DNA of 64,000 bases from Siphonodentalium dalli (taxonomy: Eukaryota > Mollusca > Scaphopoda > Gadilida > Siphonodentaliidae), in the NCBI GenBank assembly GCA_032622095.1, contig CP136064.1, positions 258,519,863 through 258,583,862 of the forward strand. Direction: 5' to 3'. Positions 1-64,000 of this stretch are shown in pieces (positions within the stretch are counted from its first letter, which is position 1; each line of letters starts with the position of its first letter). The translations under genes and the position numbers were made by a program. The notes below the pieces were generated by a model that did no database searches, was not told the DNA's origin, and was given only the letters and a program-made list of their open reading frames with translations.

Positions 1-289
1 ATTAGTGTAAGTTAGTTCACAATGACTAATTGTAAGAAGAGCATGAGGGTCAGCTTATCATTTTCTTAATTGTAGTCATCTACTTCATGTTGTAAGCCTG
101 CAAGTCACTTTTTAACACATTACATGTTAGAGCTCAATGCACACTATTATTCAACACATATCTGTATCCCCCGAAAAGTTTTTTTGTCATAACATCAGGC
201 ATTGCAATAAAAAGGCCTAATGCGGCCCTTTTTATTCAATGCGGCGGTGCCTGAGAACCAAAACTTTATTTTTTTTTGGCCTAATGGTA

Positions 290-1012
290 AGTCTCATTTC
301 AAGCATCATAAGCATAATCCATTGAACCAAAAGATATCTGACAATAAGTTATAAGCATTTCCAATCCATACATATATAAAAATTTCCAAAGTTATGCTTG
401 AGAAACTTGATCAAATTGACCTCTCAGTAAAATTCAAAATACTGACTCAAAGTGCCCTAGATTAGCTCTAAATGCAATGGACTTTCAAAATTTCCAGGGG
501 GAGAACCCTCACCATCAGTAGGGGGTCATCCCTCCCAAACCTTCCTCCGCTCAGGCCTTCAGGTTATGTCTTTGGCATATCATTGCCCAAAAACAGGTGT
601 CCCCAAAAAATACCTTGATCCTTCACCGAATGCGGAGGAGACAGTGGGGTTGTGAAGCCATCATTAAGAGATCGGTACAAGACGGTCACTCCAATATGTG
701 ACAGTGCAGTGGTGCTGGACTGACTCCAGTTGTCGCCAGGCCATATGGGAAATATTAAGATTATCAAAGACTATATTAGTATATAGACTAGTATATATGT
801 AAATATTGAAGCATATGTAAGATTGAATTGGAGTTTTTAGTTCCTCTGTCATTTGGGTTAACCTGATTGGGGCTAAGAAGTGCACAGTTTGGGTTACTGA
901 CAAGTATTATACAGTTATTTTTAAAGATACTGAAAAAAAAAAGTTAAGCCTACCACCTACCCTAATTTTTTTCAGCTCGTTAGCGGAAACAAATGTATTT
1001 TTTTTTTAGGCC
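290..1012. mobile_element. TIR-type repeat copy, GGCCTAA-ended
   Basis: 290-660 matches 6188-6570 (including ATTTTCCAGGGG-type and CATATCATTGCCC blocks), and 680-1010 matches the reverse complement of 6660-7065. The right end reads GTTAGCGGAAACAAA then AGGCCTTATAG. No transposase is seen. Short open frames at 564-903 are translated repeat. Confidence 0.6.
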
Positions 1013-1019
1013 TTATAGT

Positions 1020-2340
1020 AACCTAATGAACTTGTTTTACCTATGCAATTATCCTAGGCAAACTGATTTTGCCTCTGCTTTTACCTAGGCATTGCCTATT
1101 GCCAAGGCTAATTCCCAGGGCTGCGTAACCCTCCCCTAATTAGCTATTGATCAAACGACTGGCCGAATCTTCCCAGCCGAATCTTCCCGAGATCGAAAAA
1201 TACCTGGCCGAATCTTCCCGCGACCAAATCTTCCCGTTCCCCTCTGATATGAGCTTGGACATGGAAAATGCTTTAAAATGTGTCATGATTATCAACATTT
1301 CGCCAACCTCTGACTGAAAGTGCCATTTTTTGGAAGTTGTGCCCCCCCCTTTGCTGCTTCCGGCACCCCTGATGTCTCCATATTATCACTGACACTTTCA
1401 ATTTACTGAAGATTATGTAGAAGTCCAGGTGCTACCACGGCCGAGTAACTTTATAACCCTGTGCAGCGTGCTGACTCCAGACGAGAGTCCAGTAGCATTC
1501 TTTAACATGCACATATGTACATGTACCAGGGCTCTTTCACGTTAAAGGTTGACCACAAGTGGCCAAACAGGGTGAAAAAAAAGTGATTTTCAAATTACTT
1601 TTTCTTCGTTAATTCATGTTAGGAACATCATACTGGATCGTGAACTAAAGTTTCAGAGCAGTAGCAAGTGTATTTTGATTTTTCAGGTTTGGTCTATGCA
1701 GGATTCCCTCAAAATTGAAAATAATGAACAACTAATTTCTAATGTCTTAATTTTAATTATTATGCATCTCTTTCCAGAACGATATCACACGACGTTGAGC
1801 ATTGAACAATCAGAGAACATATTTATGTCAAAATTACTGAAAAAATCTTTGAATTTCGATATTTTTCAAATTTATATGTAAATTATGAACTCTTAATATC
1901 CATATTCCCTAATGGTTATTCTCTGATAATAGAAAGATGATTTAGTTGTGTAAAGATTTTACATCTCAAGGTGAATTGCATTCTTTAAGGATTGTTATGT
2001 TGAAAACATTATCAAAATCGGACAACAATTGACTCAACAAGAGCATATTTTTAAATCGCCAATTTCCACTGACTTATTCTCGGAGAGGACACCATTTTTT
2101 AACATTCATTCTCTGTAGACATCAGTCTTGTAACTAGATGATAGAAAGATTACTTATTTTCATTGCCTTGTAATATATTTTATAGAACTTGAATAGACCT
2201 GTCAAACTGAGAAACGTGAAGATAAACATATTGAGACTCTTGGAAACATGGCAAATGATAAGTTGGGGCAAAATCTGTTGTCCCATATAAAGGCCATAAC
2301 CAGTTTTTATGTATGGTACACATAGTTTCGGTCCAGCTTG
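1020..2340. other. No gene recognised
   Basis: AT-rich non-coding sequence. A short frame at 1675-1881 has no recognisable motif. A direct repetition of 'tctcggagaggacac' type phrases recurs at 2079, 8525 and 8693, suggesting old dispersed repeats. Confidence 0.5.
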
Positions 2341-2740
2341 ACTACTCATTGTCCATCCGTCTGTCTATCCATACATAGACATTTTACGCATGATGCAATA
2401 ACTCAAACATTTTCTATGCAATCAGAACTGAATTTTGAATGAGTTTCTCAGCCCAAATTGCAGTATGAGTTTGAAAATGGGTTTAATCTGATTTTTAAAT
2501 ACAAATAGGTATAGGTATGGGCCTCTTTGACTTAGAATTCATGCATGCTGCAATGACTGAAACATGTTTTATCTGATCGGAACCAAATTTGGTAATTGGG
2601 CTGTGATTTCTCAGCCCAGAATACAGACCAAGTTCCAACATGGGTTCCAATTTTTTTTTACTGGAGTTATTGCCCTTTTTCGAGGTTTCCTGATTAATAC
2701 AGGCTTCACTATATAAGAGACAAGAGACACCTACAGACAA
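2340..2740. repeat. Degenerate tandem repeat, about 150-bp unit
   Basis: Blocks beginning ACTCAAACATTTTCTATG (2401) and ACTGAAACATGTTTTATC (2554) are followed by similar TTTCTCAGCCCA phrases (2444, 2609). The style matches GTCCGTCTGTC-led repeats common in molluscs. Confidence 0.5.
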
Positions 2741-4850
2741 CGTGAATCTTTGAAATAGAGTTATTTTTTAGCTATCATATGTTAGCCCTATTATAATCTG
2801 TAATGCATTGGCATTCATAAATGAATGGAGTCTCCAATTCAATTCTAAAAGTATAAATTAGAATAGTCCATTGTCCATTGGTAGGGATTTTTTTCAGAAT
2901 ATGAGCAGACAGCGAACCCATATTTAATGTAGTACTAGGTGCACTATTTAAAATTCAAAATTATTTGCAGTCTCACTGGGTGGATTTCCATAATACATGT
3001 ACTTCGTATGGAGCATTGCCATAAGACATAGCTTATAATTTGTTCAGTTGGTCATGGTTGAGTGGATTTTAGGGGACACCGATGGGGTGAGAAGATTAAC
3101 ATTGAGGACTATGGGGTTGTCATGGATCTCATGTTGAGAACAGAAATCAATGCTTTTCTATGAATGAAACAAATCTATTGAGTGCTATAGAGCATTTGGA
3201 AAAGGGGTTAGCGGTATCTTCAGTTTATCATGTCAGGAGCTTCAGGGGGTTCTAGTCAGGAGGCATTAAAGGGTCAGATAACTCTAAATAAGATAAGTAC
3301 TTCAAAAATCTATTTATCCAGTCCAAGAAGGCAGATGAACATTGTTAATACTTGGTATGGATTATTGTGATGAACAATAGTTTCCAAGTTGTTCATCTTG
3401 TCATGGTTGATTGAAATTTAGGGGCCACAGAGTGAGCACAGAAGATTAACATTGAATATTATTGATTTTAGCGTTCAAGGTAATTATAAAACATTGTAAT
3501 GTGTGAAATCATTCTATTGGGGGCTACTTACTGTCTTTAATATGAACTATGGTAATCTGTACTGAGTGTACTAAGGGTCATAGGGGCAGAATCTTCATCA
3601 TATTATGGTGTATAAACATTGTATAGATAATACATTTGTTACTTGTATGGTCTCAACTATTTTCTTGAGAGCTATACTGACTACCAGGGTATGAACTTTG
3701 TTCATTTATCTCAGGTTGAAGGTCCTAGGGTATTCCAATATTATTATATGCCTATCAATGTCAATTTGTCAAAGTGAGACTACTAATGCAAATTGGCACA
3801 AGGGCCAACAAATTCCAATAATTTTAGAATTTGTGTTATTATGTACATTTGTCTATACTAATATATTAGTACATAACAAAATATATAAGTCTCTATAATT
3901 CAACATTAAAACTGTAGATTATGATTCCAATCATAGCTTTTTACTATCGCCGAGGGATGGGTTAAACATCTGCCGATCATGATCAGCCTCTTGTTAATAA
4001 TCGGATATTTGTGAAAATACGATTATTTTAATTTATGTACTAACTTGTACTAAATATCACTTCCATATTATAAACAAATATCTTTGTTTACAATGCTAAA
4101 TTTATCCAGTTAAAAAGTAACAACTTATAGTATACTTAGAGAAGACAACTTTAATTTCAGTTTTGTATGTCTTAGTCTTGTTGTCGTTTTCTCTGAGAAA
4201 ATTAACATAAATAACACATGGAATATTCCTTTAATATTGCAAGTAAGTACAGATACTCTGTAATCTGTTAAAAAATATGTCCTCTCCGATAATTCAAGAC
4301 ATTTATATTTAACTATTGAGAAACACATGTTTTATGAACAACACTTCCATCAAACCACATGTAATCACTGACATGATTATAAATAATCAAGAAATTCTTC
4401 AGAATGACAATTTATTCAGACTATTGCAGTTGAGCAGACATGAATTGCCTCAAAGGAAATGAATGAAATAACACAGTAGCTCAAATTGGACACAGTTAGA
4501 GATGGGCGGTTGTGAAGAGTTGAGTCTCGGTTTCGGTTTTTATTAATAAAAATGACTAATGTGAACAAAATATAATTACGCTTCATCATATTACAAAGAA
4601 AACACACCAATTTTATCACCATAACTTGTGAGGTACATGTCCTTTTATAATTGTAAATTAGTATCATATTGTTACTATTACATGTATATTGTTAATGTCC
4701 ATGTCGAGTGGCAGTGCTAGAATGCAAGTGAGTCTGTGTATTGTGTATGACTGCAATTCAGCATCATATGATCATAAGTGTGAAATAATATAATGATCAT
4801 TTATATTGGCATAAAACTAATGTGTGTGACTAGATATATGTGTATTGTTA
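2741..4850. other. No gene recognised; weak direct repeat
   Basis: Two segments near 3045-3130 and 3395-3480 share GTCATGGTTGA and GAAGATTAACATTGA blocks about 350 bases apart. The rest shows no coding signal or clear element. Confidence 0.45.
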
Positions 4851-4857
4851 TGATTTG

Positions 4858-4877
4858 GGGGGGGGGGGGGGGGGGGG
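4858..4877. repeat. Poly-G tract
   Basis: About 20 consecutive G bases. Length may be unreliable in sequencing. Confidence 0.9.
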
Positions 4878-4879
4878 AT

Positions 4880-5155
4880 GAGTATTTTATTAATTAACAG
4901 TTAACGTTGTAGGGGGCACATGGGAGAGATGAGTAATTTGTTAGTGGACAGTTAATGTTGTAGTGGGTTGGGGAACAGTCAACGTTGTAGGGGAGTGGTG
5001 GAGAGATAAGTAATCTATTAGTTGACAGTTAACATTGTAGGGGATGCGGGGGAGAGATGAGTTGTTATAGGGGCACGGGGGAGAGATGAGTAATTTATTA
5101 GTTGACAGTTAACATTTTAGGGGGCGCGGTGGAGAGATGAGTAATTTATTAGTTG
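4880..5155. repeat. Imperfect minisatellite with GGAGAGATGAGTAATTTATT core
   Basis: The phrases GGGAGAGATGAGTAATTT and TTAGTTGACAGTTAACATT with TGTAGGGG recur about five times with variable spacing (roughly 55-65 bp). Confidence 0.75.
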
Positions 5156-5250
5156 GCTTCATGGTCTTTGTTGGGAAATGTCAGGACCCCCTATTTCAAA
5201 CTGAAGTTCACACCCCCTGAACCAAGCAAAAGTTTGAGCTGGGAATATTC

Positions 5251-5427
5251 ATGTCTCATGAGTGGACCTAACACCCCATGAATGGACCTAACACCCCATG
5301 AGTGGACCTTACACCCCATGAATGGACCTAACACCCCATGAATGGACCTAACACCCCATGAGTGGACCTTACACCCCATGAATGGACCTAACACCCCATG
5401 AGTGGACCTTACACCCCATGAATGGAA
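5251..5427. repeat. 20-bp minisatellite, about nine copies
   Basis: The unit AATGGACCTAACACCCCATG alternates with AGTGGACCTTACACCCCATG. A 102-residue open frame on the minus strand is only the translated repeat. Confidence 0.93.
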
Positions 5428-5552
5428 ATTTTGTGTTATCACAGGCCCACTTTCGATGTCCTGTTGGACGTTTTGTAACCAGAAAATTTGAAGTGGCAAG
5501 TCGTTTTCTGTTGATTACTAGTTAGTGTTGGTATCTATATCATAGTATGTAG

Positions 5553-7353
5553 CTTAGGCCTAAACAAATAATACGTTTGTTTCCGCTAACCCGACCGACC
5601 CTATTTTAAACCGCCGACCCTAAACTTTTTATTGCCATTGCAAAAAAAAAAAAATTGGACCAAAAAAAAAAAAAAAAAAAAAAAAATTATTAAAATTTTT
5701 TTGTTTTTAATTTAGGTCCCAATTCATATCATAACAAGATGAAAAACATTTATATATTTATATATATTGACATAAGAAATTTAAGTTTACAAAAAGATTT
5801 AAGTTTAACAGTTGGAATCATACTGTAAAGTATGTTTGGCTTAAATTTATCTAGCTTTCATCTGTGAAAACTTCAAATAATTTGAGTTCAGGTACGGTAT
5901 GTTATCATTCAGCGTTCATACTTCAGTATTTCAATCAATTACAGCACAGGAACATTAACAATTTGATCAAATCAACCTGGTTATCAAGTGTGATCTCATA
6001 ATACCAAATGAAAAATTAACATAGAGATTAGTACCATATATAGTCATTACTATCTTAATACATGTACATTGTTTCTGTACTACATGCACATGTAGGATTT
6101 CTGTATTACATGTACATGTAGTATATTATGTACGGTATGTGTCTCACTTGAATTTTATAAAATAGCCTATTTATGAATTAGAGTGATGATGGCAAGTCTA
6201 ATTTCAAGCAGGATAAGGCTTCCGATAAGCATAATCCATAGAACCAAAAGATATCTGACAATAACTTATAAGCATTTCCAATCCATACATATATAAAAAG
6301 CTCCAAAGTTATGCTTGAGAAACTTGATAAAATTGACCTCTCTGTAAAATTCAAAATACTGACTCAAAGAGCCTTAGATTAGATCTAAATGCAATGGATT
6401 TTCAAAAATTTTCCAGGGGAAGAACCCCCACCATCATCAGGGGGTCACCCTTCCCAAACATTCCTCCGATCAGGCCTTCAGGTTATGCCTTCGGCATATC
6501 ATTGCCCAAAAACAGGCGTCCCCAAAAAATACCTAGATCCTTCACTGAACGCGGAGAAGGTGGTGTTGTGAAGCCATCCTTATCCTAGGCATAAGTACAT
6601 AGTTTGGGTTATTGACAAGTATTATACAGTTATACTGAAGAAAAAAAAGTTAACAAAAAAAAAAAGTTAAGCCTACCTACCTTAGGCCTAAACAAATAAT
6701 ACCTTTGTTTCCGCTAACGAGCTAAACAAAATTAGGGTAGGTAGGTAGGCTTAACTTTTTTGTTTTTGTTAACTTTTTTTCTCCAGTAATCTTTAAAAAT
6801 AACTGTATAATACTTGTCAATAACCCAAACTATGCACTTCTTAGCCCCAATCAGGTTAACCCAGATGACAGAGGAACTAGAAACTCCAATTCAATCTTAC
6901 ATATGCTTTAATATTTACATATATACTAGTCTATATACTAAGATAGTCTTTGATAATCCTAATATTTCCTATATGGTCTGGCGACAACTGGAGTCAGTCC
7001 AGCACCACTGCACTGTACACATATTGGAGTGACCGTCTTGTACCGATCTCTTAAGGATGGCTTCACAACACCACCTTCTCCACATTCAGTACCTGAACTC
7101 AAATTATTTGAAGTTTTCACAGATGAAAGCTAGATAAAGCCAAACATACTTTACAGTATGATTCCAACTGTTAAACTTAAATCTTTTTGTAAACTTAAAT
7201 TTCTTATGTCAATATATATAAATATATAAATGTTTTTGTTTTTTTTTGGTCCAAATTTTTTTTTTTCCAATGGCAATAAAAAGTTTAGGGTCGGCGGTTT
7301 AAAATAGGGTCGGTCGGGTTAGCGGAAACAAACGTATTTTTTGTTTAGGCCTT
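5553..7353. mobile_element. 1.8-kb fold-back element with long terminal inverted repeats
   Basis: The left arm from TAGGCCTAAACAAATAATAC (5555) through 5900 is the reverse complement of 7087-7352, ending TTTAGGCCTTAT. Arms share GTTTCCGCTAACCCGACCG. The centre (about 6180-7065) is a second inverted element related to 290-1012. No transposase is seen. A poly-A tract lies at about 5662-5686. Confidence 0.8.
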
Positions 7354-9590
7354 ATCAGTTAGTTAATCATGCATGGCATGTGGAATTCAAATTGTGCATA
7401 CTATGGACAAAGTAAAGGTATTCTATATGTAATATATCATAACATACCACAATACAACATCCTGTTCATGCAAAGTCATTCCATGGGCTTCATTTTGTGT
7501 TTTATATAATATCTGTTGTAAATTGCGATTAACATGCATGCGAAAAAAATACAAAGCCCTGCACTTGCTAACAATCAGCACAAACTTTCCGAGTTTTCTA
7601 TCGCAAATCTTGCATGTTTATGGGGAAGATAACTATTATTTGAGTTAATATTTAGATGTAAATGATATTTCTGGGTTTTATATATATGAAACGAGCGATT
7701 AAATCACATAATTGAATGTGAGACAACATTTATAAGATTTTTATTAACACATCCTGAATTTTGTATGCACCACAGTAAAATTGTGATCTGGCAATCCGAT
7801 CATTGTTGTGTTCTTGTGACGAAAAACCATTCTAATTGATGCGCCAAAATCGGATTCAGTAACTTGTCAATTCTTGAGAAAGAGAACGACATTCGAAAAC
7901 AGTGTATTTTGTGCTATCAAACCGGACGATATAACTCCGAACCGGACACCGAACGAGGAACCTGATTGCATCGATTGTAGTCTGTGGTTATACAGCTTGT
8001 AAATATTAAAGAGAACACATCTCCATTTCACCCAGAGACTTCGAATCGACCCATGTGCGACCGCCATCGTTGAGATGAACTTGTTCGAATCGATTCGATT
8101 CGAATCAACCACGGAAAACATCGATGTTTAATGTAAATATCAACAAAAACACGTGCTTCCGGTCAGCGAAGAGGAACGATAACTCGTGATCTTCCGGTAT
8201 TGCATAAGATCGTATTAAATTTGACTTTCCGTTAGAGTGACGATGTGGCTTTGCGAAAAATATATAAATATATCAAAGATATTATTTATCTCGCGAGGTG
8301 AATCATAAAATGGAACCACGTGTACATAGTTTGGTTAATATCAGTGTGGTCGGTCGGTTTATAGATTGATTTTTTTTATTTAAAACCAATAAAATGAACT
8401 TGGGTCGGGGGGTTTTGAAGACGGTCAGTCGGGTTACGGGAAACACGCATCATTTTTGTTTTGGCCTTATAGTTTAATATAAACCAATGTTTTCCAGAAA
8501 ATCTCTGGGTTCTATGCTTGAATTCTCGGAGAGGACATTTTTTTTAACATTTAATGAGCTGCTGTACGAAATCAGGATGGTTCAGCCCACCAATTAAAGT
8601 TTATACACCCTCAATACTAGTGACAGTTTACCCACGAATCCACGATACAAAATGATTTTCTCATTTCATTAGTATTAGCAGTTGACAAAGATTCTCGGAG
8701 AGAACAGATTTTAACGGAATTTCTGTGCACATATTTTGGAGAATTGAATATAATTTAAATAGGATAATACACAGAAAAAGATTTTTACCGTTGATCTTCT
8801 ATACCATGAAATGTCCAACTGAACTATATTCCTGATCCATGGCTATTGTGAATTGCGTTAATGAAATGCTTTATTTTAGATTCATATTCTGTAAATCATT
8901 TAACGGAATTTCTCAATAACCTTTAAATTCAAATATCATCAAACTGAATTCACGAAATCACTCAAAATTTTCACCACACGATCAACCAGACATAAGCTAA
9001 AGGTTAAATGAGGACATTTTTGGCAAACCCATAACTACAAATAAATATAAGGAAAACAATATCATCACAGCAATGGTTGGCCACTCAAAATATGCCAAAA
9101 TTGGTACCCCATCACCCTATAATTTTGTTAAATTTTCAAATGTAGTAGTGAAATTTTGCCTGCAGGTTGGGCTGGGTGTCAGTACTACAGAAATATTATT
9201 ATGACACTCCAAACACAATGACAAATGCATAATTTTCCCTCCTAGTATGAAGCTCCAGTCTATTTTAATAAATTATAAAAATAACCAAAAAATAAATATG
9301 CTTTTAAGTTTTTAAATCTCATGCGCCTCCACATAATCCTCAGCACATTGAGCTAATTTGAGGGCGATGGAGTACCAAGTAGATGTAGATGTCCTATCCG
9401 GAAAATTCATTTTGTCAACCATTATTCGAAAGAGCCCACCATGGCACCAATGCATGTACGCGGGTCAGCTATTAATGTCCGTACTGTACCCACGACAACA
9501 TACCTGAACAAATGTTGTAATGCCTACTAATGGGGGGCACTTATACGTCTGAAAGGATACTGTGCCGTACAAGATTCAGATTCAGATTCG
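7354..9590. other. No gene recognised; decayed GGCCTTA-ended repeat at 8340-8470
   Basis: 8348-8470 resembles the end of the 5553-7353 element (GGTCGGTCGG, GGGTTACGGGAAACA, TTGGCCTTATAG) with many changes. The remainder is AT-rich. A minus-strand frame at 7867-8121 has no known motif. Confidence 0.5.
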
Positions 9591-9604
9591 GGGGGGGGGG
9601 GGGG
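9591..9604. repeat. Poly-G tract
   Basis: Run of about 14 G bases. Confidence 0.85.
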
Positions 9605-10650
9605 TCATCATTTTGCATTCGGATCTTTAATTTATAATTATTATTCTTTTAAGTTTTACTTTTAGTTTATTCAGTGATCTCGAATGAGACTTTTTAGCCT
9701 GACACTAATGACAGTGACAAACTTGGTATCTGACCCGAGTTCTGATTTTTGTCAGAATACCCTGACCCGGTTCCGATCCTTGGTCCGCTAGCACGAGAGA
9801 CGACATCCTTACTGAGTCAGAGACTCAGACAAGAATACTATTAAAGTAAAAATAAATAAAAAATAGATTCATTTCGGTGATTTTTAACGGTCCTACTAAA
9901 CAACGAACACAAACGAACACAAACGAACATAAACGAACACAGGTCTAAAAAGCGGAATAGAAGGGTGAAATTTGGTTTGTGGGTACGTGTGGGTCCATTA
10001 TATGTGTATGTGGTGTTATTTCCAACTTTGATGACTTATTTTTCGAGTTATAAGCATTATTTGAATGCAAAGCTACTAAACAACGAACACAAACGAACAT
10101 GAGATTAGCCGTATTGCAAAGGTGTTAATAAAGGTGTTAATTAACTACCGCCTTCTCTATGGCTTATACTCTGTCTCTTTGTCACTGAGTTGTTTTGACT
10201 TAGTTAGTTTGTCTTATTATTACTTCGTTTAACTTCCCTGGCATCACACTGCTCTTTGAGTAGAGCTTTAGGTACTAGAATCAAAGTTTGTTTTATATAC
10301 AATCGAATATTTATATATTATTTTACACTGACTCAGCCCTGGCGGAACGATGGGCAGAGTTTGTTCTCCTTGAAGTCAGTGCATGGATGAAAATGGCTCC
10401 AGCAAAATGTTGCATTATTTAAATCATTAAAATCAAGTAATGCACTTATTTGATATGAATCCAAGAAGTCTATATGTTATTTTATCACATGATTAGCACT
10501 ATTTTCCTATGTAATATTCGAGCGTAATAGACACGTGTAATATCGTTGCGTGCAATGACGTCACGCTGCTCTTTGGGACAAAGTTCTCTGTCTGTTAATT
10601 ATTGTTGTTTTCGATAAAAATTAAGCGATTATATGACCATGTGATAAAAA

Positions 10651-10793
10651 GTATCTCAAACTCGTTCTATTTTATACGTAATTTATCAACCTCGTAAACT
10701 AAATTCTATTTGAGCCTCGGTAAACCTCGACTCAAATCGAATTTAGTGAACTCGGTTGATAAATTCCGTATAAAATAGAAACTCATGTGAGAT
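10651..10793. repeat. Imperfect palindrome inside the 2.4-kb element
   Basis: TCTATTTTATACGTAATTTA near 10664 is mirrored by AATTCCGTATAAAATAGAAA near 10762, with further pairing inward (ACTAAATTCTATTTGAG with CTCAAATCGAATTTAGTGA). Arms are about 60 bp. Confidence 0.75.
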
Positions 10794-11167
10794 CCTATAT
10801 GTATATTTACATACTATATGCTAACTTTCTGTCGTTTATTGGTGATCGTCTTGGTTTTTGATGTCTTCACTCTTTCCTTTTTTTATTGTCCATTTTTTTT
10901 TTGCGAGAGCGGTAGTTTTGGGTATAGTTAATTGCCATCAGTTGAAGTTTGGAATTTGGAATTGTCACTCACAAAATTAAGAAGTCTTCGCATTAGTCTG
11001 TCTTGTTGTTCGGCCGTCAAATTTGTTCAAATTTCGTGTCTCACTTCCAAAGATGATGCAATGCCTGATAATGTAAAATCCCCTCCACTCGAATGTCACG
11101 CAGTTATCAGTCACTGTTTCATTTAAATTGTCTGTAAACTCAGTCAATTTTTTTGTTAATTATAGTA

Positions 11168-11507
11168 TTAAAGGCACGGGAGGCCTTAGTTGTCGAAAAT
11201 ATTCATATTTGTTCCAATCACCGTAAACAGAAAAAACACTAAAACGCATACAGTTTCGTTCATCGTGTAAACAGCATGCTATCATAAAGACCTACTATAT
11301 ATTACCTAAGCAAGAGCCTGATTGTGTTACAGAAGACAGCACCGTACGTGTTACTGGCTAATCACACACAAATGATATAAACAATCTTTATTAGTTCTTA
11401 TTTGTATACGGACAAAGTCTGTCTACTTTTTGCTTTTTGTGTCGGTTTTTGACCGTTGGAAATTTTTCACAGCATATACCCACTGCCAAGGACTCCCGCA
11501 CCTTTAA
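11168..11507. mobile_element. 340-bp MITE with TTAAAGG ends nested in the 2.4-kb element
   Basis: The left end TTAAAGGCACGGGAGGCCTT pairs with the right end reading AAGGACTCCCGCACCTTTAA. It is non-coding. Confidence 0.75.
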
Positions 11508-12633
11508 TGCTTTCATAATTGTTATTTGTCCAATATTTCGGAATTGTTGAATTTTGTTTTCTAGCATTGAAAACTTTCGTCTTTAGTCTTTCCATAAATG
11601 TAAGGTATCGTCTGTTGTCACATATATTTGTCAATTATGTCTGTCTGTATTTCGTCATAAATGATTTTGTTTTCTATTGTTACCAAGACGCTCTCGCTAT
11701 TGAATACTTTTCCATCTTATTGACAGTTTGATCACTGTCTGTTTTACTTAAATTACGATTGAGATTTTGCTTAAGATGCCTGGTACATAGCGTATGCGTG
11801 TATCAGGAAAGCAAGCAGATATACTGCGGCATTTACCAGAGTGATCTCCGAGACTGAGAAAATATATATAGTCATCTCAGAGACTGACAACAATGACTCA
11901 CTCAAATGTTTTGTTAGCTATGCATTAAAACGCCGACCTCTGATGTTTCGCCGTGTTTTTATTGCCATCAGTGATAAAATTGACAATCATCTTGCAGTAA
12001 AAATAAAAACAAGGAGACAGAGTAAGCCGTAGTTAATTAACACCTGCATGGTAACCTCTGCACTGCCGCTAATCTTATGTTCGTTTGTGTTCGTTGTTTA
12101 GTAGTTTTGTATTCAAATAATGGTAATAACTCAAAAAATAAATCATCAAAGTTGGAAATAACACCACATACACATAGAATGGACCCACGCGCACCCATAA
12201 ACCAAATTTCACCCTTCTACTCCGCTTTTTGGACCTGTGTTCGTTTGTGTTCGTTTATGTTCGTTTGTGTTCGTTGTTTAGTAGGACCCATTTTTAAACT
12301 GACAACCTATACTGGCTATAGTCAAAATTAGACGATTAGACAATATTAACACAAGACAATTACAGGTTGTATTACTGCGTCGGGGTGGGTTAAAAGCTAC
12401 ATTGCTCTATTCGGAGACGATCATGTCGGTTTTTGTGTGTTTAGGGCGGAAAATTTAGTACTAAAACCATCAATAAACTTTTACCTGTCAGACATATTTT
12501 CATTTTTGCCGCTCGGTTTAAAATTGACCAATGAGATTGCGGTATACTTTTCTTCGAAAAACTTCATTTTAGAAACTCGGAAGTGGATCATTTACTTTCG
12601 GAAGCCAAGATCCACAAAAAGTCATAATGCAAA

Positions 12634-13080
12634 TTAAAGGTACTCAATCGGATTTTAATGCTCCCCATATAATCAAATCCAACAACAATAATTGTTTTAA
12701 ATGCCACTTCAGTTATCAGAATCGATTAATTGCCCAAAAATAATGCTAACCACAGTCAACTATAGTATAAAATTGCCCAAAACGTGTTATTTATCAACAT
12801 TTTGTTCAACGAAATATGGCCGGATTGTCAAATGTCTAACACCAAAGCCACTTGATGTTGGAGTTATCCATCTTCATCTGCAATTTGGCCTGAGGCCGTC
12901 GGCATGACGAATAATTGCCAGGCCGCCAAAAATGACATATCTCGGGAAAAAATACATTTCAAAAATCGATATCTGCATGATCACACTGAGTTTTTGATGG
13001 GTGGATTCGTCGACTCGAATCAAATATTTTTTACCCCCGAATCCAAAAAGATAGTAATTTGGAAGCGTTAATCGGATTAT
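12634..13080. mobile_element. MITE copy A, ends AAAGGTACTCAATC
   Basis: The left end TTAAAGGTACTCAATCGGAT and a right region with ATAGTAATTTGGAAGC then ATCGGATTAT match copies at 14831-15316 and 15317-16020. Frames at 12701-12907 are repeat-derived. Confidence 0.7.
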
Positions 13081-13285
13081 GCAGTTTTAACAGAATTGTT
13101 TGACTAAGTTCAACTTGTATTAACAATTTGTTAATAATAATACAAACAAGTTACCGTGCTATAAGTAACATTAGTGCAGGTGGTGGCTCTATGTTTGTGT
13201 CGTCGATCATGGTTATGAAGACAGTGGCGTTGGTGCTCACACAGAGCGACATTTTACGGCAGCATGGAACCACAATACCACTTCA

Positions 13286-13540
13286 TTTACTATCTTGATT
13301 AATCAGTTTACTATCTTGATAATCAACTTAGCTATCTTTATTAATCAACTTACTATCTTGATTACTCAACTTATAGCTATCTTGATTAATCAACTTACTA
13401 TAATGATTAATCAACTGAGCTATCTTGATTACTCAACTTAGCTATTTTGATTAATCAACTTCCTATCTTAATTAATCAACTTAATATCTTGATTACTCAA
13501 CTTAGCTTTCTTGATTAATCAACTTACTTTCATGAATGAT
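13286..13540. repeat. Minisatellite of about 22 bp (TATCTTGATTAATCAACTTA)
   Basis: About 11 imperfect units of TATCTTGATTAATCAACTTA with ACT/AGCT variations. Confidence 0.92.
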
Positions 13541-14067
13541 TCATCAACTGAAAGTGAAATCGCTCAACAACCGATTGATTTTGCTCAACAGTAACTGTTG
13601 ACTGAACTATGTAGATTTCTCAGTTTAGAAAATGAGTTGGCTAGGAATATGTGTTGTTAGAATTCTCGAAAATGAACTGGATCATATATCCAGGATCAGC
13701 GACTGAATCAGATTTGAAATATCGGGAAATTAAAAAATTCACGATATATATACAGTATCCGAAAATAGTCTGTTGGAAGATATATTAAATTATTATGTGA
13801 TATATTTGATTCGTATAGTTCAAATTATGTCTGAATTGTTTGTGGTGTCCATTGAATTAGCTAGAACTCCGGCCTCAAAATGTTTCTCTTTAATGAGGTG
13901 ATGAACTTATATAGGAAGTTCTGACATACCTATCGGCCATCTCCTCCCATCTCAATGTTACATTTACAGATAAAAAAAATAATGTTGAAACGTAGATTAC
14001 ACATCTCGAAATGACTACAATTATATACGCACAGTGTTTAAATTGAGTTATTATTCCTATAGAACTT
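13541..14067. other. No gene recognised
   Basis: AT-rich sequence without recognisable coding or element ends, except phrases partly mirrored at 14640-14830 on the other side of the MITE (GTTGGAAGATAT / ATATCTTCCAAAC; TCTAGAATTC / GAATTCTCGA). The MITE may therefore sit in the centre of an older inverted repeat. Confidence 0.45.
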
Positions 14068-14467
14068 TTAACCCTTTACCCAACAAACCGGCCAAAACCG
14101 GCCAAATAAAGCTGCAACAGCCTAAATTATCTTGGGTCTGTCTCAATAAAACCATACAAATATGGATATCATTGGAACCGGCTCATTAACCACATTGTGA
14201 TGGTTATAGTTATGCCCTGTGCCAATGCATTCTCTTATATATGCGAGTCGACCATAGGTCGCCTCGCATATATAAGAGAATGCATTGGCCTAAAAAAAAT
14301 CTGTTTTTAACACTTTTTACCATTTTTTCTTACATTATTTAACAATTTTATAATTTTTAATGTGTTAAGCCAATGTATTCTCTTATATATGCGAGGCGAC
14401 CTATGGTCGACTCGCATATATAAGATAATGCATTGGCACAGGGCCCTTCTGTTGGGTAAAGGGTTAA
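14068..14467. mobile_element. TTAA hairpin MITE, shell a, two hairpin cassettes
   Basis: TTAA-CCCTTTACCCAACA at the left and TGTTGGGTAAAGGG-TTAA at the right. Inside are two near-perfect hairpins (14221-14292 and 14370-14437) reading CCAATGCATTCTCTTATATA-TGCGAGTCGACC then the complement. TTAA duplications and CCC/GGG ends match piggyBac-type elements. No coding capacity. Confidence 0.85.
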
Positions 14468-14830
14468 TAAATAAATCCACGAATCAGATATGGTTTGTCA
14501 TTGTTGAGTATATAATACTCGTTACTCAACCGTTGAATACAAATCACTCAACAAATTATCACTGAACGTGTTGAGTAGAGATTTTATTCAACAAAATTTT
14601 CAGTGGGCGAATTAAGGAGAGTATCACTCGAACTTTTCGACCATACCGGGCACTTGGCGCCAAACTACTTCCTCTAGTCAGAGAATAATTTACATGTAAT
14701 ATCTTCCAAACAGACCATTAACGGATACCATATCGGAATTTCATAAATTTCCTGATATTTCTGATTCGGTCGCTGATTCTGTATATACATGTATTATCCA
14801 GTTTAGTTTCTAGAATTCTTCCAACAAATA

Positions 14831-15316
14831 TTAAAGGTACTCAATCCGATAAAACTCCTCTCAATTACTATTTCAATGGCTTTGGGGGTCAAACATATTT
14901 GATTCGAGTCGAGGAAGTCACCCATCAAAGCTCAGATTTGTTAGATATCGATTTTAGAAATCTATTATTTTTCATTATCGGGAATCTTTCTGGCCCAGAA
15001 CTCAGTCAAAATTGCGTTATTATTACCTCTTGATTTTAGAGTTATCCATCCTTGTCTGTTTGAATTATGTTTTGGAGTACACATCTCGCGCAGGTTACGA
15101 AACTGACGGCAATTATTATTTTACTCATCTCGAGAAACTAACAAATTTCAAAAATCAATATCTAATAACTATGAGCTTTGTTTGATGGGTTCCTCGACTC
15201 GAATCAAATATTTTTTAACCCCAAAGCCAAAGAAATAGTAATATAAGACCCTCTGATCGGATTGTTGTTGTTGGAATCTGTTGAGATGGGGACCCTCTGT
15301 TCGGATTGAGTATTTT
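14831..15316. mobile_element. MITE copy B, AAAGGTACTCAATC family, fold-back
   Basis: GATTCGAGTCGAGGAAGTCA (about 14900) is mirrored by GGTTCCTCGACTCGAATCAA (about 15190). The centre contains CTATTATTTTTCA. Directly abuts copy C. Confidence 0.7.
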
Positions 15317-16020
15317 TAAAGGTACTCAATCCGATTCGATGGTCCCCCATATAATCATATTCCAACAAGAACAATTTTTTTTTTTTTTTATTAAATGCCG
15401 CTTCAGCTGTCAGAATCGATTAATTGCCCAAACATAATGCTAACCACAGTCAACTATAATATAACATTGCCCAAAACTTGTTGTTTATCAACATGTTGTT
15501 CGATGAAATTTTTGCCTTATTGATTTTAGAGTTATCCACCTTCGTCCGCAATTTGGTCCGAGACCTCGACTCGTCGACTTTTTGCTGGGCCACTATTAAG
15601 TCTCGATGATGAAAAATAATAGATTATTATTCGTGCTCCGACTGTCGGTGGGATAAGATGTCCCGGATTGAGCGCTCCTGGACATCGCCCATGCACCTGG
15701 CGATCGGATTACTGACTTCAGCGGACAATGGATCGTCTATAATCCCCGCTGAAGTCCTGCAGGCTCGTGTTGAGCTCAAATAAATTGGATCGCTGCCTGA
15801 GTCCTGACCTGGAATTTACACCGGTCACATCTTCAACACTTCATATAACGTACATGCATATCATTAAATTTCCAAAGTGGGTTGTATAGGGAAGGGGTTC
15901 CGCCCCTTCCCAATTCTCCCGGGGTTAAATCCCAAATCCCCAATAAAAAAATAAATAAAATAATTTGTTTTACCCCCGAATCCAAATAAATAGTTATTGA
16001 GAGGCATTTAATCGGATTAT
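15317..16020. mobile_element. MITE copy C, AAAGGTACTCAATC family, interrupted
   Basis: Starts AAAGGTACTCAATCCGAT at about 15319 and resembles copy A to about 15560. It is then interrupted by GC-richer unrelated sequence (15600-15940) before a terminal piece with CCCGAATCCAAATAAATAG and ATCGGATTAT. Confidence 0.6.
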
Positions 16021-16140
16021 GAGTCTTTGATTTTGAGTTTAGGCCTATTAGGCCTAAGTCGTAATTTCGAGTTTATGAAGTCGATATTTCGATTTTAATA
16101 GTCGATTTTTTTTCAACGTGTCCCGAATAAGCTTCCGTAC

Positions 16141-16304
16141 TCACTACTTAGATCAATCCGTCTGCAGTAGCCTATCCTGGCCCCACGGCGAAAACATCGG
16201 CCTTCTGTGGAACTGTCCCGTTCGCCCCCTTTTTTTTTTTATCTAACACGTTCCGTTTCAGTTCTGCAATCTTATTCCCAACTTTTGATTTTTTATTTGC
16301 GAGA
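16141..16304 (+). promoter_or_regulatory. Probable Mic10 5' UTR / promoter region
   Basis: The bases just before the Mic10 start are more GC-rich than their surroundings and contain no recognised repeat. No TATA box is evident. A pyrimidine-rich stretch at about 16229-16243 could be part of the 5' UTR. The transcription start cannot be placed from sequence alone. Confidence 0.35.
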
Positions 16305-16389
16305 ATGTCAGAAAGGACAAGTGCTCGATCGGAGGAAGAACTTGGTCATAAATGGGACAGATGTCTCTCTGACACGGGCATAAAACTAG
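16305..16389 (+). CDS. MICOS10: Mic10 exon 1 (start codon, phase 0 to 1)
   Basis: The ATG at 16305 opens 28 codons plus one base, ending CTAG|gtgttc. It holds the conserved Mic10 N-terminal block ELGHKWDRCLSD. The split codon G|CA gives Ala29 with exon 2. Confidence 0.9.
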
Positions 16390-19300
16390 GTGTTCATCAT
16401 TGGACATATTTGATTACTAACACGCCACTAACTACACGCAGTTTTTGAAGTTTTCATCTACTTTTCCCATTTTCGAGCTAGCCTATTCTGGCAATCTGGG
16501 GGTGTGATAAGATACCTTTTTAATGGGCTTTAAGGCACACTTTGGTGTACACTACATGTATAGATAAAAATAAACAGGAATACATGGTATATATGTGATA
16601 TACATGTAACATAAATTCAGGGTTTCCCTACTACGGCAAGCCGGCCGTCCAACGACCTCATTTCCCTCCCCAACCTTGACTTAATATTGGTCACAAAATA
16701 GCCACAAACCTTGCTCGGTCCCCTTTTTACACAAGACGAATGATCACCGACAGTGATGATTAACAGATTGCAAGGAATCCTACACTTGGTGCCTGAATAA
16801 GACATGATCAGTAGCGCGGACCATATGTACAGTTGTCTACACCATTCTGGTAACGCTTTGTCATACGAATGTTTAGTAGTCAGCCTCTCGCATTTTAATT
16901 TACCGTATATTTCTGTCTATTTTAAGTCCCAACTTTCTGACCCACTATTTCCCCTCAGAATTCGCAATATACATCGGTAAGTCATCATTAAGGGTAGTCC
17001 AACAAATTAGACTATTCGGATTAATACATATTTTAATATTTGGACATTTACGATTGTATTAATCCTTCTAGTCTAATAAAAGAGCTGAAGCAAAGTTAGC
17101 ACACATTTTGAAGCAGGTCAACATCAGTGACCACCGATATGACCCATCAAAATACCATTTTCTCTTAAATTATCTACAAATACATTAGTCTTACCTGTAG
17201 CAGAGATAGTATTCTTTGTGTTCACACATAGATTGTGATATAAAAGTTGTCAGAATTACAGATTTGTTAGTTTAATCCCAGATTGGAAAACATATCACCA
17301 TTTTCAAATACAAATAAATTATGTTAAGTTTTTTTTTTTTACCAGATTTCTTATCTATTACGCATGCGCGTGCTTTCGTTTTCGTATGTGTTCGCTAGCG
17401 TAGACGGGTTTGAATATTTCTGTCGGTTGAGTTGTTATAAAATTATATGGATTAATAGTGACACAAATTTATGCTAGTTAGTTCAGTCATGATATTTAAT
17501 ATTCCAACAAAAGGTATGTGTTTTTTATTTGTAGTTTTATTTGTGTCATTAGACGTGAACAGTGTAAGTTAAAGGGGCATGACCTTGCCACATAATTCGT
17601 GTGGCTTCGTAGCGTTCAAAGTTTTCACATGTTCCATTAGACTGAAGGATTAAAAGGTCCATAAACGTCCAAATATTAAAATTCCTATTAATCCGAAAGT
17701 CTAATTTGTTGGACTACATTAAGGGGGCTAAATTCTGAGCTACAGCCACGAACACGGGTGAGTTTTGGCAGTCGCTGCGACGAACAGTGCAGACATTTTT
17801 TCCCAAAACATGGCCTGTAATGCCCTGTATCAAAGAAATGTTTAATTAAAAATAAAACAATTAAAATATTAATAGTTATTATCGGTGTATTTATTCCCTA
17901 TCCAATGAATACAAAATTATCCATTATACGATTCCAGCATGAGGTCATCTCCATCTGAGGAATGGCTTTTGATTGGTACTGTGAACAAAATACAAAGAAA
18001 GCGGGCATGTAGAACGTCTGTATAGCACGTGACATGAGCTCTGCTCTGACATAACACTTGTTACTTCTAGACAGTGTGACAATGTGTCTTTTGCAAACTG
18101 CGGTAGTCTTTGATGTCGGCTTTTAATATTGCTACTGTTTATATAAAAATTGTATGCAGTTATGCTTACATGCTTCTTTAACTTGATATCTAAGAAAGAC
18201 GATCTGTTTTAATTTGGTTTCTATACGAAGCTTCAATGTTCCTGCTTGTTGTCTCAAGTGCAAGGAAATAGCTACTTTTCAGTGATAAACAACCAAATGT
18301 TTTTCCCGACAGGGCGCCTGGTATGTGCTCCCCAAATACGGCCACATTCCCCCAACCCCTAGCGGAAACCCTGATAAATTGTAAAGATGTAGTCTGTAGA
18401 ATATCAAATTATTTGATTTATTACTGGACATACATGTAGGTCACCTGCAGAAGGATGTGATGTACCATATGGTACATTACCACTTCCACAGTCGACCAAT
18501 GCCCAGCATGAGTATGGCGTTTATTAGGGGTGTAACGATACGGGGTATGGGGTGTATCGATGTTTATCGCGATATGTACGGACTGTATATACACTGATAT
18601 ATAGCGATAACGACGGGTGGGTATGTGCTTGCATGGCTATAGGTAGGCCTACATGAACTCGCTAAAATAAGTGTACTAGATGTTCGTCTAAAATGTTTGT
18701 TGTTACAACTTGTAATGTATTGTCTAAGAAGAAAAAAAATTAATTAAAATCTCGTTGATGTATCGAATATCATTGATATCCTATCGACCCGGAAGCATAA
18801 AGATGCCGACATTGAACCCATTGTTGCACTGCGTTATCTGAACAAAATTAATTAGAGATTACAAACACTACCTGTTGACCAATGAGGAACGTCCTCTCCG
18901 AAAATCTCTCAGTCAATGTCACGAGATTGACAGTTAAATGGGAGGGGTTTTATATTAATAACTCATGTCAAGTTGTCAACTTTATAACGGGAATTGGGGG
19001 GATTCATTGTCTGTTGACAAGTTTATTCCGGGAAGTTTAACAATTGCTCAGCAACCCACATGGGCCAGTGCACAGAGTGCAGTGTCCAGTGTTGACGTGA
19101 CATGGGGAAAGACATACATGTAGATTGATATGATATAGGTTGAGACTACAGCAGTTGCATCACTCTAGTTAACAGTGAAATAAAATTGCAGCAATATCAG
19201 TAAGACAGGCATCAAAGGTTTGCCAACGGTTGTAAACGACATGTCATTGACAAAGTAGGTCACTTGCTGCATGACGTGTACTATTGAAATAGGTCATTAA

Positions 19301-22300
19301 AATTGAGGTCACTCAGGTCAGGTCTGTGCTTTGATCACATCATTAGTGGACCACTAGCGACTGATCTATTAATACAATGTGTTTCAAGAAGATGGCATCG
19401 TATTGTCCACACATGCAAATTGATACAATGCGGTCTGTTGGCCTCACGTTTACTATGTGATAAATAGGGAATGCTTTTCACTTTTATTACTTATTGTGGG
19501 GGATTACCTTAATTTTGTGTTAGATACTGATTCAGCATTGACCTTTCTCGTTCGTGACGACCGCTGCTTACTTGCCTCAATAGGTAATAACAACATGCAA
19601 TTTGTGTATCGAGATACGTATCGTTTGAACGCCCGTATCGATGACCGTATCGTCAGTGCTGTATCGCGGTCGCATCGATACATCGATGTATCGTTACACC
19701 CCTAGCGTTTATACAGGGTATGAGACTGTAAAGGAATTGTCCGGCACTAACAAGTGACCAAAAACCATCGGGGATAGCATAAGAAAACAGTCCTAAGACC
19801 ATTTATTTCCATTATGGTCCCAATGGATTCAAGCCACATGAGAGACCGGAACACACCCATACGCTTCCTACCATCACAAACCACTGGATTAAAAATATAT
19901 TATGTTTGATTTAACAATTAAATGCATACGGTCATTTGAAATTAAAGTCATGATAGGTGACAGTGAGCTAAACAGCAAGGACTTTATCATACTCACGGTA
20001 CAAGTTTGTGAAATCTAAAGTTTTTAATTTAAAGATGTTGGAGATGTCCTGTCCGATTTTGACAATATAATTGCACCATCTGTACTTTTTCTATACGCGT
20101 TTTAAAAATGGGGTCACCCTGGCAAATATTCCGATGATCCGTGATGTCGCCTTTTACTTGTAAAGTGCATCCATGCTCCAGTCGCACAAAAGCCATAGAT
20201 AATAAAGAGCGTTCTCAATTTGATCTCTTTCAACCGTATTGTATACATGTGGATGATTCTGTGGATTTTTGCGATTCCTGAGTGACATTGATGATGGTAG
20301 AATTGCCTCGCCTCTAGTTTTCATTTGATAGTTTTTGTTTTTTTATTGTCCCTCACTACTCCTTACCCCAACTTTACCCCGTAAAATTGTATTAGGATAT
20401 TCTATGAAAATATATTGGCCTCTTATCCAATTTGCATTGATATTCTCGTAATCCGAGCTAGGCATACAAAAAAACTTTCAAGACTGACCACAGAAAGCAT
20501 ATACATGTACTTGTCATATCTAACAGAAAGTTTCTATTTAGCACATTAAATCAAGGCTTATATTACAGGTGTGCTATGACACCCACCCCCCCCCCCCCCC
20601 CCCCAACCCCGTTTTGCAAATTTCTCCCTCCCCTAGGGTGGAAGATAAACTGGTTTTACCTAGTTTATCTCCCCCGCCCTGATCAACTCCTGCCTAGGTT
20701 TTTTCTTACATGTACCTTAACATGTAGTAGTCAGATACTCTCATTTTAACATTCAATACAATATGACTCAGAAAAACTATCATTGGTGTCAAGGAAGCAT
20801 ATTTTTTTCTTTGGCAGAGGCATTATATATATGGGTCAGATTTTTGTTGTTGAAAATTACCCCGCCTTATTTTTGTTTGTGTGATGGTTAACTTAAGGGT
20901 GTTGGTGTGTCACGATTGTGTGCATTGTGGTTTATTAAAGGTCAATATCACAGGGTGCTTTCAAACTTAGACTTCATATGCACCAGTCATATTTTCTTGC
21001 ACTCTTTGTGTTCGCTCCACAACATCACAACGCTTTATTGGATTCTGGTGAACTTTGCCATAGTTGTTCCTAATGAGGAGACAATGTGTCGCACAAAAAA
21101 TATTTTCCAATCGTTGAAGGTTAAGGTCGCAGGTCATCTCTCGATACTAAATCTGATAAGTTTTTCATGAAATTATGGGGGTATTATATTCAAAAGACTT
21201 CATGGAACGCAACATTACAAATTTATTGGAGGTCAGGGTATAAAATCGCCGACGAGTTGCGGGACATTTCTTGTTTTATTTAGAAAATTTATTTCCGTTT
21301 ATGCTTTGTCAAGATTTTTTTTAGAGTGAATAAAGAAATAAAGAAAATAAATAAATAAAAGATCGAATTTCACACCAAAATGTGAGGGAAGAGGTCAGCT
21401 AATGAGAAGCCAGGAATGTTAATCAATAAATATATTTTTTTAAATCAAAATCCAATAGCTCTGAACTTAGGTGGGTTCCTCGACATAAATCAAATATTTT
21501 TCACACCCGAAGCAGAAAAAATAGTAATTTAGGGGTGCTAAATCAGACAGGGGATCTTTAAAACAAATTTTCAGTGGAAATATAATGTGAGACCCATGTA
21601 TAACCCTGACCACATTCTAAAATTGTGTTTAAATTTATTTTCAGCAAGTGGCCTAGGTCTAGGAATCGTATTCTCTGTCATATTCTTCAAAAGTAAGTAC
21701 ATGTATATTGTTATTCATGTTATCCAGAGAGTCTAACTTAAAGTCCTAACTCTGATAGCTATGATATGACAGAAATGCACTAAATCTCGCCATATATGGG
21801 ACCATCTCCTTTTATACCTAACAGAATACATGTATATGTAACAAATGAATGAATTTGAGCCATGGATTAGTGCAAAATACACTCATGTGTTTATGAACGA
21901 TGCAAACAACATGGAAATTATAATGAAAATGAATTTATGACTCCAGTCGGAACTTACAAAGGTGTCTTCAAAGTGATAGAAAACACTTTCGCTTCAACTC
22001 TCATGTTTGAATTATGATCATTTTAAAAGATGAGTTATTGGTGGTTATACTGTCCAATTTTATATTTTGATCAGCTTCTGGTTTTAAATATTTTTTTGGA
22101 CCAGATAACTTAAAGGTAGTGATTACTGCCACTTGAATAAAAGGTCGCTGACCACACGTCCCACAAAAAAAGATGGTTTTCTTAGGAGGTTGTTTTTTTC
22201 GGGACCAAAAAATAAATAAAAACATTTGTAAAAATTATCCAAAAATTGCAAATTAGAATTGTAAAAAGTTATCTGAGTCAAGAAAGGGGAAGAATTCTTT

Positions 22301-25300
22301 GAAAAATTATTTTTCTCTGTTGTCCGTATATATGTTGCACATTATAGTGGAGTCGGTTAGCGCACAATAACAGAAGAATCTTTCACTTCAGGATTAAAGC
22401 ACCAAACTTCGGACATATATTGTCGACTGTATCCCTAACCATAATCCAGCTGGTTCCAGCTTTCGGTTTAGTGGAACCCGTTAAATTCAAGATGGTACCC
22501 AACATGACCGCCGTTTTGCAGACGGGTCACTAAGTCAGTTTGATGTAAATTATAGTGAAACAATCTTGTCATATGTATACATTTTTTGTGAAGATAAGAT
22601 AAAATGACATTGGAACTCAGTGAGTTCCAATGTCATTTTATCTTATCTTCACAAAAAATGTTCAACTCACCGTCCAAGATGGCCACCAAAATGGCAGCTG
22701 GAAGTGGAAAATAAAATTTTGTTCTCTAATATCTTTAAGATCAGTTTATGCTGTTTGGTTCTGGGTGAGAATTGTGACTTTATGTTGCATTGTTCATGTT
22801 AACTGATCATTGAAGCAATGAAATATGCCATTCTAGGAGTCAGAAAGTGAGAAACCCTTCCTTAAAAATTCGATTTTACAGAAAGTGTTATTAAATTTTT
22901 CCAAAAATCACCATTGTGATTTCTAGTCATATTTCATCAAGAAATTGGCAGAACTGTGCAATTTTAGAGAAGCATTCCATTTCTTATGCATATTCCAACT
23001 CTTTATTTCCAAAATTGTCACTTTGGCTCAAAATGGCGGCAAAAATGTGGAAAATGGTAAATATTGCCCCATGCTGCGTGCCATGTAACCACATACAAGT
23101 TCTGATTGATGACAAAATTGACTATTCTGTCTTATACAGGGAGGTCCCAGAAGGTGTTGGAAGGAGATTCAGGTTCAGTTTTGGGGATATAATGAAGATT
23201 TTAAAAAGATAATGCAGGCTATTCCCAGCGTTAAAGGACTTTTATACATATTTTTTCCTGGAATAGTCTACGATTCAAAATATCATGAATCACATGACCG
23301 CTTTTGAATTGGAACGTAAGATTTGAAATATAATTGAAGCTTTGTCAGGCCCTAATTCAGAGTTCCAGGCTAATTTTTACGGAACCTATTTTACTATTTC
23401 TTTCGATTGTAGTTCTGGTGTATTAAAAAACATATTTGGAATGATAACTGTTATTTATTTAAAATACATTATTTTGGTTGATATTAAATTTCCTATGCAT
23501 TTATTTCATATTTCGATGTTTTAGAAGGACACCAAAAAGTACTTTGTTACTTTTTCAATAACAAACTGATATTCTTCAATTTCTTCGGCATTTATAGGTC
23601 TAGTTTGTATCTAATATTTGGTTTCCATAACTTTTTCAACAGAACAAAGAAGACAACAACATTAAATTCGATTTTTCGTGTTGTGTTGTAACCCTCTTGA
23701 ATCCAGAATACATTTTGTCTCAGAAAATCTCTATATCTTTTGTGAAGTATTTATCAACCGACTAGTATTTTGTTTGCCAGAACTTGTTTATGCACAACTT
23801 ATGGGCTGAAGGTTAACAGTTATTTTCAATATCTCCTGTTAACCCTTTCTATGCTAAATACTCATTGATGAGTGGTTCCCTTAGGAAATGTTCAGATAAT
23901 AAGAGGTCGTTTGTTCAACTGATTAAACGAACCAAGCCTTGAAATAGGGTGTCTGTCATTTGCAGAATGAGGTCCCCAGAGGGTGAATTTAGTGATGCTA
24001 CTCCGCATAGCGGGCTAGCATCACCAAATTCACCCTCTGGGAACCTCATTCTGCTGAGGTGTAAGCAGAATGAGGTCCCCAGAGGGTGAATTTGGTGATG
24101 CTAGCCCGCTATGCGGGGTAGCATCACTAAATTCACCCTCTGGGGACCTCATTCTGCAAATTACAGACATGTCCCACCTATGAATATCTATCATTCTGCT
24201 CTTTTATCTGTCTTGTTCTGTCTGTCGTCGGCTTTTATTAACTGAACACCCCATCCAAATGAAAAATAGACTGTTCCAATGTATACTGTTATATAACTGA
24301 GGTGACGTTCACACATAGCCGGTGAAGCCGTTACCCGGCGAACCCGTTAGCCGGCGAAGGTTGGGCAGAGTGTTTACACATCGCCGGCGAAGATACGCAT
24401 ATATTCATATGTCTCCTTTACTTCATAATAGTTTTCGTTTTAGTTCTCACTGAACTGCAATATGATATTGCTGTACACCTGTAAACATCTAGCCGCTTCC
24501 TGTTAGAGATATGGTTGGGCAGTATAGTGAAATGAAACTTTTTAGAAATGGAAATGCCGAAATTATTAATATCCAACTCAAACTTTCAGGTATTGCTATT
24601 GGTAATTTTATAGATATTTAAAAAACATTGTTAATGGTTTGTTTTGGTTCACAAACTTCACATACAGCCTGTGAAGTGAGTGTCGCACCAAAAGCATGGC
24701 CATTGTCAGTTTTGAGATCTGTTCGTCGCATACATCTACAAATTGGTGTCTAATCATTCGGATTGGATTTTATATTATATATATAAGTTTCAACATCGCG
24801 AATCAAATGTGACACATTTTCCGTTTGCACATTATACAATAAAATATGTTTTTCATTTTACTCGGGCGTTCACCATGTCCATGTAAATAGGGCCGTGGCG
24901 ATGGGGGTGTCTCATCCCAACTTTAATCAAAATATTCAAAAGCTGGAAATTTCATACCTGACACGGCAATAGTTGGACATTTGACATCAGCAATATGATG
25001 AAATTGTTCTCGTAGTTTTATTTTCAACAATTTGTTATTGGTGATTTCTTTAGGCAACATTTGCTTATTTTTTTACCAAATTGTTGGACTGAAATGACCA
25101 TCAGTTGGAAATGATCCAACCTTATTAGAGGTGCGTCAAGTTTGGAAAATGTCCAACAATTGGAAATCTTAAGGCTGGATGCTAGGATTTTGCAATTTTC
25201 AGGGTTCAGATTAAATTTTTTTATCACACCTGGCCATAACCACGGTCGGTCGATAAATTCCAAAGATGAACAGTCCCACACCTCCAAATCAGGCCCTCTA

Positions 25301-28300
25301 GACCCGACCCTGTGTAAATATGTCCATAGCGCACTCAGATTTAGATTATTGAACTAATTGTCCATTAAGTTTGAATCCACAGAAACGTGCCATCCCATTT
25401 CTTCCATATATATATATGGAACATACATGTACATGAATTAATTCCATCGAATGCGCAACAAATGTACCATGCACATGCAGAGTACGTGTACCATCATCGG
25501 TTAGTATTTATAATAATAGCTTATAACCAAGGTGCGTGACCACCGACCTGACAGCTGATTAGAGACAATCAAACTGGCACGCTGACCAATATATACACAG
25601 GTGAAAAGCGGGCTGGTCTATCAGCGATTGCACAATAATATTGTTCGAGTTAATTGTTGAAAGGAAATCACCCATGACGGCATGACCCCAGATAAACATC
25701 TAACTTAACCGCAGAGCAAATTAGAATCCATACGACAATCAGGTGCTTGTACTAAATCATTTTTATCCAAAAGTTGAAAACCGTATAGCTGAGTATCCGG
25801 ATAGCCGTAATTCTTATCCGGCGAAGTATAAACACTCTATTGTTATCGCTGCCGGCTACAGCGAATGCGATCTTCGCCGGGTAATGTATAAACACCCCCT
25901 GAATGTGAGAATCCATTTAGTATAGAAATGTTAATTAAGAATTGTATAAAAAATACTCAACTTCCAGTCAAGAGACGAGCAATATTCTGACATCCATTTT
26001 TAATGTTTTGTTATCTGGATGATAACTTGAACAACATTTTGCATAATTTTATGATATTTGGTACATTGTCTATACAGTTGAGAAAGTTTCAGTAAAATCT
26101 GGTTTGTTAATTAATTATTTCTGATCGAGTTATGCCCCTTTCTGACTGGTTGATTATTTTGATGTCAGGATGATAAACTTAGTTCGCCTAGTTGATCTAT
26201 TGCCATGCGTTGGTGTCTGTGTGTGTGTCTGTCAACCATTCCATTTGGCACACACTACAGGCCACATCCCTTAACCAAACATCACCAAACTTCATATGGA
26301 TCCTCAAAGTGACCTCTGGATGGGAGCTTTATACCATATTTTCCGAATTTTGTAAAAAAACATGTAAAACATCTTGTATTCCATAGTTAACCCTTTACCC
26401 AACAGAAGGGCCCTGTGCCAATGCATTCTCTTATATATGCGAGTCGACCATAGGTCGCCTCGCATATATAAGAGAATGCATTGGCCTAACACATTAAAAA
26501 TTATAAAATTGTTAAAGAATGTAAGAAAAAATGGTAAAAAGTGTTAAAAAATGTTTTTTTTTTAGGCCAATGCATTCTCTTATATATGCGAGGCGACCTA
26601 TGGTCGACTCGCATATATAAGAGAATGCATTGGCACAGGGCATAACTGTAACCATCACAATGTGGTCAATGAGCCGGTTCCAATGATATCCATATTTGTA
26701 TGGTTTTATTGAGACATACCCAAGATAATTTAGGCTGTTGCAGCTTTATTTGGCCAGTTTTGGCCGGTTTGTTGGGTAAAGGGTTAAATCCATTGGCACA
26801 CTCTGCAGCTCACATTTATTGGAGAAATGTTTTGAACATTTATAGGTATTAAATTTGAATGGCAGCTATTTTGTAGTTTGCTCGTTCCATGACTAAATCC
26901 TTGTCACACCCTATATAATCATTATTTCCCATCCGATTGGTCCCTAACTTCATGTGGCTCTCCGGGTTGACCTCCAGTCATTGACACTATCATTATACCC
27001 CCCGCAACGAAGTTAGGGGGGGGGGGGTATACTGGAGTCAGCTTGTCCGTCCGTCGTCCGTCCATGGACACAAATTTGTCCGGAGTTTTTCTCAGTCGTT
27101 TTTTGATCAATTTCCGTGAAACTTGGTACAGACATCAACCACCATGGGAACCTGTGCACCTGCGATTATGACGTCTGTCAGACTTTTTTTGGTGGAGTTA
27201 TCCCCCCTTTTTCAACTTAGAAAATATTCGCAACATGTAACTTTTGTCCGAGCTTTTATTAGCTCACCTGAGACGAAGTCTCCGGTGGAGCTATAGTCAT
27301 CACTCCTCGTCCGTCCGTCCGTCCGTCTGTCCGTCTGTCCGTCCGTCAACTTTTTTAAAAACATCTTCTCCTCTGAAACCATCATACCGAATTGGTTCAT
27401 ATTTGGTGTGGATGTTCCCTAGGTGACTCTCATTCAGATTTGTTCAAATGAGGTCACTGGGTCAAATAGTTGTGAAACCAGGGCCATAACTCTATTCCTC
27501 CACAGTAATTCTTACAACAACTTCTTGTCCATAACCATTGTGCCGATTTAGCTAATATTTGGTATGGAGGGTCCTTGGGTGACTGGTGTTCAGATTTGTT
27601 CAAATGAGGTCACCCGGTCAATTAGTTGAGAAACCAGGGCCATAACTCATAGTAATTCTTACAATGACTTCTTCTACAAAAATATTGGGCCGATTTAGCT
27701 TATATTTGGTACTGAGGGACCTTGGGTGACTGGGAATCAGATTTGTTCAAATTTGGTCACTGGGTCAATTAGGGGCAGAGCCAGGGACATAACTCTAAAA
27801 ACCAAAAAATTACATTTTTGCATTTTGATCATATTTGGTGTGGATGTTCCCTAGGTGATTGTCATTCAGATTTGTTCAAATGAGGTCACTGTGTCAAACA
27901 GTTGCGAAACCAGGGCCATAACTATATTCCTCCTTGGTAATTCTTATAACGAATTCTTGTCAAGAACCATTATGCCGATTTAGTTTATATTTGGTATGTG
28001 GGGTCATTGAATGACTGGGGTTCAGATTTGTTCAAATGGGGTCACTGGGTCAAATAGGGGTGGAGCCAGGGCCATAATTCCCCAAAAAATAATAAAAAAT
28101 TCAGAAACTCCTTGATCAATATAACATACAAACAAAATTATCACCCCCCTCCACATTACTCAGAACCCCACCCTGCCCCCAACCAACAGCATTCCACCCT
28201 ATCTCACCTCCTAACTCACAGGTAAATAAAGTATTTTTTATTTAAATAAATTAAAAAACATTTAATTAAAATTTTGAAGAACTTGTGACATTACATCTTC

Positions 28301-31300
28301 GGGGGGGGGGGGGGGGGTGGGGGTAGAGTAGGTACCTCTGAAATCAGGGGTTTGGGAGAAAAGATGAACAGACAGATGGACAGAATTGTTCAGTAAATTT
28401 CTTTTAATACTAGTATCTGTGCATTCCCATGACAAGGCAACTCTTCTGTAGCTATAGGCAGAGTCCCCAGGGAGTGTATTCATGTCATTCATAAATTAAA
28501 TGAGATTAAGGTAGCAGTACACGATTTCACGGGTTGTAGGGGGTCTGAAAAATAGAAATATAAGTATCTGGGGGGCATAACGGCCAGTGTAGCCTGTGTT
28601 AACTGTGTCATTACTGGTTTGAAGGTTTATTTATTTTACTAAACTGGGAAAGTTCTCAAAAAAGTGAAAAATTTGGATACGCAACAGGGTTTTCGTATTC
28701 AGTGAAGGCCAACTCTGTGTTATTGATTACAGGAAAATAGCCCGATTTCTCTCCCCTGAATTCTGTCATCTGGGCTCGCAAGACTTTTTTTTCAAATTGA
28801 TACGATAACTTTTTTTCTATTTCAAATATTTCTCAGCTCTAGCATAGCTCTATCAGGTGGAAGAATCTTATTTACTGACATTCGCTCTATCATGGTCTGT
28901 TTTTGGGTTGAAAATGGCCAATTTGAGTAAAAAAAATGGGTAAAATTGAGCGGTTCGTGTGTGCTAACCAAGGGGCATAACTCAATGACAAACTGTACGA
29001 AGAACCAAAAGTACATTTATATGATTACACCTAAAATTTCTGTCGAAATTAAAACATGCTCGATTGGATATATGCCAACGATAATGGCTTAGCATTGATT
29101 TGAAGTACAGTAACCCCTCCCAGGTTGGCAAAATTGCTGGAAATCGTGTATTGCTACCTAATGGTGTTATCAATGAAGCACCCTTGTTGTTTACATTTGC
29201 CGACACAATCATGTCAATCTTGATATGTTTATAAACATTCCTGCAGATCTGCTAGAAGTCATTAATTCCCAATCTCTCATGTATTCTTCATATCAGGACT
29301 AATGTCATTTGCAGAATGAGGTCCCCAGAGGGTGAATTTAGTGATGGTATCCCACACAGCGGCCTAGCATCACTAAATTCTCCCTCTGGAGACCTCATTC
29401 TGCTTAGGCCTCATCTTCTGGGAGGTATCTATAGTATCAAATTAACATTGTTAGTTACATTTCCCTTCTAGGAAGTTTCTATATCCCCTAATTTGCAGAA
29501 GATAAATTCATAATTGAGGTGCCCAATGGGTGAACATCACCAACTTCAACTGGGGAACTTAAATCTTATCCTAGGTCTGCCATAGCAGTTGGGGGCCCTA
29601 GCAGAATGAGGTCCCCAGATGGTGAATTTGGTGATGCTAGCCCGCTGTGCAGGATAGCATCACTAAATTCACCCTCTGGGGACCTCATTCTGCAAATGAC
29701 AGACACACTTTCACACTATTTCAAGGCTTGATTGTATAATACATTGTGTTGCTTGAGGCCAGGCATGCACAATGTAGGAACAGACAGTTTTTGTGATGCT
29801 ATCCCGCACATTGGGCTAGCATCACAAAATTCACCCTCTGGAGACCTCATTCTGCTTAGGCCTCATCTTCTGGGAAGTATCTATAGTATCAAATTTCCAT
29901 TGTTGTTAGTTAAATTTCCCTTCTAGGAAGTTTCTATATCCCCTAATTTGCAGAAGATAAAATTCATAAATGAGGTGCCCAATGGGTGAATATCACCAAC
30001 TTCAACTGGGGAACTTAAATCTTATCCTTATCAGATTTGTGAAAATGGGATCACAAAGTCAAATAAGGGCAGAGCCAGAGACTTAACTATTTCACTGCAT
30101 AGTAATTCTTAAAAACTGTTTGCAAGACCTATTTGGCTTATATAGTCTGGTGAGCGACCCCACAGTCATTGACTGTCTTGTTCCTACATTTTTCGGTCAA
30201 TTTTTTAAAAACGTGGCACAGATATTTAGTACCATGGGAACTTGTGCACCTGCGATTATGACGTCTGTCCGACATTTTTTGGTGGAGTGATCCCACCTTT
30301 TTCGACTTATAGAAACTTTTTTTACAACATGAATAATTTTATCGAGCTTTTTTTCCTACATTTTTCGGTCGATGTTTTTTAATCTTGGCACTGATATTTA
30401 GTACCATGGGAACCTGTGCACCTGCGATTATGACGTCTGTCCGACATTTTTTGTGTGGAGTAATTCCCCTTTTTTGACTTAGAATTTTTTTCGCAACATA
30501 CATAATTTTGTCCAAGCTTTTATTCCTACATTTTTCGGTCAATAGGTTTAAGATTAGGGTTATGGTTGTACACCTGGGAACTGTTATTTTATTATTTTAA
30601 CTAAATGTTTACTGACATGTGAAACATCTTAGTATTTTAAATACAGGGGGGTATCCGTAGTCCCATTGGGACAGTCACACCTCTAGTTTTATTTTGCTTT
30701 AACCCTTTCTATACTAAATACTCATTGCCGAGTAGTTCCCTTAAAGGGGTACTGTACACTAAATCTGGTCATTTCTGGGACCAACCTAAATATTTATAGT
30801 CAATAGAATATATGCAACAAATTAATGAATTTGAGCCATGGAATAGTGCAAAATACACTCATGTGATCTATGAACAATGCAAACAACATGGTAATTATAA
30901 TGAAAATGAATTTATGACTGGAATCTAAAATTAATTTTCATTATAATTACCATGTTGTTTGTATCGTTCATATGGTAAATGAGTGTATTGTGCACTAATC
31001 CTTGGATCAAATTCATTCATTTGTTGCATTATATTCTATTGACTATAAAAGGAGATAGTCCCAGAAATGACCAGATTTAGTGTACATTTAAGAAATGTTC
31101 TGATAATAAGCTCATCAAACATTGAACTTATAACAAGAAATATTGAACTTATTATCTGAACAATTCCATCCAATAAATAGGACTTCTTCTGTACTTGTAA
31201 TATCTATCATTTGCTAATTTTTCCTGAAAGCCCCTCCAGATGAATTCCAATGTATATTTTTTATAACTGAGTGGGTGAATCCAGAGTACAGAAAGTGTTA

Positions 31301-34300
31301 AAAATCTGGCATGTGCATCCAGGGAATGGAATATTCAAATTAATGTCTCTTTTGCAGAACGACCATGACCAGATATTAAAATTAATCTCTGTTTTGCAGG
31401 ACGACCATGGCCGGTTGCTTTCGGTGCAGGTATTGGCTTAGGAATGGGGTACTCAAACTGCCAACATGATTTCAAGAATCCGTATTTACTCCATGGATGC
31501 ATGAGAAAAGTATGCCTTCATCTTGTTAACCCTTTCATGCTGGGAGCTGCACTGGTGCAGCATTAAAGACCCTGTGACAGTGCATTCTCTTTTATATGCG
31601 AGTCTCCCATAGGGAGCCTCGCCTTTATAAGAGAATACACTGGCTTGCAAGGTCAATGTAAATATTGTTACAAATTTTATGATGATCAGACAAACAGTAC
31701 GGCCTGTAGCCCGCGCCAATGGATTCAAATTTGAAATCCAAGATGGCCACCAGCGGCCATGTTTTTTGGCCGAATGACCCCAAAATGACTCCAGTCATGA
31801 AAGGGTTAAACAAGCTTGTCTGAGAAACCAGAACACAGATTGGTGATAGAATTTCTTAACATTTACGAGATAGCAGATATGATTGTGACAAATCAATTTA
31901 AAGCACCTGGTTATTCGATAGATTAAAGGGAGACTAACTAAATCCAGCCATTATATAAGCCATCTCCTACTCTATTCAGCAACAAATATGTAACAAATAA
32001 ATGAATTAGAGTCAGGGATGAGTGCAAAATACACCAATGTACTTTATGAATGATGAAAAACAACATGGTAATTATAATGAAAATGAGTAAAGGCTTAAGC
32101 CTTTACTCAATTTCGTTATAATTATCAGGTTGTTATATGCGGTTCTTTGTGTATGAGAGTATATATAACACTCAATTCTTGACTCATATTAATTATTATT
32201 AGCTTTGTAAGTTTGAGCTATTGCCATGGGTTGGCGTCCGTCGTCAGTGTGTCTGTGTGTCCGTCAACAATTTCCTTTGACGTGGGCTGCAGGTCGTATC
32301 TTTGGTCTGATCTTTATGAAATTTGTCGTGAATGTTGACATTGACATCTAGATGGGAACGAGTCATTTTGGGGTCATTCGGCCAAAAAACATGACCGCTG
32401 GTGGCCATCTTGGATTTCAAAATTAAATCCATTGGCACAGGCTACAGGCCGTACTGTTTGTGTGATCATCATAAAATTTTGTCATGAAAAAAACATGGCC
32501 GCTGGTGGCCATCTTGGATTTTACTCTTTGCATCACTAAATCCTTTGACACATCCAGCAGACCACATCTCTGATCCGATCATCACCAAACTTCATATGGA
32601 TCATCGGGGCGACCTCTAGATAGGAACGAGTCATTTTGGGGTCATTTGGCCAAAAAACATGGCCACCGTCAGCCATCTTGGATTTTGCTCTTTGCATCAC
32701 TAAATACTTTCGCACGGGCTACAGGTCGTATGTTTGGTCGGATCTTTATGAAATTTGTCGTGAATGTTGACATTGACATGTAGATGGGAAACGAGTCATC
32801 TTGGGGTCATTCGGCCAAAAAACATGGCCACTGGTGGCCATCTTGGATTTCAAAATTAAATCCATTGGCGCGGGCTACAGGCCGTACTGTTTGTCTGATC
32901 ATCATAAAATTTTTAATGAAAGTTGACATTTACATGTAGATGGGAACGAGTCATTTTAGGATCATTCGGCCAAAAAACATGGCCGCTGGTGGCCATCTTG
33001 GATTTTACTCTTTGCATCACTAAATCCTTTGACACATCCTACAGACCACATCTCTGATCCGATCATCACCAAACTTCATATGGATCATCGGGGTGACCAC
33101 TAGATGGGAACGAGTCATTTTGGGTTCATTTGGCCAAAAAACATGGCCGCCATCAGCCATCTTGGATTTTACTCTTTGCATCACTAAATACTTTCACACA
33201 CCCTACAGACCACAACCCTGATCCGATCATCACCAAACTTCATATTCATCATTGGGCACGAATCATTTTGGGGTAATTCGGCCAAAAAACATGGCCGCTG
33301 GTGGTCATCTTGGATTTCAAAATTGAATCCATTGGCGTGGGCTACAGGCCGCACTGTTTGTCTGATCATCATAAAATTTCTCATGAATGTTGACATTTAC
33401 ATGTAGATGGGAACGAGTCATTTTAGGATCAATCGGCCAAAAAACATGGTCGTTGGCGGCCATCTTGGATTTACTCTTTGCATCAGTAAATCCTTGGACA
33501 CATCCTACAGACCACATCCCTGATCCGATCATCACTAAACTTCATATGGATCATCGTGGTGACCTCTAGATGGGAACGAGTCATTTGGCCAAAAATCATG
33601 GCCGCCGGCAGCCATATTGGATTTTACTCTTTGCATCACTAAATACTTTGACACAACCTACATACCACATCCCTGATCTGATCATCACCAAACTTCATGT
33701 GGATCATCTGGGTGACCTCTTGATGGGAACGAGTCATTTTGGGGTCATTTTTCGGCAAAAAAATATGGCCACTATAAATGGCCATTTTGGATTTTACTCT
33801 TTGTGTGACTAAATATTTCTAAAAAATCCATTAGCATGGGTTATAGACCGATCTGTTTGTTTGATCTTCATGAAATTTGTCATAGATGTTGACATTGACA
33901 TGTAGATGGGAACGAGTCATTTTGGGGTCATTCGGCAAGAAAACATGGCCGCCGGTGGCCATTTTAGAATTTACTCTTTGCATCACTAAATCCTTTGGCA
34001 CACCCTACAGACCACATCCCTGATCCAATCATTATGAAACTTGTCATGAATGTTGATATTGACATGTACATCTTGTCTTACTTAGACATTTCAATTAGCA
34101 CCTTTCCTAATTCCTCCATTTACTGTCAACCTTTAAATTATTCCCCTACCTAAGTTGAGCTACAGTGTCATTGACACTTTCATTATTAGATATTTTCTAT
34201 TGTCTATAGTAGGAGATGGCACCATAAATGGCTGGAGTTAGGTACAGTCTCTAAAAGTTGCTAAGAGCCTAATAGTAGTGTCAGCACGATTATTAATTTT

Positions 34301-34665
34301 GGAGAACATTCCCAATGATCACTATTATTTGGCATTGAGACGTAAGAGTGAAATTGCCATCACTATTATTAATTTCAGCCCAAATCCCCACCCATCACTA
34401 TTTTATTAGGCCATTTATTACTCGTTTATCATCCTGCGAGTTAAAACTCTGGTTCTCATTTTACCATCGCACCACAACAAACTTGTGCAACGTTAACCAG
34501 TTCACATACTATTCTATCTATATCCGAAAGTTTCAGATAAAATTGACTTTTTATTCTTCTCTTGTTCATTGATTCTTTTTGTATTTTCAGAAATCAGCTG
34601 ATGCTTGCAAGAAAGTGGAGAAAGCAGTTGAAAAAGCCACTGAACCTTGTAAAGAGTGCCATTGA
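16305..34665 (+). CDS. MICOS10: Mic10, MICOS complex subunit (four exons, join)
   Basis: Joined exons 16305-16389, 21645-21692, 31400-31509 and 34591-34665 encode 105 residues. All junctions are GT-AG and phases match. Mic10 is a small inner-mitochondrial-membrane protein that oligomerises to bend the membrane at crista junctions. Seen here: the family N-terminal motif HKWDRCLSD (15-23), a first glycine-rich membrane segment with GLGLGIVFS (31-39), the charged turn FFKRRPWP (42-49), a second segment with the GxGxGxG-type motif GAGIGLGMG (53-61), then YSNCQHDF (62-69). The hairpin topology places both ends toward the intermembrane space. Vertebrate Mic10 is about 78 residues; this one has a slightly longer N-terminus and a lysine/cysteine-rich tail (82-105). 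The start is the only ATG upstream of the conserved motif in exon 1, and no competing frame exists. The gene spans 18 kb for 318 coding bases, with introns full of transposons. The neighbour is a phosphatase gene in tail-to-tail orientation; no functional link is implied. Confidence 0.93.
16618..18373. mobile_element. 1.76-kb hAT-like element in Mic10 intron 1
   Basis: Ends CAGGGTTTCC and GGAAACCCTG are directly flanked by ATAAATT on both sides (16611-16617, 18374-18380). Only short terminal inversion is seen. A minus-strand frame at 16617-16805 has no transposase motif. It contains the nested element 16995-17716. Confidence 0.75.
16995..17716. mobile_element. 722-bp TIR element with 9-bp target duplication, nested
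   Basis: TAGTCCAACAAATTAGACT at the left and its complement AGTCTAATTTGTTGGACTA at the right; arms extend through AATATTTGGACATTTA-type sequence. CATTAAGGG flanks both sides (16986-16994, 17717-17725). Nine-base duplications are typical of Mutator-like elements. No transposase. Confidence 0.85.
18525..19704. mobile_element. 1180-bp hAT-like element in Mic10 intron 1
   Basis: Ends TAGGGGTGTAACGATAC and GTATCGTTACACCCCTA-like, with perfect 8-bp target duplications GCGTTTAT (18517-18524, 19705-19712). Subterminal regions are rich in TATCG motifs. The frame at 19457-19705 shows no transposase feature, so it is non-autonomous. Confidence 0.9.
19713..21420. other. Mic10 intron 1 remainder; no gene recognised
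   Basis: No exon or clear element. A poly-C tract lies at about 20584-20603. Frames at 20907-21170 lack known motifs. Confidence 0.5.
21420..21560. repeat. Fragment of the AAAGGTACTCAATC MITE family
   Basis: Contains GGTGGGTTCCTCGACATAAA, TCAAATATTTTTCACACC and AATAGTAATTTAGGGGTGC, matching the right ends of the copies at 12.6-16 kb. It lies about 85 bp before Mic10 exon 2. Confidence 0.6.
21645..21692 (+). CDS. MICOS10: Mic10 exon 2 (first membrane segment)
   Basis: A 48-base exon between a pyrimidine-rich acceptor (ttatttttcag) and the donor gtaagtac. It encodes SGLGLGIVFSVIFFK, the first transmembrane segment of the family. It starts with two bases that finish Ala29 and ends with one base of Arg45. 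Confidence 0.93.
21785..21950. repeat. Half copy of the 330-bp palindromic MITE (AATGAATTTGAGCCATGG)
   Basis: Shares AATGAATTTGAGCCATGGAT, GCAAAATACACTCATGTG and ATTATAATGAAAATGAATTT with the full palindrome at 30744-31092. Confidence 0.75.
22579..22661. repeat. Perfect palindrome, 41-bp arms, 1-base centre
   Basis: The left arm 22579-22619 is the exact reverse complement of 22621-22661, around a single G at 22620. The centre reads GGAACTCA-G-TGAGTTCC. It lies in Mic10 intron 2 and does not belong to the other MITE families here. Confidence 0.95.
22662..23838. other. Mic10 intron 2 segment; no gene recognised
   Basis: Contains GATGGCCACCAAAATGGC-type phrases similar to the intron 3 satellite. 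The 98-residue frame at 22916-23212 shows no domain that I recognise. Confidence 0.45.
23839..24300. mobile_element. TTAA-CCCTTTCTAT element carrying a nested GAGGTCCCC MITE
   Basis: Starts TTAA-CCCTTTCTATGCTAAATA with ATGTTCAGATAATAAG, as at 30699, 36270-36424 and 51754. It is interrupted at 23933-24172 and continues with TATCTATCATTCTGC and GTATACTGTTATATAACTGA. Its right terminus is not clear. Confidence 0.6.
23933..24172. mobile_element. GAGGTCCCC double-hairpin MITE, short form
   Basis: CAAGCCTTGAAATAG, TGTCTGTCATTTGCAG, then a hairpin of GAATGAGGTCCCCAGAGGGT with its complement (23964-24052). A second hairpin in the opposite sense follows (24065-24157), then TGCAAATTACAGACA. Only about 12 bases separate the two hairpins. 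Confidence 0.85.
24303..25895. mobile_element. Possible degenerate element with GCCGG-rich ends
   Basis: Left GTTACCCGGCGAA and GCCGGCGAAG motifs near 24330-24390 are mirrored by CTTCGCCGGGTAA at about 25873 and TCCGGCGAAGTAT near 25820, with GTGTTTACACAT / ATGTATAAACAC pairs. The inversion is partial. No coding sequence is seen inside. Confidence 0.4.
26387..26787. mobile_element. TTAA hairpin MITE, shell a, two cassettes
   Basis: TTAA-CCCTTTACCCAACA to TTGGGTAAAGGG-TTAA. Hairpins at 26417-26486 and 26564-26633. Inverted relative to 14068-14467 and nearly identical to it. Confidence 0.88.
26994..27255. repeat. GTATACTGG-type mollusc repeat, one unit
   Basis: CCCCGCAACGAAGTTAGGGG, poly-G, GTATACTGGAGTCAGCTTGT, then ACCATGGGAACCTGTGCACC and TGCGATTATGACGTCTG. 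The same unit occurs in arrays at 30170-30690 and 48965-49505. Confidence 0.8.
27258..28130. repeat. AGCTCACCTG-led repeat with internal tandem units
   Basis: TTAGCTCACCTGAGACGAAG, then GTCCGTCCGTCCGTC, then four units of about 145 bp with TTTGGTATGGAGGGTC, CAGATTTGTTCAAATGAGGT and AGGGCCATAACTC. Short frames on both strands here are repeat translations. Confidence 0.85.
28131..29300. other. Mic10 intron 2 segment; no gene recognised
   Basis: Holds a C-rich stretch (28140-28200) and a poly-G tract (about 28301-28324). No exon signal was identified. Minus-strand frames lack motifs. Confidence 0.45.
29302..29730. mobile_element. GAGGTCCCC double-hairpin MITE, full form
   Basis: Hairpins at 29313-29403 and 29603-29694 flank an internal region with CTTCTGGGAGGTATCTATAG and GGTGAACATCACCAACTTCA. 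The right end reads TGCAAATGACAGACAC and CTATTTCAAGGCTTG. Confidence 0.85.
29773..30029. mobile_element. Truncated GAGGTCCCC MITE
   Basis: One partial hairpin (GTGATGCTATCCCGCACATT to GACCTCATTCTGC) plus the internal region in the same order as the adjacent full copy. It ends at CTTATCC without the second hairpin. Confidence 0.75.
30140..30690. repeat. GTATACTGG-type repeat, tandem units
   Basis: Two full units of about 180 bp contain CCATGGGAACYTGTGCACCT, GACGTCTGTCCGACATTTTT and CCTACATTTTTCGGTC. The end reads CCCATTGGGACAGTCACACC. Confidence 0.8.
30699..31301. mobile_element. TTAA-CCCTTTCTAT element with nested palindromic MITE
   Basis: Starts TTAA-CCCTTTCTATACTAAATA and ends ACAGAAAGTG-TTAA. 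The palindrome 30744-31092 interrupts it exactly where the copy at 23839 reads CCCTTAGGAAATGTTC. Confidence 0.75.
30744..31092. mobile_element. 330-bp palindromic MITE (CTGTACACTAAATCTGG)
   Basis: GTACACTAAATCTGGTCATT at the left and its complement CCAGATTTAGTGTACA at the right pair over nearly the whole length. The centre lies in ATTTATGACTGGAATCTAAA. A related copy is at 31923-32163. Confidence 0.88.
31358..31372 (+). other. Decoy acceptor and exon-start copy before Mic10 exon 3
   Basis: CTTTTGCAG|AACGACCATGACC at 31349-31370 closely copies the true TTTTGCAG|GACGACCATGGCC at 31392-31412. In frame it would give K-R-P and then TGA, so its use would truncate Mic10. Confidence 0.7.
31400..31509 (+). 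CDS. MICOS10: Mic10 exon 3 (second membrane segment, GxGxGxG)
   Basis: A 110-base exon after ctgttttgcag and before gtatgcc. It encodes RPWPVAFGAGIGLGMGYSNC followed by QHDFKNPYLLHG, the most conserved part of Mic10. A transposon of the TTAA hairpin family begins only 16 bases after the donor. A similar acceptor with the same first bases lies 42 bases upstream. Confidence 0.95.
31526..31809. mobile_element. TTAA hairpin MITE, shell b, in Mic10 intron 3
   Basis: TTAA-CCCTTTCATGCTGGGAGC at the left and AGTCATGAAAGGG-TTAA at the right. One hairpin cassette variant (31580-31645, with loop GTCTCCCATAGGGAGCC). The right half is an inverted piece of the roughly 160-bp satellite found at 32.2-34 kb. 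Confidence 0.8.
31923..32163. mobile_element. Partial copy of the 330-bp palindromic MITE
   Basis: AACAAATAAATGAATTAGAG, GTGCAAAATACACCAATG and ATTATAATGAAAATGAG, then the complementary half beginning CTCAATTTCGTTATAATTAT. Diverged from 30744-31092. Confidence 0.75.
32225..34075. repeat. Satellite of about 160-bp units in Mic10 intron 3
   Basis: About 11 diverged units, each with GGGAACGAGTCATTTTGGGG, TCGGCCAAAAAACATGGCCG and CATCTTGGATTT. They alternate CATCACTAAATCCTTTGACA and ATCCATTGGCGCGGGCTACA variants. Open frames on both strands here are repeat translations. Confidence 0.93.
34591..34665 (+). CDS. MICOS10: Mic10 exon 4 (C-terminal tail, stop)
   Basis: The acceptor gtattttcag precedes 24 codons and a TGA. 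The encoded tail has ACKKVEKAVEKATEPCKECH at its end. It is rich in lysine and glutamate and holds three cysteines. It is not part of the core family motif, so the assignment rests on phase 0 continuity, a good acceptor and position. An alternative terminal exon is possible. Confidence 0.75.
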   Translation, partial: KSADACKKVEKAVEKATEPCKECH

Positions 34666-34860
34666 TAAGAAACTCATGATGTTTAGTGTATTTATCGTGA
34701 GATGACTGTGATAATCATGGGCCGATACAGATTTAATCCGATTATTGATTTATGACGATTTAATCCCATCGTTGCATGGTTGAAGACTCATAGTGACTAT
34801 CAAACATCATGGGAAGTTAATATAATTTAATTGTGCAAAATGTGTGTTTTTCCATAAAAT

Positions 34861-34866
34861 ATTAAA
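34861..34866 (+). terminator. Candidate Mic10 poly(A) signal ATTAAA
   Basis: ATTAAA lies 196 bases after the Mic10 stop, within AT-rich non-repeat sequence (34666-34900) that would be the 3' UTR. This is a plausible distance, but the motif is common in AT-rich DNA. Confidence 0.35.
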
Positions 34867-34869
34867 ACT

Positions 34870-35290
34870 GATTTGAGCTATGATACAAATGTCAATGATT
34901 CCAAGGAACAATGGTTCTTCATTTCACACCTGAATGCAAAATAATCGATCTCTGTAAAGCCACTTGGCACTTTGCGCTCCAGAATATACCTAATAATATT
35001 CGCTTTTAATTTTTTCCCAGTATATATAAGTCGATAAATACTTAAACTACTTTTCTACGAGCAGTATATATCCCAGTAAGATGCCTGAAGTCATAAAATA
35101 TACAATTTGAACATGTTTGGGATCCAAACAAAAAACATCCATTTGCATGGGACAGAAAAGAGCATCCTGTATTAGTCTGTTCCTGATATGGTAAAATGCG
35201 TTTATTTCACATCTGTGCAAAAAAAACAATACAGCTGGAAAGTGGATGTGACCATGGCAAGTATTTTTCAGAGGATATGAAGCCGGTTTA
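34870..35290. other. Intergenic; no gene recognised
   Basis: AT-rich sequence just after Mic10, with no coding signal. The frame at 35047-35229 has no known motif. Confidence 0.45.
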
Positions 35291-35296
35291 TCAATA

Positions 35297-35522
35297 CAGT
35301 AATGCCCTAAGTAATCGACTCCTTAACCACAGCAGTAACTTTTCAGGATTTAGTCGGAAATATGGCTTGTTGCCATTCATCGGAAAGCTTGTTGCCATTC
35401 ATCGGAAAGCTCTCACTGAGAGCTTTCCGATGAATGGCAACAAGCCATATTTCCGACTAAATCCTGAAAAGTTACCCATAATTCTGCTGTGGTTAAGGAG
35501 TCGATTATTTAGAGCATTACTG
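35297..35522. mobile_element. CAGTAATGC palindromic MITE, near-complete fold-back
   Basis: TA-CAGTAATGCCCTAAGTAATC at the left and GATTATTTAGAGCATTACTG-TA at the right. The two halves pair almost completely around AGCTCTCACTGAGAGCT. TA duplication and CAGTA ends fit Tc1/mariner-type MITEs. Confidence 0.9.
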
Positions 35523-35869
35523 TACCTCCTTCCAAATTACATTAACAAAATTTGAAAGCTCGATTGGGCCATGTCCGTTTAAAAGCTGAGAATAATCGAC
35601 TCTATAATTCTGTATGCCGCATCGATTTCTATATTGATGGGATTCCCTTCATTCCATTGATCATGTTTGACTGGGCACTTTTTCATTGGTTGTGTCATAA
35701 TCATACCGTAATAGCTAGTTGGAAGGCAGAACCAGTCTCTTTAAAAAGCAGATGATAATACAATCAGAGCTTCACGATTGGTTAAATTTGAATTGAAAGA
35801 TTGATATTTTTCCCACCCGTAGCAAAGCGCAATACATTTTACAATATATACATATATACATGTATTTAA
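35523..35869. other. Intergenic; no gene recognised
   Basis: A 67-codon frame at 35552-35755 shows no known motif. No element ends are seen. Confidence 0.4.
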
Positions 35870-36128
35870 ACATGCATAATTCGATTACTATTTATTTGGA
35901 TTTGAGGGTAAAAAGTAATTGATTCAAGTCGAGGAACCCACCCATCAAAGCTCAGAGTTATTAGATATCGATTTTTAAAATCTATTATTTTTCACCAATT
36001 GAGAATTATTAGTGGCCTAGTAAACAGCCAACGGTCTCGGACCAAATTGCAGATGAAGATGGATAACTCTAAATTCAAGAGTCTTGTTGATAATAAGGCC
36101 ATTTTTTTTTTAACAACATGTTGATAAA
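35870..36128. repeat. AAAGGTACTCAATC-family MITE fragment
   Basis: GATTCAAGTCGAGGAACCCA, CCATCAAAGCTCAGAGTTAT and AAAATCTATTATTTTTCACC match copies B and C at 14.8-16 kb. Confidence 0.65.
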
Positions 36129-36152
36129 TAACACGTTTCGGGCAATTTTATA

Positions 36153-36258
36153 CAGCAATGCTCTAAATAATCGACTCCTTAACCACAGCAGAATTATTGG
36201 TAACTTTTCAGGATTTAGTCGGAAAAATGGCTTGTTGCCATTCATCGGAAAGCTCTCA
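36153..36258. mobile_element. CAGTAATGC MITE, single arm
   Basis: CAGCAATGCTCTAAATAATC to GGAAAGCTCTCAGTGA; the second arm is missing. Confidence 0.8.
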
Positions 36259-36269
36259 GTGATCAAATT

Positions 36270-36428
36270 ATCAGACATACGAAGTGCAGAAGGATTTATT
36301 GTCACTGGTGGGAAATGTTCAGATAATAAGTTCAAAAAATGACCTTATGGTCGTTGAACTTATTATATGAACATTTCCTATTGGAACTACTCATCAATGA
36401 GTATTTAGTATAGAAAGGGATAACATTT
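36270..36428. mobile_element. CCCTTTCTAT element, right part, with internal hairpin
   Basis: AAATGTTCAGATAATAAGTTC pairs with GAACTTATTATATGAACATTT around ACCTTATGGTCGT. It ends GAGTATTTAGTATAGAAAGG, the complement of the TTAA-CCCTTTCTAT left end. Confidence 0.7.
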
Positions 36429-36629
36429 TATAATTATTGTTGAAGAATCATTTGTAATGCAGATTGAATGATCTATAAATTAGTATGATTTCTACAAGTC
36501 TTAATATTAATATCTTTCCCTGTTTAGAAATTCTGAATACAAACATACGTGTTATCAAATCACCATTCCTGGATATTCGTGAATGACGGGTCTGTCATTT
36601 GTTGATGATTTGAACACCTGGCTCAGGGA

Positions 36630-37871
36630 CAAGCCTTGAAATAGTGTCTGACATTTGCAGAAAATGAGGTCCCAGAGGGTGAATTTAGTGATGCTATCCC
36701 TCAGTGGGCAAGCATCACCAAATTCACCCTTTGGGGACCTCATTCTGCTTAGGCCTCCTCTTCTGCTTATAGCACGGACAGTATATACATGTATATTCTC
36801 AAATTAATGTTTTTAGTTAATTTTTCCCCCTTCTGTTCAGTTTCTATATCCCCTAATTTGCAGAAGATATAGAGAATTGAACTGGTGATGTGAAATAATT
36901 CATGAGAGGCAGGGACATTGTACAAACACGAGAGCGCTCAAGTGTTTCACAAAATAGTCCCTGCCTCGAATGAATTATTTCATGTCACCAGTTCTATCAA
37001 GTGATTATTCTGTTTGTTATATTCCACTATAAATATCTGATTTGCCAGAAATCTGAATCATACCACCATTATATCCATAACACATAAATTTTGATACTGG
37101 GTATGAATACATAACAAGCTAGTTAAAGTGACATAATTCACTTGTGAAATTATCGTTTATAATCACTCGAGAAATTGTGACCTGCCATATCAAATCCAGT
37201 CGGAAGTCGGGATTTTTTTACCCTGTTCTAATGCATTCTCTTACAAATGCGAGTCGACCATAGGTCGCCTCGCATATATAAGAGAATGCATTGGCCTAAC
37301 AATTTTTTATCATGTTTTTTAAATAAATGTTTCTTACAATTTTTAGGACATAAAATAAAAAAACATCCATTACCCTGCAGGGAGCCCCACGCATATATAA
37401 GAGTGTCGTCTGCTCATGTTTGTCTGGGGCTCTGTATGGGTGAAATTATAAAATTGTTAAAGAATACAAGAACAAATTATTAAAATTGTAAAAAATTGTT
37501 AGGCCAATGCATTCTCTTATATATGTGAGGCGACCTATGGTCGACTCGCATATATAAGAGAATGCATTGGCACAGGGTAAAAAAAATTCCGACTTACGAC
37601 TGGATTTGATATGGCGGGTCACAATTGAGGTAAATCACACAGGAATATCATAAAAATGCATAATCGAGGTGACTAATGGGTGAATGTCACCAACTTCAAC
37701 TGGGGAACTTCAATCTGATCCTAGGTCTCCCATTGTGGTTGAGGCCTATGTAGAATGAGGTTCCCAGAGGGTGAATTTGGTGATGCTAGCCTGCCGTGCG
37801 CAATAGCGTCACTAAATTCTCCCTCTGGGGACCTCATTCTGCAAATGTCAGCCACTCTATTTCAAGGCTTT
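36630..37871. mobile_element. GAGGTCCCC double-hairpin MITE, interrupted
   Basis: The left hairpin 36657-36750 and right hairpin 37752-37845 carry the family ends CAAGCCTTGAAATAGTGTC and CTATTTCAAGGCTT. The internal region is split between about 36875 and 37650 by extra sequence that contains 37173-37626. Confidence 0.8.
37173..37626. mobile_element. Hairpin-cassette element with a different shell (shell d)
   Basis: The ends AATTGTGACCTGCCATATCA and its complement TGATATGGCGGGTCACAATT replace the TTAA-CCC shell. The two CCAATGCATTCTCTTATATA hairpins (about 37228-37292 and 37503-37570) are the same cassette as in the TTAA elements. Nested inside 36630-37871. Confidence 0.82.
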
Positions 37872-38003
37872 ACGAGGGGTGGTAATATGTCAGAATTGCT
37901 TTGAAACATTCAATTGAGCGATGTGACCATTACGTGGTTGCCAACAATAGCCGATTGTGAAGCTCTGTCACCTCCATTCATTCGTCTGCCCATCAATATT
38001 TCT

Positions 38004-38136
38004 CTAACCCTTTCATGACTGGTGCTTCCTGAATTTTTGCGAAAACCCTGTGCCAATGCATCCTGTTTTATATGCGAGTCGCCCATATATATAAGAGAAT
38101 GCTGCACCAGAGCAGCTCCCGCCATGAAAGGGTTAA
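38004..38136. mobile_element. TTAA hairpin MITE, shell b, deletion derivative
   Basis: CTAA-CCCTTTCATGACTGGTGC, TTGCGAAAACCCTGTGCC, a broken cassette (38051-38102), CTGCACCAGAGCAGCTCCC and CATGAAAGGG-TTAA. Confidence 0.75.
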
Positions 38137-38139
38137 ACA

Positions 38140-39640
38140 TCTCCAGAACTACCAGCTGGAACCACAGGAAAACATTTTTGATTTGGATGACATGGTCTCC
38201 AGGGACTGGAATCTCAGAATTGTTCCCATTATATTTCCTGGTCGATTGCAATCAGAGCTGTAGGACATAACCCTCTTTCTCCCATAGAAGGGTGGGGGGG
38301 CACATTATCTAGAAATCTAGCAACAGTATCAAGCACATTCTTCCATTTTAATTTTATTAACATAAATTGATGTACATGTATATGCATATTTACAAAGGTT
38401 TTTTATTTTTTACACAGACCACATCATGGCCATCTCTCACGGCCATACAAATTACTTTTAAAACAATTTGGAAGTGAAACCATAACTATTCATCTTAGTA
38501 ATAATATTTCAAAATGATACAAGCATCTAAATTTACAAAACGATAAAAATGAATATTATGATGACAATGTACATAAGGTTATATTCACATACTTGCCTTG
38601 CAAATATTGTAGCAGTTCATAGCAGATGTGTATGCATTGCAAAAAATATAAGTAACAAACTGCAAATAAATGTGTATGAGCTACCACTTATACCTCAACT
38701 ACATAAGCTTTAAATTAACAAGTTTTTGTTCAACTGAAATTGACTTTTTCTACCACCCAATATCAGCCTGATACACACAAGTAAAACATGCTCCATATTT
38801 TGTATCGACATGCCATGCGCTGTATACTTTGAAGTCAAACCCCTGGATCGATTTCAACTAAATTAAGTGAGGTGAGTCGGTGTACCCTGGTGGATGTTAT
38901 AGTCGATCGGTCATCTGTATCAGTTTGACAACACAAATGGCCACAAATTTTAACTTTATGGGGGATGTCAGGTTGGAAATTTTGAAAAGTTTGAGAGCTT
39001 GAAGTACCGGTACCAGTTGTAAAAGAGGGATGTGCAAAAGAAACAGTGAACAGAACTGTGGTCTGGTTGTCTTGTTTTAAAAGGGTAAGGGGTTGGAGAT
39101 TTGTCAGTGGTGTGCAATTATAAATTTCAAGATGAAGAGCCCTGCTCATCTGAGAACTTCCAGCTATGTCCATGTTTAGAACTATTTTTCTTAAGTACTG
39201 TCAAGTACTGACTGCTATAGTTATCAGTCACAGTCTTTACAGTCTGGTGAGCGACCCCACAGTCATTGACTGTCTTGTTTAGCTGGTAACTGGTTTTGTA
39301 GCCTGTAGCCTGTTTTTAGACTGGTAGCCAGTTTTTGTAGCGGGTAGCCTGTTTTTATCGGTTTTGTGTCCTGTAGCTGGTCTTATAGCCGGATTTAAAA
39401 AAAAGTTCCTGCTTTTTAATTTGCCAGTTTATTTAATATTTAGCTGGTTTTTAGCTTGTTTTGGTTAAATATTATGTATAGCACACCTTTCCATAAAAAA
39501 CATTGGATTTATCTACAACTGACGCTTACGCTTTTTGGCCTCAATAGTCTAGACTAGAGCGCATTCTAGATAAGACAAAAGCAAACATAACATCTTACCC
39601 GAACAACATCGACCCGACAAGAACAATAATCCCATTGCTA
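38140..39640. other. Intergenic; no gene recognised
   Basis: Mostly non-repeat sequence. The 112-codon minus frame at 38835-39173 has no known domain and no supported splice context. It could be 3' UTR of a longer transcript or noise. 39290-39460 is a TAGCTGGT/TAGCCTGTTTTT-rich degenerate repeat. Confidence 0.4.
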
Positions 39641-39948
39641 ATCTAACAACCCCAGAACAACATCATTACCCTTCTAAACAACATCATTACCCTTCTAAAC
39701 AACATCATTACCCTTCTAAACAACATCATTACCCTTCCAAACAACATTACCCTTCTAAACAACATCATTACCCTTCTAAACAACATCATTACCCTTCTAA
39801 ACATCATTACCCTTCTAAACAACATCATTACCCCTCTAAACAACATCATTACCCTTCTAAACAACATCATTACCCTTCTAAACAGCATTACCCTTCTAAA
39901 CAACATCATTACCCTTCTAAACAACATCATTGCCCTTCTAAACAATAA
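39640..39948. repeat. 21-bp minisatellite (ACATCATTACCCTTCTAAACA)
   Basis: About 14 units of CATCATTACCCTTCTAAACA plus one base, some shortened by 3 bases. The long minus-strand frame is translated repeat. Confidence 0.95.
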
Positions 39949-40100
39949 TATCATCATGACATACAGCAGGTTATGGGCACAGGCCCCTCGGGAAAATTAC
40001 TAAAATACCGTCACTGGTATAGTCTATATTGGTATTTTAGTAATTTTCCCCAGGGGCCTGTGGTTACGGGCAACCACCAGACATGCAAATTACACTGACA

Positions 40101-40336
40101 CAAGCCTGCAAATAGTGAGTCTGTCATTTCAGAACGAGGTCCCCAGAGGGTAAATTTTATGATGCTATGCCACACAGTGGGCTAGCATCACCAAATTCGC
40201 CCTCTGGGAATCTCATTCTACAACTTAAGTTCACTTGTTGAAGTTGGTGATGTTCACCCATTAGTCACCTGGATTATGCAATTTATGGTATATACATGTA
40301 GAAACTGAACAGAAGGGAAAAAGTAACTAAAATAAA
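40101..40336. mobile_element. GAGGTCCCC MITE, left half only
   Basis: CAAGCCTGCAAATAGTGAGT, then the hairpin 40134-40218, then the internal region to AGTAACTAAAA. The rest is displaced by the element at 40337-41148; a short continuation (AAACTTCCCAGA) follows at about 41151. Confidence 0.75.
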
Positions 40337-41148
40337 AGGTCGGCCGACCACATGGTCCCCCGACAACGTGGCAAGTCGATGGCCGCTTTGTTAAAGAAGT
40401 TTTAAAAAATGTCGATGGCCGCTTTGTTAAAGAAATAAAACCAGAGTTTCAAATCTCTACATTTAAAACTGTAGGAGGAGTTGATTACACCATGAAGGTA
40501 CCCAATCTCATCCAAAAGGCAAAAATGTTCAAAATTTTCTAAGTCGAAAACCCCCCAAAAATATGGAAAAAATGATATTTTTTATTAGCTATATAGATGT
40601 TGCAAATCATCAACATGTTAGGAACAATATCCCAGAGTTTAAAATCTCTACATTTAAAACTGTAGGAGGAGTTGATTACACCTTGAAGGTACCCAATCTC
40701 ATCCAAAAGGCAAAAATGTTCCAAATTTTCTAAGTCAAAAACCCCCCGAAAATATGGAAAAAATTATATTTTTTATTAGCTATATAGATGTTGCAAATCA
40801 CCAACATGTTAGGAACAATATCCCAGAGTTTCAAATCTCTACATTTAAAACTGTAGGAGGAGTTCATTACACCATGAAGGTACCCAATCTCATCCAAAAG
40901 GCAAAAATGTTCCAAATTTTCTAAGTAGAAAACCCCCCCAAAAATATGGAAAAAATTATATTTTTGATTAGCTATATAGATGTTGCAAATCACCAACATG
41001 TTAGGAACAATATCCCAGAGTTTCAAATCTCTACGTTTAAAACTGTAGGAGGAGTTGATTACACCATGAAGGTACCCAATCTCGGACGGACGGACGGACG
41101 AGGGTCATTTCTATAGTCCTCCGACGGAAACGTCGGGGGACAACTATA
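40337..41148. mobile_element. GTCCCCCGAC-ended element with internal 191-bp tandem repeat
   Basis: The left GGTCCCCCGACAACGTG is mirrored by AACGTCGGGGGACAAC. Inside, 3.4 units of about 191 bp (40433-41086) contain CCCAGAGTTTCAAATCTCTA, CTGTAGGAGGAGTTGATTAC and GGTACCCAATCTCATCC. Then GGACGGACGGACG. The two minus-strand frames (40539-41026) are unit translations. Confidence 0.85.
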
Positions 41149-41254
41149 TAAACTTCCCAGATGTAAGTTGACTATTTACTCACACAAGTGTCCAGCAAGA
41201 TGTCTGCCCCATTTGCCAGCACATGTCTCTCACCTCCAGGTTACACCAAATTTA

Positions 41255-41692
41255 GTGTGTCTGATATTTACAGAATGAGGTCTCCAGAGGGTGAATTTAG
41301 TGACACAATCCTGCATAGCTGGCTAGCATAACCAAATTCACCCTTTGGGGACCTCATTCTGCTTATGCCTCAACTACTATGGGAGATCTATGATCAGATT
41401 GATGTTCCCCAGTTGTTGGTGATGTTCACCGATTAGTCATCTTGATTATGCAATTTATTTTCTGCAAATTAGGGGATATACATGTAGAAACTGAACAGAA
41501 GGGGAAAAACTAACTAAAAACAATGTTAATTTGAGACTATATAGATACTTCCCAGAAGATGAGGCCTAAGCAGAATGATGTCCCCAGAGGGTGAATTTAG
41601 TGATGCTATCCCAGTGTGCAGTGTAGCATCAATAAAACTCACCCTCTGGGAACCTCATTCTGCAAATGACAAGAAACACTATTTCAAGGCTT
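41255..41692. mobile_element. GAGGTCCCC double-hairpin MITE, full form
   Basis: Hairpins at 41275-41363 and 41572-41663 flank the standard internal region. The right end reads CTATTTCAAGGCTTG. Confidence 0.85.
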
Positions 41693-41844
41693 GTCTGTGG
41701 CCAATTACCAGACAACTTGCTGGGTGAACTTGACAGTGTGTGAACTAGCCGAACCAATGGAGTCTGTACAAAGAGCACATAATGCAAGAAAAATACCTAC
41801 CAAGCAGTCAGAACTTGTATGAGTGAGTAACATAAATTCTCTAG

Positions 41845-42035
41845 AGAAAAATAGATGCAACAGTTATCCCTTCAGTGCTGTACCAGTATTCAATATGGTA
41901 GAAATAGATGCAACATTTATCCCTTCAGTGCAGGACCAGTATTCAATATGATAGAAACAGATGCAACATTTATACCTTCAGTGCTGTACTAGTATTCAAT
42001 ACGGTGGAAATAGATGCAACAGTTTTTCCTTGGTA
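41845..42035. repeat. Minisatellite of about 52 bp, 3.5 copies
   Basis: Units read AATAGATGCAACATTTATCC and CTTCAGTGCTGTACCAGTAT followed by TCAATATGGT. Confidence 0.88.
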
Positions 42036-42135
42036 CAGCATCAGTTGTCGATTTGGCAAACTCAGAAGCAACATAGATCCCAACAAACAAGGGTCCAATA
42101 GAAACATGATTGTACTCAACATATCCTCCTCTGTA

Positions 42136-42586
42136 CAAGCCTGCAAATAGCGTGTCTGTCATTTGCAGAATGAGGTCCCCAGAGGGTGAATTTAGTGACG
42201 CCATCCCGCATAGCAGGCTAGCATCACTAAATTCACCCTCTGGGGACCTCATTCTGCTAAGGCCCTCAACTGCTATGGCAGACCTAGGATCAGATTGAAG
42301 TTCCCCAGTTGAAGTTGATGATGTTCACCCATTGGGCACCTCGATTATGCATTTTATCTTCTGCAAATTAGGGGATATAGAAACTTCCCCAAATGGAAAA
42401 CGTACCGTAACTAAAAACAATGTCAATTTGATACTATAGTTACTTCCCAGAAGATGAGGCCTAAGCAGAATGAGGTTCCCAGAGGGTGAATTTGGTGATG
42501 CTAGCCCACTGTGCGGGATAGCATCACTAAATTCACCCTCTTGGAACCTAATTCTGCAAATGACAGACACGCTATTTGCAGACTTG
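42136..42586. mobile_element. GAGGTCCCC double-hairpin MITE, full form
   Basis: CAAGCCTGCAAATAGCGTGT at the left and GACACGCTATTTGCAGACTTG at the right. Hairpins at 42166-42257 and 42466-42556. This copy gives the clearest terminal inverted repeats of the family. Confidence 0.88.
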
Positions 42587-43020
42587 CCTCTGTTGTCAGT
42601 ACATAGTGTACTTTGTCGAGAATTAAAATGCACATGATATGTGCTGATTTTACTGAACGATCTCTGCACACTATAACATGAAATACAGATTGTATAACTG
42701 TAACAACATTGTTTTAGAAAATGTAATAAATAGATATAGACAATAAATTGTTCACACGAAAATGAGCACGCCACTAGAATGGCATTGCCAGACATTCAGT
42801 TCATTGGAAAGAATATAAATAATGGCGACTAATTCTATATTTAAAAATATTCAATGTCGACATTGAATCAGATCAGCGATATTGACATCAAATCGAATCT
42901 CAAATATTCGCCGGGTCCTAAATGTGCAGATTTTAAATTTTAAGTAAGCACACAATGAACTAATTTGAAGGTCAACAAGCTGGATTCCTTCAACTTATAT
43001 GGTAAGTATGAACTCCATAA
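42587..43020. other. Intergenic; no gene recognised
   Basis: AT-rich sequence between the MITE and the decayed last-exon copies. May include RPTP 3' UTR. No confident minus-strand poly(A) signal was found close to the stop. Confidence 0.4.
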
Positions 43021-43024
43021 AGGG

Positions 43025-43292
43025 AGAAAATGTTTCCTGAGAGCATGACATACAGTAATGCTCTAAATAATCGACTCCTTAACCACAGCAGAATAATGGG
43101 TAACTTTTCAGGATTTAGTCGGAAATATGGCTTGTTGCCATTCATCGGAAAGCTCTCGACGAGAGCTTTCTGATGAATGGCAACAAGCCATATTTCCGAC
43201 TAAATCCTGAAAAGTTACCCATAATTCTGCTGTGGTTAAGAGGTCGATTAATTAGAGCATTACTGTACTTTGTAGCACAACTCAGTAGAATC
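43025..43292 (-). pseudogene. Decayed copy of RPTP last exon, split by a palindromic MITE
   Basis: Read on the minus strand, CAG|GATTCTACTGAGTTGTGC and TACAAAG (about 43292-43268) match the start of the true last exon (CAG|GACCAGTTTGAGTTCTGC, TACGAAG). ATGCTCTCAGGAAAC (about 43025-43040) matches its end (ATGCTGTCAGGAAAC). Between them lies the TA-flanked palindrome at 43053-43265, and the middle of the exon is missing. Confidence 0.65.
43053..43265. mobile_element. CAGTAATGC palindromic MITE in decayed exon copy
   Basis: TA-CAGTAATGCTCTAAATAATC to AATTAGAGCATTACTG-TA. Near-complete fold-back around AGCTCTCGACGAGAGCT. Confidence 0.9.
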
Positions 43293-43295
43293 CTG

Positions 43296-43346
43296 AGAAT
43301 TTGGCATTCTCAATACGTGTTCAGTGTTTTGATGTTGAATCAGGAA
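43296..43346 (-). pseudogene. Second degenerate fragment of RPTP last exon
   Basis: On the minus strand ACACTGAACACGTATTGAGA and TCAGGATTCTA align with CACTGAATACTTATGTGGAA and TCAGGAAACTTCTAA of exon k. Similarity is moderate and the reading frame is lost. It sits between the true exon and the MITE-split copy. Confidence 0.45.
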
Positions 43347-43390
43347 ATTATATGAGAACATTGCTTTATGATAAGAGTTGAGATGCTGAA

Positions 43391-43462
43391 TTAGAAGTTT
43401 CCTGACAGCATGGCGTTTTCCACATAAGTATTCAGTGCTTCGTAGCAGAACTCAAACTGGTC
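43391..43462 (-). CDS. RPTP exon k (last exon, stop)
   Basis: Acceptor gttttcag, then [23 protein letters not shown] and TAA. This is the terminal helix of domain 2. It parallels exon d ([14 protein letters not shown]), as expected for tandem PTP domains. Two decayed copies follow it. Confidence 0.93.
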   Translation of the reverse strand, partial: DQFEFCYEALNTYVENAMLSGNF

Positions 43463-46400
43463 CTGAAAACAGAATAAATTCAGGTAAATATCAGATGTGT
43501 ACTGCACTCAAAGACAAACATTTATGATGCTACCACCCCCTGGAATCCAGAATCCTGCTTTCAAAAAAGACATGGAATCCAGTATCCAGTTTAAGAACTT
43601 AACAAATAAGGAATATATTAATTATTTTGAAGAAAAACAACATTGTATACAGTAAAATGGGCATAACTTGTTTGAACCTCAAAATAATGTATACATAATT
43701 TGGTAAGAGGTATTTTATAACGTACCTACATAGAAGATATCTGAACAAATTCGTCGATATAGGGCTGAAAATACTTGTTGTTTTTTTTCTCCATAATGTC
43801 GGTTCAATTATTTTAGTCAGCGGTCTCATAAAAATGCAACTGTAGACCACGAGAAGAAAATCTAGAGTTTTCGATGATTTGAAACATTTGTGGCACTAAA
43901 AAAATTTGATTTAAAATGAAGAGAAAGCAGTAGGTGAAGTTTTTAAATAGTTTCATGTTTAGATAACGCAATATACCTTTCCAGACATAACATTTCTGAT
44001 CCCACAATTCTGATAAATACAAATAGCAGTTTTTTTTCAGAGTCCGAACTTATGTTCAGAGTTGTATTTTTTAAATAACTTCAATGCGTCTTTCTGGGAC
44101 ATATAATGCTCTTAGAAAGTTAGTTTTTCATCAGTGAACATAAACCGATCATACAAAAAGTTTCATTTTTTTTACCATATTGAGAATATCTGTAGGAGAG
44201 GTTCTTAAACCATGATATTAGATTGCTGTTGTCTTACTACATTTTTTTTTTAAATAAGTCCTATTTTAAAGAACAATATTAGGTGAAATATTTGTAACAT
44301 GAGATGTTTCTGGTGTGTTTCTTTCAGGACAACAATGCAAACATGCCTTAAAAATGAGTTTTGTTTGTTTTAGTTTTGTTATTGTTTGAAGTGGTGCTGT
44401 TACGAGACGATGCTACTTATATTTCATTCTAAGAGGCCTACAGTAATGCTCTAATTAATCAACTTCTTAACCACAGCAGAATTATGGGTAACTTTTCAGG
44501 ATTTAGTTGGAAATATGGCTTGTTGCCATTCATCGGAAAGCTCTCGGGGAGCATTACTGTAGTTAAGTCATCATTCTACTGGTATGAAGAGACTTGTGAA
44601 CCCTTCCATGACAGGAGCTTCCTGAAATTTTGCAAAAACCATGTGCCAATACATTCTCTTATATATGCGAGTCTCCCATAGGAAGCCTCACATATATAAG
44701 AGAATACATTGGCCTAACACTATTTACCTTGACCTTGCAAGCCAGTTTATTCTCTTATATATGAGGCTCCCTTTGGGAGACTCGCATATATAAGATAATG
44801 CACTGTCACAGGATCTTTTATAATGCTACACCAGCGCAACTCCGATCATGACATGGTTTATTGTCACTTTTCGACTAATGTATTTTCATTAGCACTAACC
44901 GGCGTTCGAATCAGGAGATCCCTGCGATAACGGAACATGACGACGATTTCTGGAATGCTCACGACCTGGTCCCTACGCAGCTTCTCCAGCGCTGTATCCA
45001 CGGCACAGAACAAGCCACACCTATCGGCACCATTCCTTGGGAGGATACAAATGTAGAACATGAAACACCTATATTCAGCAGATTGACATTGGATTGCATT
45101 CAGTACATATGGCTTCTTTATCAGACTATGTCTACACCAAATGGGTATATCAAGTATAAATAGAGGGAGGTCACTTCCCCTATTAATTGTTAACCCTTCC
45201 ATGATGGGAGCTTCCTGAAATTTATGTGAAAACTATGTACCAGTCAGTGCATTCTCATATACAGTAATGCCCTAAATAATCGACTCCTTAACCACATCAG
45301 AATTATGGGTAATATTTTCAGGATTTACTCGGAAATATGGCTTGTTGCCATTCATCGGTTAAGGAGTCGATTATTGAGGGCATTACTATATATGTGAGTC
45401 TCTCATAGGGAGCCTCGCATACACCAGATAATACATTGGCCTAACAATATTTACCATAACCTTGTAAGCCAATGCATCCTCTTATATATGAAAGGCTCCC
45501 AATGGGAGACTTGCATATATAAGAGAATGCACTGGCACAGGATATTTAATGCTGCACCAGCGGTACTCCCACCATGAAAGAGTTAATAGTTAAAAGTATA
45601 AAGTATGCAAATTGCTAAATTATTTCAAGGCTTGGTTTCTGGCTATACTAATCTTTGGATATGATTTCCAGTACCGATACCAGTACAGTAATGCTCTAAT
45701 TAATCGACCCCTTAGCCACAGCAGAATTATGGGTAATTTTTCAGGATTTAATTGGAAATATGGCTTGTTGCCATTCATCGGAAAGCTCTCTGAGAGCTTT
45801 CCGATGAATGGCAACAAGCCATATTTCCGAATAAATCCTGAAAAATTACCCATAATTCTTCTGTGGTTATGGAGTCGATTAATTAGGGCATTACTGTAGT
45901 TCTATGGACGTGACAAAGTTTTAAAGAGATGGGTAGCTTACTTTGCAATGTGTAGATGAGAAGCATCTATCAGTCCTTCCCATGAGAAAAATACAGCGAG
46001 AGCACTTATTTGCTCTAGCAATTCAGAAGAAGGATGTAGTTGCGCCCATAATATAACGCCAAGTTGGGTTTTGCTCAAACAAAATGTCATTGTGGGATAG
46101 ACCCATGTCCAGTTACACTTTCACATGCTCATAATTTAACTGAGATGGGAAATGTTCTAAATATACCTTTAAATAGTTCAATATTGAATCAACGATTACA
46201 GTGACCATGAACATTTTGACAAGAGGGACGACTCCCCTGACAAATGCGAATTTTAGCGCCTGTGAATTACAACTTGCGAGTGCATACGGGTGCGAGAGCT
46301 ATTGCTCCCGTTTCCTGGGAAGGACTGCATCTATAGATGCTATTTGTAACTTACATGCAGTGCGCTATAAGCACTGATGAGCTTTCAGCTTGCCATTGTT

Positions 46401-49400
46401 TAATTTCATTGATCATGAACAGGAAAGACATCGTAGAGAGAGGGACGGTCGCAGTCTCTGGCCACACCCGCGTGATGAACTGCTTCACTATTAAAGGTTC
46501 CTTGGTTAACTGTGGAAAGAATTGAGACATATATAGTAGTGATGTGTGGCTTTTAAATTCATTTCGGTTTTGGTATGGTTTTTGTAGAAAACCAGGTTTT
46601 GGTTTCGGTTATGGTTTTACTGAATACACCAATTACTACAGTAATGGTCGAATTAATCGACCTCTTAACCAAAGCAGAATTATGGGTAACTTTTCAGGAT
46701 TTAGTCGGAAATATGGCTTGTTGCCATTCATCGGAAAGCTCTCCCCGAGAGCTTTCTGATGAATGGCAACAAGCCATATTTCCGACTAAATCCTGAAAAG
46801 TTACCCATAATTCTGCTTTGGTTAAGAGGTCGATTAATTAGAGCATTACTGTATATGCATAGAGCAGATGGTATAATATTTGACATAATATTTTAGCCAT
46901 TTTCCATATTTCATATTTAATGGCAATACAGTAATGCCCTAAATCGACTCCTTAACCACAGCAGAATTATGGGTAACATTTCAGGATTTAGTCGGAAATA
47001 TGGCTTGTTAGCCATATTTCCGACTAAATCCTGAAATGTTACCCATAATTCTGCTGTGGTTAAGGAGTCGATTATTTAGGGCATTACTGTATTGCCATTA
47101 TCGCTCATATCACACCCAAATGTTCCAAATTGAAACTGCTACTTGTAACAGTGGCAAATAGCAGCTGCAAAAGCATGCACTAACTTTTGCGACATTCAGA
47201 ACCAGCGATGTCAGTTAATTGAAAACAAAAGAATAGGTTTTATAGAATATATCAGTTGTGGTTTGGTTTTGAAATAAAACTGAAAGAAAACCAAGAAACC
47301 GTAAAACCGCACGTCACTAATATATATTAAAAGGCCCGTAAGGCATTGGCTAGGTGAATAGAAAGTCAATCAAATTCTGATGATCAAATAATAAATATCA
47401 ATATTTGCCAGAATATTATACACAGTGTTACAAATAACTTTTTCTTTTGTTTTTAAAATAAAATAATGCTGAGTGATGCCAATGCCGCTGCAAATAAGTT
47501 ACTGAGGAAATACGCGGTGCAACATATCTGACTATAATCAACATTGTCTGTCTTTGTTATCTTTCGTTGCGGAAAATATATTAATACCTAGATCATGAAA
47601 TTAACCTCTACTCTGACTAACACCTGTAGATATCATATTCCACCAGTACAAAACCTTGGAACTATTTGATGTTTCAACCCCTTCTGACAGGGAACTTTAT
47701 AACATTGAACAAACAAGGCAGGCAATATATTTCTTTGTTAGTACTTGTTCCTCAATAATCTACTTCACTTTAGGGGGTGATCCCAGCTCGAGATCGCCTG
47801 CTTTTTTGTGAGCTTATATCACAATAAACATTGAATAATTACCCAGGAGTGTTAACCCTTTACCCAACAAAGCGGCCAAAAACGCCCAAATAAAGCTTCA
47901 ACAGCCTAAAATATCTTCGGTCTGTCTCAATAACACCATACAAATATGGATATCATTGGAACCGGTTCATTGACCACATTGTGATGGTTACAGTTATTCC
48001 CTGTGCCAATGCATTCTCTTATATATGCGAGTCGACCATAGGTCGCCTCGCATATATAAGAGAATGCATTGGCCTAAAACAATTCTTTTTTAACACTTTT
48101 TACCATTTTTTCTTACATTCTTTAACAATTTTATAATTTTTTCTTACATTTTTCTACATTCTTTGACAATTTTATCATTTTTAATATGTGTTAAGCCAAT
48201 GCATTCTCTTATATATGCGAGGCGACCTATGGTCGACTCGCATATATAAGAGAATGCATTGGCACAGTGCCGTTCTGTTGGGTAAAGGGTTAAGGTGGGA
48301 ATATATTCCAGCACCGATACTCATGGGATTTTGTTTTAGCAAATGAAAGTTCCAGAATTGATAGTCACTATGATTCAACCACAATTCTATTTGAATCCGA
48401 TTTTTAGAAATATCGTTTCTTAACTTTCAAACATACTATAACCTTGTTTTGACTTACCCAATTATTTCGCCTAAATTTCAACAATGCCTGATATTTCAAA
48501 CATGATGGTGTTCAAACAATTTGATTATATAAAGTCTTGAATAATCTAGCCATCTGTATGACTAACCTGATTCTTGCATGATAGTTGGTACGTGTTGAGC
48601 TTGTAGCATTCATTTTCACATCCATACACCTTCTTGACAATAAAAGGCCCAACTTCCTGTTCATCTTCGACATCGCTCCAGTACTTGCCAACATTCTGTA
48701 AATGAGAAGTAAGCCCAATTAGCACTGCACACTGAAATCAGACTGGCTGCCACAGCCAGTGCAGTATGTTGTTATACTTTCATATAGTATAAAGTTTACC
48801 AAATCCAGTGCAGTATGTTGTTATACTTTCATGTAGTATAAAGTTTACCAAATCCAGTGCAGTATGTTGTTATACTTTCATATAGTATAAAGTTTACCAA
48901 ATCCAGTGCAGTATGTTGTCATATTGATTGAGTCACTTTTGCTTTGAGAAGTGACTTCAACTTTGTTATAACCCCCGCAACGAGTTGTGGGGGTATACTG
49001 GAATCAGCTTGTCTGTTGGTTTTTTAATTTGGCACAGGTATTTAATACCATGGGAACCTGTGCACCTGCGATTATGAGGTCTGTTTGATATTTTTTTGTG
49101 GAGTTATCCCCCTTTTTCGACTTAGAAAATGTTCAATACAGGTGTATACCTTTGTCTGAGCTTTTATTCCTACAGTTTTTGTTTAATTTTTTAAAAACTT
49201 GGCACAGATATTTAATACCATGGGAACCTGTGCACCTGCGATTATGAGGTCTGTTTGATATTTTTTTGTGGAGTTATCTCCCTTTTTCAACTTAGAAAAT
49301 GTTCAATACAGGTGTATACCTTTGTCTGAGCTTTTATTCCTACATTTTTTTTTCAATTTTTTAAAAACTTGGCACAGATATTTAATACCATGGGAACCTG

Positions 49401-52400
49401 TGCACCTGCGATTATGAGGTCTGTCTGATGTTTTTTGTGGACTTATCCCACTTTTTCGATATGGGGGTATACCTTAGTTCCACCTGGGACAGGCCCATCT
49501 CTAGTTTAATTAACCCTTTCATGATGGGTGCAGTGCTGGTGCAGCATTAAAGATCCAGTGCCAGTGAATTCTCTAATATATGCGAGTCTCCCATAGGGAG
49601 CCTCGATTATTAAGAGAATGCACTGGCTTACAAGGTCAAGGTAAATATTGATAGGCCAATGTATTCTCTTATATATGTGAGGCTCCATATGGAAGACTTG
49701 CATATATATAAGAGAATGCATTGGCACAGGGTTTTCGCAAAATTTCAGTAAGGGTTAATTTCGCTTTCAGCAATCGAGCCAAGTATGTTCTAATTATAGT
49801 GAGTATGGTCTGGTTGTCAAAATATAAATGGTAGAAACATTCAGTTGAGTCGCAGAGAAGGAATTTTTGTTTGACTTTTATGCTGCATCTATGGACTGTT
49901 ACTCATTACAATTGACGATTGTTCACAGTAGTGAAAGTCACCTGACTTTATAAAATTGTGCAATTTCTTTGCCAAATAACTGGACTGTGCCTTTAAAGTT
50001 ATATGAAACACTCTGGCAGGATGATCAAATAGAAATGGGGAATAATCTTGCTCAAAGTAATTATGTTTACGATTATTAATTCCAATTGACAACACACACA
50101 ACATCATTCTGATATATTAACAAAATGCAATGACTCGCGATGGTGAAACTTATGTTTGTTTGTTGCCGATAGATGCGTCCCGAACCAGATGTAAATATTT
50201 ACAATTGGGCATAGTTCAGACGATGATTTCTATGGAGTCGTATGGTAGATTTCTTTGAAATTTTCGCAGATGTTTGTAAAATGCTACATTCCCCATATTG
50301 CCATTACTCCTGAGTATTAAATAGTCAGTTTCACACACCCGAACAAGGCCATAATATGTCTTTAATGTAAACAAGAGCATCACTAGGGCAGGGCAAAATA
50401 CACCCATGGTAAGTCCAACAAAGGGCCATAACTCTGGTAAAAATTGGCAGGCTGAACACAAACTCAAACTTGACCTGTATTTGGACCAGTAAACTCACAT
50501 ACGAGATTTCATTCCATTCAGTTCAGACTTACTAAAGTTATCATCCGGAAACAAATATTGAGTGCAAATTCCAACAGAAAATCATGACGCTGGTGAAAAT
50601 TGGTGGGCATAACCTGAATTCAAACTTAACCTATATTTGGTGCTAGTAAACCCACGTACCAAATTTCATTCCTTTCAGTCAAGACTATCTGAAGATATCA
50701 TCAGAAAGCAAAAGCAAACGGACGGACCAAAACAAAATGCATCCCATTTTTTTAAAACGGTCGTATAAAAATCGCTTAAATAAGTATTATTGAGGCATAT
50801 AAAGTTCATGTATATTATGTATTTCTCAATCTTAGTCCCTGGAATGTGACATTATGAGCAGCTACAGGCAAGTATTGAAAACACTACTGTCATTTGCAGA
50901 ATGAGTTCCCCAGAGGTGAATTTAGGATGCTATCCCACACAGTGGGCTAGCATCACCAAGTTCACCCTTTGGGAACCTTATTCTGCATGTCCTCTTCCTC
51001 TGGGAAGTATTTATAGTCACAAATTTTTAGTTTTAGTTACTTTTTTCCCTTATGCTCAGTTTCTATATCCCCTAATTTGCAGAAGATAAAACGCATAATC
51101 GAGGTGAAGCTGGGTGAACATCACCAACTGGGGAACTTCAATCTGATCCTAGGTCTCCCAAGCAGTTGAGCATAAGCAGAATGAGGTTACCAGAGGGTGA
51201 ATTTGGTGACGATCGCCTGCTGTCCGCCGGGATAGTGTCACTAAATTCATCCTTTTGGGACCTCATTCTGCAATTGTCAGACACTATTTGCAGGCTTGGC
51301 TACTAGATTTAGTTTGATGCCTGATGATTGTTTGTCCAGAGAATGGTATTAGGAGGTTTTATTTACTTTACAAAGTTCAATTATAGACATTGACTGACAT
51401 TCAGGATGTTTTGAAAATAACACATAGGGGACCACAATGCTAATATATCACAAAATATTATACAAGATAGGTTTTTTTTTTAGCTCACCATGCAGAAGAG
51501 ACAAAGTATACAGTAGTGCTATAATAATGTTTAGAATGAATTTATGGCTTAAAACTGTCAACTAATTTTGACTAATGACGTATACATGTAGTAACGTTGC
51601 CACTTGTGATCCAAATAAAACCTCAAGTTTTTATGTTGAAAATAATTTTGTAACGAGATTGGAGTATCAATCAAAAATACTGCTATACTACTTACAGTTA
51701 TATACACCTATAATTATTTTTAACTAACTTCGGCATGTTGCTATGCTGAGACTTTAACCCTTTCTGTACCAAATAGATTCTCCCACTCAGTTATAAAAGT
51801 ATGTTCAGGTAATAAAAGCAGACAACGACAAATAGACAAAAAATGCAGAAGGATTCTTAATCAATAGTGGGAAATGTTCACATACAAGTTCAACAAATAA
51901 CCTTTGTAGAACTTATTATCTGAATATTTTCTAAGGGATAATTACTTGTAAATGAGTATTTAGTATGATAAGTGTGAAGATAATTATCCTGTGTTTCACG
52001 TTGAAATAGCAATACTGGATATACTACCTTGTTGTTAGCTGTTTGTTCTTCATGCAACATGACCACTGTTGAACAATTTTGGTCGTAGACAAGCCGCCAG
52101 AAATCCACAACCGTGTTTCGAAGAGGAGTCTGTGTGATGATTCGTGAAAACTTATCTTTGTCACTCTGTCAAAATCGAGAGAGAAGAGAAATCAAAGTTG
52201 GTTATGTCATGCATGATCAATATATGTATGCAATATTGAACTTGTAAAATCAGACAGAAATTCTGAGAGTAATATATGTCAGCTTAAAGGTCCACTTAAT
52301 TTTCGAACCCCCATATTTAAAAAAAAATGTATGCCATATTATATACCATTTGAAAGAGAAAGCACCAAAACATTGTATTGTCAACTCTATAGAGTTATTC

Positions 52401-55400
52401 CCCTAATATTGAAAATACATTTTTAGTTTGAATTCTGTTGCAATCTGGGAGCCATTATGGGGGAAATCTTTCTATGATTTCAGCTGGTTTCTTTTTCTCT
52501 ATGGGCATCTTCTGAGACACAAGTTTCAAATGGTGATGAATTATAGTATTTAAATCATATTTTATGGCATAGATTGTTATTAAAACCATATATCAAGTCA
52601 CTATAAAAAAAATAATCGGCGACTCAAAAATTAAGTGGGCCTTTAAATGGTTCTTTTTCTTTCAAAGGTTGTTTGCACTTGTAGATTTGTAATAGATAGA
52701 TAAATATATTTATTTACATAAAACACTCAAAGGAACATAATAATAAATAATAAAAATAATAATAACACATATGTACATGTGTACGTAAAGACAAAACATC
52801 ATTTCATTTAAAAATAATTTACTGTATGGATTCCCCATACAATAACACAGTATACTGTGGAATGATCCATAATATAACCGTAATATGCAGATTTGTCTCT
52901 TCAAGCACCACTTCCAACGGTAACAAAGCTTCCAGGAAACTAATTTTGAAGGCATTTTTGCATTGTTGTTCTCAATGAATCACACCAGAAACATCTGGTG
53001 TTACAAATATTGCACCTAAAATTGTTCTTTAAAAAAGAACTTATATTTTCATTAAAAAATGTAGTAAGGTAACAGCAATCTAATAGTATGTTTTATGAAC
53101 CCCTCCTACCAGAGACCAGCCTAAAGAATTCAAATAGGGAGAAGTGGCACATTTTAGGGAGAACATGTCTCCCAAGTCGGCCTCTAGGTGGGTCCTTGCC
53201 TCCTACAGCATTTTTCTCAATATAGTAAAAAATATTAAACTTTAATATGATTGGTTTATGTTCACACTGATGAAGAACTACCTTTATATGAGCATTATAT
53301 GTCCCAGAAAGATGCATTGAAGTCATAAAAAAATACATCAATTCAATTAGTTTATTCTCTTAAACTCATGTTACATTTTCTTGAGTATTGAGACATAATA
53401 TATACAATACAAGAACATTGATATATGCAATAGCTATTATGTACACAGTTCCGAATCAGCTGATCAATAGTATTTAGTATTGCCTGTTCGGTGTTACAAA
53501 TATTATACCTAAAACTCTTTTATATATTTATTTATATAACTTATATTTTTCAATAAAAAATGTTGTCATCGTCTAGAAAAACAAGTTACAACACAGTATA
53601 GCTCTATATATTTATACATACCAGCATGAAGACTGCATTGATGTAGTCATTACAACACAGTATAGCTCTATATATTTATACATACCGGCATGAAGACTGC
53701 ATTGATATAGTCATTACATCCATCGGCTGGTGTTGAGAGGTAGGCTCGCAACCGGTCGGCTGAAGTTCAAATGTGGATGCATTAGTTACTAGCTGACAAT
53801 ACATATATAACTGGCATTACACTTGAGAAGCAAAACTGTGAGATTTTACAGACAGCAAACAATGATATAGTCATGAGCAATCAGTGCCCAAACCACTGAG
53901 CTTCATAAACATGAAATAAATATCTCAAATAATGGTATAAGCAGAATATGTCACAGGGTAAAAGTACTTCAATAAAACAAAAGCCTTATACCCCATATTG
54001 AAAAAAGAAATATTCTAATCTTGATTAAAAAGAACATATTTTACAATATATTTTACAATATATATTGGTTTGCAACAATTTCAACCTATTTTCGATATGA
54101 AATTTCCAACTGCAATTGATTCAGACATGACATTTCCAAACTGTTGCAAATATAGACCATTGTTGGGATGATGTGCCCCATGTTACCACGTCCCTGGTGC
54201 AAGGGATGGACACAATGACATACATTGTTTCTGGGAATTCGTGCTGAATTCCCTTGAAAACTCTTACATGGAAGTATGTTCTTGAATCTGTTTTTATCTT
54301 TGTTATCATCAGACAATGCTGTAGCAAATTCATATTCTTTTCTTTCTGGTTGAAACTCTTCAAGTGACTAAAAAGGAGAAAAGATATTGGCATAAATTAT
54401 GGTTGTTTCAATTCAAATTAATATTATTTTTTGATCTGCTTTAACTCTTCCAGTGACTGAAAATTATATGAAGAGATATAGACAGAAATTAGTGATGTTT
54501 TAATTCAAACTCATATTCTTTTCTTTCAGGTTAACAAGCCTGCAAATAGTGTGTCTGTCTTTTGCAGAATGAGGTCCCCAGAGGGTGAATTTAGTGATAC
54601 TATCTTGCATGGCTGTGTGGGGTAGTGTCAGTAAATTTGCCCTCTGAGGACCTCATTCTATAAATGACAGACACACTATTTCAAGGTTTACTGGTTAAAA
54701 CTGTCCACTGACTGAAAAGATGAAGAGATATCGGACCTATACTATTTATTTCTATCTTTGAGCTCTGTAAGGTTTATGATATGGTGGGTCCTTCTGAATT
54801 GGTATGATGATGGTGGGTCCTGCTGAGAGCTTTCCGATGAATGGCAACAAGCCATATTTCCGACTAAATCCTGAAAAATTACTCATAATTCTGTTGTGGT
54901 TGAGGAGTTGATTATTTAGGGCATTACTGTAATTATGATATCTCACCTCAAACAGAGCCGCTAGCTTCGACTCCCCTGTGATGTTGTCAGTCTCTTGTAA
55001 GTTCTTGTATGATTCAGAAAATTTATCCATTGTGAGTGATGTATGGTTGAGATGATAGGCCTCGATTAGAGCCTGGTGTAGGAAGACATACTGGTCCTGC
55101 AGCAAAGTAATAGTTTCATTTTAATTGGTTACAGTGAGATGATAGGCATCGATTAGAGCCTGGTGTAGGAAGACATACTGGTCCTGCAGCAAAGTAATAG
55201 TTTCATTTTAATTGGTTACAGTGAGATGATAGGCATCGATTAGGAATCACGGAACTAAATGGTTTCCCATAGGCGACAGTGTTAACGTTTCGGTCAAATT
55301 CGCTGAATTGAAGCCTGCAGGCCATACCAGTGATGTTTACCCAGCTAGATTGACACCAGTTGATCACGAAAATGCAAGAAAAATCATAGGTCATGTGTTT

Positions 55401-58400
55401 ACTTTTTAAAATAAATCCCCAAGTGTACGACAGGGCTATCTCACAGCCAAATTTGATCTGGAAAAACCCAGATCTACAACAGCTAGTTAAATACATTTCC
55501 CGCTCACAAAAATCCATTCCCCCATTCATTCACCAGTTTAAATTATTTTGATATTATGTACAAATCAAATAAACGCGATGTCATCCTTTAATAACGTGTC
55601 GCATGTATCAGGTGAAGGTCATTCTTCAGTTACCTTCACCTTTAGGGTTCCACGGTGTACTCGCTCCCCGACTCTAGAACACATTTAGCTCCCTGATTCC
55701 TATATATATGTATATGTGTGAATAACAGCGTTTCTTATAGTATTTTATCAAAATATAGACCTTACTGAAATCAAAAATGGATTATATCGAGCAGTAGTGG
55801 TTTATTTTTCCAATATGAGGCATCCTGAAAATTAGTGTCAATCCTCAAAATAAAGCCAAAAAATTTAGCTTTTTTTTCAATTTTACTAGCTAATGCATGT
55901 TGTATAACTGAAGTATGTCCTTATATACCATAATATTACTAAATTGAAGAGGAAATGTTAATATACATTTTGAGAGGGATATATTGTCCAATTTTAAACC
56001 CTTTTCATGCAGAATTTGGCAATTTATAATAAATATTTACCAAAATTAACAGAAAATAATTTATTTTTTTTAATAGCAATGTAAAGCAACCATAAGTCAA
56101 TTTAAATATCGAAACATTATGATACGACATCAGACACAGCCTCAGGCATGAAATTTTACCAGATGGCAGGGCCTACTGTCTGTTTAACAAAGCTGCCATG
56201 ACAGTTTTGCACGACAGTAACTCTAGTGGTGATGCAACAGGTGTACGACAGGGCTATCTCACAGCCAAATTTGATCTGGAAAAACCCAGATCTACAACAG
56301 CTAGTTAAATACATTTCCCGCTCACAAAAATCCGTTCCCCCATTCATTCACCAGTTTAAATTATTTAGATATTATGTACAAATCAAATAAACGTGATGTC
56401 ATCCTTTAATAACGTGTCGCATGTATCAGGTGAAGGTCATTCTTCAGTTACCTTCACCTTTAGGGTTCCACGGTGTACTCGCTCCCCGACTCTAGAACAC
56501 ATTTAGCTCCCTGATTCCATTAGAGCCTGGTGTAGAAAGACATACTGGTCCTGCAGCAAAGTAATAGTTCCATGTTAATTGGTTATTGTAGTCCCTGTCA
56601 ATTTACCATTAGTCATTTAAATAGCTAATATAAAAACTCTAAAATATCCACCTAATACCGAGGCGAGTCACATGAATTTAAGGTTGCAGGCATACATATG
56701 TGTATCCAGGGGGTATACACAAGCAAACATTTCCTCGAAAATCCAGCTGTGACCCTTATAAAATTAATTTAATTAAATAGATAAATATATATAAAAAAAA
56801 GTTCCCAGACCCCTGTGGAAACAAATTTCCGAGATGCCTTCCTAAATGCACCTGGAATGGAGTTTATCACATGAATATTCTGCAGTATATCCTTACTTGT
56901 TTCTGCACCATGTTTACACGTTGCGACCTCAGGTCCTTGACACATTTATAAATATCCAGCACACCATCCGTGGAACCTTGCTCAAGAAGATAGTCGAGGG
57001 CTATAAATGTACCAGTTCGACCTATTCCAGCACTACAAAATAAGATAAAACATACATTTAGCCTAAAATTAGTTTCAATTAGTCCCTGTTAACATGATTT
57101 TTGTTTCCTTCGTGAGCCGATATTGCAATAAACATTGATTGATTACCCATGAGAAATTCTATGCTTGTACAGACAGCCTAGTTTTGAGTCTTTATTATCA
57201 CAGCTAGGGAGGCTTCTAACGCATTCTGCTGCCCTACCCCTCTCCGCCCTATACACACCCCTGCTATAATGTCATTGTACTGTATAAGAACATATAAAGT
57301 ACCATGACAGGGGTATGTATAGCCTAGCTATAGGGATGGCGCATAAAGGCAGCAGCGGAGTACGTTACAAGAAAACCATAGTCAGACATGGTAACGCCCT
57401 CAAGATCATATTATTAGGCATATATAAATCATAATATAAAATATACTGGTTTCATGAATGCACCACCCCAGTATTCCATAAAACAACTAATCCTTCAAAT
57501 TGTTACAACAAATATGGCTTATCACTGAAGCTTTCTCATTCACACACCATGCAGAAAGCCTCTAAATGCAGACCATAAATCTACTTATCGGATTAAATAC
57601 AGCCCCGATACTTCGAAATACGACCTTTAGTCTACATTCCATACATACTTCATCAGCAATGTTAGCTGTTATATTATGCATTGTGTTCCTGTAATAAAAT
57701 TTTCAAGAGTGGCTCAGCCATTGTTCACGCCTAAATATCGAAATCAATTAACGTGGTCATAAAAGATACATACTGCAACAATGAGACATACGCCAAAATA
57801 CATCCGCGAATATATACATCCTGCACGAAGTTTAACTCGTACGCAATATAATGAGTATGTTATTAATCAAAGTTACCCCATAGCTCCTATGACATCGCCA
57901 GATCAGCCTTGCAGTATACACCCTGTAACAAGGCCCTGTGCTTTAACTCTTTCATGACGGGAGCTGCGCTGGCGCAACATTAAAGACCCTGTGCCAACGC
58001 ACTCTCTTATATATGCGAGTCAACCATAGGTCGCCTCGCATATATAAGAGAATGTATACGCCTAACATTTTTTATATTTTTTTCTTACATTCTTTAACAA
58101 TTTTTATAATTTTTTATCATTATTTCTTACATTCTTTATCAATTTTTATAATTTTTTCTTACATATTTATAATTTTTTTATCATTATTTATTACATTCTT
58201 TAACTATTAATATCATTTTTTTTATTTTTTCTTACATTCTTTAACAATTATAAAAAAAATATAAAATTTGTTAGGCCAATGCATTCCCTTATATATGCGA
58301 TGCGACCTATGGTCAACTCGCATATATAAGAGAATGCATTGGCACAGGGTTTTCGCAAAAATTCAGGTATTTCCCATCATGAAAGTGTTAATAATTATTT

Positions 58401-60895
58401 ATATGTACTGACCTGCAGTGTATGACTACTGGGCTGACTGATAATTTCATCTCGTGTTTTACGACATCGTGGAACTGTACAAGCTCGCCAGCTGTCTTAG
58501 GTACACCATGATCGGGCCATGCTGTGAAGTGATACTGCTTCAGGTTCCTGCGCAAATCTGTTGATATCTGTACCAATAATCAAGGTGCCGACTGGTGAAA
58601 ACTAGAGGCGGGACGGACCCAGTGGGACTAAGCAGTGGCGTAGGAGCAGGTACGGCCGGACGGTTTTGTCCGTACCAATATTCACAGCTGTGAAGTTTTT
58701 TGTTGTTACAAGCGTGGGAAAGGTGCGATTGGCGATAGTCATAAAACACAGAATGTGAAACTTCTATGATGCCATGCTGCTTAATTTATAGTTCTTATCG
58801 AAGAAACGTCGTTGACTATATCATGTTATCCCTATCTGTCTTCGATAATTAAGGCCCCGGGCCATAAATTCCCAGCATGACATATAAATTGATATAATAT
58901 GTATCTCAAATTCCCTTTCCCCGCTTCTCCCATAATTTAATTTAACTTAATTTATTTATATTGTACTGCTCTTTTACTGTCTCAAGTTAGCAGATATGTG
59001 ATTGTGTCAAGTTAGTAAAAAATGTCAAGATTAAGATAGAAGACATGTGTACCACATTGCGGCCATGATTCCTGGAACCACCATACATGTATGTCTCATC
59101 TATTATTCAAGCTCTATATATTCATTGGTATGATATATATCTCTTCCATTCAGCAAAATTAATTATCCATCGTCGTTCCTGTATTCGTGGAATTTTCTTT
59201 TGGAGGAGTAATTTTATCGTGGAAAACCGCTTTAAGTATTGGTGATTAATTTGTACTGCAACATTGTTTGTCTTATTTGTGTGACACGTGCGTCGGGACA
59301 TGATTCATTCAGATGCTATACATGCATGGTTGTTATACCGGTGAGTATTGATGCATGTTTCATTCTTTTCTCCCAGCATGTGTAATGTAACATTGGTTAC
59401 GCCAAAATGCACCAGAAAGCGCCATTTCAATATTGAATATTAAAAAAATTCCCAATTTCGGAAGTGGGGACACCCCCTTCCATACCATCCTCCCTTCTTG
59501 ACGCTCCACGCGCCTCGGAGCCGCGCAAGCGCAGCTATGGAATTATGCCTATGGGCCGTAGGAATACTTATACCCTTCCTACGCCTCTGCTAAGGAAACC
59601 CCCCCACAGTGCAATTGGGCAATTGTTGCAATTAAGGGTAGTTATATAGTTAGTGGATTCCTATCTGGTCGTACAATTCCCGGCAGAGTTCAAATAACAA
59701 CTATCAGTCAAAAAGGCATACTTTATTAACATGGGCAAGACATGCATCACAGGTCCATTATGGAGTAAGCTGGTATGCTTGGTAGGATACAGCATGCCAC
59801 TTTAAGAAAACAGCATAAGATTTACTTTGGTATTTGTTTGGAAGCCAAGCACCAGTAAATGTGGTTTACATTAGTATTTGATTCCTGCAAGCTGGTGTGG
59901 CTTTAACCTGGACAATATTACAACCAAACAACAGCAAAACCATTACTACCTCTATACTGGACCAGGTATGCACCAACTGAGGTGTATTAGAATTAGGTGA
60001 TTTTATAATGAGGAGCATAGCAGATAGAGTTGTCTCTCTTGTAATGTTCATTTGTATATAGCAGTATAATAAAGACATCCACTTGAATGAACATTACAGG
60101 AGGGCAAATCTGCATCCGCTACATATTAACCCTTTACCCAACAAACCGGCCAAATAAAGCTCCAACAGCCTAAAATATCTTCGGTCTGTCTCAATAGAAC
60201 CATACAAATATGGATATCATTGGAACCGGCTCCTTGACCACATTGTGATAGTTACAGTTATGCCCTGTGCCAATGCATTCTCTTACATATGCGAGTCGAC
60301 CATAGGTCGACTCGCATATATAAGAGAATGCATTGGCACAGGGCCGTTCTGTTGGGTAAAGGGTTAACATATGTTTTTCAAAATGAAACACAAGGAATAC
60401 AAAACTATGCTGCTTGTGAAAAATTCCGTTGAAAAAGGGGGATAACTCCACTAACAAAAAAGACGGACGAGCCTCATATAAATATGACTCCTTCTATACT
60501 ATTAATTATCTGTCGTCTGCTTATATTACCAGTACATCCCTGCAGATCAATAATAGGCCATTCCGATGCACACTTTTTAACTGACTGGGAGAATCCAATT
60601 AGTATAGAAAGGGCTAATAATTGTTTATACATGTATGTACCATTTATTATAGACATGGTTAAAGTGGTACCTTGTTTGTTCGTTTGTTTTTCGATCTGAA
60701 TGATAATATCCCCACATGTGCCCATGTCCGAACAGTGCAGTTTAATTTTCAAATGAACATTGTACAAACCTCGATGATATCCAGTGTTCTGACTGTATGT
60801 CCCGTGTGAACATCCATGTCTGACAAATGAGTTTTGTATTCATCAAATTCTTTGGTCTCTGTCACGTTGTCAGGCCAGAACTGCTCGCATTTTTC
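43391..60895 (-). CDS. Receptor-type protein tyrosine phosphatase, C-terminal tandem catalytic region (11 exons, 5' incomplete)
   Basis: Exons, in transcript order: 60895-60770, 58567-58413, 57032-56897, 55096-54947, 54367-54268, 53759-53686, 52165-52028, 48695-48567, 46509-46355, 45035-44900, 43462-43391. They total 1371 bases, 456 residues and TAA, with every junction GT-AG and in phase. The product dephosphorylates phosphotyrosine at the inner face of the plasma membrane. Domain 1 (residues 1-140 seen, N-terminal part missing) has CEQFWP, the acid loop TAWPDHGVP (57-65) and the catalytic loop [10 protein letters not shown] (92-101). A linker and domain 2 follow: [25 protein letters not shown], then WPE (352-354) in place of WPD and HCMNGADRCG (386-395). 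Domain 2 keeps Cys and Arg of the CX5R loop but has changes typical of weak or inactive second domains. The tandem layout is that of receptor PTPs. The exact subtype cannot be told without the ectodomain. Confidence 0.93.
43470..44440. other. RPTP last intron; no gene recognised
   Basis: AT-rich intron sequence between exons k and j. Frames at 43599-44022 lack motifs. Confidence 0.5.
44441..44559. mobile_element. CAGTAATGC MITE, one arm with terminal remnant
   Basis: CAGTAATGCTCTAATTAATC through GGAAAGCTCTC, then directly GCATTACTG-TA. Most of the second arm is deleted. Confidence 0.85.
44597..44860. mobile_element. TTAA hairpin MITE, shell b, two cassettes, next to RPTP exon j donor
   Basis: TGAA-CCCTTCCATGACAGGAGC at the left; degenerate right end GATCATGACATGGTTTA. 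Variant hairpins at 44642-44715 and 44735-44795 have loops GTCTCCCATAGGAAGCC and complement. Confidence 0.78.
44900..45035 (-). CDS. RPTP exon j (domain 2, CX5R loop)
   Basis: Acceptor atcctcccaag, donor gttagt. It begins (M)[19 protein letters not shown] and ends RDLLIRTP. The loop retains Cys and Arg, but Ala-Gly and Gly positions are changed. A TTAA-family MITE ends 38 bases beyond the donor. Confidence 0.9.
45190..45586. mobile_element. TTAA hairpin MITE, shell b, split by a CAGTAATGC MITE
   Basis: TTAA-CCCTTCCATGATGGGAGC to CATGAAAGAG-TTAA. The first cassette is interrupted inside its stem by 45262-45388; the second is at 45470-45537. Confidence 0.8.
45262..45388. mobile_element. CAGTAATGC MITE inserted in a hairpin cassette
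   Basis: Inserted at TA within GTGCATTCTCATATA/TATATGTGAGTC. Internally deleted: the right arm begins abruptly at GGTTAAGGAGTCGATTATTG. Confidence 0.82.
45686..45896. mobile_element. CAGTAATGC palindromic MITE, full fold-back
   Basis: TA-CAGTAATGCTCTAATTAATC to AATTAGGGCATTACTG-TA around AGCTCTCTGAGAGCT. Frames on both strands containing [10 protein letters not shown] are translations of it. Confidence 0.9.
46355..46509 (-). CDS. RPTP exon i (domain 2, WPE loop and HC)
   Basis: Acceptor tctttccacag, donor gtaagtta. It encodes [20 protein letters not shown] and ends SVLIAHC plus two bases of Met. Glu replaces the catalytic Asp of the WPD loop. Confidence 0.92.
46638..46851. mobile_element. 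CAGTAATGC palindromic MITE, full fold-back
   Basis: TA-CAGTAATGGTCGAATTAATC to AATTAGAGCATTACTG-TA around GAAAGCTCTCCCCGAGAGC. It lies about 130 bp upstream of RPTP exon i in transcript orientation. Confidence 0.9.
46929..47089. mobile_element. CAGTAATGC palindromic MITE, short form
   Basis: CAGTAATGCCCTAAATCGAC to TATTTAGGGCATTACTG; the centre is shortened to ATATGGCTTGTTAGCCATAT. Flanking TTTAATGGCAATA and TATTGCCATTA extend the inversion beyond the element. Confidence 0.88.
47100..47850. other. RPTP intron segment; no gene recognised
   Basis: No exon or known element was identified between the MITEs. Confidence 0.45.
47852..48293. mobile_element. TTAA hairpin MITE, shell a, two cassettes
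   Basis: TTAA-CCCTTTACCCAACA to TTGGGTAAAGGG-TTAA. Hairpins at 48004-48073 and 48196-48265. The central spacer has a duplicated TTTTTTCTTACATT-type unit compared with other copies. Confidence 0.88.
48567..48695 (-). CDS. RPTP exon h (domain 2, KYWSD block)
   Basis: 43 codons, phase 0, acceptor catttacag, donor gttagt. It begins [18 protein letters not shown], equivalent to KCAxYWP of domain 1, with divergent residues. It is the least conserved exon, but its phase and splice sites fit. Confidence 0.85.
48757..48925. repeat. Minisatellite of about 52 bp, 3-4 copies, beside RPTP exon h
   Basis: Units with CCAGTGCAGTATGTTGTTAT, ACTTTCATATAGTATAAAGT and TTACCAAAT. Starts about 60 bp upstream of the exon h acceptor. 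Confidence 0.9.
48965..49505. repeat. GTATACTGG-type repeat, three tandem units
   Basis: CCCCGCAACGAGTTGTGGGG and GTATACTGGAATCAGCTTGT, then three units of about 180 bp with CCATGGGAACCTGTGCACCT and TGCGATTATGAGGTCTGT. It ends CACCTGGGACAGGCCCATCT. Confidence 0.85.
49510..49758. mobile_element. TTAA hairpin MITE, shell b, two cassettes
   Basis: TTAA-CCCTTTCATGATGGGTGC to CAGTAAGGG-TTAA. Variant hairpins at 49556-49625 and 49652-49725. Confidence 0.82.
49760..50880. other. RPTP intron segment; no gene recognised
   Basis: 50380-50720 contains a degenerate two-unit repeat (GTAAACTCACATACGAGATT and GTAAACCCACGTACCAAATT). The rest shows nothing recognisable. Confidence 0.45.
50884..51299. mobile_element. 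GAGGTCCCC double-hairpin MITE, diverged
   Basis: Hairpins at 50898-50986 and 51177-51273 with several substitutions. The internal region is in standard order. The right end reads ACACTATTTGCAGGCTTG. Confidence 0.8.
51754..51978. mobile_element. TTAA-CCCTTTCTGT element, diverged
   Basis: TTAA-CCCTTTCTGTACCAAATA at the left. GGGAAATGTTCACATACAAG, TAGAACTTATTATCTGAATA and GAGTATTTAGTATGATAAG at the right. It lies about 50 bp downstream of the RPTP exon g donor. Confidence 0.7.
52028..52165 (-). CDS. RPTP exon g (domain 2, DFWRLVYDQ block)
   Basis: 46 codons, phase 0, acceptor gattttgacag, donor gtagta. It encodes [20 protein letters not shown] and [10 protein letters not shown], the DFWxMV block of PTP domains. 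Confidence 0.94.
52170..53580. other. RPTP intron segment; no gene recognised
   Basis: AT-rich sequence. GGTCCACTTAATTTTCG (about 52289) and AAAATTAAGTGGGCC (52627) are inverted and may mark the ends of a roughly 350-bp MITE (52288-52642). Frames at 52710-53341 lack motifs. Confidence 0.5.
53587..53714. repeat. 64-bp tandem duplication covering the 3' end and donor of RPTP exon f
   Basis: TACAACACAGTATAGCTCTA recurs at 53587 and 53651. The copy at 53587-53650 holds the last 29 bases of exon f and a second GTATG donor. Use of the second donor would run into TAG within the added bases. Confidence 0.85.
53686..53759 (-). CDS. RPTP exon f (domain 2, YINA block)
   Basis: Acceptor aacttcag, donor gtatgt. 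It encodes [20 protein letters not shown] followed by VFMP. Its last bases and the donor are duplicated 64 bp downstream. Confidence 0.93.
54268..54367 (-). CDS. RPTP exon e (linker to start of domain 2)
   Basis: Acceptor ctttttag, donor gtaaga. It encodes [20 protein letters not shown] and then [12 protein letters not shown], matching the KNRYxNILP start block of PTP domains. Its last base is completed by exon f to give Ser223. Confidence 0.92.
54535..54688. mobile_element. GAGGTCCCC MITE, single-hairpin form
   Basis: CAAGCCTGCAAATAGTGTGT, one hairpin (54567-54660), then AATGACAGACACACTATTTC. The internal region and second hairpin are absent. Confidence 0.82.
54778..54824. repeat. Two units of the 29-bp minisatellite, inverted
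   Basis: TATGGTGGGTCCTTCTGAATT and GATGATGGTGGGTCCTGCTGA are the reverse complement of the array at 61909-62278. They join directly onto the MITE half at 54825. Confidence 0.75.
54825..54929. mobile_element. CAGTAATGC MITE, right arm only, next to RPTP exon d donor
   Basis: GAGAGCTTTCCGATGAATGG through TATTTAGGGCATTACTG-TA. The left arm is replaced by minisatellite units. Confidence 0.85.
54947..55096 (-). CDS. RPTP exon d (end of domain 1 and linker)
   Basis: 50 codons in phase 0, acceptor tttgctgcag, donor gtgaga. It begins [16 protein letters not shown], the last helix of a PTP domain, and ends [12 protein letters not shown], the inter-domain linker. The acceptor and the first 46 coding bases recur as partial copies upstream. 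A MITE half ends 17 bases past the donor. Confidence 0.93.
55138..55224 (-). repeat. 87-bp tandem copy of RPTP exon d start with its acceptor
   Basis: The 87-bp unit at 55051-55137 recurs at 55138-55224, and a third partial copy starts at 55225. Each full unit carries the ctgcag acceptor and the first 46 coding bases of exon d. If spliced, the upstream copy would read [20 protein letters not shown] and stop, so it is a decoy rather than a usable exon. Confidence 0.85.
55423..55700. repeat. Intronic duplication, copy 1 (about 278 bp)
   Basis: Starts GTGTACGACAGGGCTATCTC and ends at AGCTCCCTGATTCC. Nearly identical to 56241-56519 in the same orientation. Both lie in the intron between RPTP exons c and d. 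Confidence 0.9.
56241..56519. repeat. Intronic duplication, copy 2 (about 279 bp)
   Basis: Direct repeat of 55423-55700 with only a few differences. Followed at once by the exon d fragment at 56521. Confidence 0.9.
56521..56580 (-). repeat. Further partial copy of RPTP exon d start with acceptor
   Basis: The first 30 coding bases of exon d (minus strand from 56550), the ctgcag acceptor and upstream intron are repeated with few changes, directly next to the second copy of a 279-bp intron repeat. Confidence 0.8.
56897..57032 (-). CDS. RPTP exon c (domain 1, SAGIGRTG loop)
   Basis: Acceptor attttgtag, donor gtaagg. It opens with [20 protein letters not shown], the catalytic P-loop with the invariant Arg, and ends [12 protein letters not shown], the usual Q-loop region. 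Confidence 0.95.
57040..57940. other. RPTP intron segment; no gene recognised
   Basis: No exon or clear element. 57210-57390 contains GCCCTACCCCTCTCC and an approximate inverted counterpart, possibly an old inverted repeat. Confidence 0.4.
57943..58391. mobile_element. TTAA hairpin MITE, shell b, two cassettes, expanded spacer, next to RPTP exon b donor
   Basis: TTAA-CTCTTTCATGACGGGAGC to CATGAAAGTG-TTAA. Hairpins at about 57993-58055 and 58274-58343. The spacer (58060-58260) holds several TTTTTTCTTACATTCTTTAAC units. Confidence 0.85.
58413..58567 (-). CDS. RPTP exon b (domain 1, WPD loop and HC)
   Basis: Acceptor ttggtacag, donor gtcagt, 51 codons plus two bases. It carries [19 protein letters not shown] with the general-acid Asp, and ends VVIHC. 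Ser of the catalytic loop is split AG|T with the next exon. A TTAA-family MITE ends 21 bases beyond the donor. Confidence 0.95.
58568..60120. other. RPTP intron segment; no gene recognised
   Basis: 58600-58690 (GTGGCGTAGGAGCAGGTACG) resembles a dispersed repeat. The proline-rich frame at 59464-59649 has no known motif. 59780-60110 shows no element ends. Confidence 0.4.
60126..60367. mobile_element. TTAA hairpin MITE, shell a, single-cassette form
   Basis: TTAA-CCCTTTACCCAACA to TTGGGTAAAGGG-TTAA with one hairpin (60268-60338), whose loop is a full palindrome GTCGACCATAGGTCGAC. The central spacer and one half of each hairpin are gone. Confidence 0.88.
60480..60632. mobile_element. CCCTTTCTAT element fragment
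   Basis: CCTTCTATACTATTAATTATC and GACTGGGAGAATCCAATTAG then TATAGAAAGGGCTAA. It lies 138 bp downstream of the RPTP exon a donor in transcript orientation. Confidence 0.55.
60770..60895 (-). CDS. RPTP exon a (domain 1, KCEQFWP block)
   Basis: 42 codons, phase 0 at both ends, acceptor atttcaag, donor gtttgt. It encodes [20 protein letters not shown] and, at the end, [10 protein letters not shown]. KCxQYWP is a standard PTP-domain block just upstream of the WPD region. No exon 5' of this was found in the window. Confidence 0.9.
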
Positions 60896-61152
60896 CTTGA
60901 AATTGAAGGTAAATAAACTTAAAGATTCAACAAGGATTCACCACTGGATTGATCACCATATTATCTTAATGTTTTCTATACTGCATCCTATACCGGATAT
61001 ATCGAATTGATCTCATGACACTCATTCAAATTGAACGTGGGTTTACCCTCAGATATCAACTTTGTATGGGACGATTCTGACTTTCAGCACAACGTCCAGA
61101 AAGTCGGAGTACCTACCACAAAGAGCTTTCTTTTTCTTGCCCAACAGAGGTA

Positions 61153-61364
61153 CAGTAATGCTCTAATTAATCGACTCCTTAAACACAGCAGAATTATGGG
61201 TAACTTTTCAGGATTAGTCGGAAATATGACTTGTTGCCATTCATCGGAAAGCTCTCCCCTAGAACTTTCCGATGAATGGCAACAAGCCATATTTCCGACT
61301 AAATCCTGAAAAGTTACCCATAATTCTGCTGTGTTTAAGGAGTTGATTAATTAGAGCATTACTG
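61153..61364. mobile_element. CAGTAATGC palindromic MITE, full fold-back
   Basis: TA-CAGTAATGCTCTAATTAATC to AATTAGAGCATTACTG-TA around GAAAGCTCTCCCCTAGAAC. Confidence 0.9.
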
Positions 61365-61573
61365 TATATATTGAAGATTGTTTGTTTGGTTGACAACAAT
61401 TAAAAAGCAAGTGTTTGTATGACACATTCAAGAACAAATATATTTTATATAATTATGTTAATAATGATGTCGCTGGTGTCTACAAAAAGGGGGATATCCA
61501 TCTCAATTATGGCTGGTTTGCAACAACCAACACAGCCGTTGTTAACGTATTTCACAATCTATGAATATAGACG

Positions 61574-61807
61574 TTAACCCTTTCAGTGCCAGGGGCCGAT
61601 CTCATCGGCCCTAATTTACGGTCTGTAAAATCGGCCCTAAAAAAATAAAAAAATAAAAAACAATAACAAATGATGAAAAATTGTTAGGCCAATGCATTCT
61701 CTTATATATGCGAGGCGACCTATGGTCGACTCGCATATATAAGAGAATGCATTGGTACAGGGTATATGGGTTGATACAAAAATCGGACCTGGCACTCAAA
61801 GGGTTAA
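61574..61807. mobile_element. TTAA hairpin MITE, shell c, single cassette
   Basis: TTAA-CCCTTTCAGTGCCAGGGG to GGCACTCAAAGGG-TTAA. The shell is distinct from a and b (GGCCGATCTCATCGGCCC inside) yet carries the same hairpin cassette at 61688-61756. Confidence 0.85.
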
Positions 61808-61904
61808 TGAAGGAATTCAACACATAATATTGCATGGCTTTTCCTCGAAATATTCATCTCAGCCAAACACAGCGAAAATTACTTTTTTTCTTCTTTGCCC
61901 TATA

Positions 61905-62280
61905 CCAGCATGATCATAGCAATTCAGCAGGACCCACCATCATCATAGCAATTAAGCAGGACCCACCATCATCATAGCAATTCAGCAGGACCCACCAGCT
62001 TCATAGCAATTCAGCAGGACCCACCATCATCATAGCAATTCAGCAGGACCCACCAGCTTCATAGCAATTCAGCAGGACCCACCAGCTTCATAGCAATTCA
62101 GCAGGACCCACCATCATCATAGCAATTCAGCAGGACCCACCAGCTTCATAGCAATTCAGCAGGACCCACCATCATCATAGCAATTCAGCAGGACCCACCA
62201 GCTTCATAGCAATTCAGCAGGACCCACCATCATCATAGCAATTCAGCAGGACCCACCATCATCATAGCAGGCAGGACCAC
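61905..62280. repeat. 29-bp minisatellite, about 13 copies
   Basis: The unit AGCAATTCAGCAGGACCCAC is followed by CATCATCAT or CAGCTTCAT. The two 9-base variants interleave irregularly. Confidence 0.95.
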
Positions 62281-62289
62281 TTAGCCTAT

Positions 62290-63450
62290 AACCAGGGGTG
62301 GCAATTTAGAGGTGCCAAATCAGATCGGTCATCTAACTAACTGGATGTATCGGGTGTACTGAGATATATGATAGAACTAACGTTTAAAGATTCCCGGTAT
62401 TATTTAACACAAAATTTTGCATACCGCATATACCATTATTATGGCACACTGAAATGAGTTATACTTGCTACCACCATCATTCGTACTGCACAGGTATAGC
62501 GAAAATCCACAAAACTACCCATTTGTAATACCAAACTGCAAGGCAGAGTTCTGTCCCCTCGCTATGCTGGTCTGGCCACTGCCATCACTTATATATACAT
62601 AATTAAATATATCATTTTTTATCCAAGAGTTTTGCCGATTATAATTCATTCTGGTTCTACTAGCCAATTTCCAAATGAATATGGATAGTTCGGGATCTCA
62701 AAAGTCAAGTCCTAGCTAAAAAAATGCTTTCCTCACATTATGTGTATGTGGTGTTGGGCCAATCGTGGTCAGGCCAGCGAATCAGGGACTGAACTCTGCA
62801 TTACAATTTGAAGTAGTATGTCGAAAACGATCGAACAATCTCATAATTAAGAATGCTCTTTGTTATCTACTGCTTTTGGGCAACAGAATCATCAACGCTC
62901 TTTATCAGAGATGATCATCAGAATTTTTGCTTGGCTGAGCCTGACACAAAAAATTCAAAACGTGTTGAAATTCGTCCTTTGAAAGACGATATTTGTCCAT
63001 CAAGGCCTTCTATTACGGTATGTTCATACTCTGGCATTTTCTCATATAAAACCCTATATGGTGCCAGAATATGAACGGCAACATACACATCAAATGTATA
63101 TTCACAAAGCTAACAACACGAGAAGTAAAATTTTGATAGTTCCACAATGTAACGGTGCTAATAACACACTGCCTTAAAGTACCTGTATTATACTATTATT
63201 CATCCTTGCGAGATAATTGCATGCTATTGACAAGCAAATTTTGATAGCATCGCTACAAGTACCAGACTAATAGTGGAACTACATAGTTTTTTGTTACTTC
63301 TCATGTAGTTAGTTGTGGTATGGTACGGACACTGGTACGGATGCTTTTTTTATAAGCATTTTTGCCTTTGATTTCTGGCATATTGCAGCTATCTATACTG
63401 TTATGCCTGCAAAATAATGCATTGCACACTTTCCAGTATAAGAATGTACC
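62290..63450. other. No gene recognised; expected location of upstream RPTP exons not confirmed
   Basis: I looked on the minus strand for the DFWRMVWEQ-type and NRYKDILP-type blocks of PTP domain 1 and did not see them. The plus frame at 62853-63074 has no known motif. Confidence 0.45.
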
Positions 63451-63452
63451 CA

Positions 63453-63830
63453 TAACCATTTCATGACTGAAGATTCCTGAATTTTTGCGAAAACTCTGTG
63501 CCAATGCATTCTCGTATATATGCGAGTCGACCATAGGTCGCCTCGCATATGTAAGAGAATACATTGGCCTAACATATAATTTTTTATAATTGTTAAAATG
63601 TAAGAAAAACTGAAAAAAAAAAGGGTCAAAGAATGTAAGAAAAAATGATAAAAATTGTTGAAGAATGTAAGAAAAAATGATAAAAATTGATAAAGAATGT
63701 AAAAAAAAAATGATAAAAATTGTTAAAGAATGTAAGAAAATATTATAAACAATGTTGATAAAGAATGTAAAAAAAGAATGATAAAAATTGTTAAAGAATG
63801 TAAGAAAATATTATAAACAAGAGCACGCCG
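63453..63830. mobile_element. TTAA hairpin MITE, shell b, left half with expanded spacer
   Basis: CATAACCATTTCATGACTGA and TTTTTGCGAAAACTCTGTGC, one hairpin (63500-63569), then about seven units of AAAGAATGTAAGAAAAAATG with ATAAAAATTGTT. The second hairpin and right end are absent; at 63821 it meets GAGCACGCCGTCGGGGCGTGG. Confidence 0.78.
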
Positions 63831-64000
63831 TCGGGGCGTGGTATAATATGCACGTTTCTGGAGTAGAGTGGGGCAAGGTTTAATTCATTTGTTTGAAACC
63901 TTTGACTTAAGACGAAAGAATAACTAAAACACAATAACTTCAAGTGTGGTATTTTTGACTGGAAAACCAAAAATAATTTTAAAATATTTATTTTCGGCTA

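Follow-up and report, generated by a model that had tools for sequence, protein, structure and literature searches.

One hairpin-bearing core inside small transposons with unrelated ends in the scaphopod Siphonodentalium dalli

In a window of 64,000 nucleotides from the genome of Siphonodentalium dalli (contig CP136064.1, positions 258,519,863 to 258,583,862, i.e., the whole stretch of DNA analysed here) we found the same near-perfect hairpin of 69 bp in nonautonomous DNA transposons whose ends fall into four unrelated sets, here termed shells a, b, c and d. We consider it likely that a core unit built on this hairpin is common to at least four small nonautonomous families with unrelated ends, and that its cassettes moved to new shells via recombination between the hairpin arms.

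The hairpin and its four shells

The window contains 39 matches to the 20-base hairpin arm (up to 3 mismatches, 0.02 expected from shuffles), and the arm occurs exactly 314,110 times across the 2.23-Gb genome. Extrapolation from a 200-kb sample gives approximately 323,000 hairpins genome-wide (range 216,000–464,000), an estimated 1% of the DNA. Folded with DNA parameters the hairpin reaches −35.4 kcal/mol (z −15.6), and the other strand −37.8. A profile search of the window recovered 21 hairpins spread over 13 elements, two in opposite orientation in eight of these and a single one in the remaining five, and all 13 places at which the earlier note had listed a cassette hold a hairpin or a damaged copy. 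The size of ca. 70 bp given there fits the hairpin itself, but the common unit is larger, as it comprises two inverted hairpins, an AT-rich spacer and the borders, in the order CCCTGTG, hairpin, CCTAACA, AT-rich spacer, TGTTAGG, inverted hairpin, CACAGGG. In every shell this core has a sharply defined border at CCCTGTG, and its two borders are in inverted orientation (in shell d, TTTTTTTA/CCC and GGG/TAAAAAAA). Two hairpin types are distinguished by their apices, type 1 with 119,192 exact apices genome-wide and type 2 with the sequence TCTCCC-ATA-GGGAGC. Exact patterns searched in viral and genome contig collections (one pattern each) and a single blastn query against phages found nothing, which is weak evidence of absence. 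Pfam matches in the DNA here correspond to pieces of tyrosine-phosphatase exons, as expected of an animal-like nuclear genome.

Shells a and c have TTAA at both ends, as do the shell b copies if single-base decay is allowed, and the inverted tips of these three shells start with CCC/CCY (CCCTTTACCCAACA, CCCTTTCATGATGGGAGC and CCCTTTSAGTGCCAGG, respectively), i.e., they combine the TTAA target duplication and CCC-type tips of piggyBac-type elements. Genome-wide, TTAACCCTTTACCCAACA has 91,612 exact matches and its reversed control 0. Six tips were without a hairpin nearby: two are not shell a, one sits 135 bases from the end of its stretch and another is followed by a decayed CCTGTGCCAATG. Shell a elements (TTAA, CCCTTTACCCAACA ends) with two inverted hairpins lie at 14068..14467 (plus strand, hairpins 14221-14289 and 14369-14437), 26387..26787 (minus, 26417-26485 and 26566-26634) and 47852..48293 (plus, 48005-48073 and 48195-48263). 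The shell a element at 60126..60367 (plus) has a single hybrid hairpin (60269-60337), whose left half comes from one hairpin and whose right half comes from the inverted partner of that hairpin.

The earlier note had ascribed a variant loop to the shell b copies, and this variant, our type 2, is present in the plus-strand elements 31526..31809 (hairpin 31576-31644, the other half being unrelated replacement sequence), 44597..44860 (short spacer, inverted hairpins 44645-44713 and 44741-44807), 45190..45586 (type-2 hairpin 45468-45536, inverted relative to hairpin 45375-45440, whose left arm is interrupted by another insertion) and 49510..49758 (inverted hairpins 49560-49627 and 49655-49725). 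The copies listed at 57943 and 63453, however, have the type-1 apex and an AT-rich spacer; they span 57943..58391 (plus, hairpins 57993-58061 and 58275-58343) and 63450..63818 (plus, hairpin 63500-63568, right end not found). In the shell b element 38004..38136 (plus) a deletion has left a hairpin remnant (38052-38105) too damaged for a type call.

Shell c (61574..61807, minus; TTAA, CCCTTT[G/C]AGTGCCAGG ends) has kept one hairpin of the core unit (61688-61756). Shell d (37177..37622, plus; inverted hairpins 37227-37295 and 37503-37571) falls outside the piggyBac type, having neither the TTAA duplication nor a CCC tip: its ends start with GTGACC, and the window copy has AATT on either side (37173-37176 and 37623-37626), in agreement with its previous description as a non-TTAA shell. 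Matching 4-bp AT-only flanks were present in 10 of 12 independent shell d insertions (ATAT in 7, AATT in 2, AAAT in 1), the other 2 being unmatched.

Exchange of cassettes and constancy of the hairpin

The alternative initially put forward was either exchange of the cassette between elements or strong constraint on it, and both find support here. Exchange was tested by counting joined combinations of shell and cassette. Genome-wide, with at most one mismatch, shell b is joined to type 2 in 3,095 matches and to type 1 in 1,046; the hairpin consensus is identical in shells a, c and d, and type-1 spacers from different shells are related to each other (for the pairs a-b1, a-d, b1-d and a-c, none of 200 shuffles reached the observed score). 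A type-2 arm joined to shell a was matched 34 times, 26 of these matches (GGTAGAC) and 3 more (GGGCGAC) being one base from either type and 2 (GCGAGAC) resembling apex deletions, so that the 3 with the full type-2 sequence were accepted as type 2. Of these three, L086 is a hairpin with one type-1 arm and one type-2 arm. In L087 and L088 a segment of 181 bp and 70 bp, respectively, is directly repeated, and the end of shell a comes after a type-1 arm in the first repeat unit but after a type-2 arm in the other. The three copies look like products of recombination inside the hairpin arms; as they are rare and unamplified, they illustrate a route that exchange may take rather than the events that founded the families. 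The hybrid hairpin at 60126 in the window is a further recombinant copy. Given two types in shell b, one consensus in unrelated shells, related spacers and the recombinants, cassette exchange between transposon families is well supported.

The inner hairpin had also been described as steadier than the outer ends, and in shell a it is indeed less variable. Nine copies were compared (L002 and L007 were dropped from 11 because they had been found through the arm sequence), with shared variants at 2 of 1,173 hairpin bases and 34 of 1,553 shell bases (p 6e-7) and private variants at 7 and 27 of the same bases, respectively (p 0.008). The corresponding values in shell d, where one hairpin was miscounted as shell, are p 0.50 (private) and p 0.23 (shared). 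As to compensatory changes, paired changes are seen at the apex, but two-sided changed pairs are no more numerous than shuffles give (4 against a mean of 3.0, with 113 of 500 shuffles reaching 4), and the two changed apex pairs may be a single event. Constraint on the hairpin is thus supported in shell a and favored by the paired apex changes, though repeated recombination between copies could yield part of the same pattern.

Origin of the shared core

We postulate that elements insert beside or into each other's cassettes, that the near-identical hairpin arms would then recombine (by crossing over, conversion or template switching), and that a cassette would occasionally end up joined to a new shell, with a few of these joins then multiplied by a transposase able to recognise the new ends. 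The cassette probably functions in aiding transposition; less surely, the hairpin could be near-constant because of such a role, e.g., by forming a cruciform or by offering the transposase a second palindrome to bind, and ongoing conversion among copies may contribute to the same effect. Counting against this explanation, neither TTAA nor any other duplication was found at the cassette border inside any of the shells.

A possible, though clearly less favored, explanation is that the hairpin is a palindrome to which piggyBac-type transposases bind with their C-terminal domains, and that the families share it as a requirement of one transposase group. In the piggyBac and piggyBat ends described in the literature, a palindrome bound by a CRD dimer lies just behind the tip (PMC7351741, PMC11707139), and several families of autonomous piggyBac here likewise have a palindrome behind a tip of ca. 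16 bp (shuffle p 0/300 for L037, 0.003 for L072, 0.013 for L041, 0.027 for L069 and 0.087 for L030). However, the hairpin is far longer than the known sites, shell d is not of the TTAA type, and a separate palindrome lies directly behind the tip in shell c (p 0.003) and perhaps in shell b (p 0.016 in one copy, ca. 0.2 in two and 0.21 in the remaining one), so that in these shells the hairpin would be additional to it; the values for shell a are p 0.14 and 0.56. We rejected the view that the hairpin serves as the tip palindrome of each family, as shell c, and perhaps b, have separate ones. Nor was the cassette seen at the transposase loci examined: the genome holds 128 piggyBac-transposase matches, and no cassette was present at 37 transposase loci (17 read with their flanks, 20 probed with 351 bp upstream; ca. 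79 other scored candidates lie outside this set), i.e., no cassette-bearing autonomous partner was found among the 37. L035, a long shell a element considered as an autonomous copy, turned out to contain a nested noncoding insert.

We give less credence to the hairpin as a selfish recombination module that parasitizes transposons and spreads across families and even target-site classes. Its long palindromic arms would provoke breaks and recombine with any nearby cassette, and the hairpin could thereby pass to a different set of ends and a different transposase.

Simple descent from a single ancestral element, whose ends would have become unrecognizable through divergence while the hairpin was held fixed by strong selection, appears improbable. 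It would agree with the TTAA and CCCTTT common to three of the four shells and with the lower variability of the hairpin in shell a, but shell d differs in tips and target sites, shells that cannot be aligned with each other share a fully identical hairpin consensus, recombinant copies exist, and the occurrence of both cassette types in shell b already weakens it. We see just as little chance that the core is itself a mobile element that jumped into the interior of four other families. The resemblance of CCCTGTG...CACAGGG to a piggyBac tip and the sharp, inverted borders, including those of shell d, point in this direction; inside shells a or b, however, the core is without a flanking duplication, and its free TTAA form occurs at most 342 times against the 119,192 exact type-1 apices. 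A free TTAA element was in fact sought through the 342 matches to TTAACCCTGTG and rejected, with no opposite-strand pair among the 100 matches listed. Least probable of all is retention of the hairpin as an RNA, siRNA or microRNA-like precursor, which would suit the very stable fold and the paired apex changes, but DNA-level causes explain the same palindrome and an Rfam search of the window at the gathering score gave 0 matches.

Significance and comparison with known systems

The usual classification of MITEs rests on their ends, assumed to be the conserved part. Here, the inside is constant and the ends are exchanged, in elements whose hairpins make up ca. 1% of a 2.2-Gb genome. If it is true that the arms let nonautonomous elements switch transposase, MITEs would have a means of persisting after a given transposase is lost, and such switching is testable by counting joined combinations within one genome.

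KolobokP elements of bivalves also duplicate TTAA and occur in animal genomes, but Kolobok ends are defined as 5'-RR...YY-3' whereas shells a–c end in CCC...GGG, and membership was therefore rejected (PMC9587614). The highly conserved domains of SINEs, e.g., the V domain in the MER6 MITE, likewise recur across different elements and hitch-hike in a DNA transposon; the V domain is SINE-derived, however, and is not a hairpin pair, and the abstract describes no exchange via hairpin arms (PMC6887750). The ends of piggyBac and piggyBat share with our elements the TTAA target, the CCC tip and a short tip followed by a subterminal palindrome, but their palindromes are shorter than 20 bp and serve one family's transposase, in contrast to a 69-bp hairpin found across families with different ends (PMC7351741, PMC11707139).

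A clear precedent is offered by the CMITEs of Acropora (Wang et al. 2010, PMC2872659), TTAA MITEs of ca. 100 bp with piggyBac-like CCCTTT tips and an estimated ca. 1,600 copies in A. millepora. Their six families differ in the TIRs but have an internal region of 75 bp in common, which is more strongly conserved than the TIRs, the same arrangement as in our elements; one CMITE has the internal region of another family, tandem arrays occur, and its authors propose a role for the internal region in transposition. The 60-bp CMITE consensus has no detectable sequence similarity to the window and the sampled loci (best match E 1.9). The elements described here are also longer (230–450 bp), their hairpins number ca. 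300,000, and the unit occurs in a non-TTAA shell as well. The word "hairpin" appears 0 times in the main text of PMC2872659. Finally, in the coral case no proposed route is seen in sequence, whereas in S. dalli recombinant copies can be read.

Structure, abundance and carriers of the hairpin

In the 64-kb window, 21 copies of the 69-bp hairpin, some of them damaged, lie within 13 small elements, eight of which carry an inverted pair around a spacer. With DNA parameters, the fold of the type-1 hairpin, GCCAATGCATTCTCTTATATATGCGAG TCGACC ATA GGTCGC CTCGCATATATAAGAGAATGCATTGGC, has an energy of -35.4 kcal/mol (z -15.6), and that of its other strand -37.8 (z -16.0); two type-2 copies give -18.3 and -23.4. 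A single constant T.C mismatch near the apex gives the hairpin a polarity: in most full-length copies of an oriented listing the T arm points toward the element end (border CCCTGTG) and the C arm toward the inside (CCTAACA). Type 1 (TCGACC-ATA-GGTCGC) is paired with an AT-rich spacer bearing TTCTTACATTCTTTAACAATTTT repeats, a motif whose 16 window occurrences all fall inside cassette-bearing elements, and type 2 (TCTCCC-ATA-GGGAGC) with a short spacer. A divergent type (GTCGACC-ACA-TGTCGC) with a similar AT-rich spacer was seen within a degenerate tandem repeat at L028 (5893, 7260 and 8224), a locus elsewhere in the genome.

The arm CCAATGCATTCTCTTATATA has 39 window matches at up to 3 mismatches (0.02 expected), and occurs exactly 157,048 + 157,062 times across the genome (2,226,750,531 bases, 9 contigs), against 0 for the reversed control. 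Twenty stretches of 10 kb, taken at round coordinates from all nine contigs, held 29 hairpins, which scales to ca. 323,000 (Poisson 216,000-464,000), or about 1% of genome DNA. On contig G000:C1, a large tandem array at ca. 742-926 kb has units with shell-a elements, spaced ca. 14.5 kb and then ca. 11.17 kb.

The cassette is carried by four sets of ends: shell a (TTAA, CCCTTTACCCAACA; 91,612 exact ends genome-wide), shell b (TTAA, CCCTTTCATGATGGGAGC), shell c (TTAA, CCCTTTSAGTGCCAGG; a single hairpin in the window and at loci L002, L015 and L028) and shell d (GTGACCYGCCATATCAAATCCAGTCG; 18,299 exact ends genome-wide). A hairpin lies within 400 bp inward of 47 of 53 loosely matched tips in the window and sample (a 18/21, b 18/19, c 7/8, d 4/5), so that the cassette belongs to the normal make-up of these elements. 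Shell d has matching 4-bp flanks in 10 of 12 independent insertions (14 rows, two pairs being duplicated loci): ATAT in 7, AATT in 2 and AAAT in 1. Since ATAT and AATT are self-complementary, the AAAT case is the only one that can by itself tell a duplication from an inverted repeat; that the flanks differ from copy to copy favours a duplication.

One shell-d element (L063:566-1096; G000:C1:4549522-4551349) has its hairpin apex split by a ca. 1.2-kb insert with CGG/GGC-rich inverted ends and a 177-aa open reading frame matching Pfam Bcl-2 (E 1.7e-13). The window also holds a TTAA family, seen there without the cassette, with TTAACCCTTTCTATACTA-type ends at 23839, 30699, 36414 (-) and 51754, one of them with TTATCCC; a second hairpin family, CAGAATGAGGTCCCCAGAGGGTGAATTT, of 91-bp palindromes, some paired (24066, 29312, 29602, 37752, 42166, 42466); a third, TTTAGTCGGAAATATGGCTTGTTGCC (43114, 45746, 46700, 46963, 61214); and two exon-like protein tyrosine phosphatase pieces at 56867-57088 (-) and 44864-45232 (-) (Pfam E 3.3e-15 and 5.4e-06).

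Constancy and pairing

The earlier note had described the hairpin as more constant than the outer ends, and this holds in shell a. Among nine shell-a copies, none selected via arm sequence, the shell had 34 variants common to at least two copies over 1,553 bases and the hairpin 2 over 1,173 (p 6e-7), with 27 vs 7 private variants (p 0.008); the spacer had 20 private variants in 640 bases. Genome-wide, exact apex copies numbered 119,192 for type 1 and 3,288 for type 2, the 14 remaining combinations of the four varying apex bases together making up 1,237 of 123,717 (1.0%).

Of the cells in an alignment of 19 window hairpins, 15 of them distinct, 92.0% are paired vs 88.8% in shuffles, and 15 cells are changed on both sides vs 5.8, a value reached by none of 500 shuffles; however, the pairs with two-sided change number only 4, no excess given that 113 of 500 shuffles reach this count. 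The two apex pair changes may be one event. Pairing was thus kept through the apex change, yet with few independent compensations.

Probable exchange between shells

The hairpin consensus is letter-for-letter identical in shells a, c and d, though their ends are unalignable. Type-1 spacers are related from shell to shell, with scores above the shuffle maximum for a-b1 (40 vs 36), a-d (35 vs 23), b1-d (43 vs 35) and a-c (28.5 vs 27), b1 and b2 being shell b with type 1 and type 2; a against b2 gave 12.5 against 11.5, and type-1 and type-2 spacers within shell b had no clear relationship (p 0.195). Genome-wide, one shell-b end is found joined to type 2 (3,095 places) and also to type 1 (1,046 places), allowing at most 1 mismatch. 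The type-2 outer arm joined to shell a gave 34 matches, 3 of them with the full type-2 sequence.

Three loci combine the types. L086 is a shell-a element; in its second hairpin the inner arm is type 1 and the outer arm type 2. L087 has a shell-a end with TTAA, then AGATC, then a type-2 shell-b cassette, and the same shell-a end recurs after 181 bp, with 1 difference over 81 bases, a type-2 arm now preceding it; L088 is arranged likewise with a 70-bp unit in 2.2 copies. Judged from sequence, these structures are what would be left if a shell-a element landed beside or inside a type-2 cassette and unequal recombination within the common arms followed. Window copy 60126 joins the two hairpins of one element, and by eye a deletion that ends in a hairpin was spotted in several more copies: window copy 38004 and those at L002, L028 (position 9358), L059/L060 and L061. 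Same-strand arm copies every 97 bp at G000:C1:544218-544722 are perhaps a short tandem product of the L088 kind.

Transposases and known parallels

A PF13843 search of the genome, with 116 of 649 candidates scored, listed 128 piggyBac transposase matches, many with open frames above 500 codons, so that active or recently active piggyBac transposases are present. The cassette was absent from 17 transposase loci read with flanks and from 20 probed by 351 bp upstream (best stray hit E 0.47). Several autonomous ends have, in shuffle tests, a palindrome right behind the ca. 16-bp tip, as in piggyBac and piggyBat, where it is reported to be bound by a CRD dimer (PMC7351741, PMC11707139). Such a palindrome was also found in shell c and in one of four shell-b copies tested, and was not found in shells a and d. 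The common hairpin is thus probably an additional module rather than just the tip palindrome of each family; our best guess is a putative cis role in transposition.

Literature searches, judged mostly from their listings, showed no second case of a common internal region with different ends besides the CMITEs of the coral Acropora, whose sequence was not found in the window or the loci read. CMITEs are TTAA MITEs with six TIR families and one conserved 75-bp internal region, for which the authors of their description likewise had no explanation (PMC2872659).
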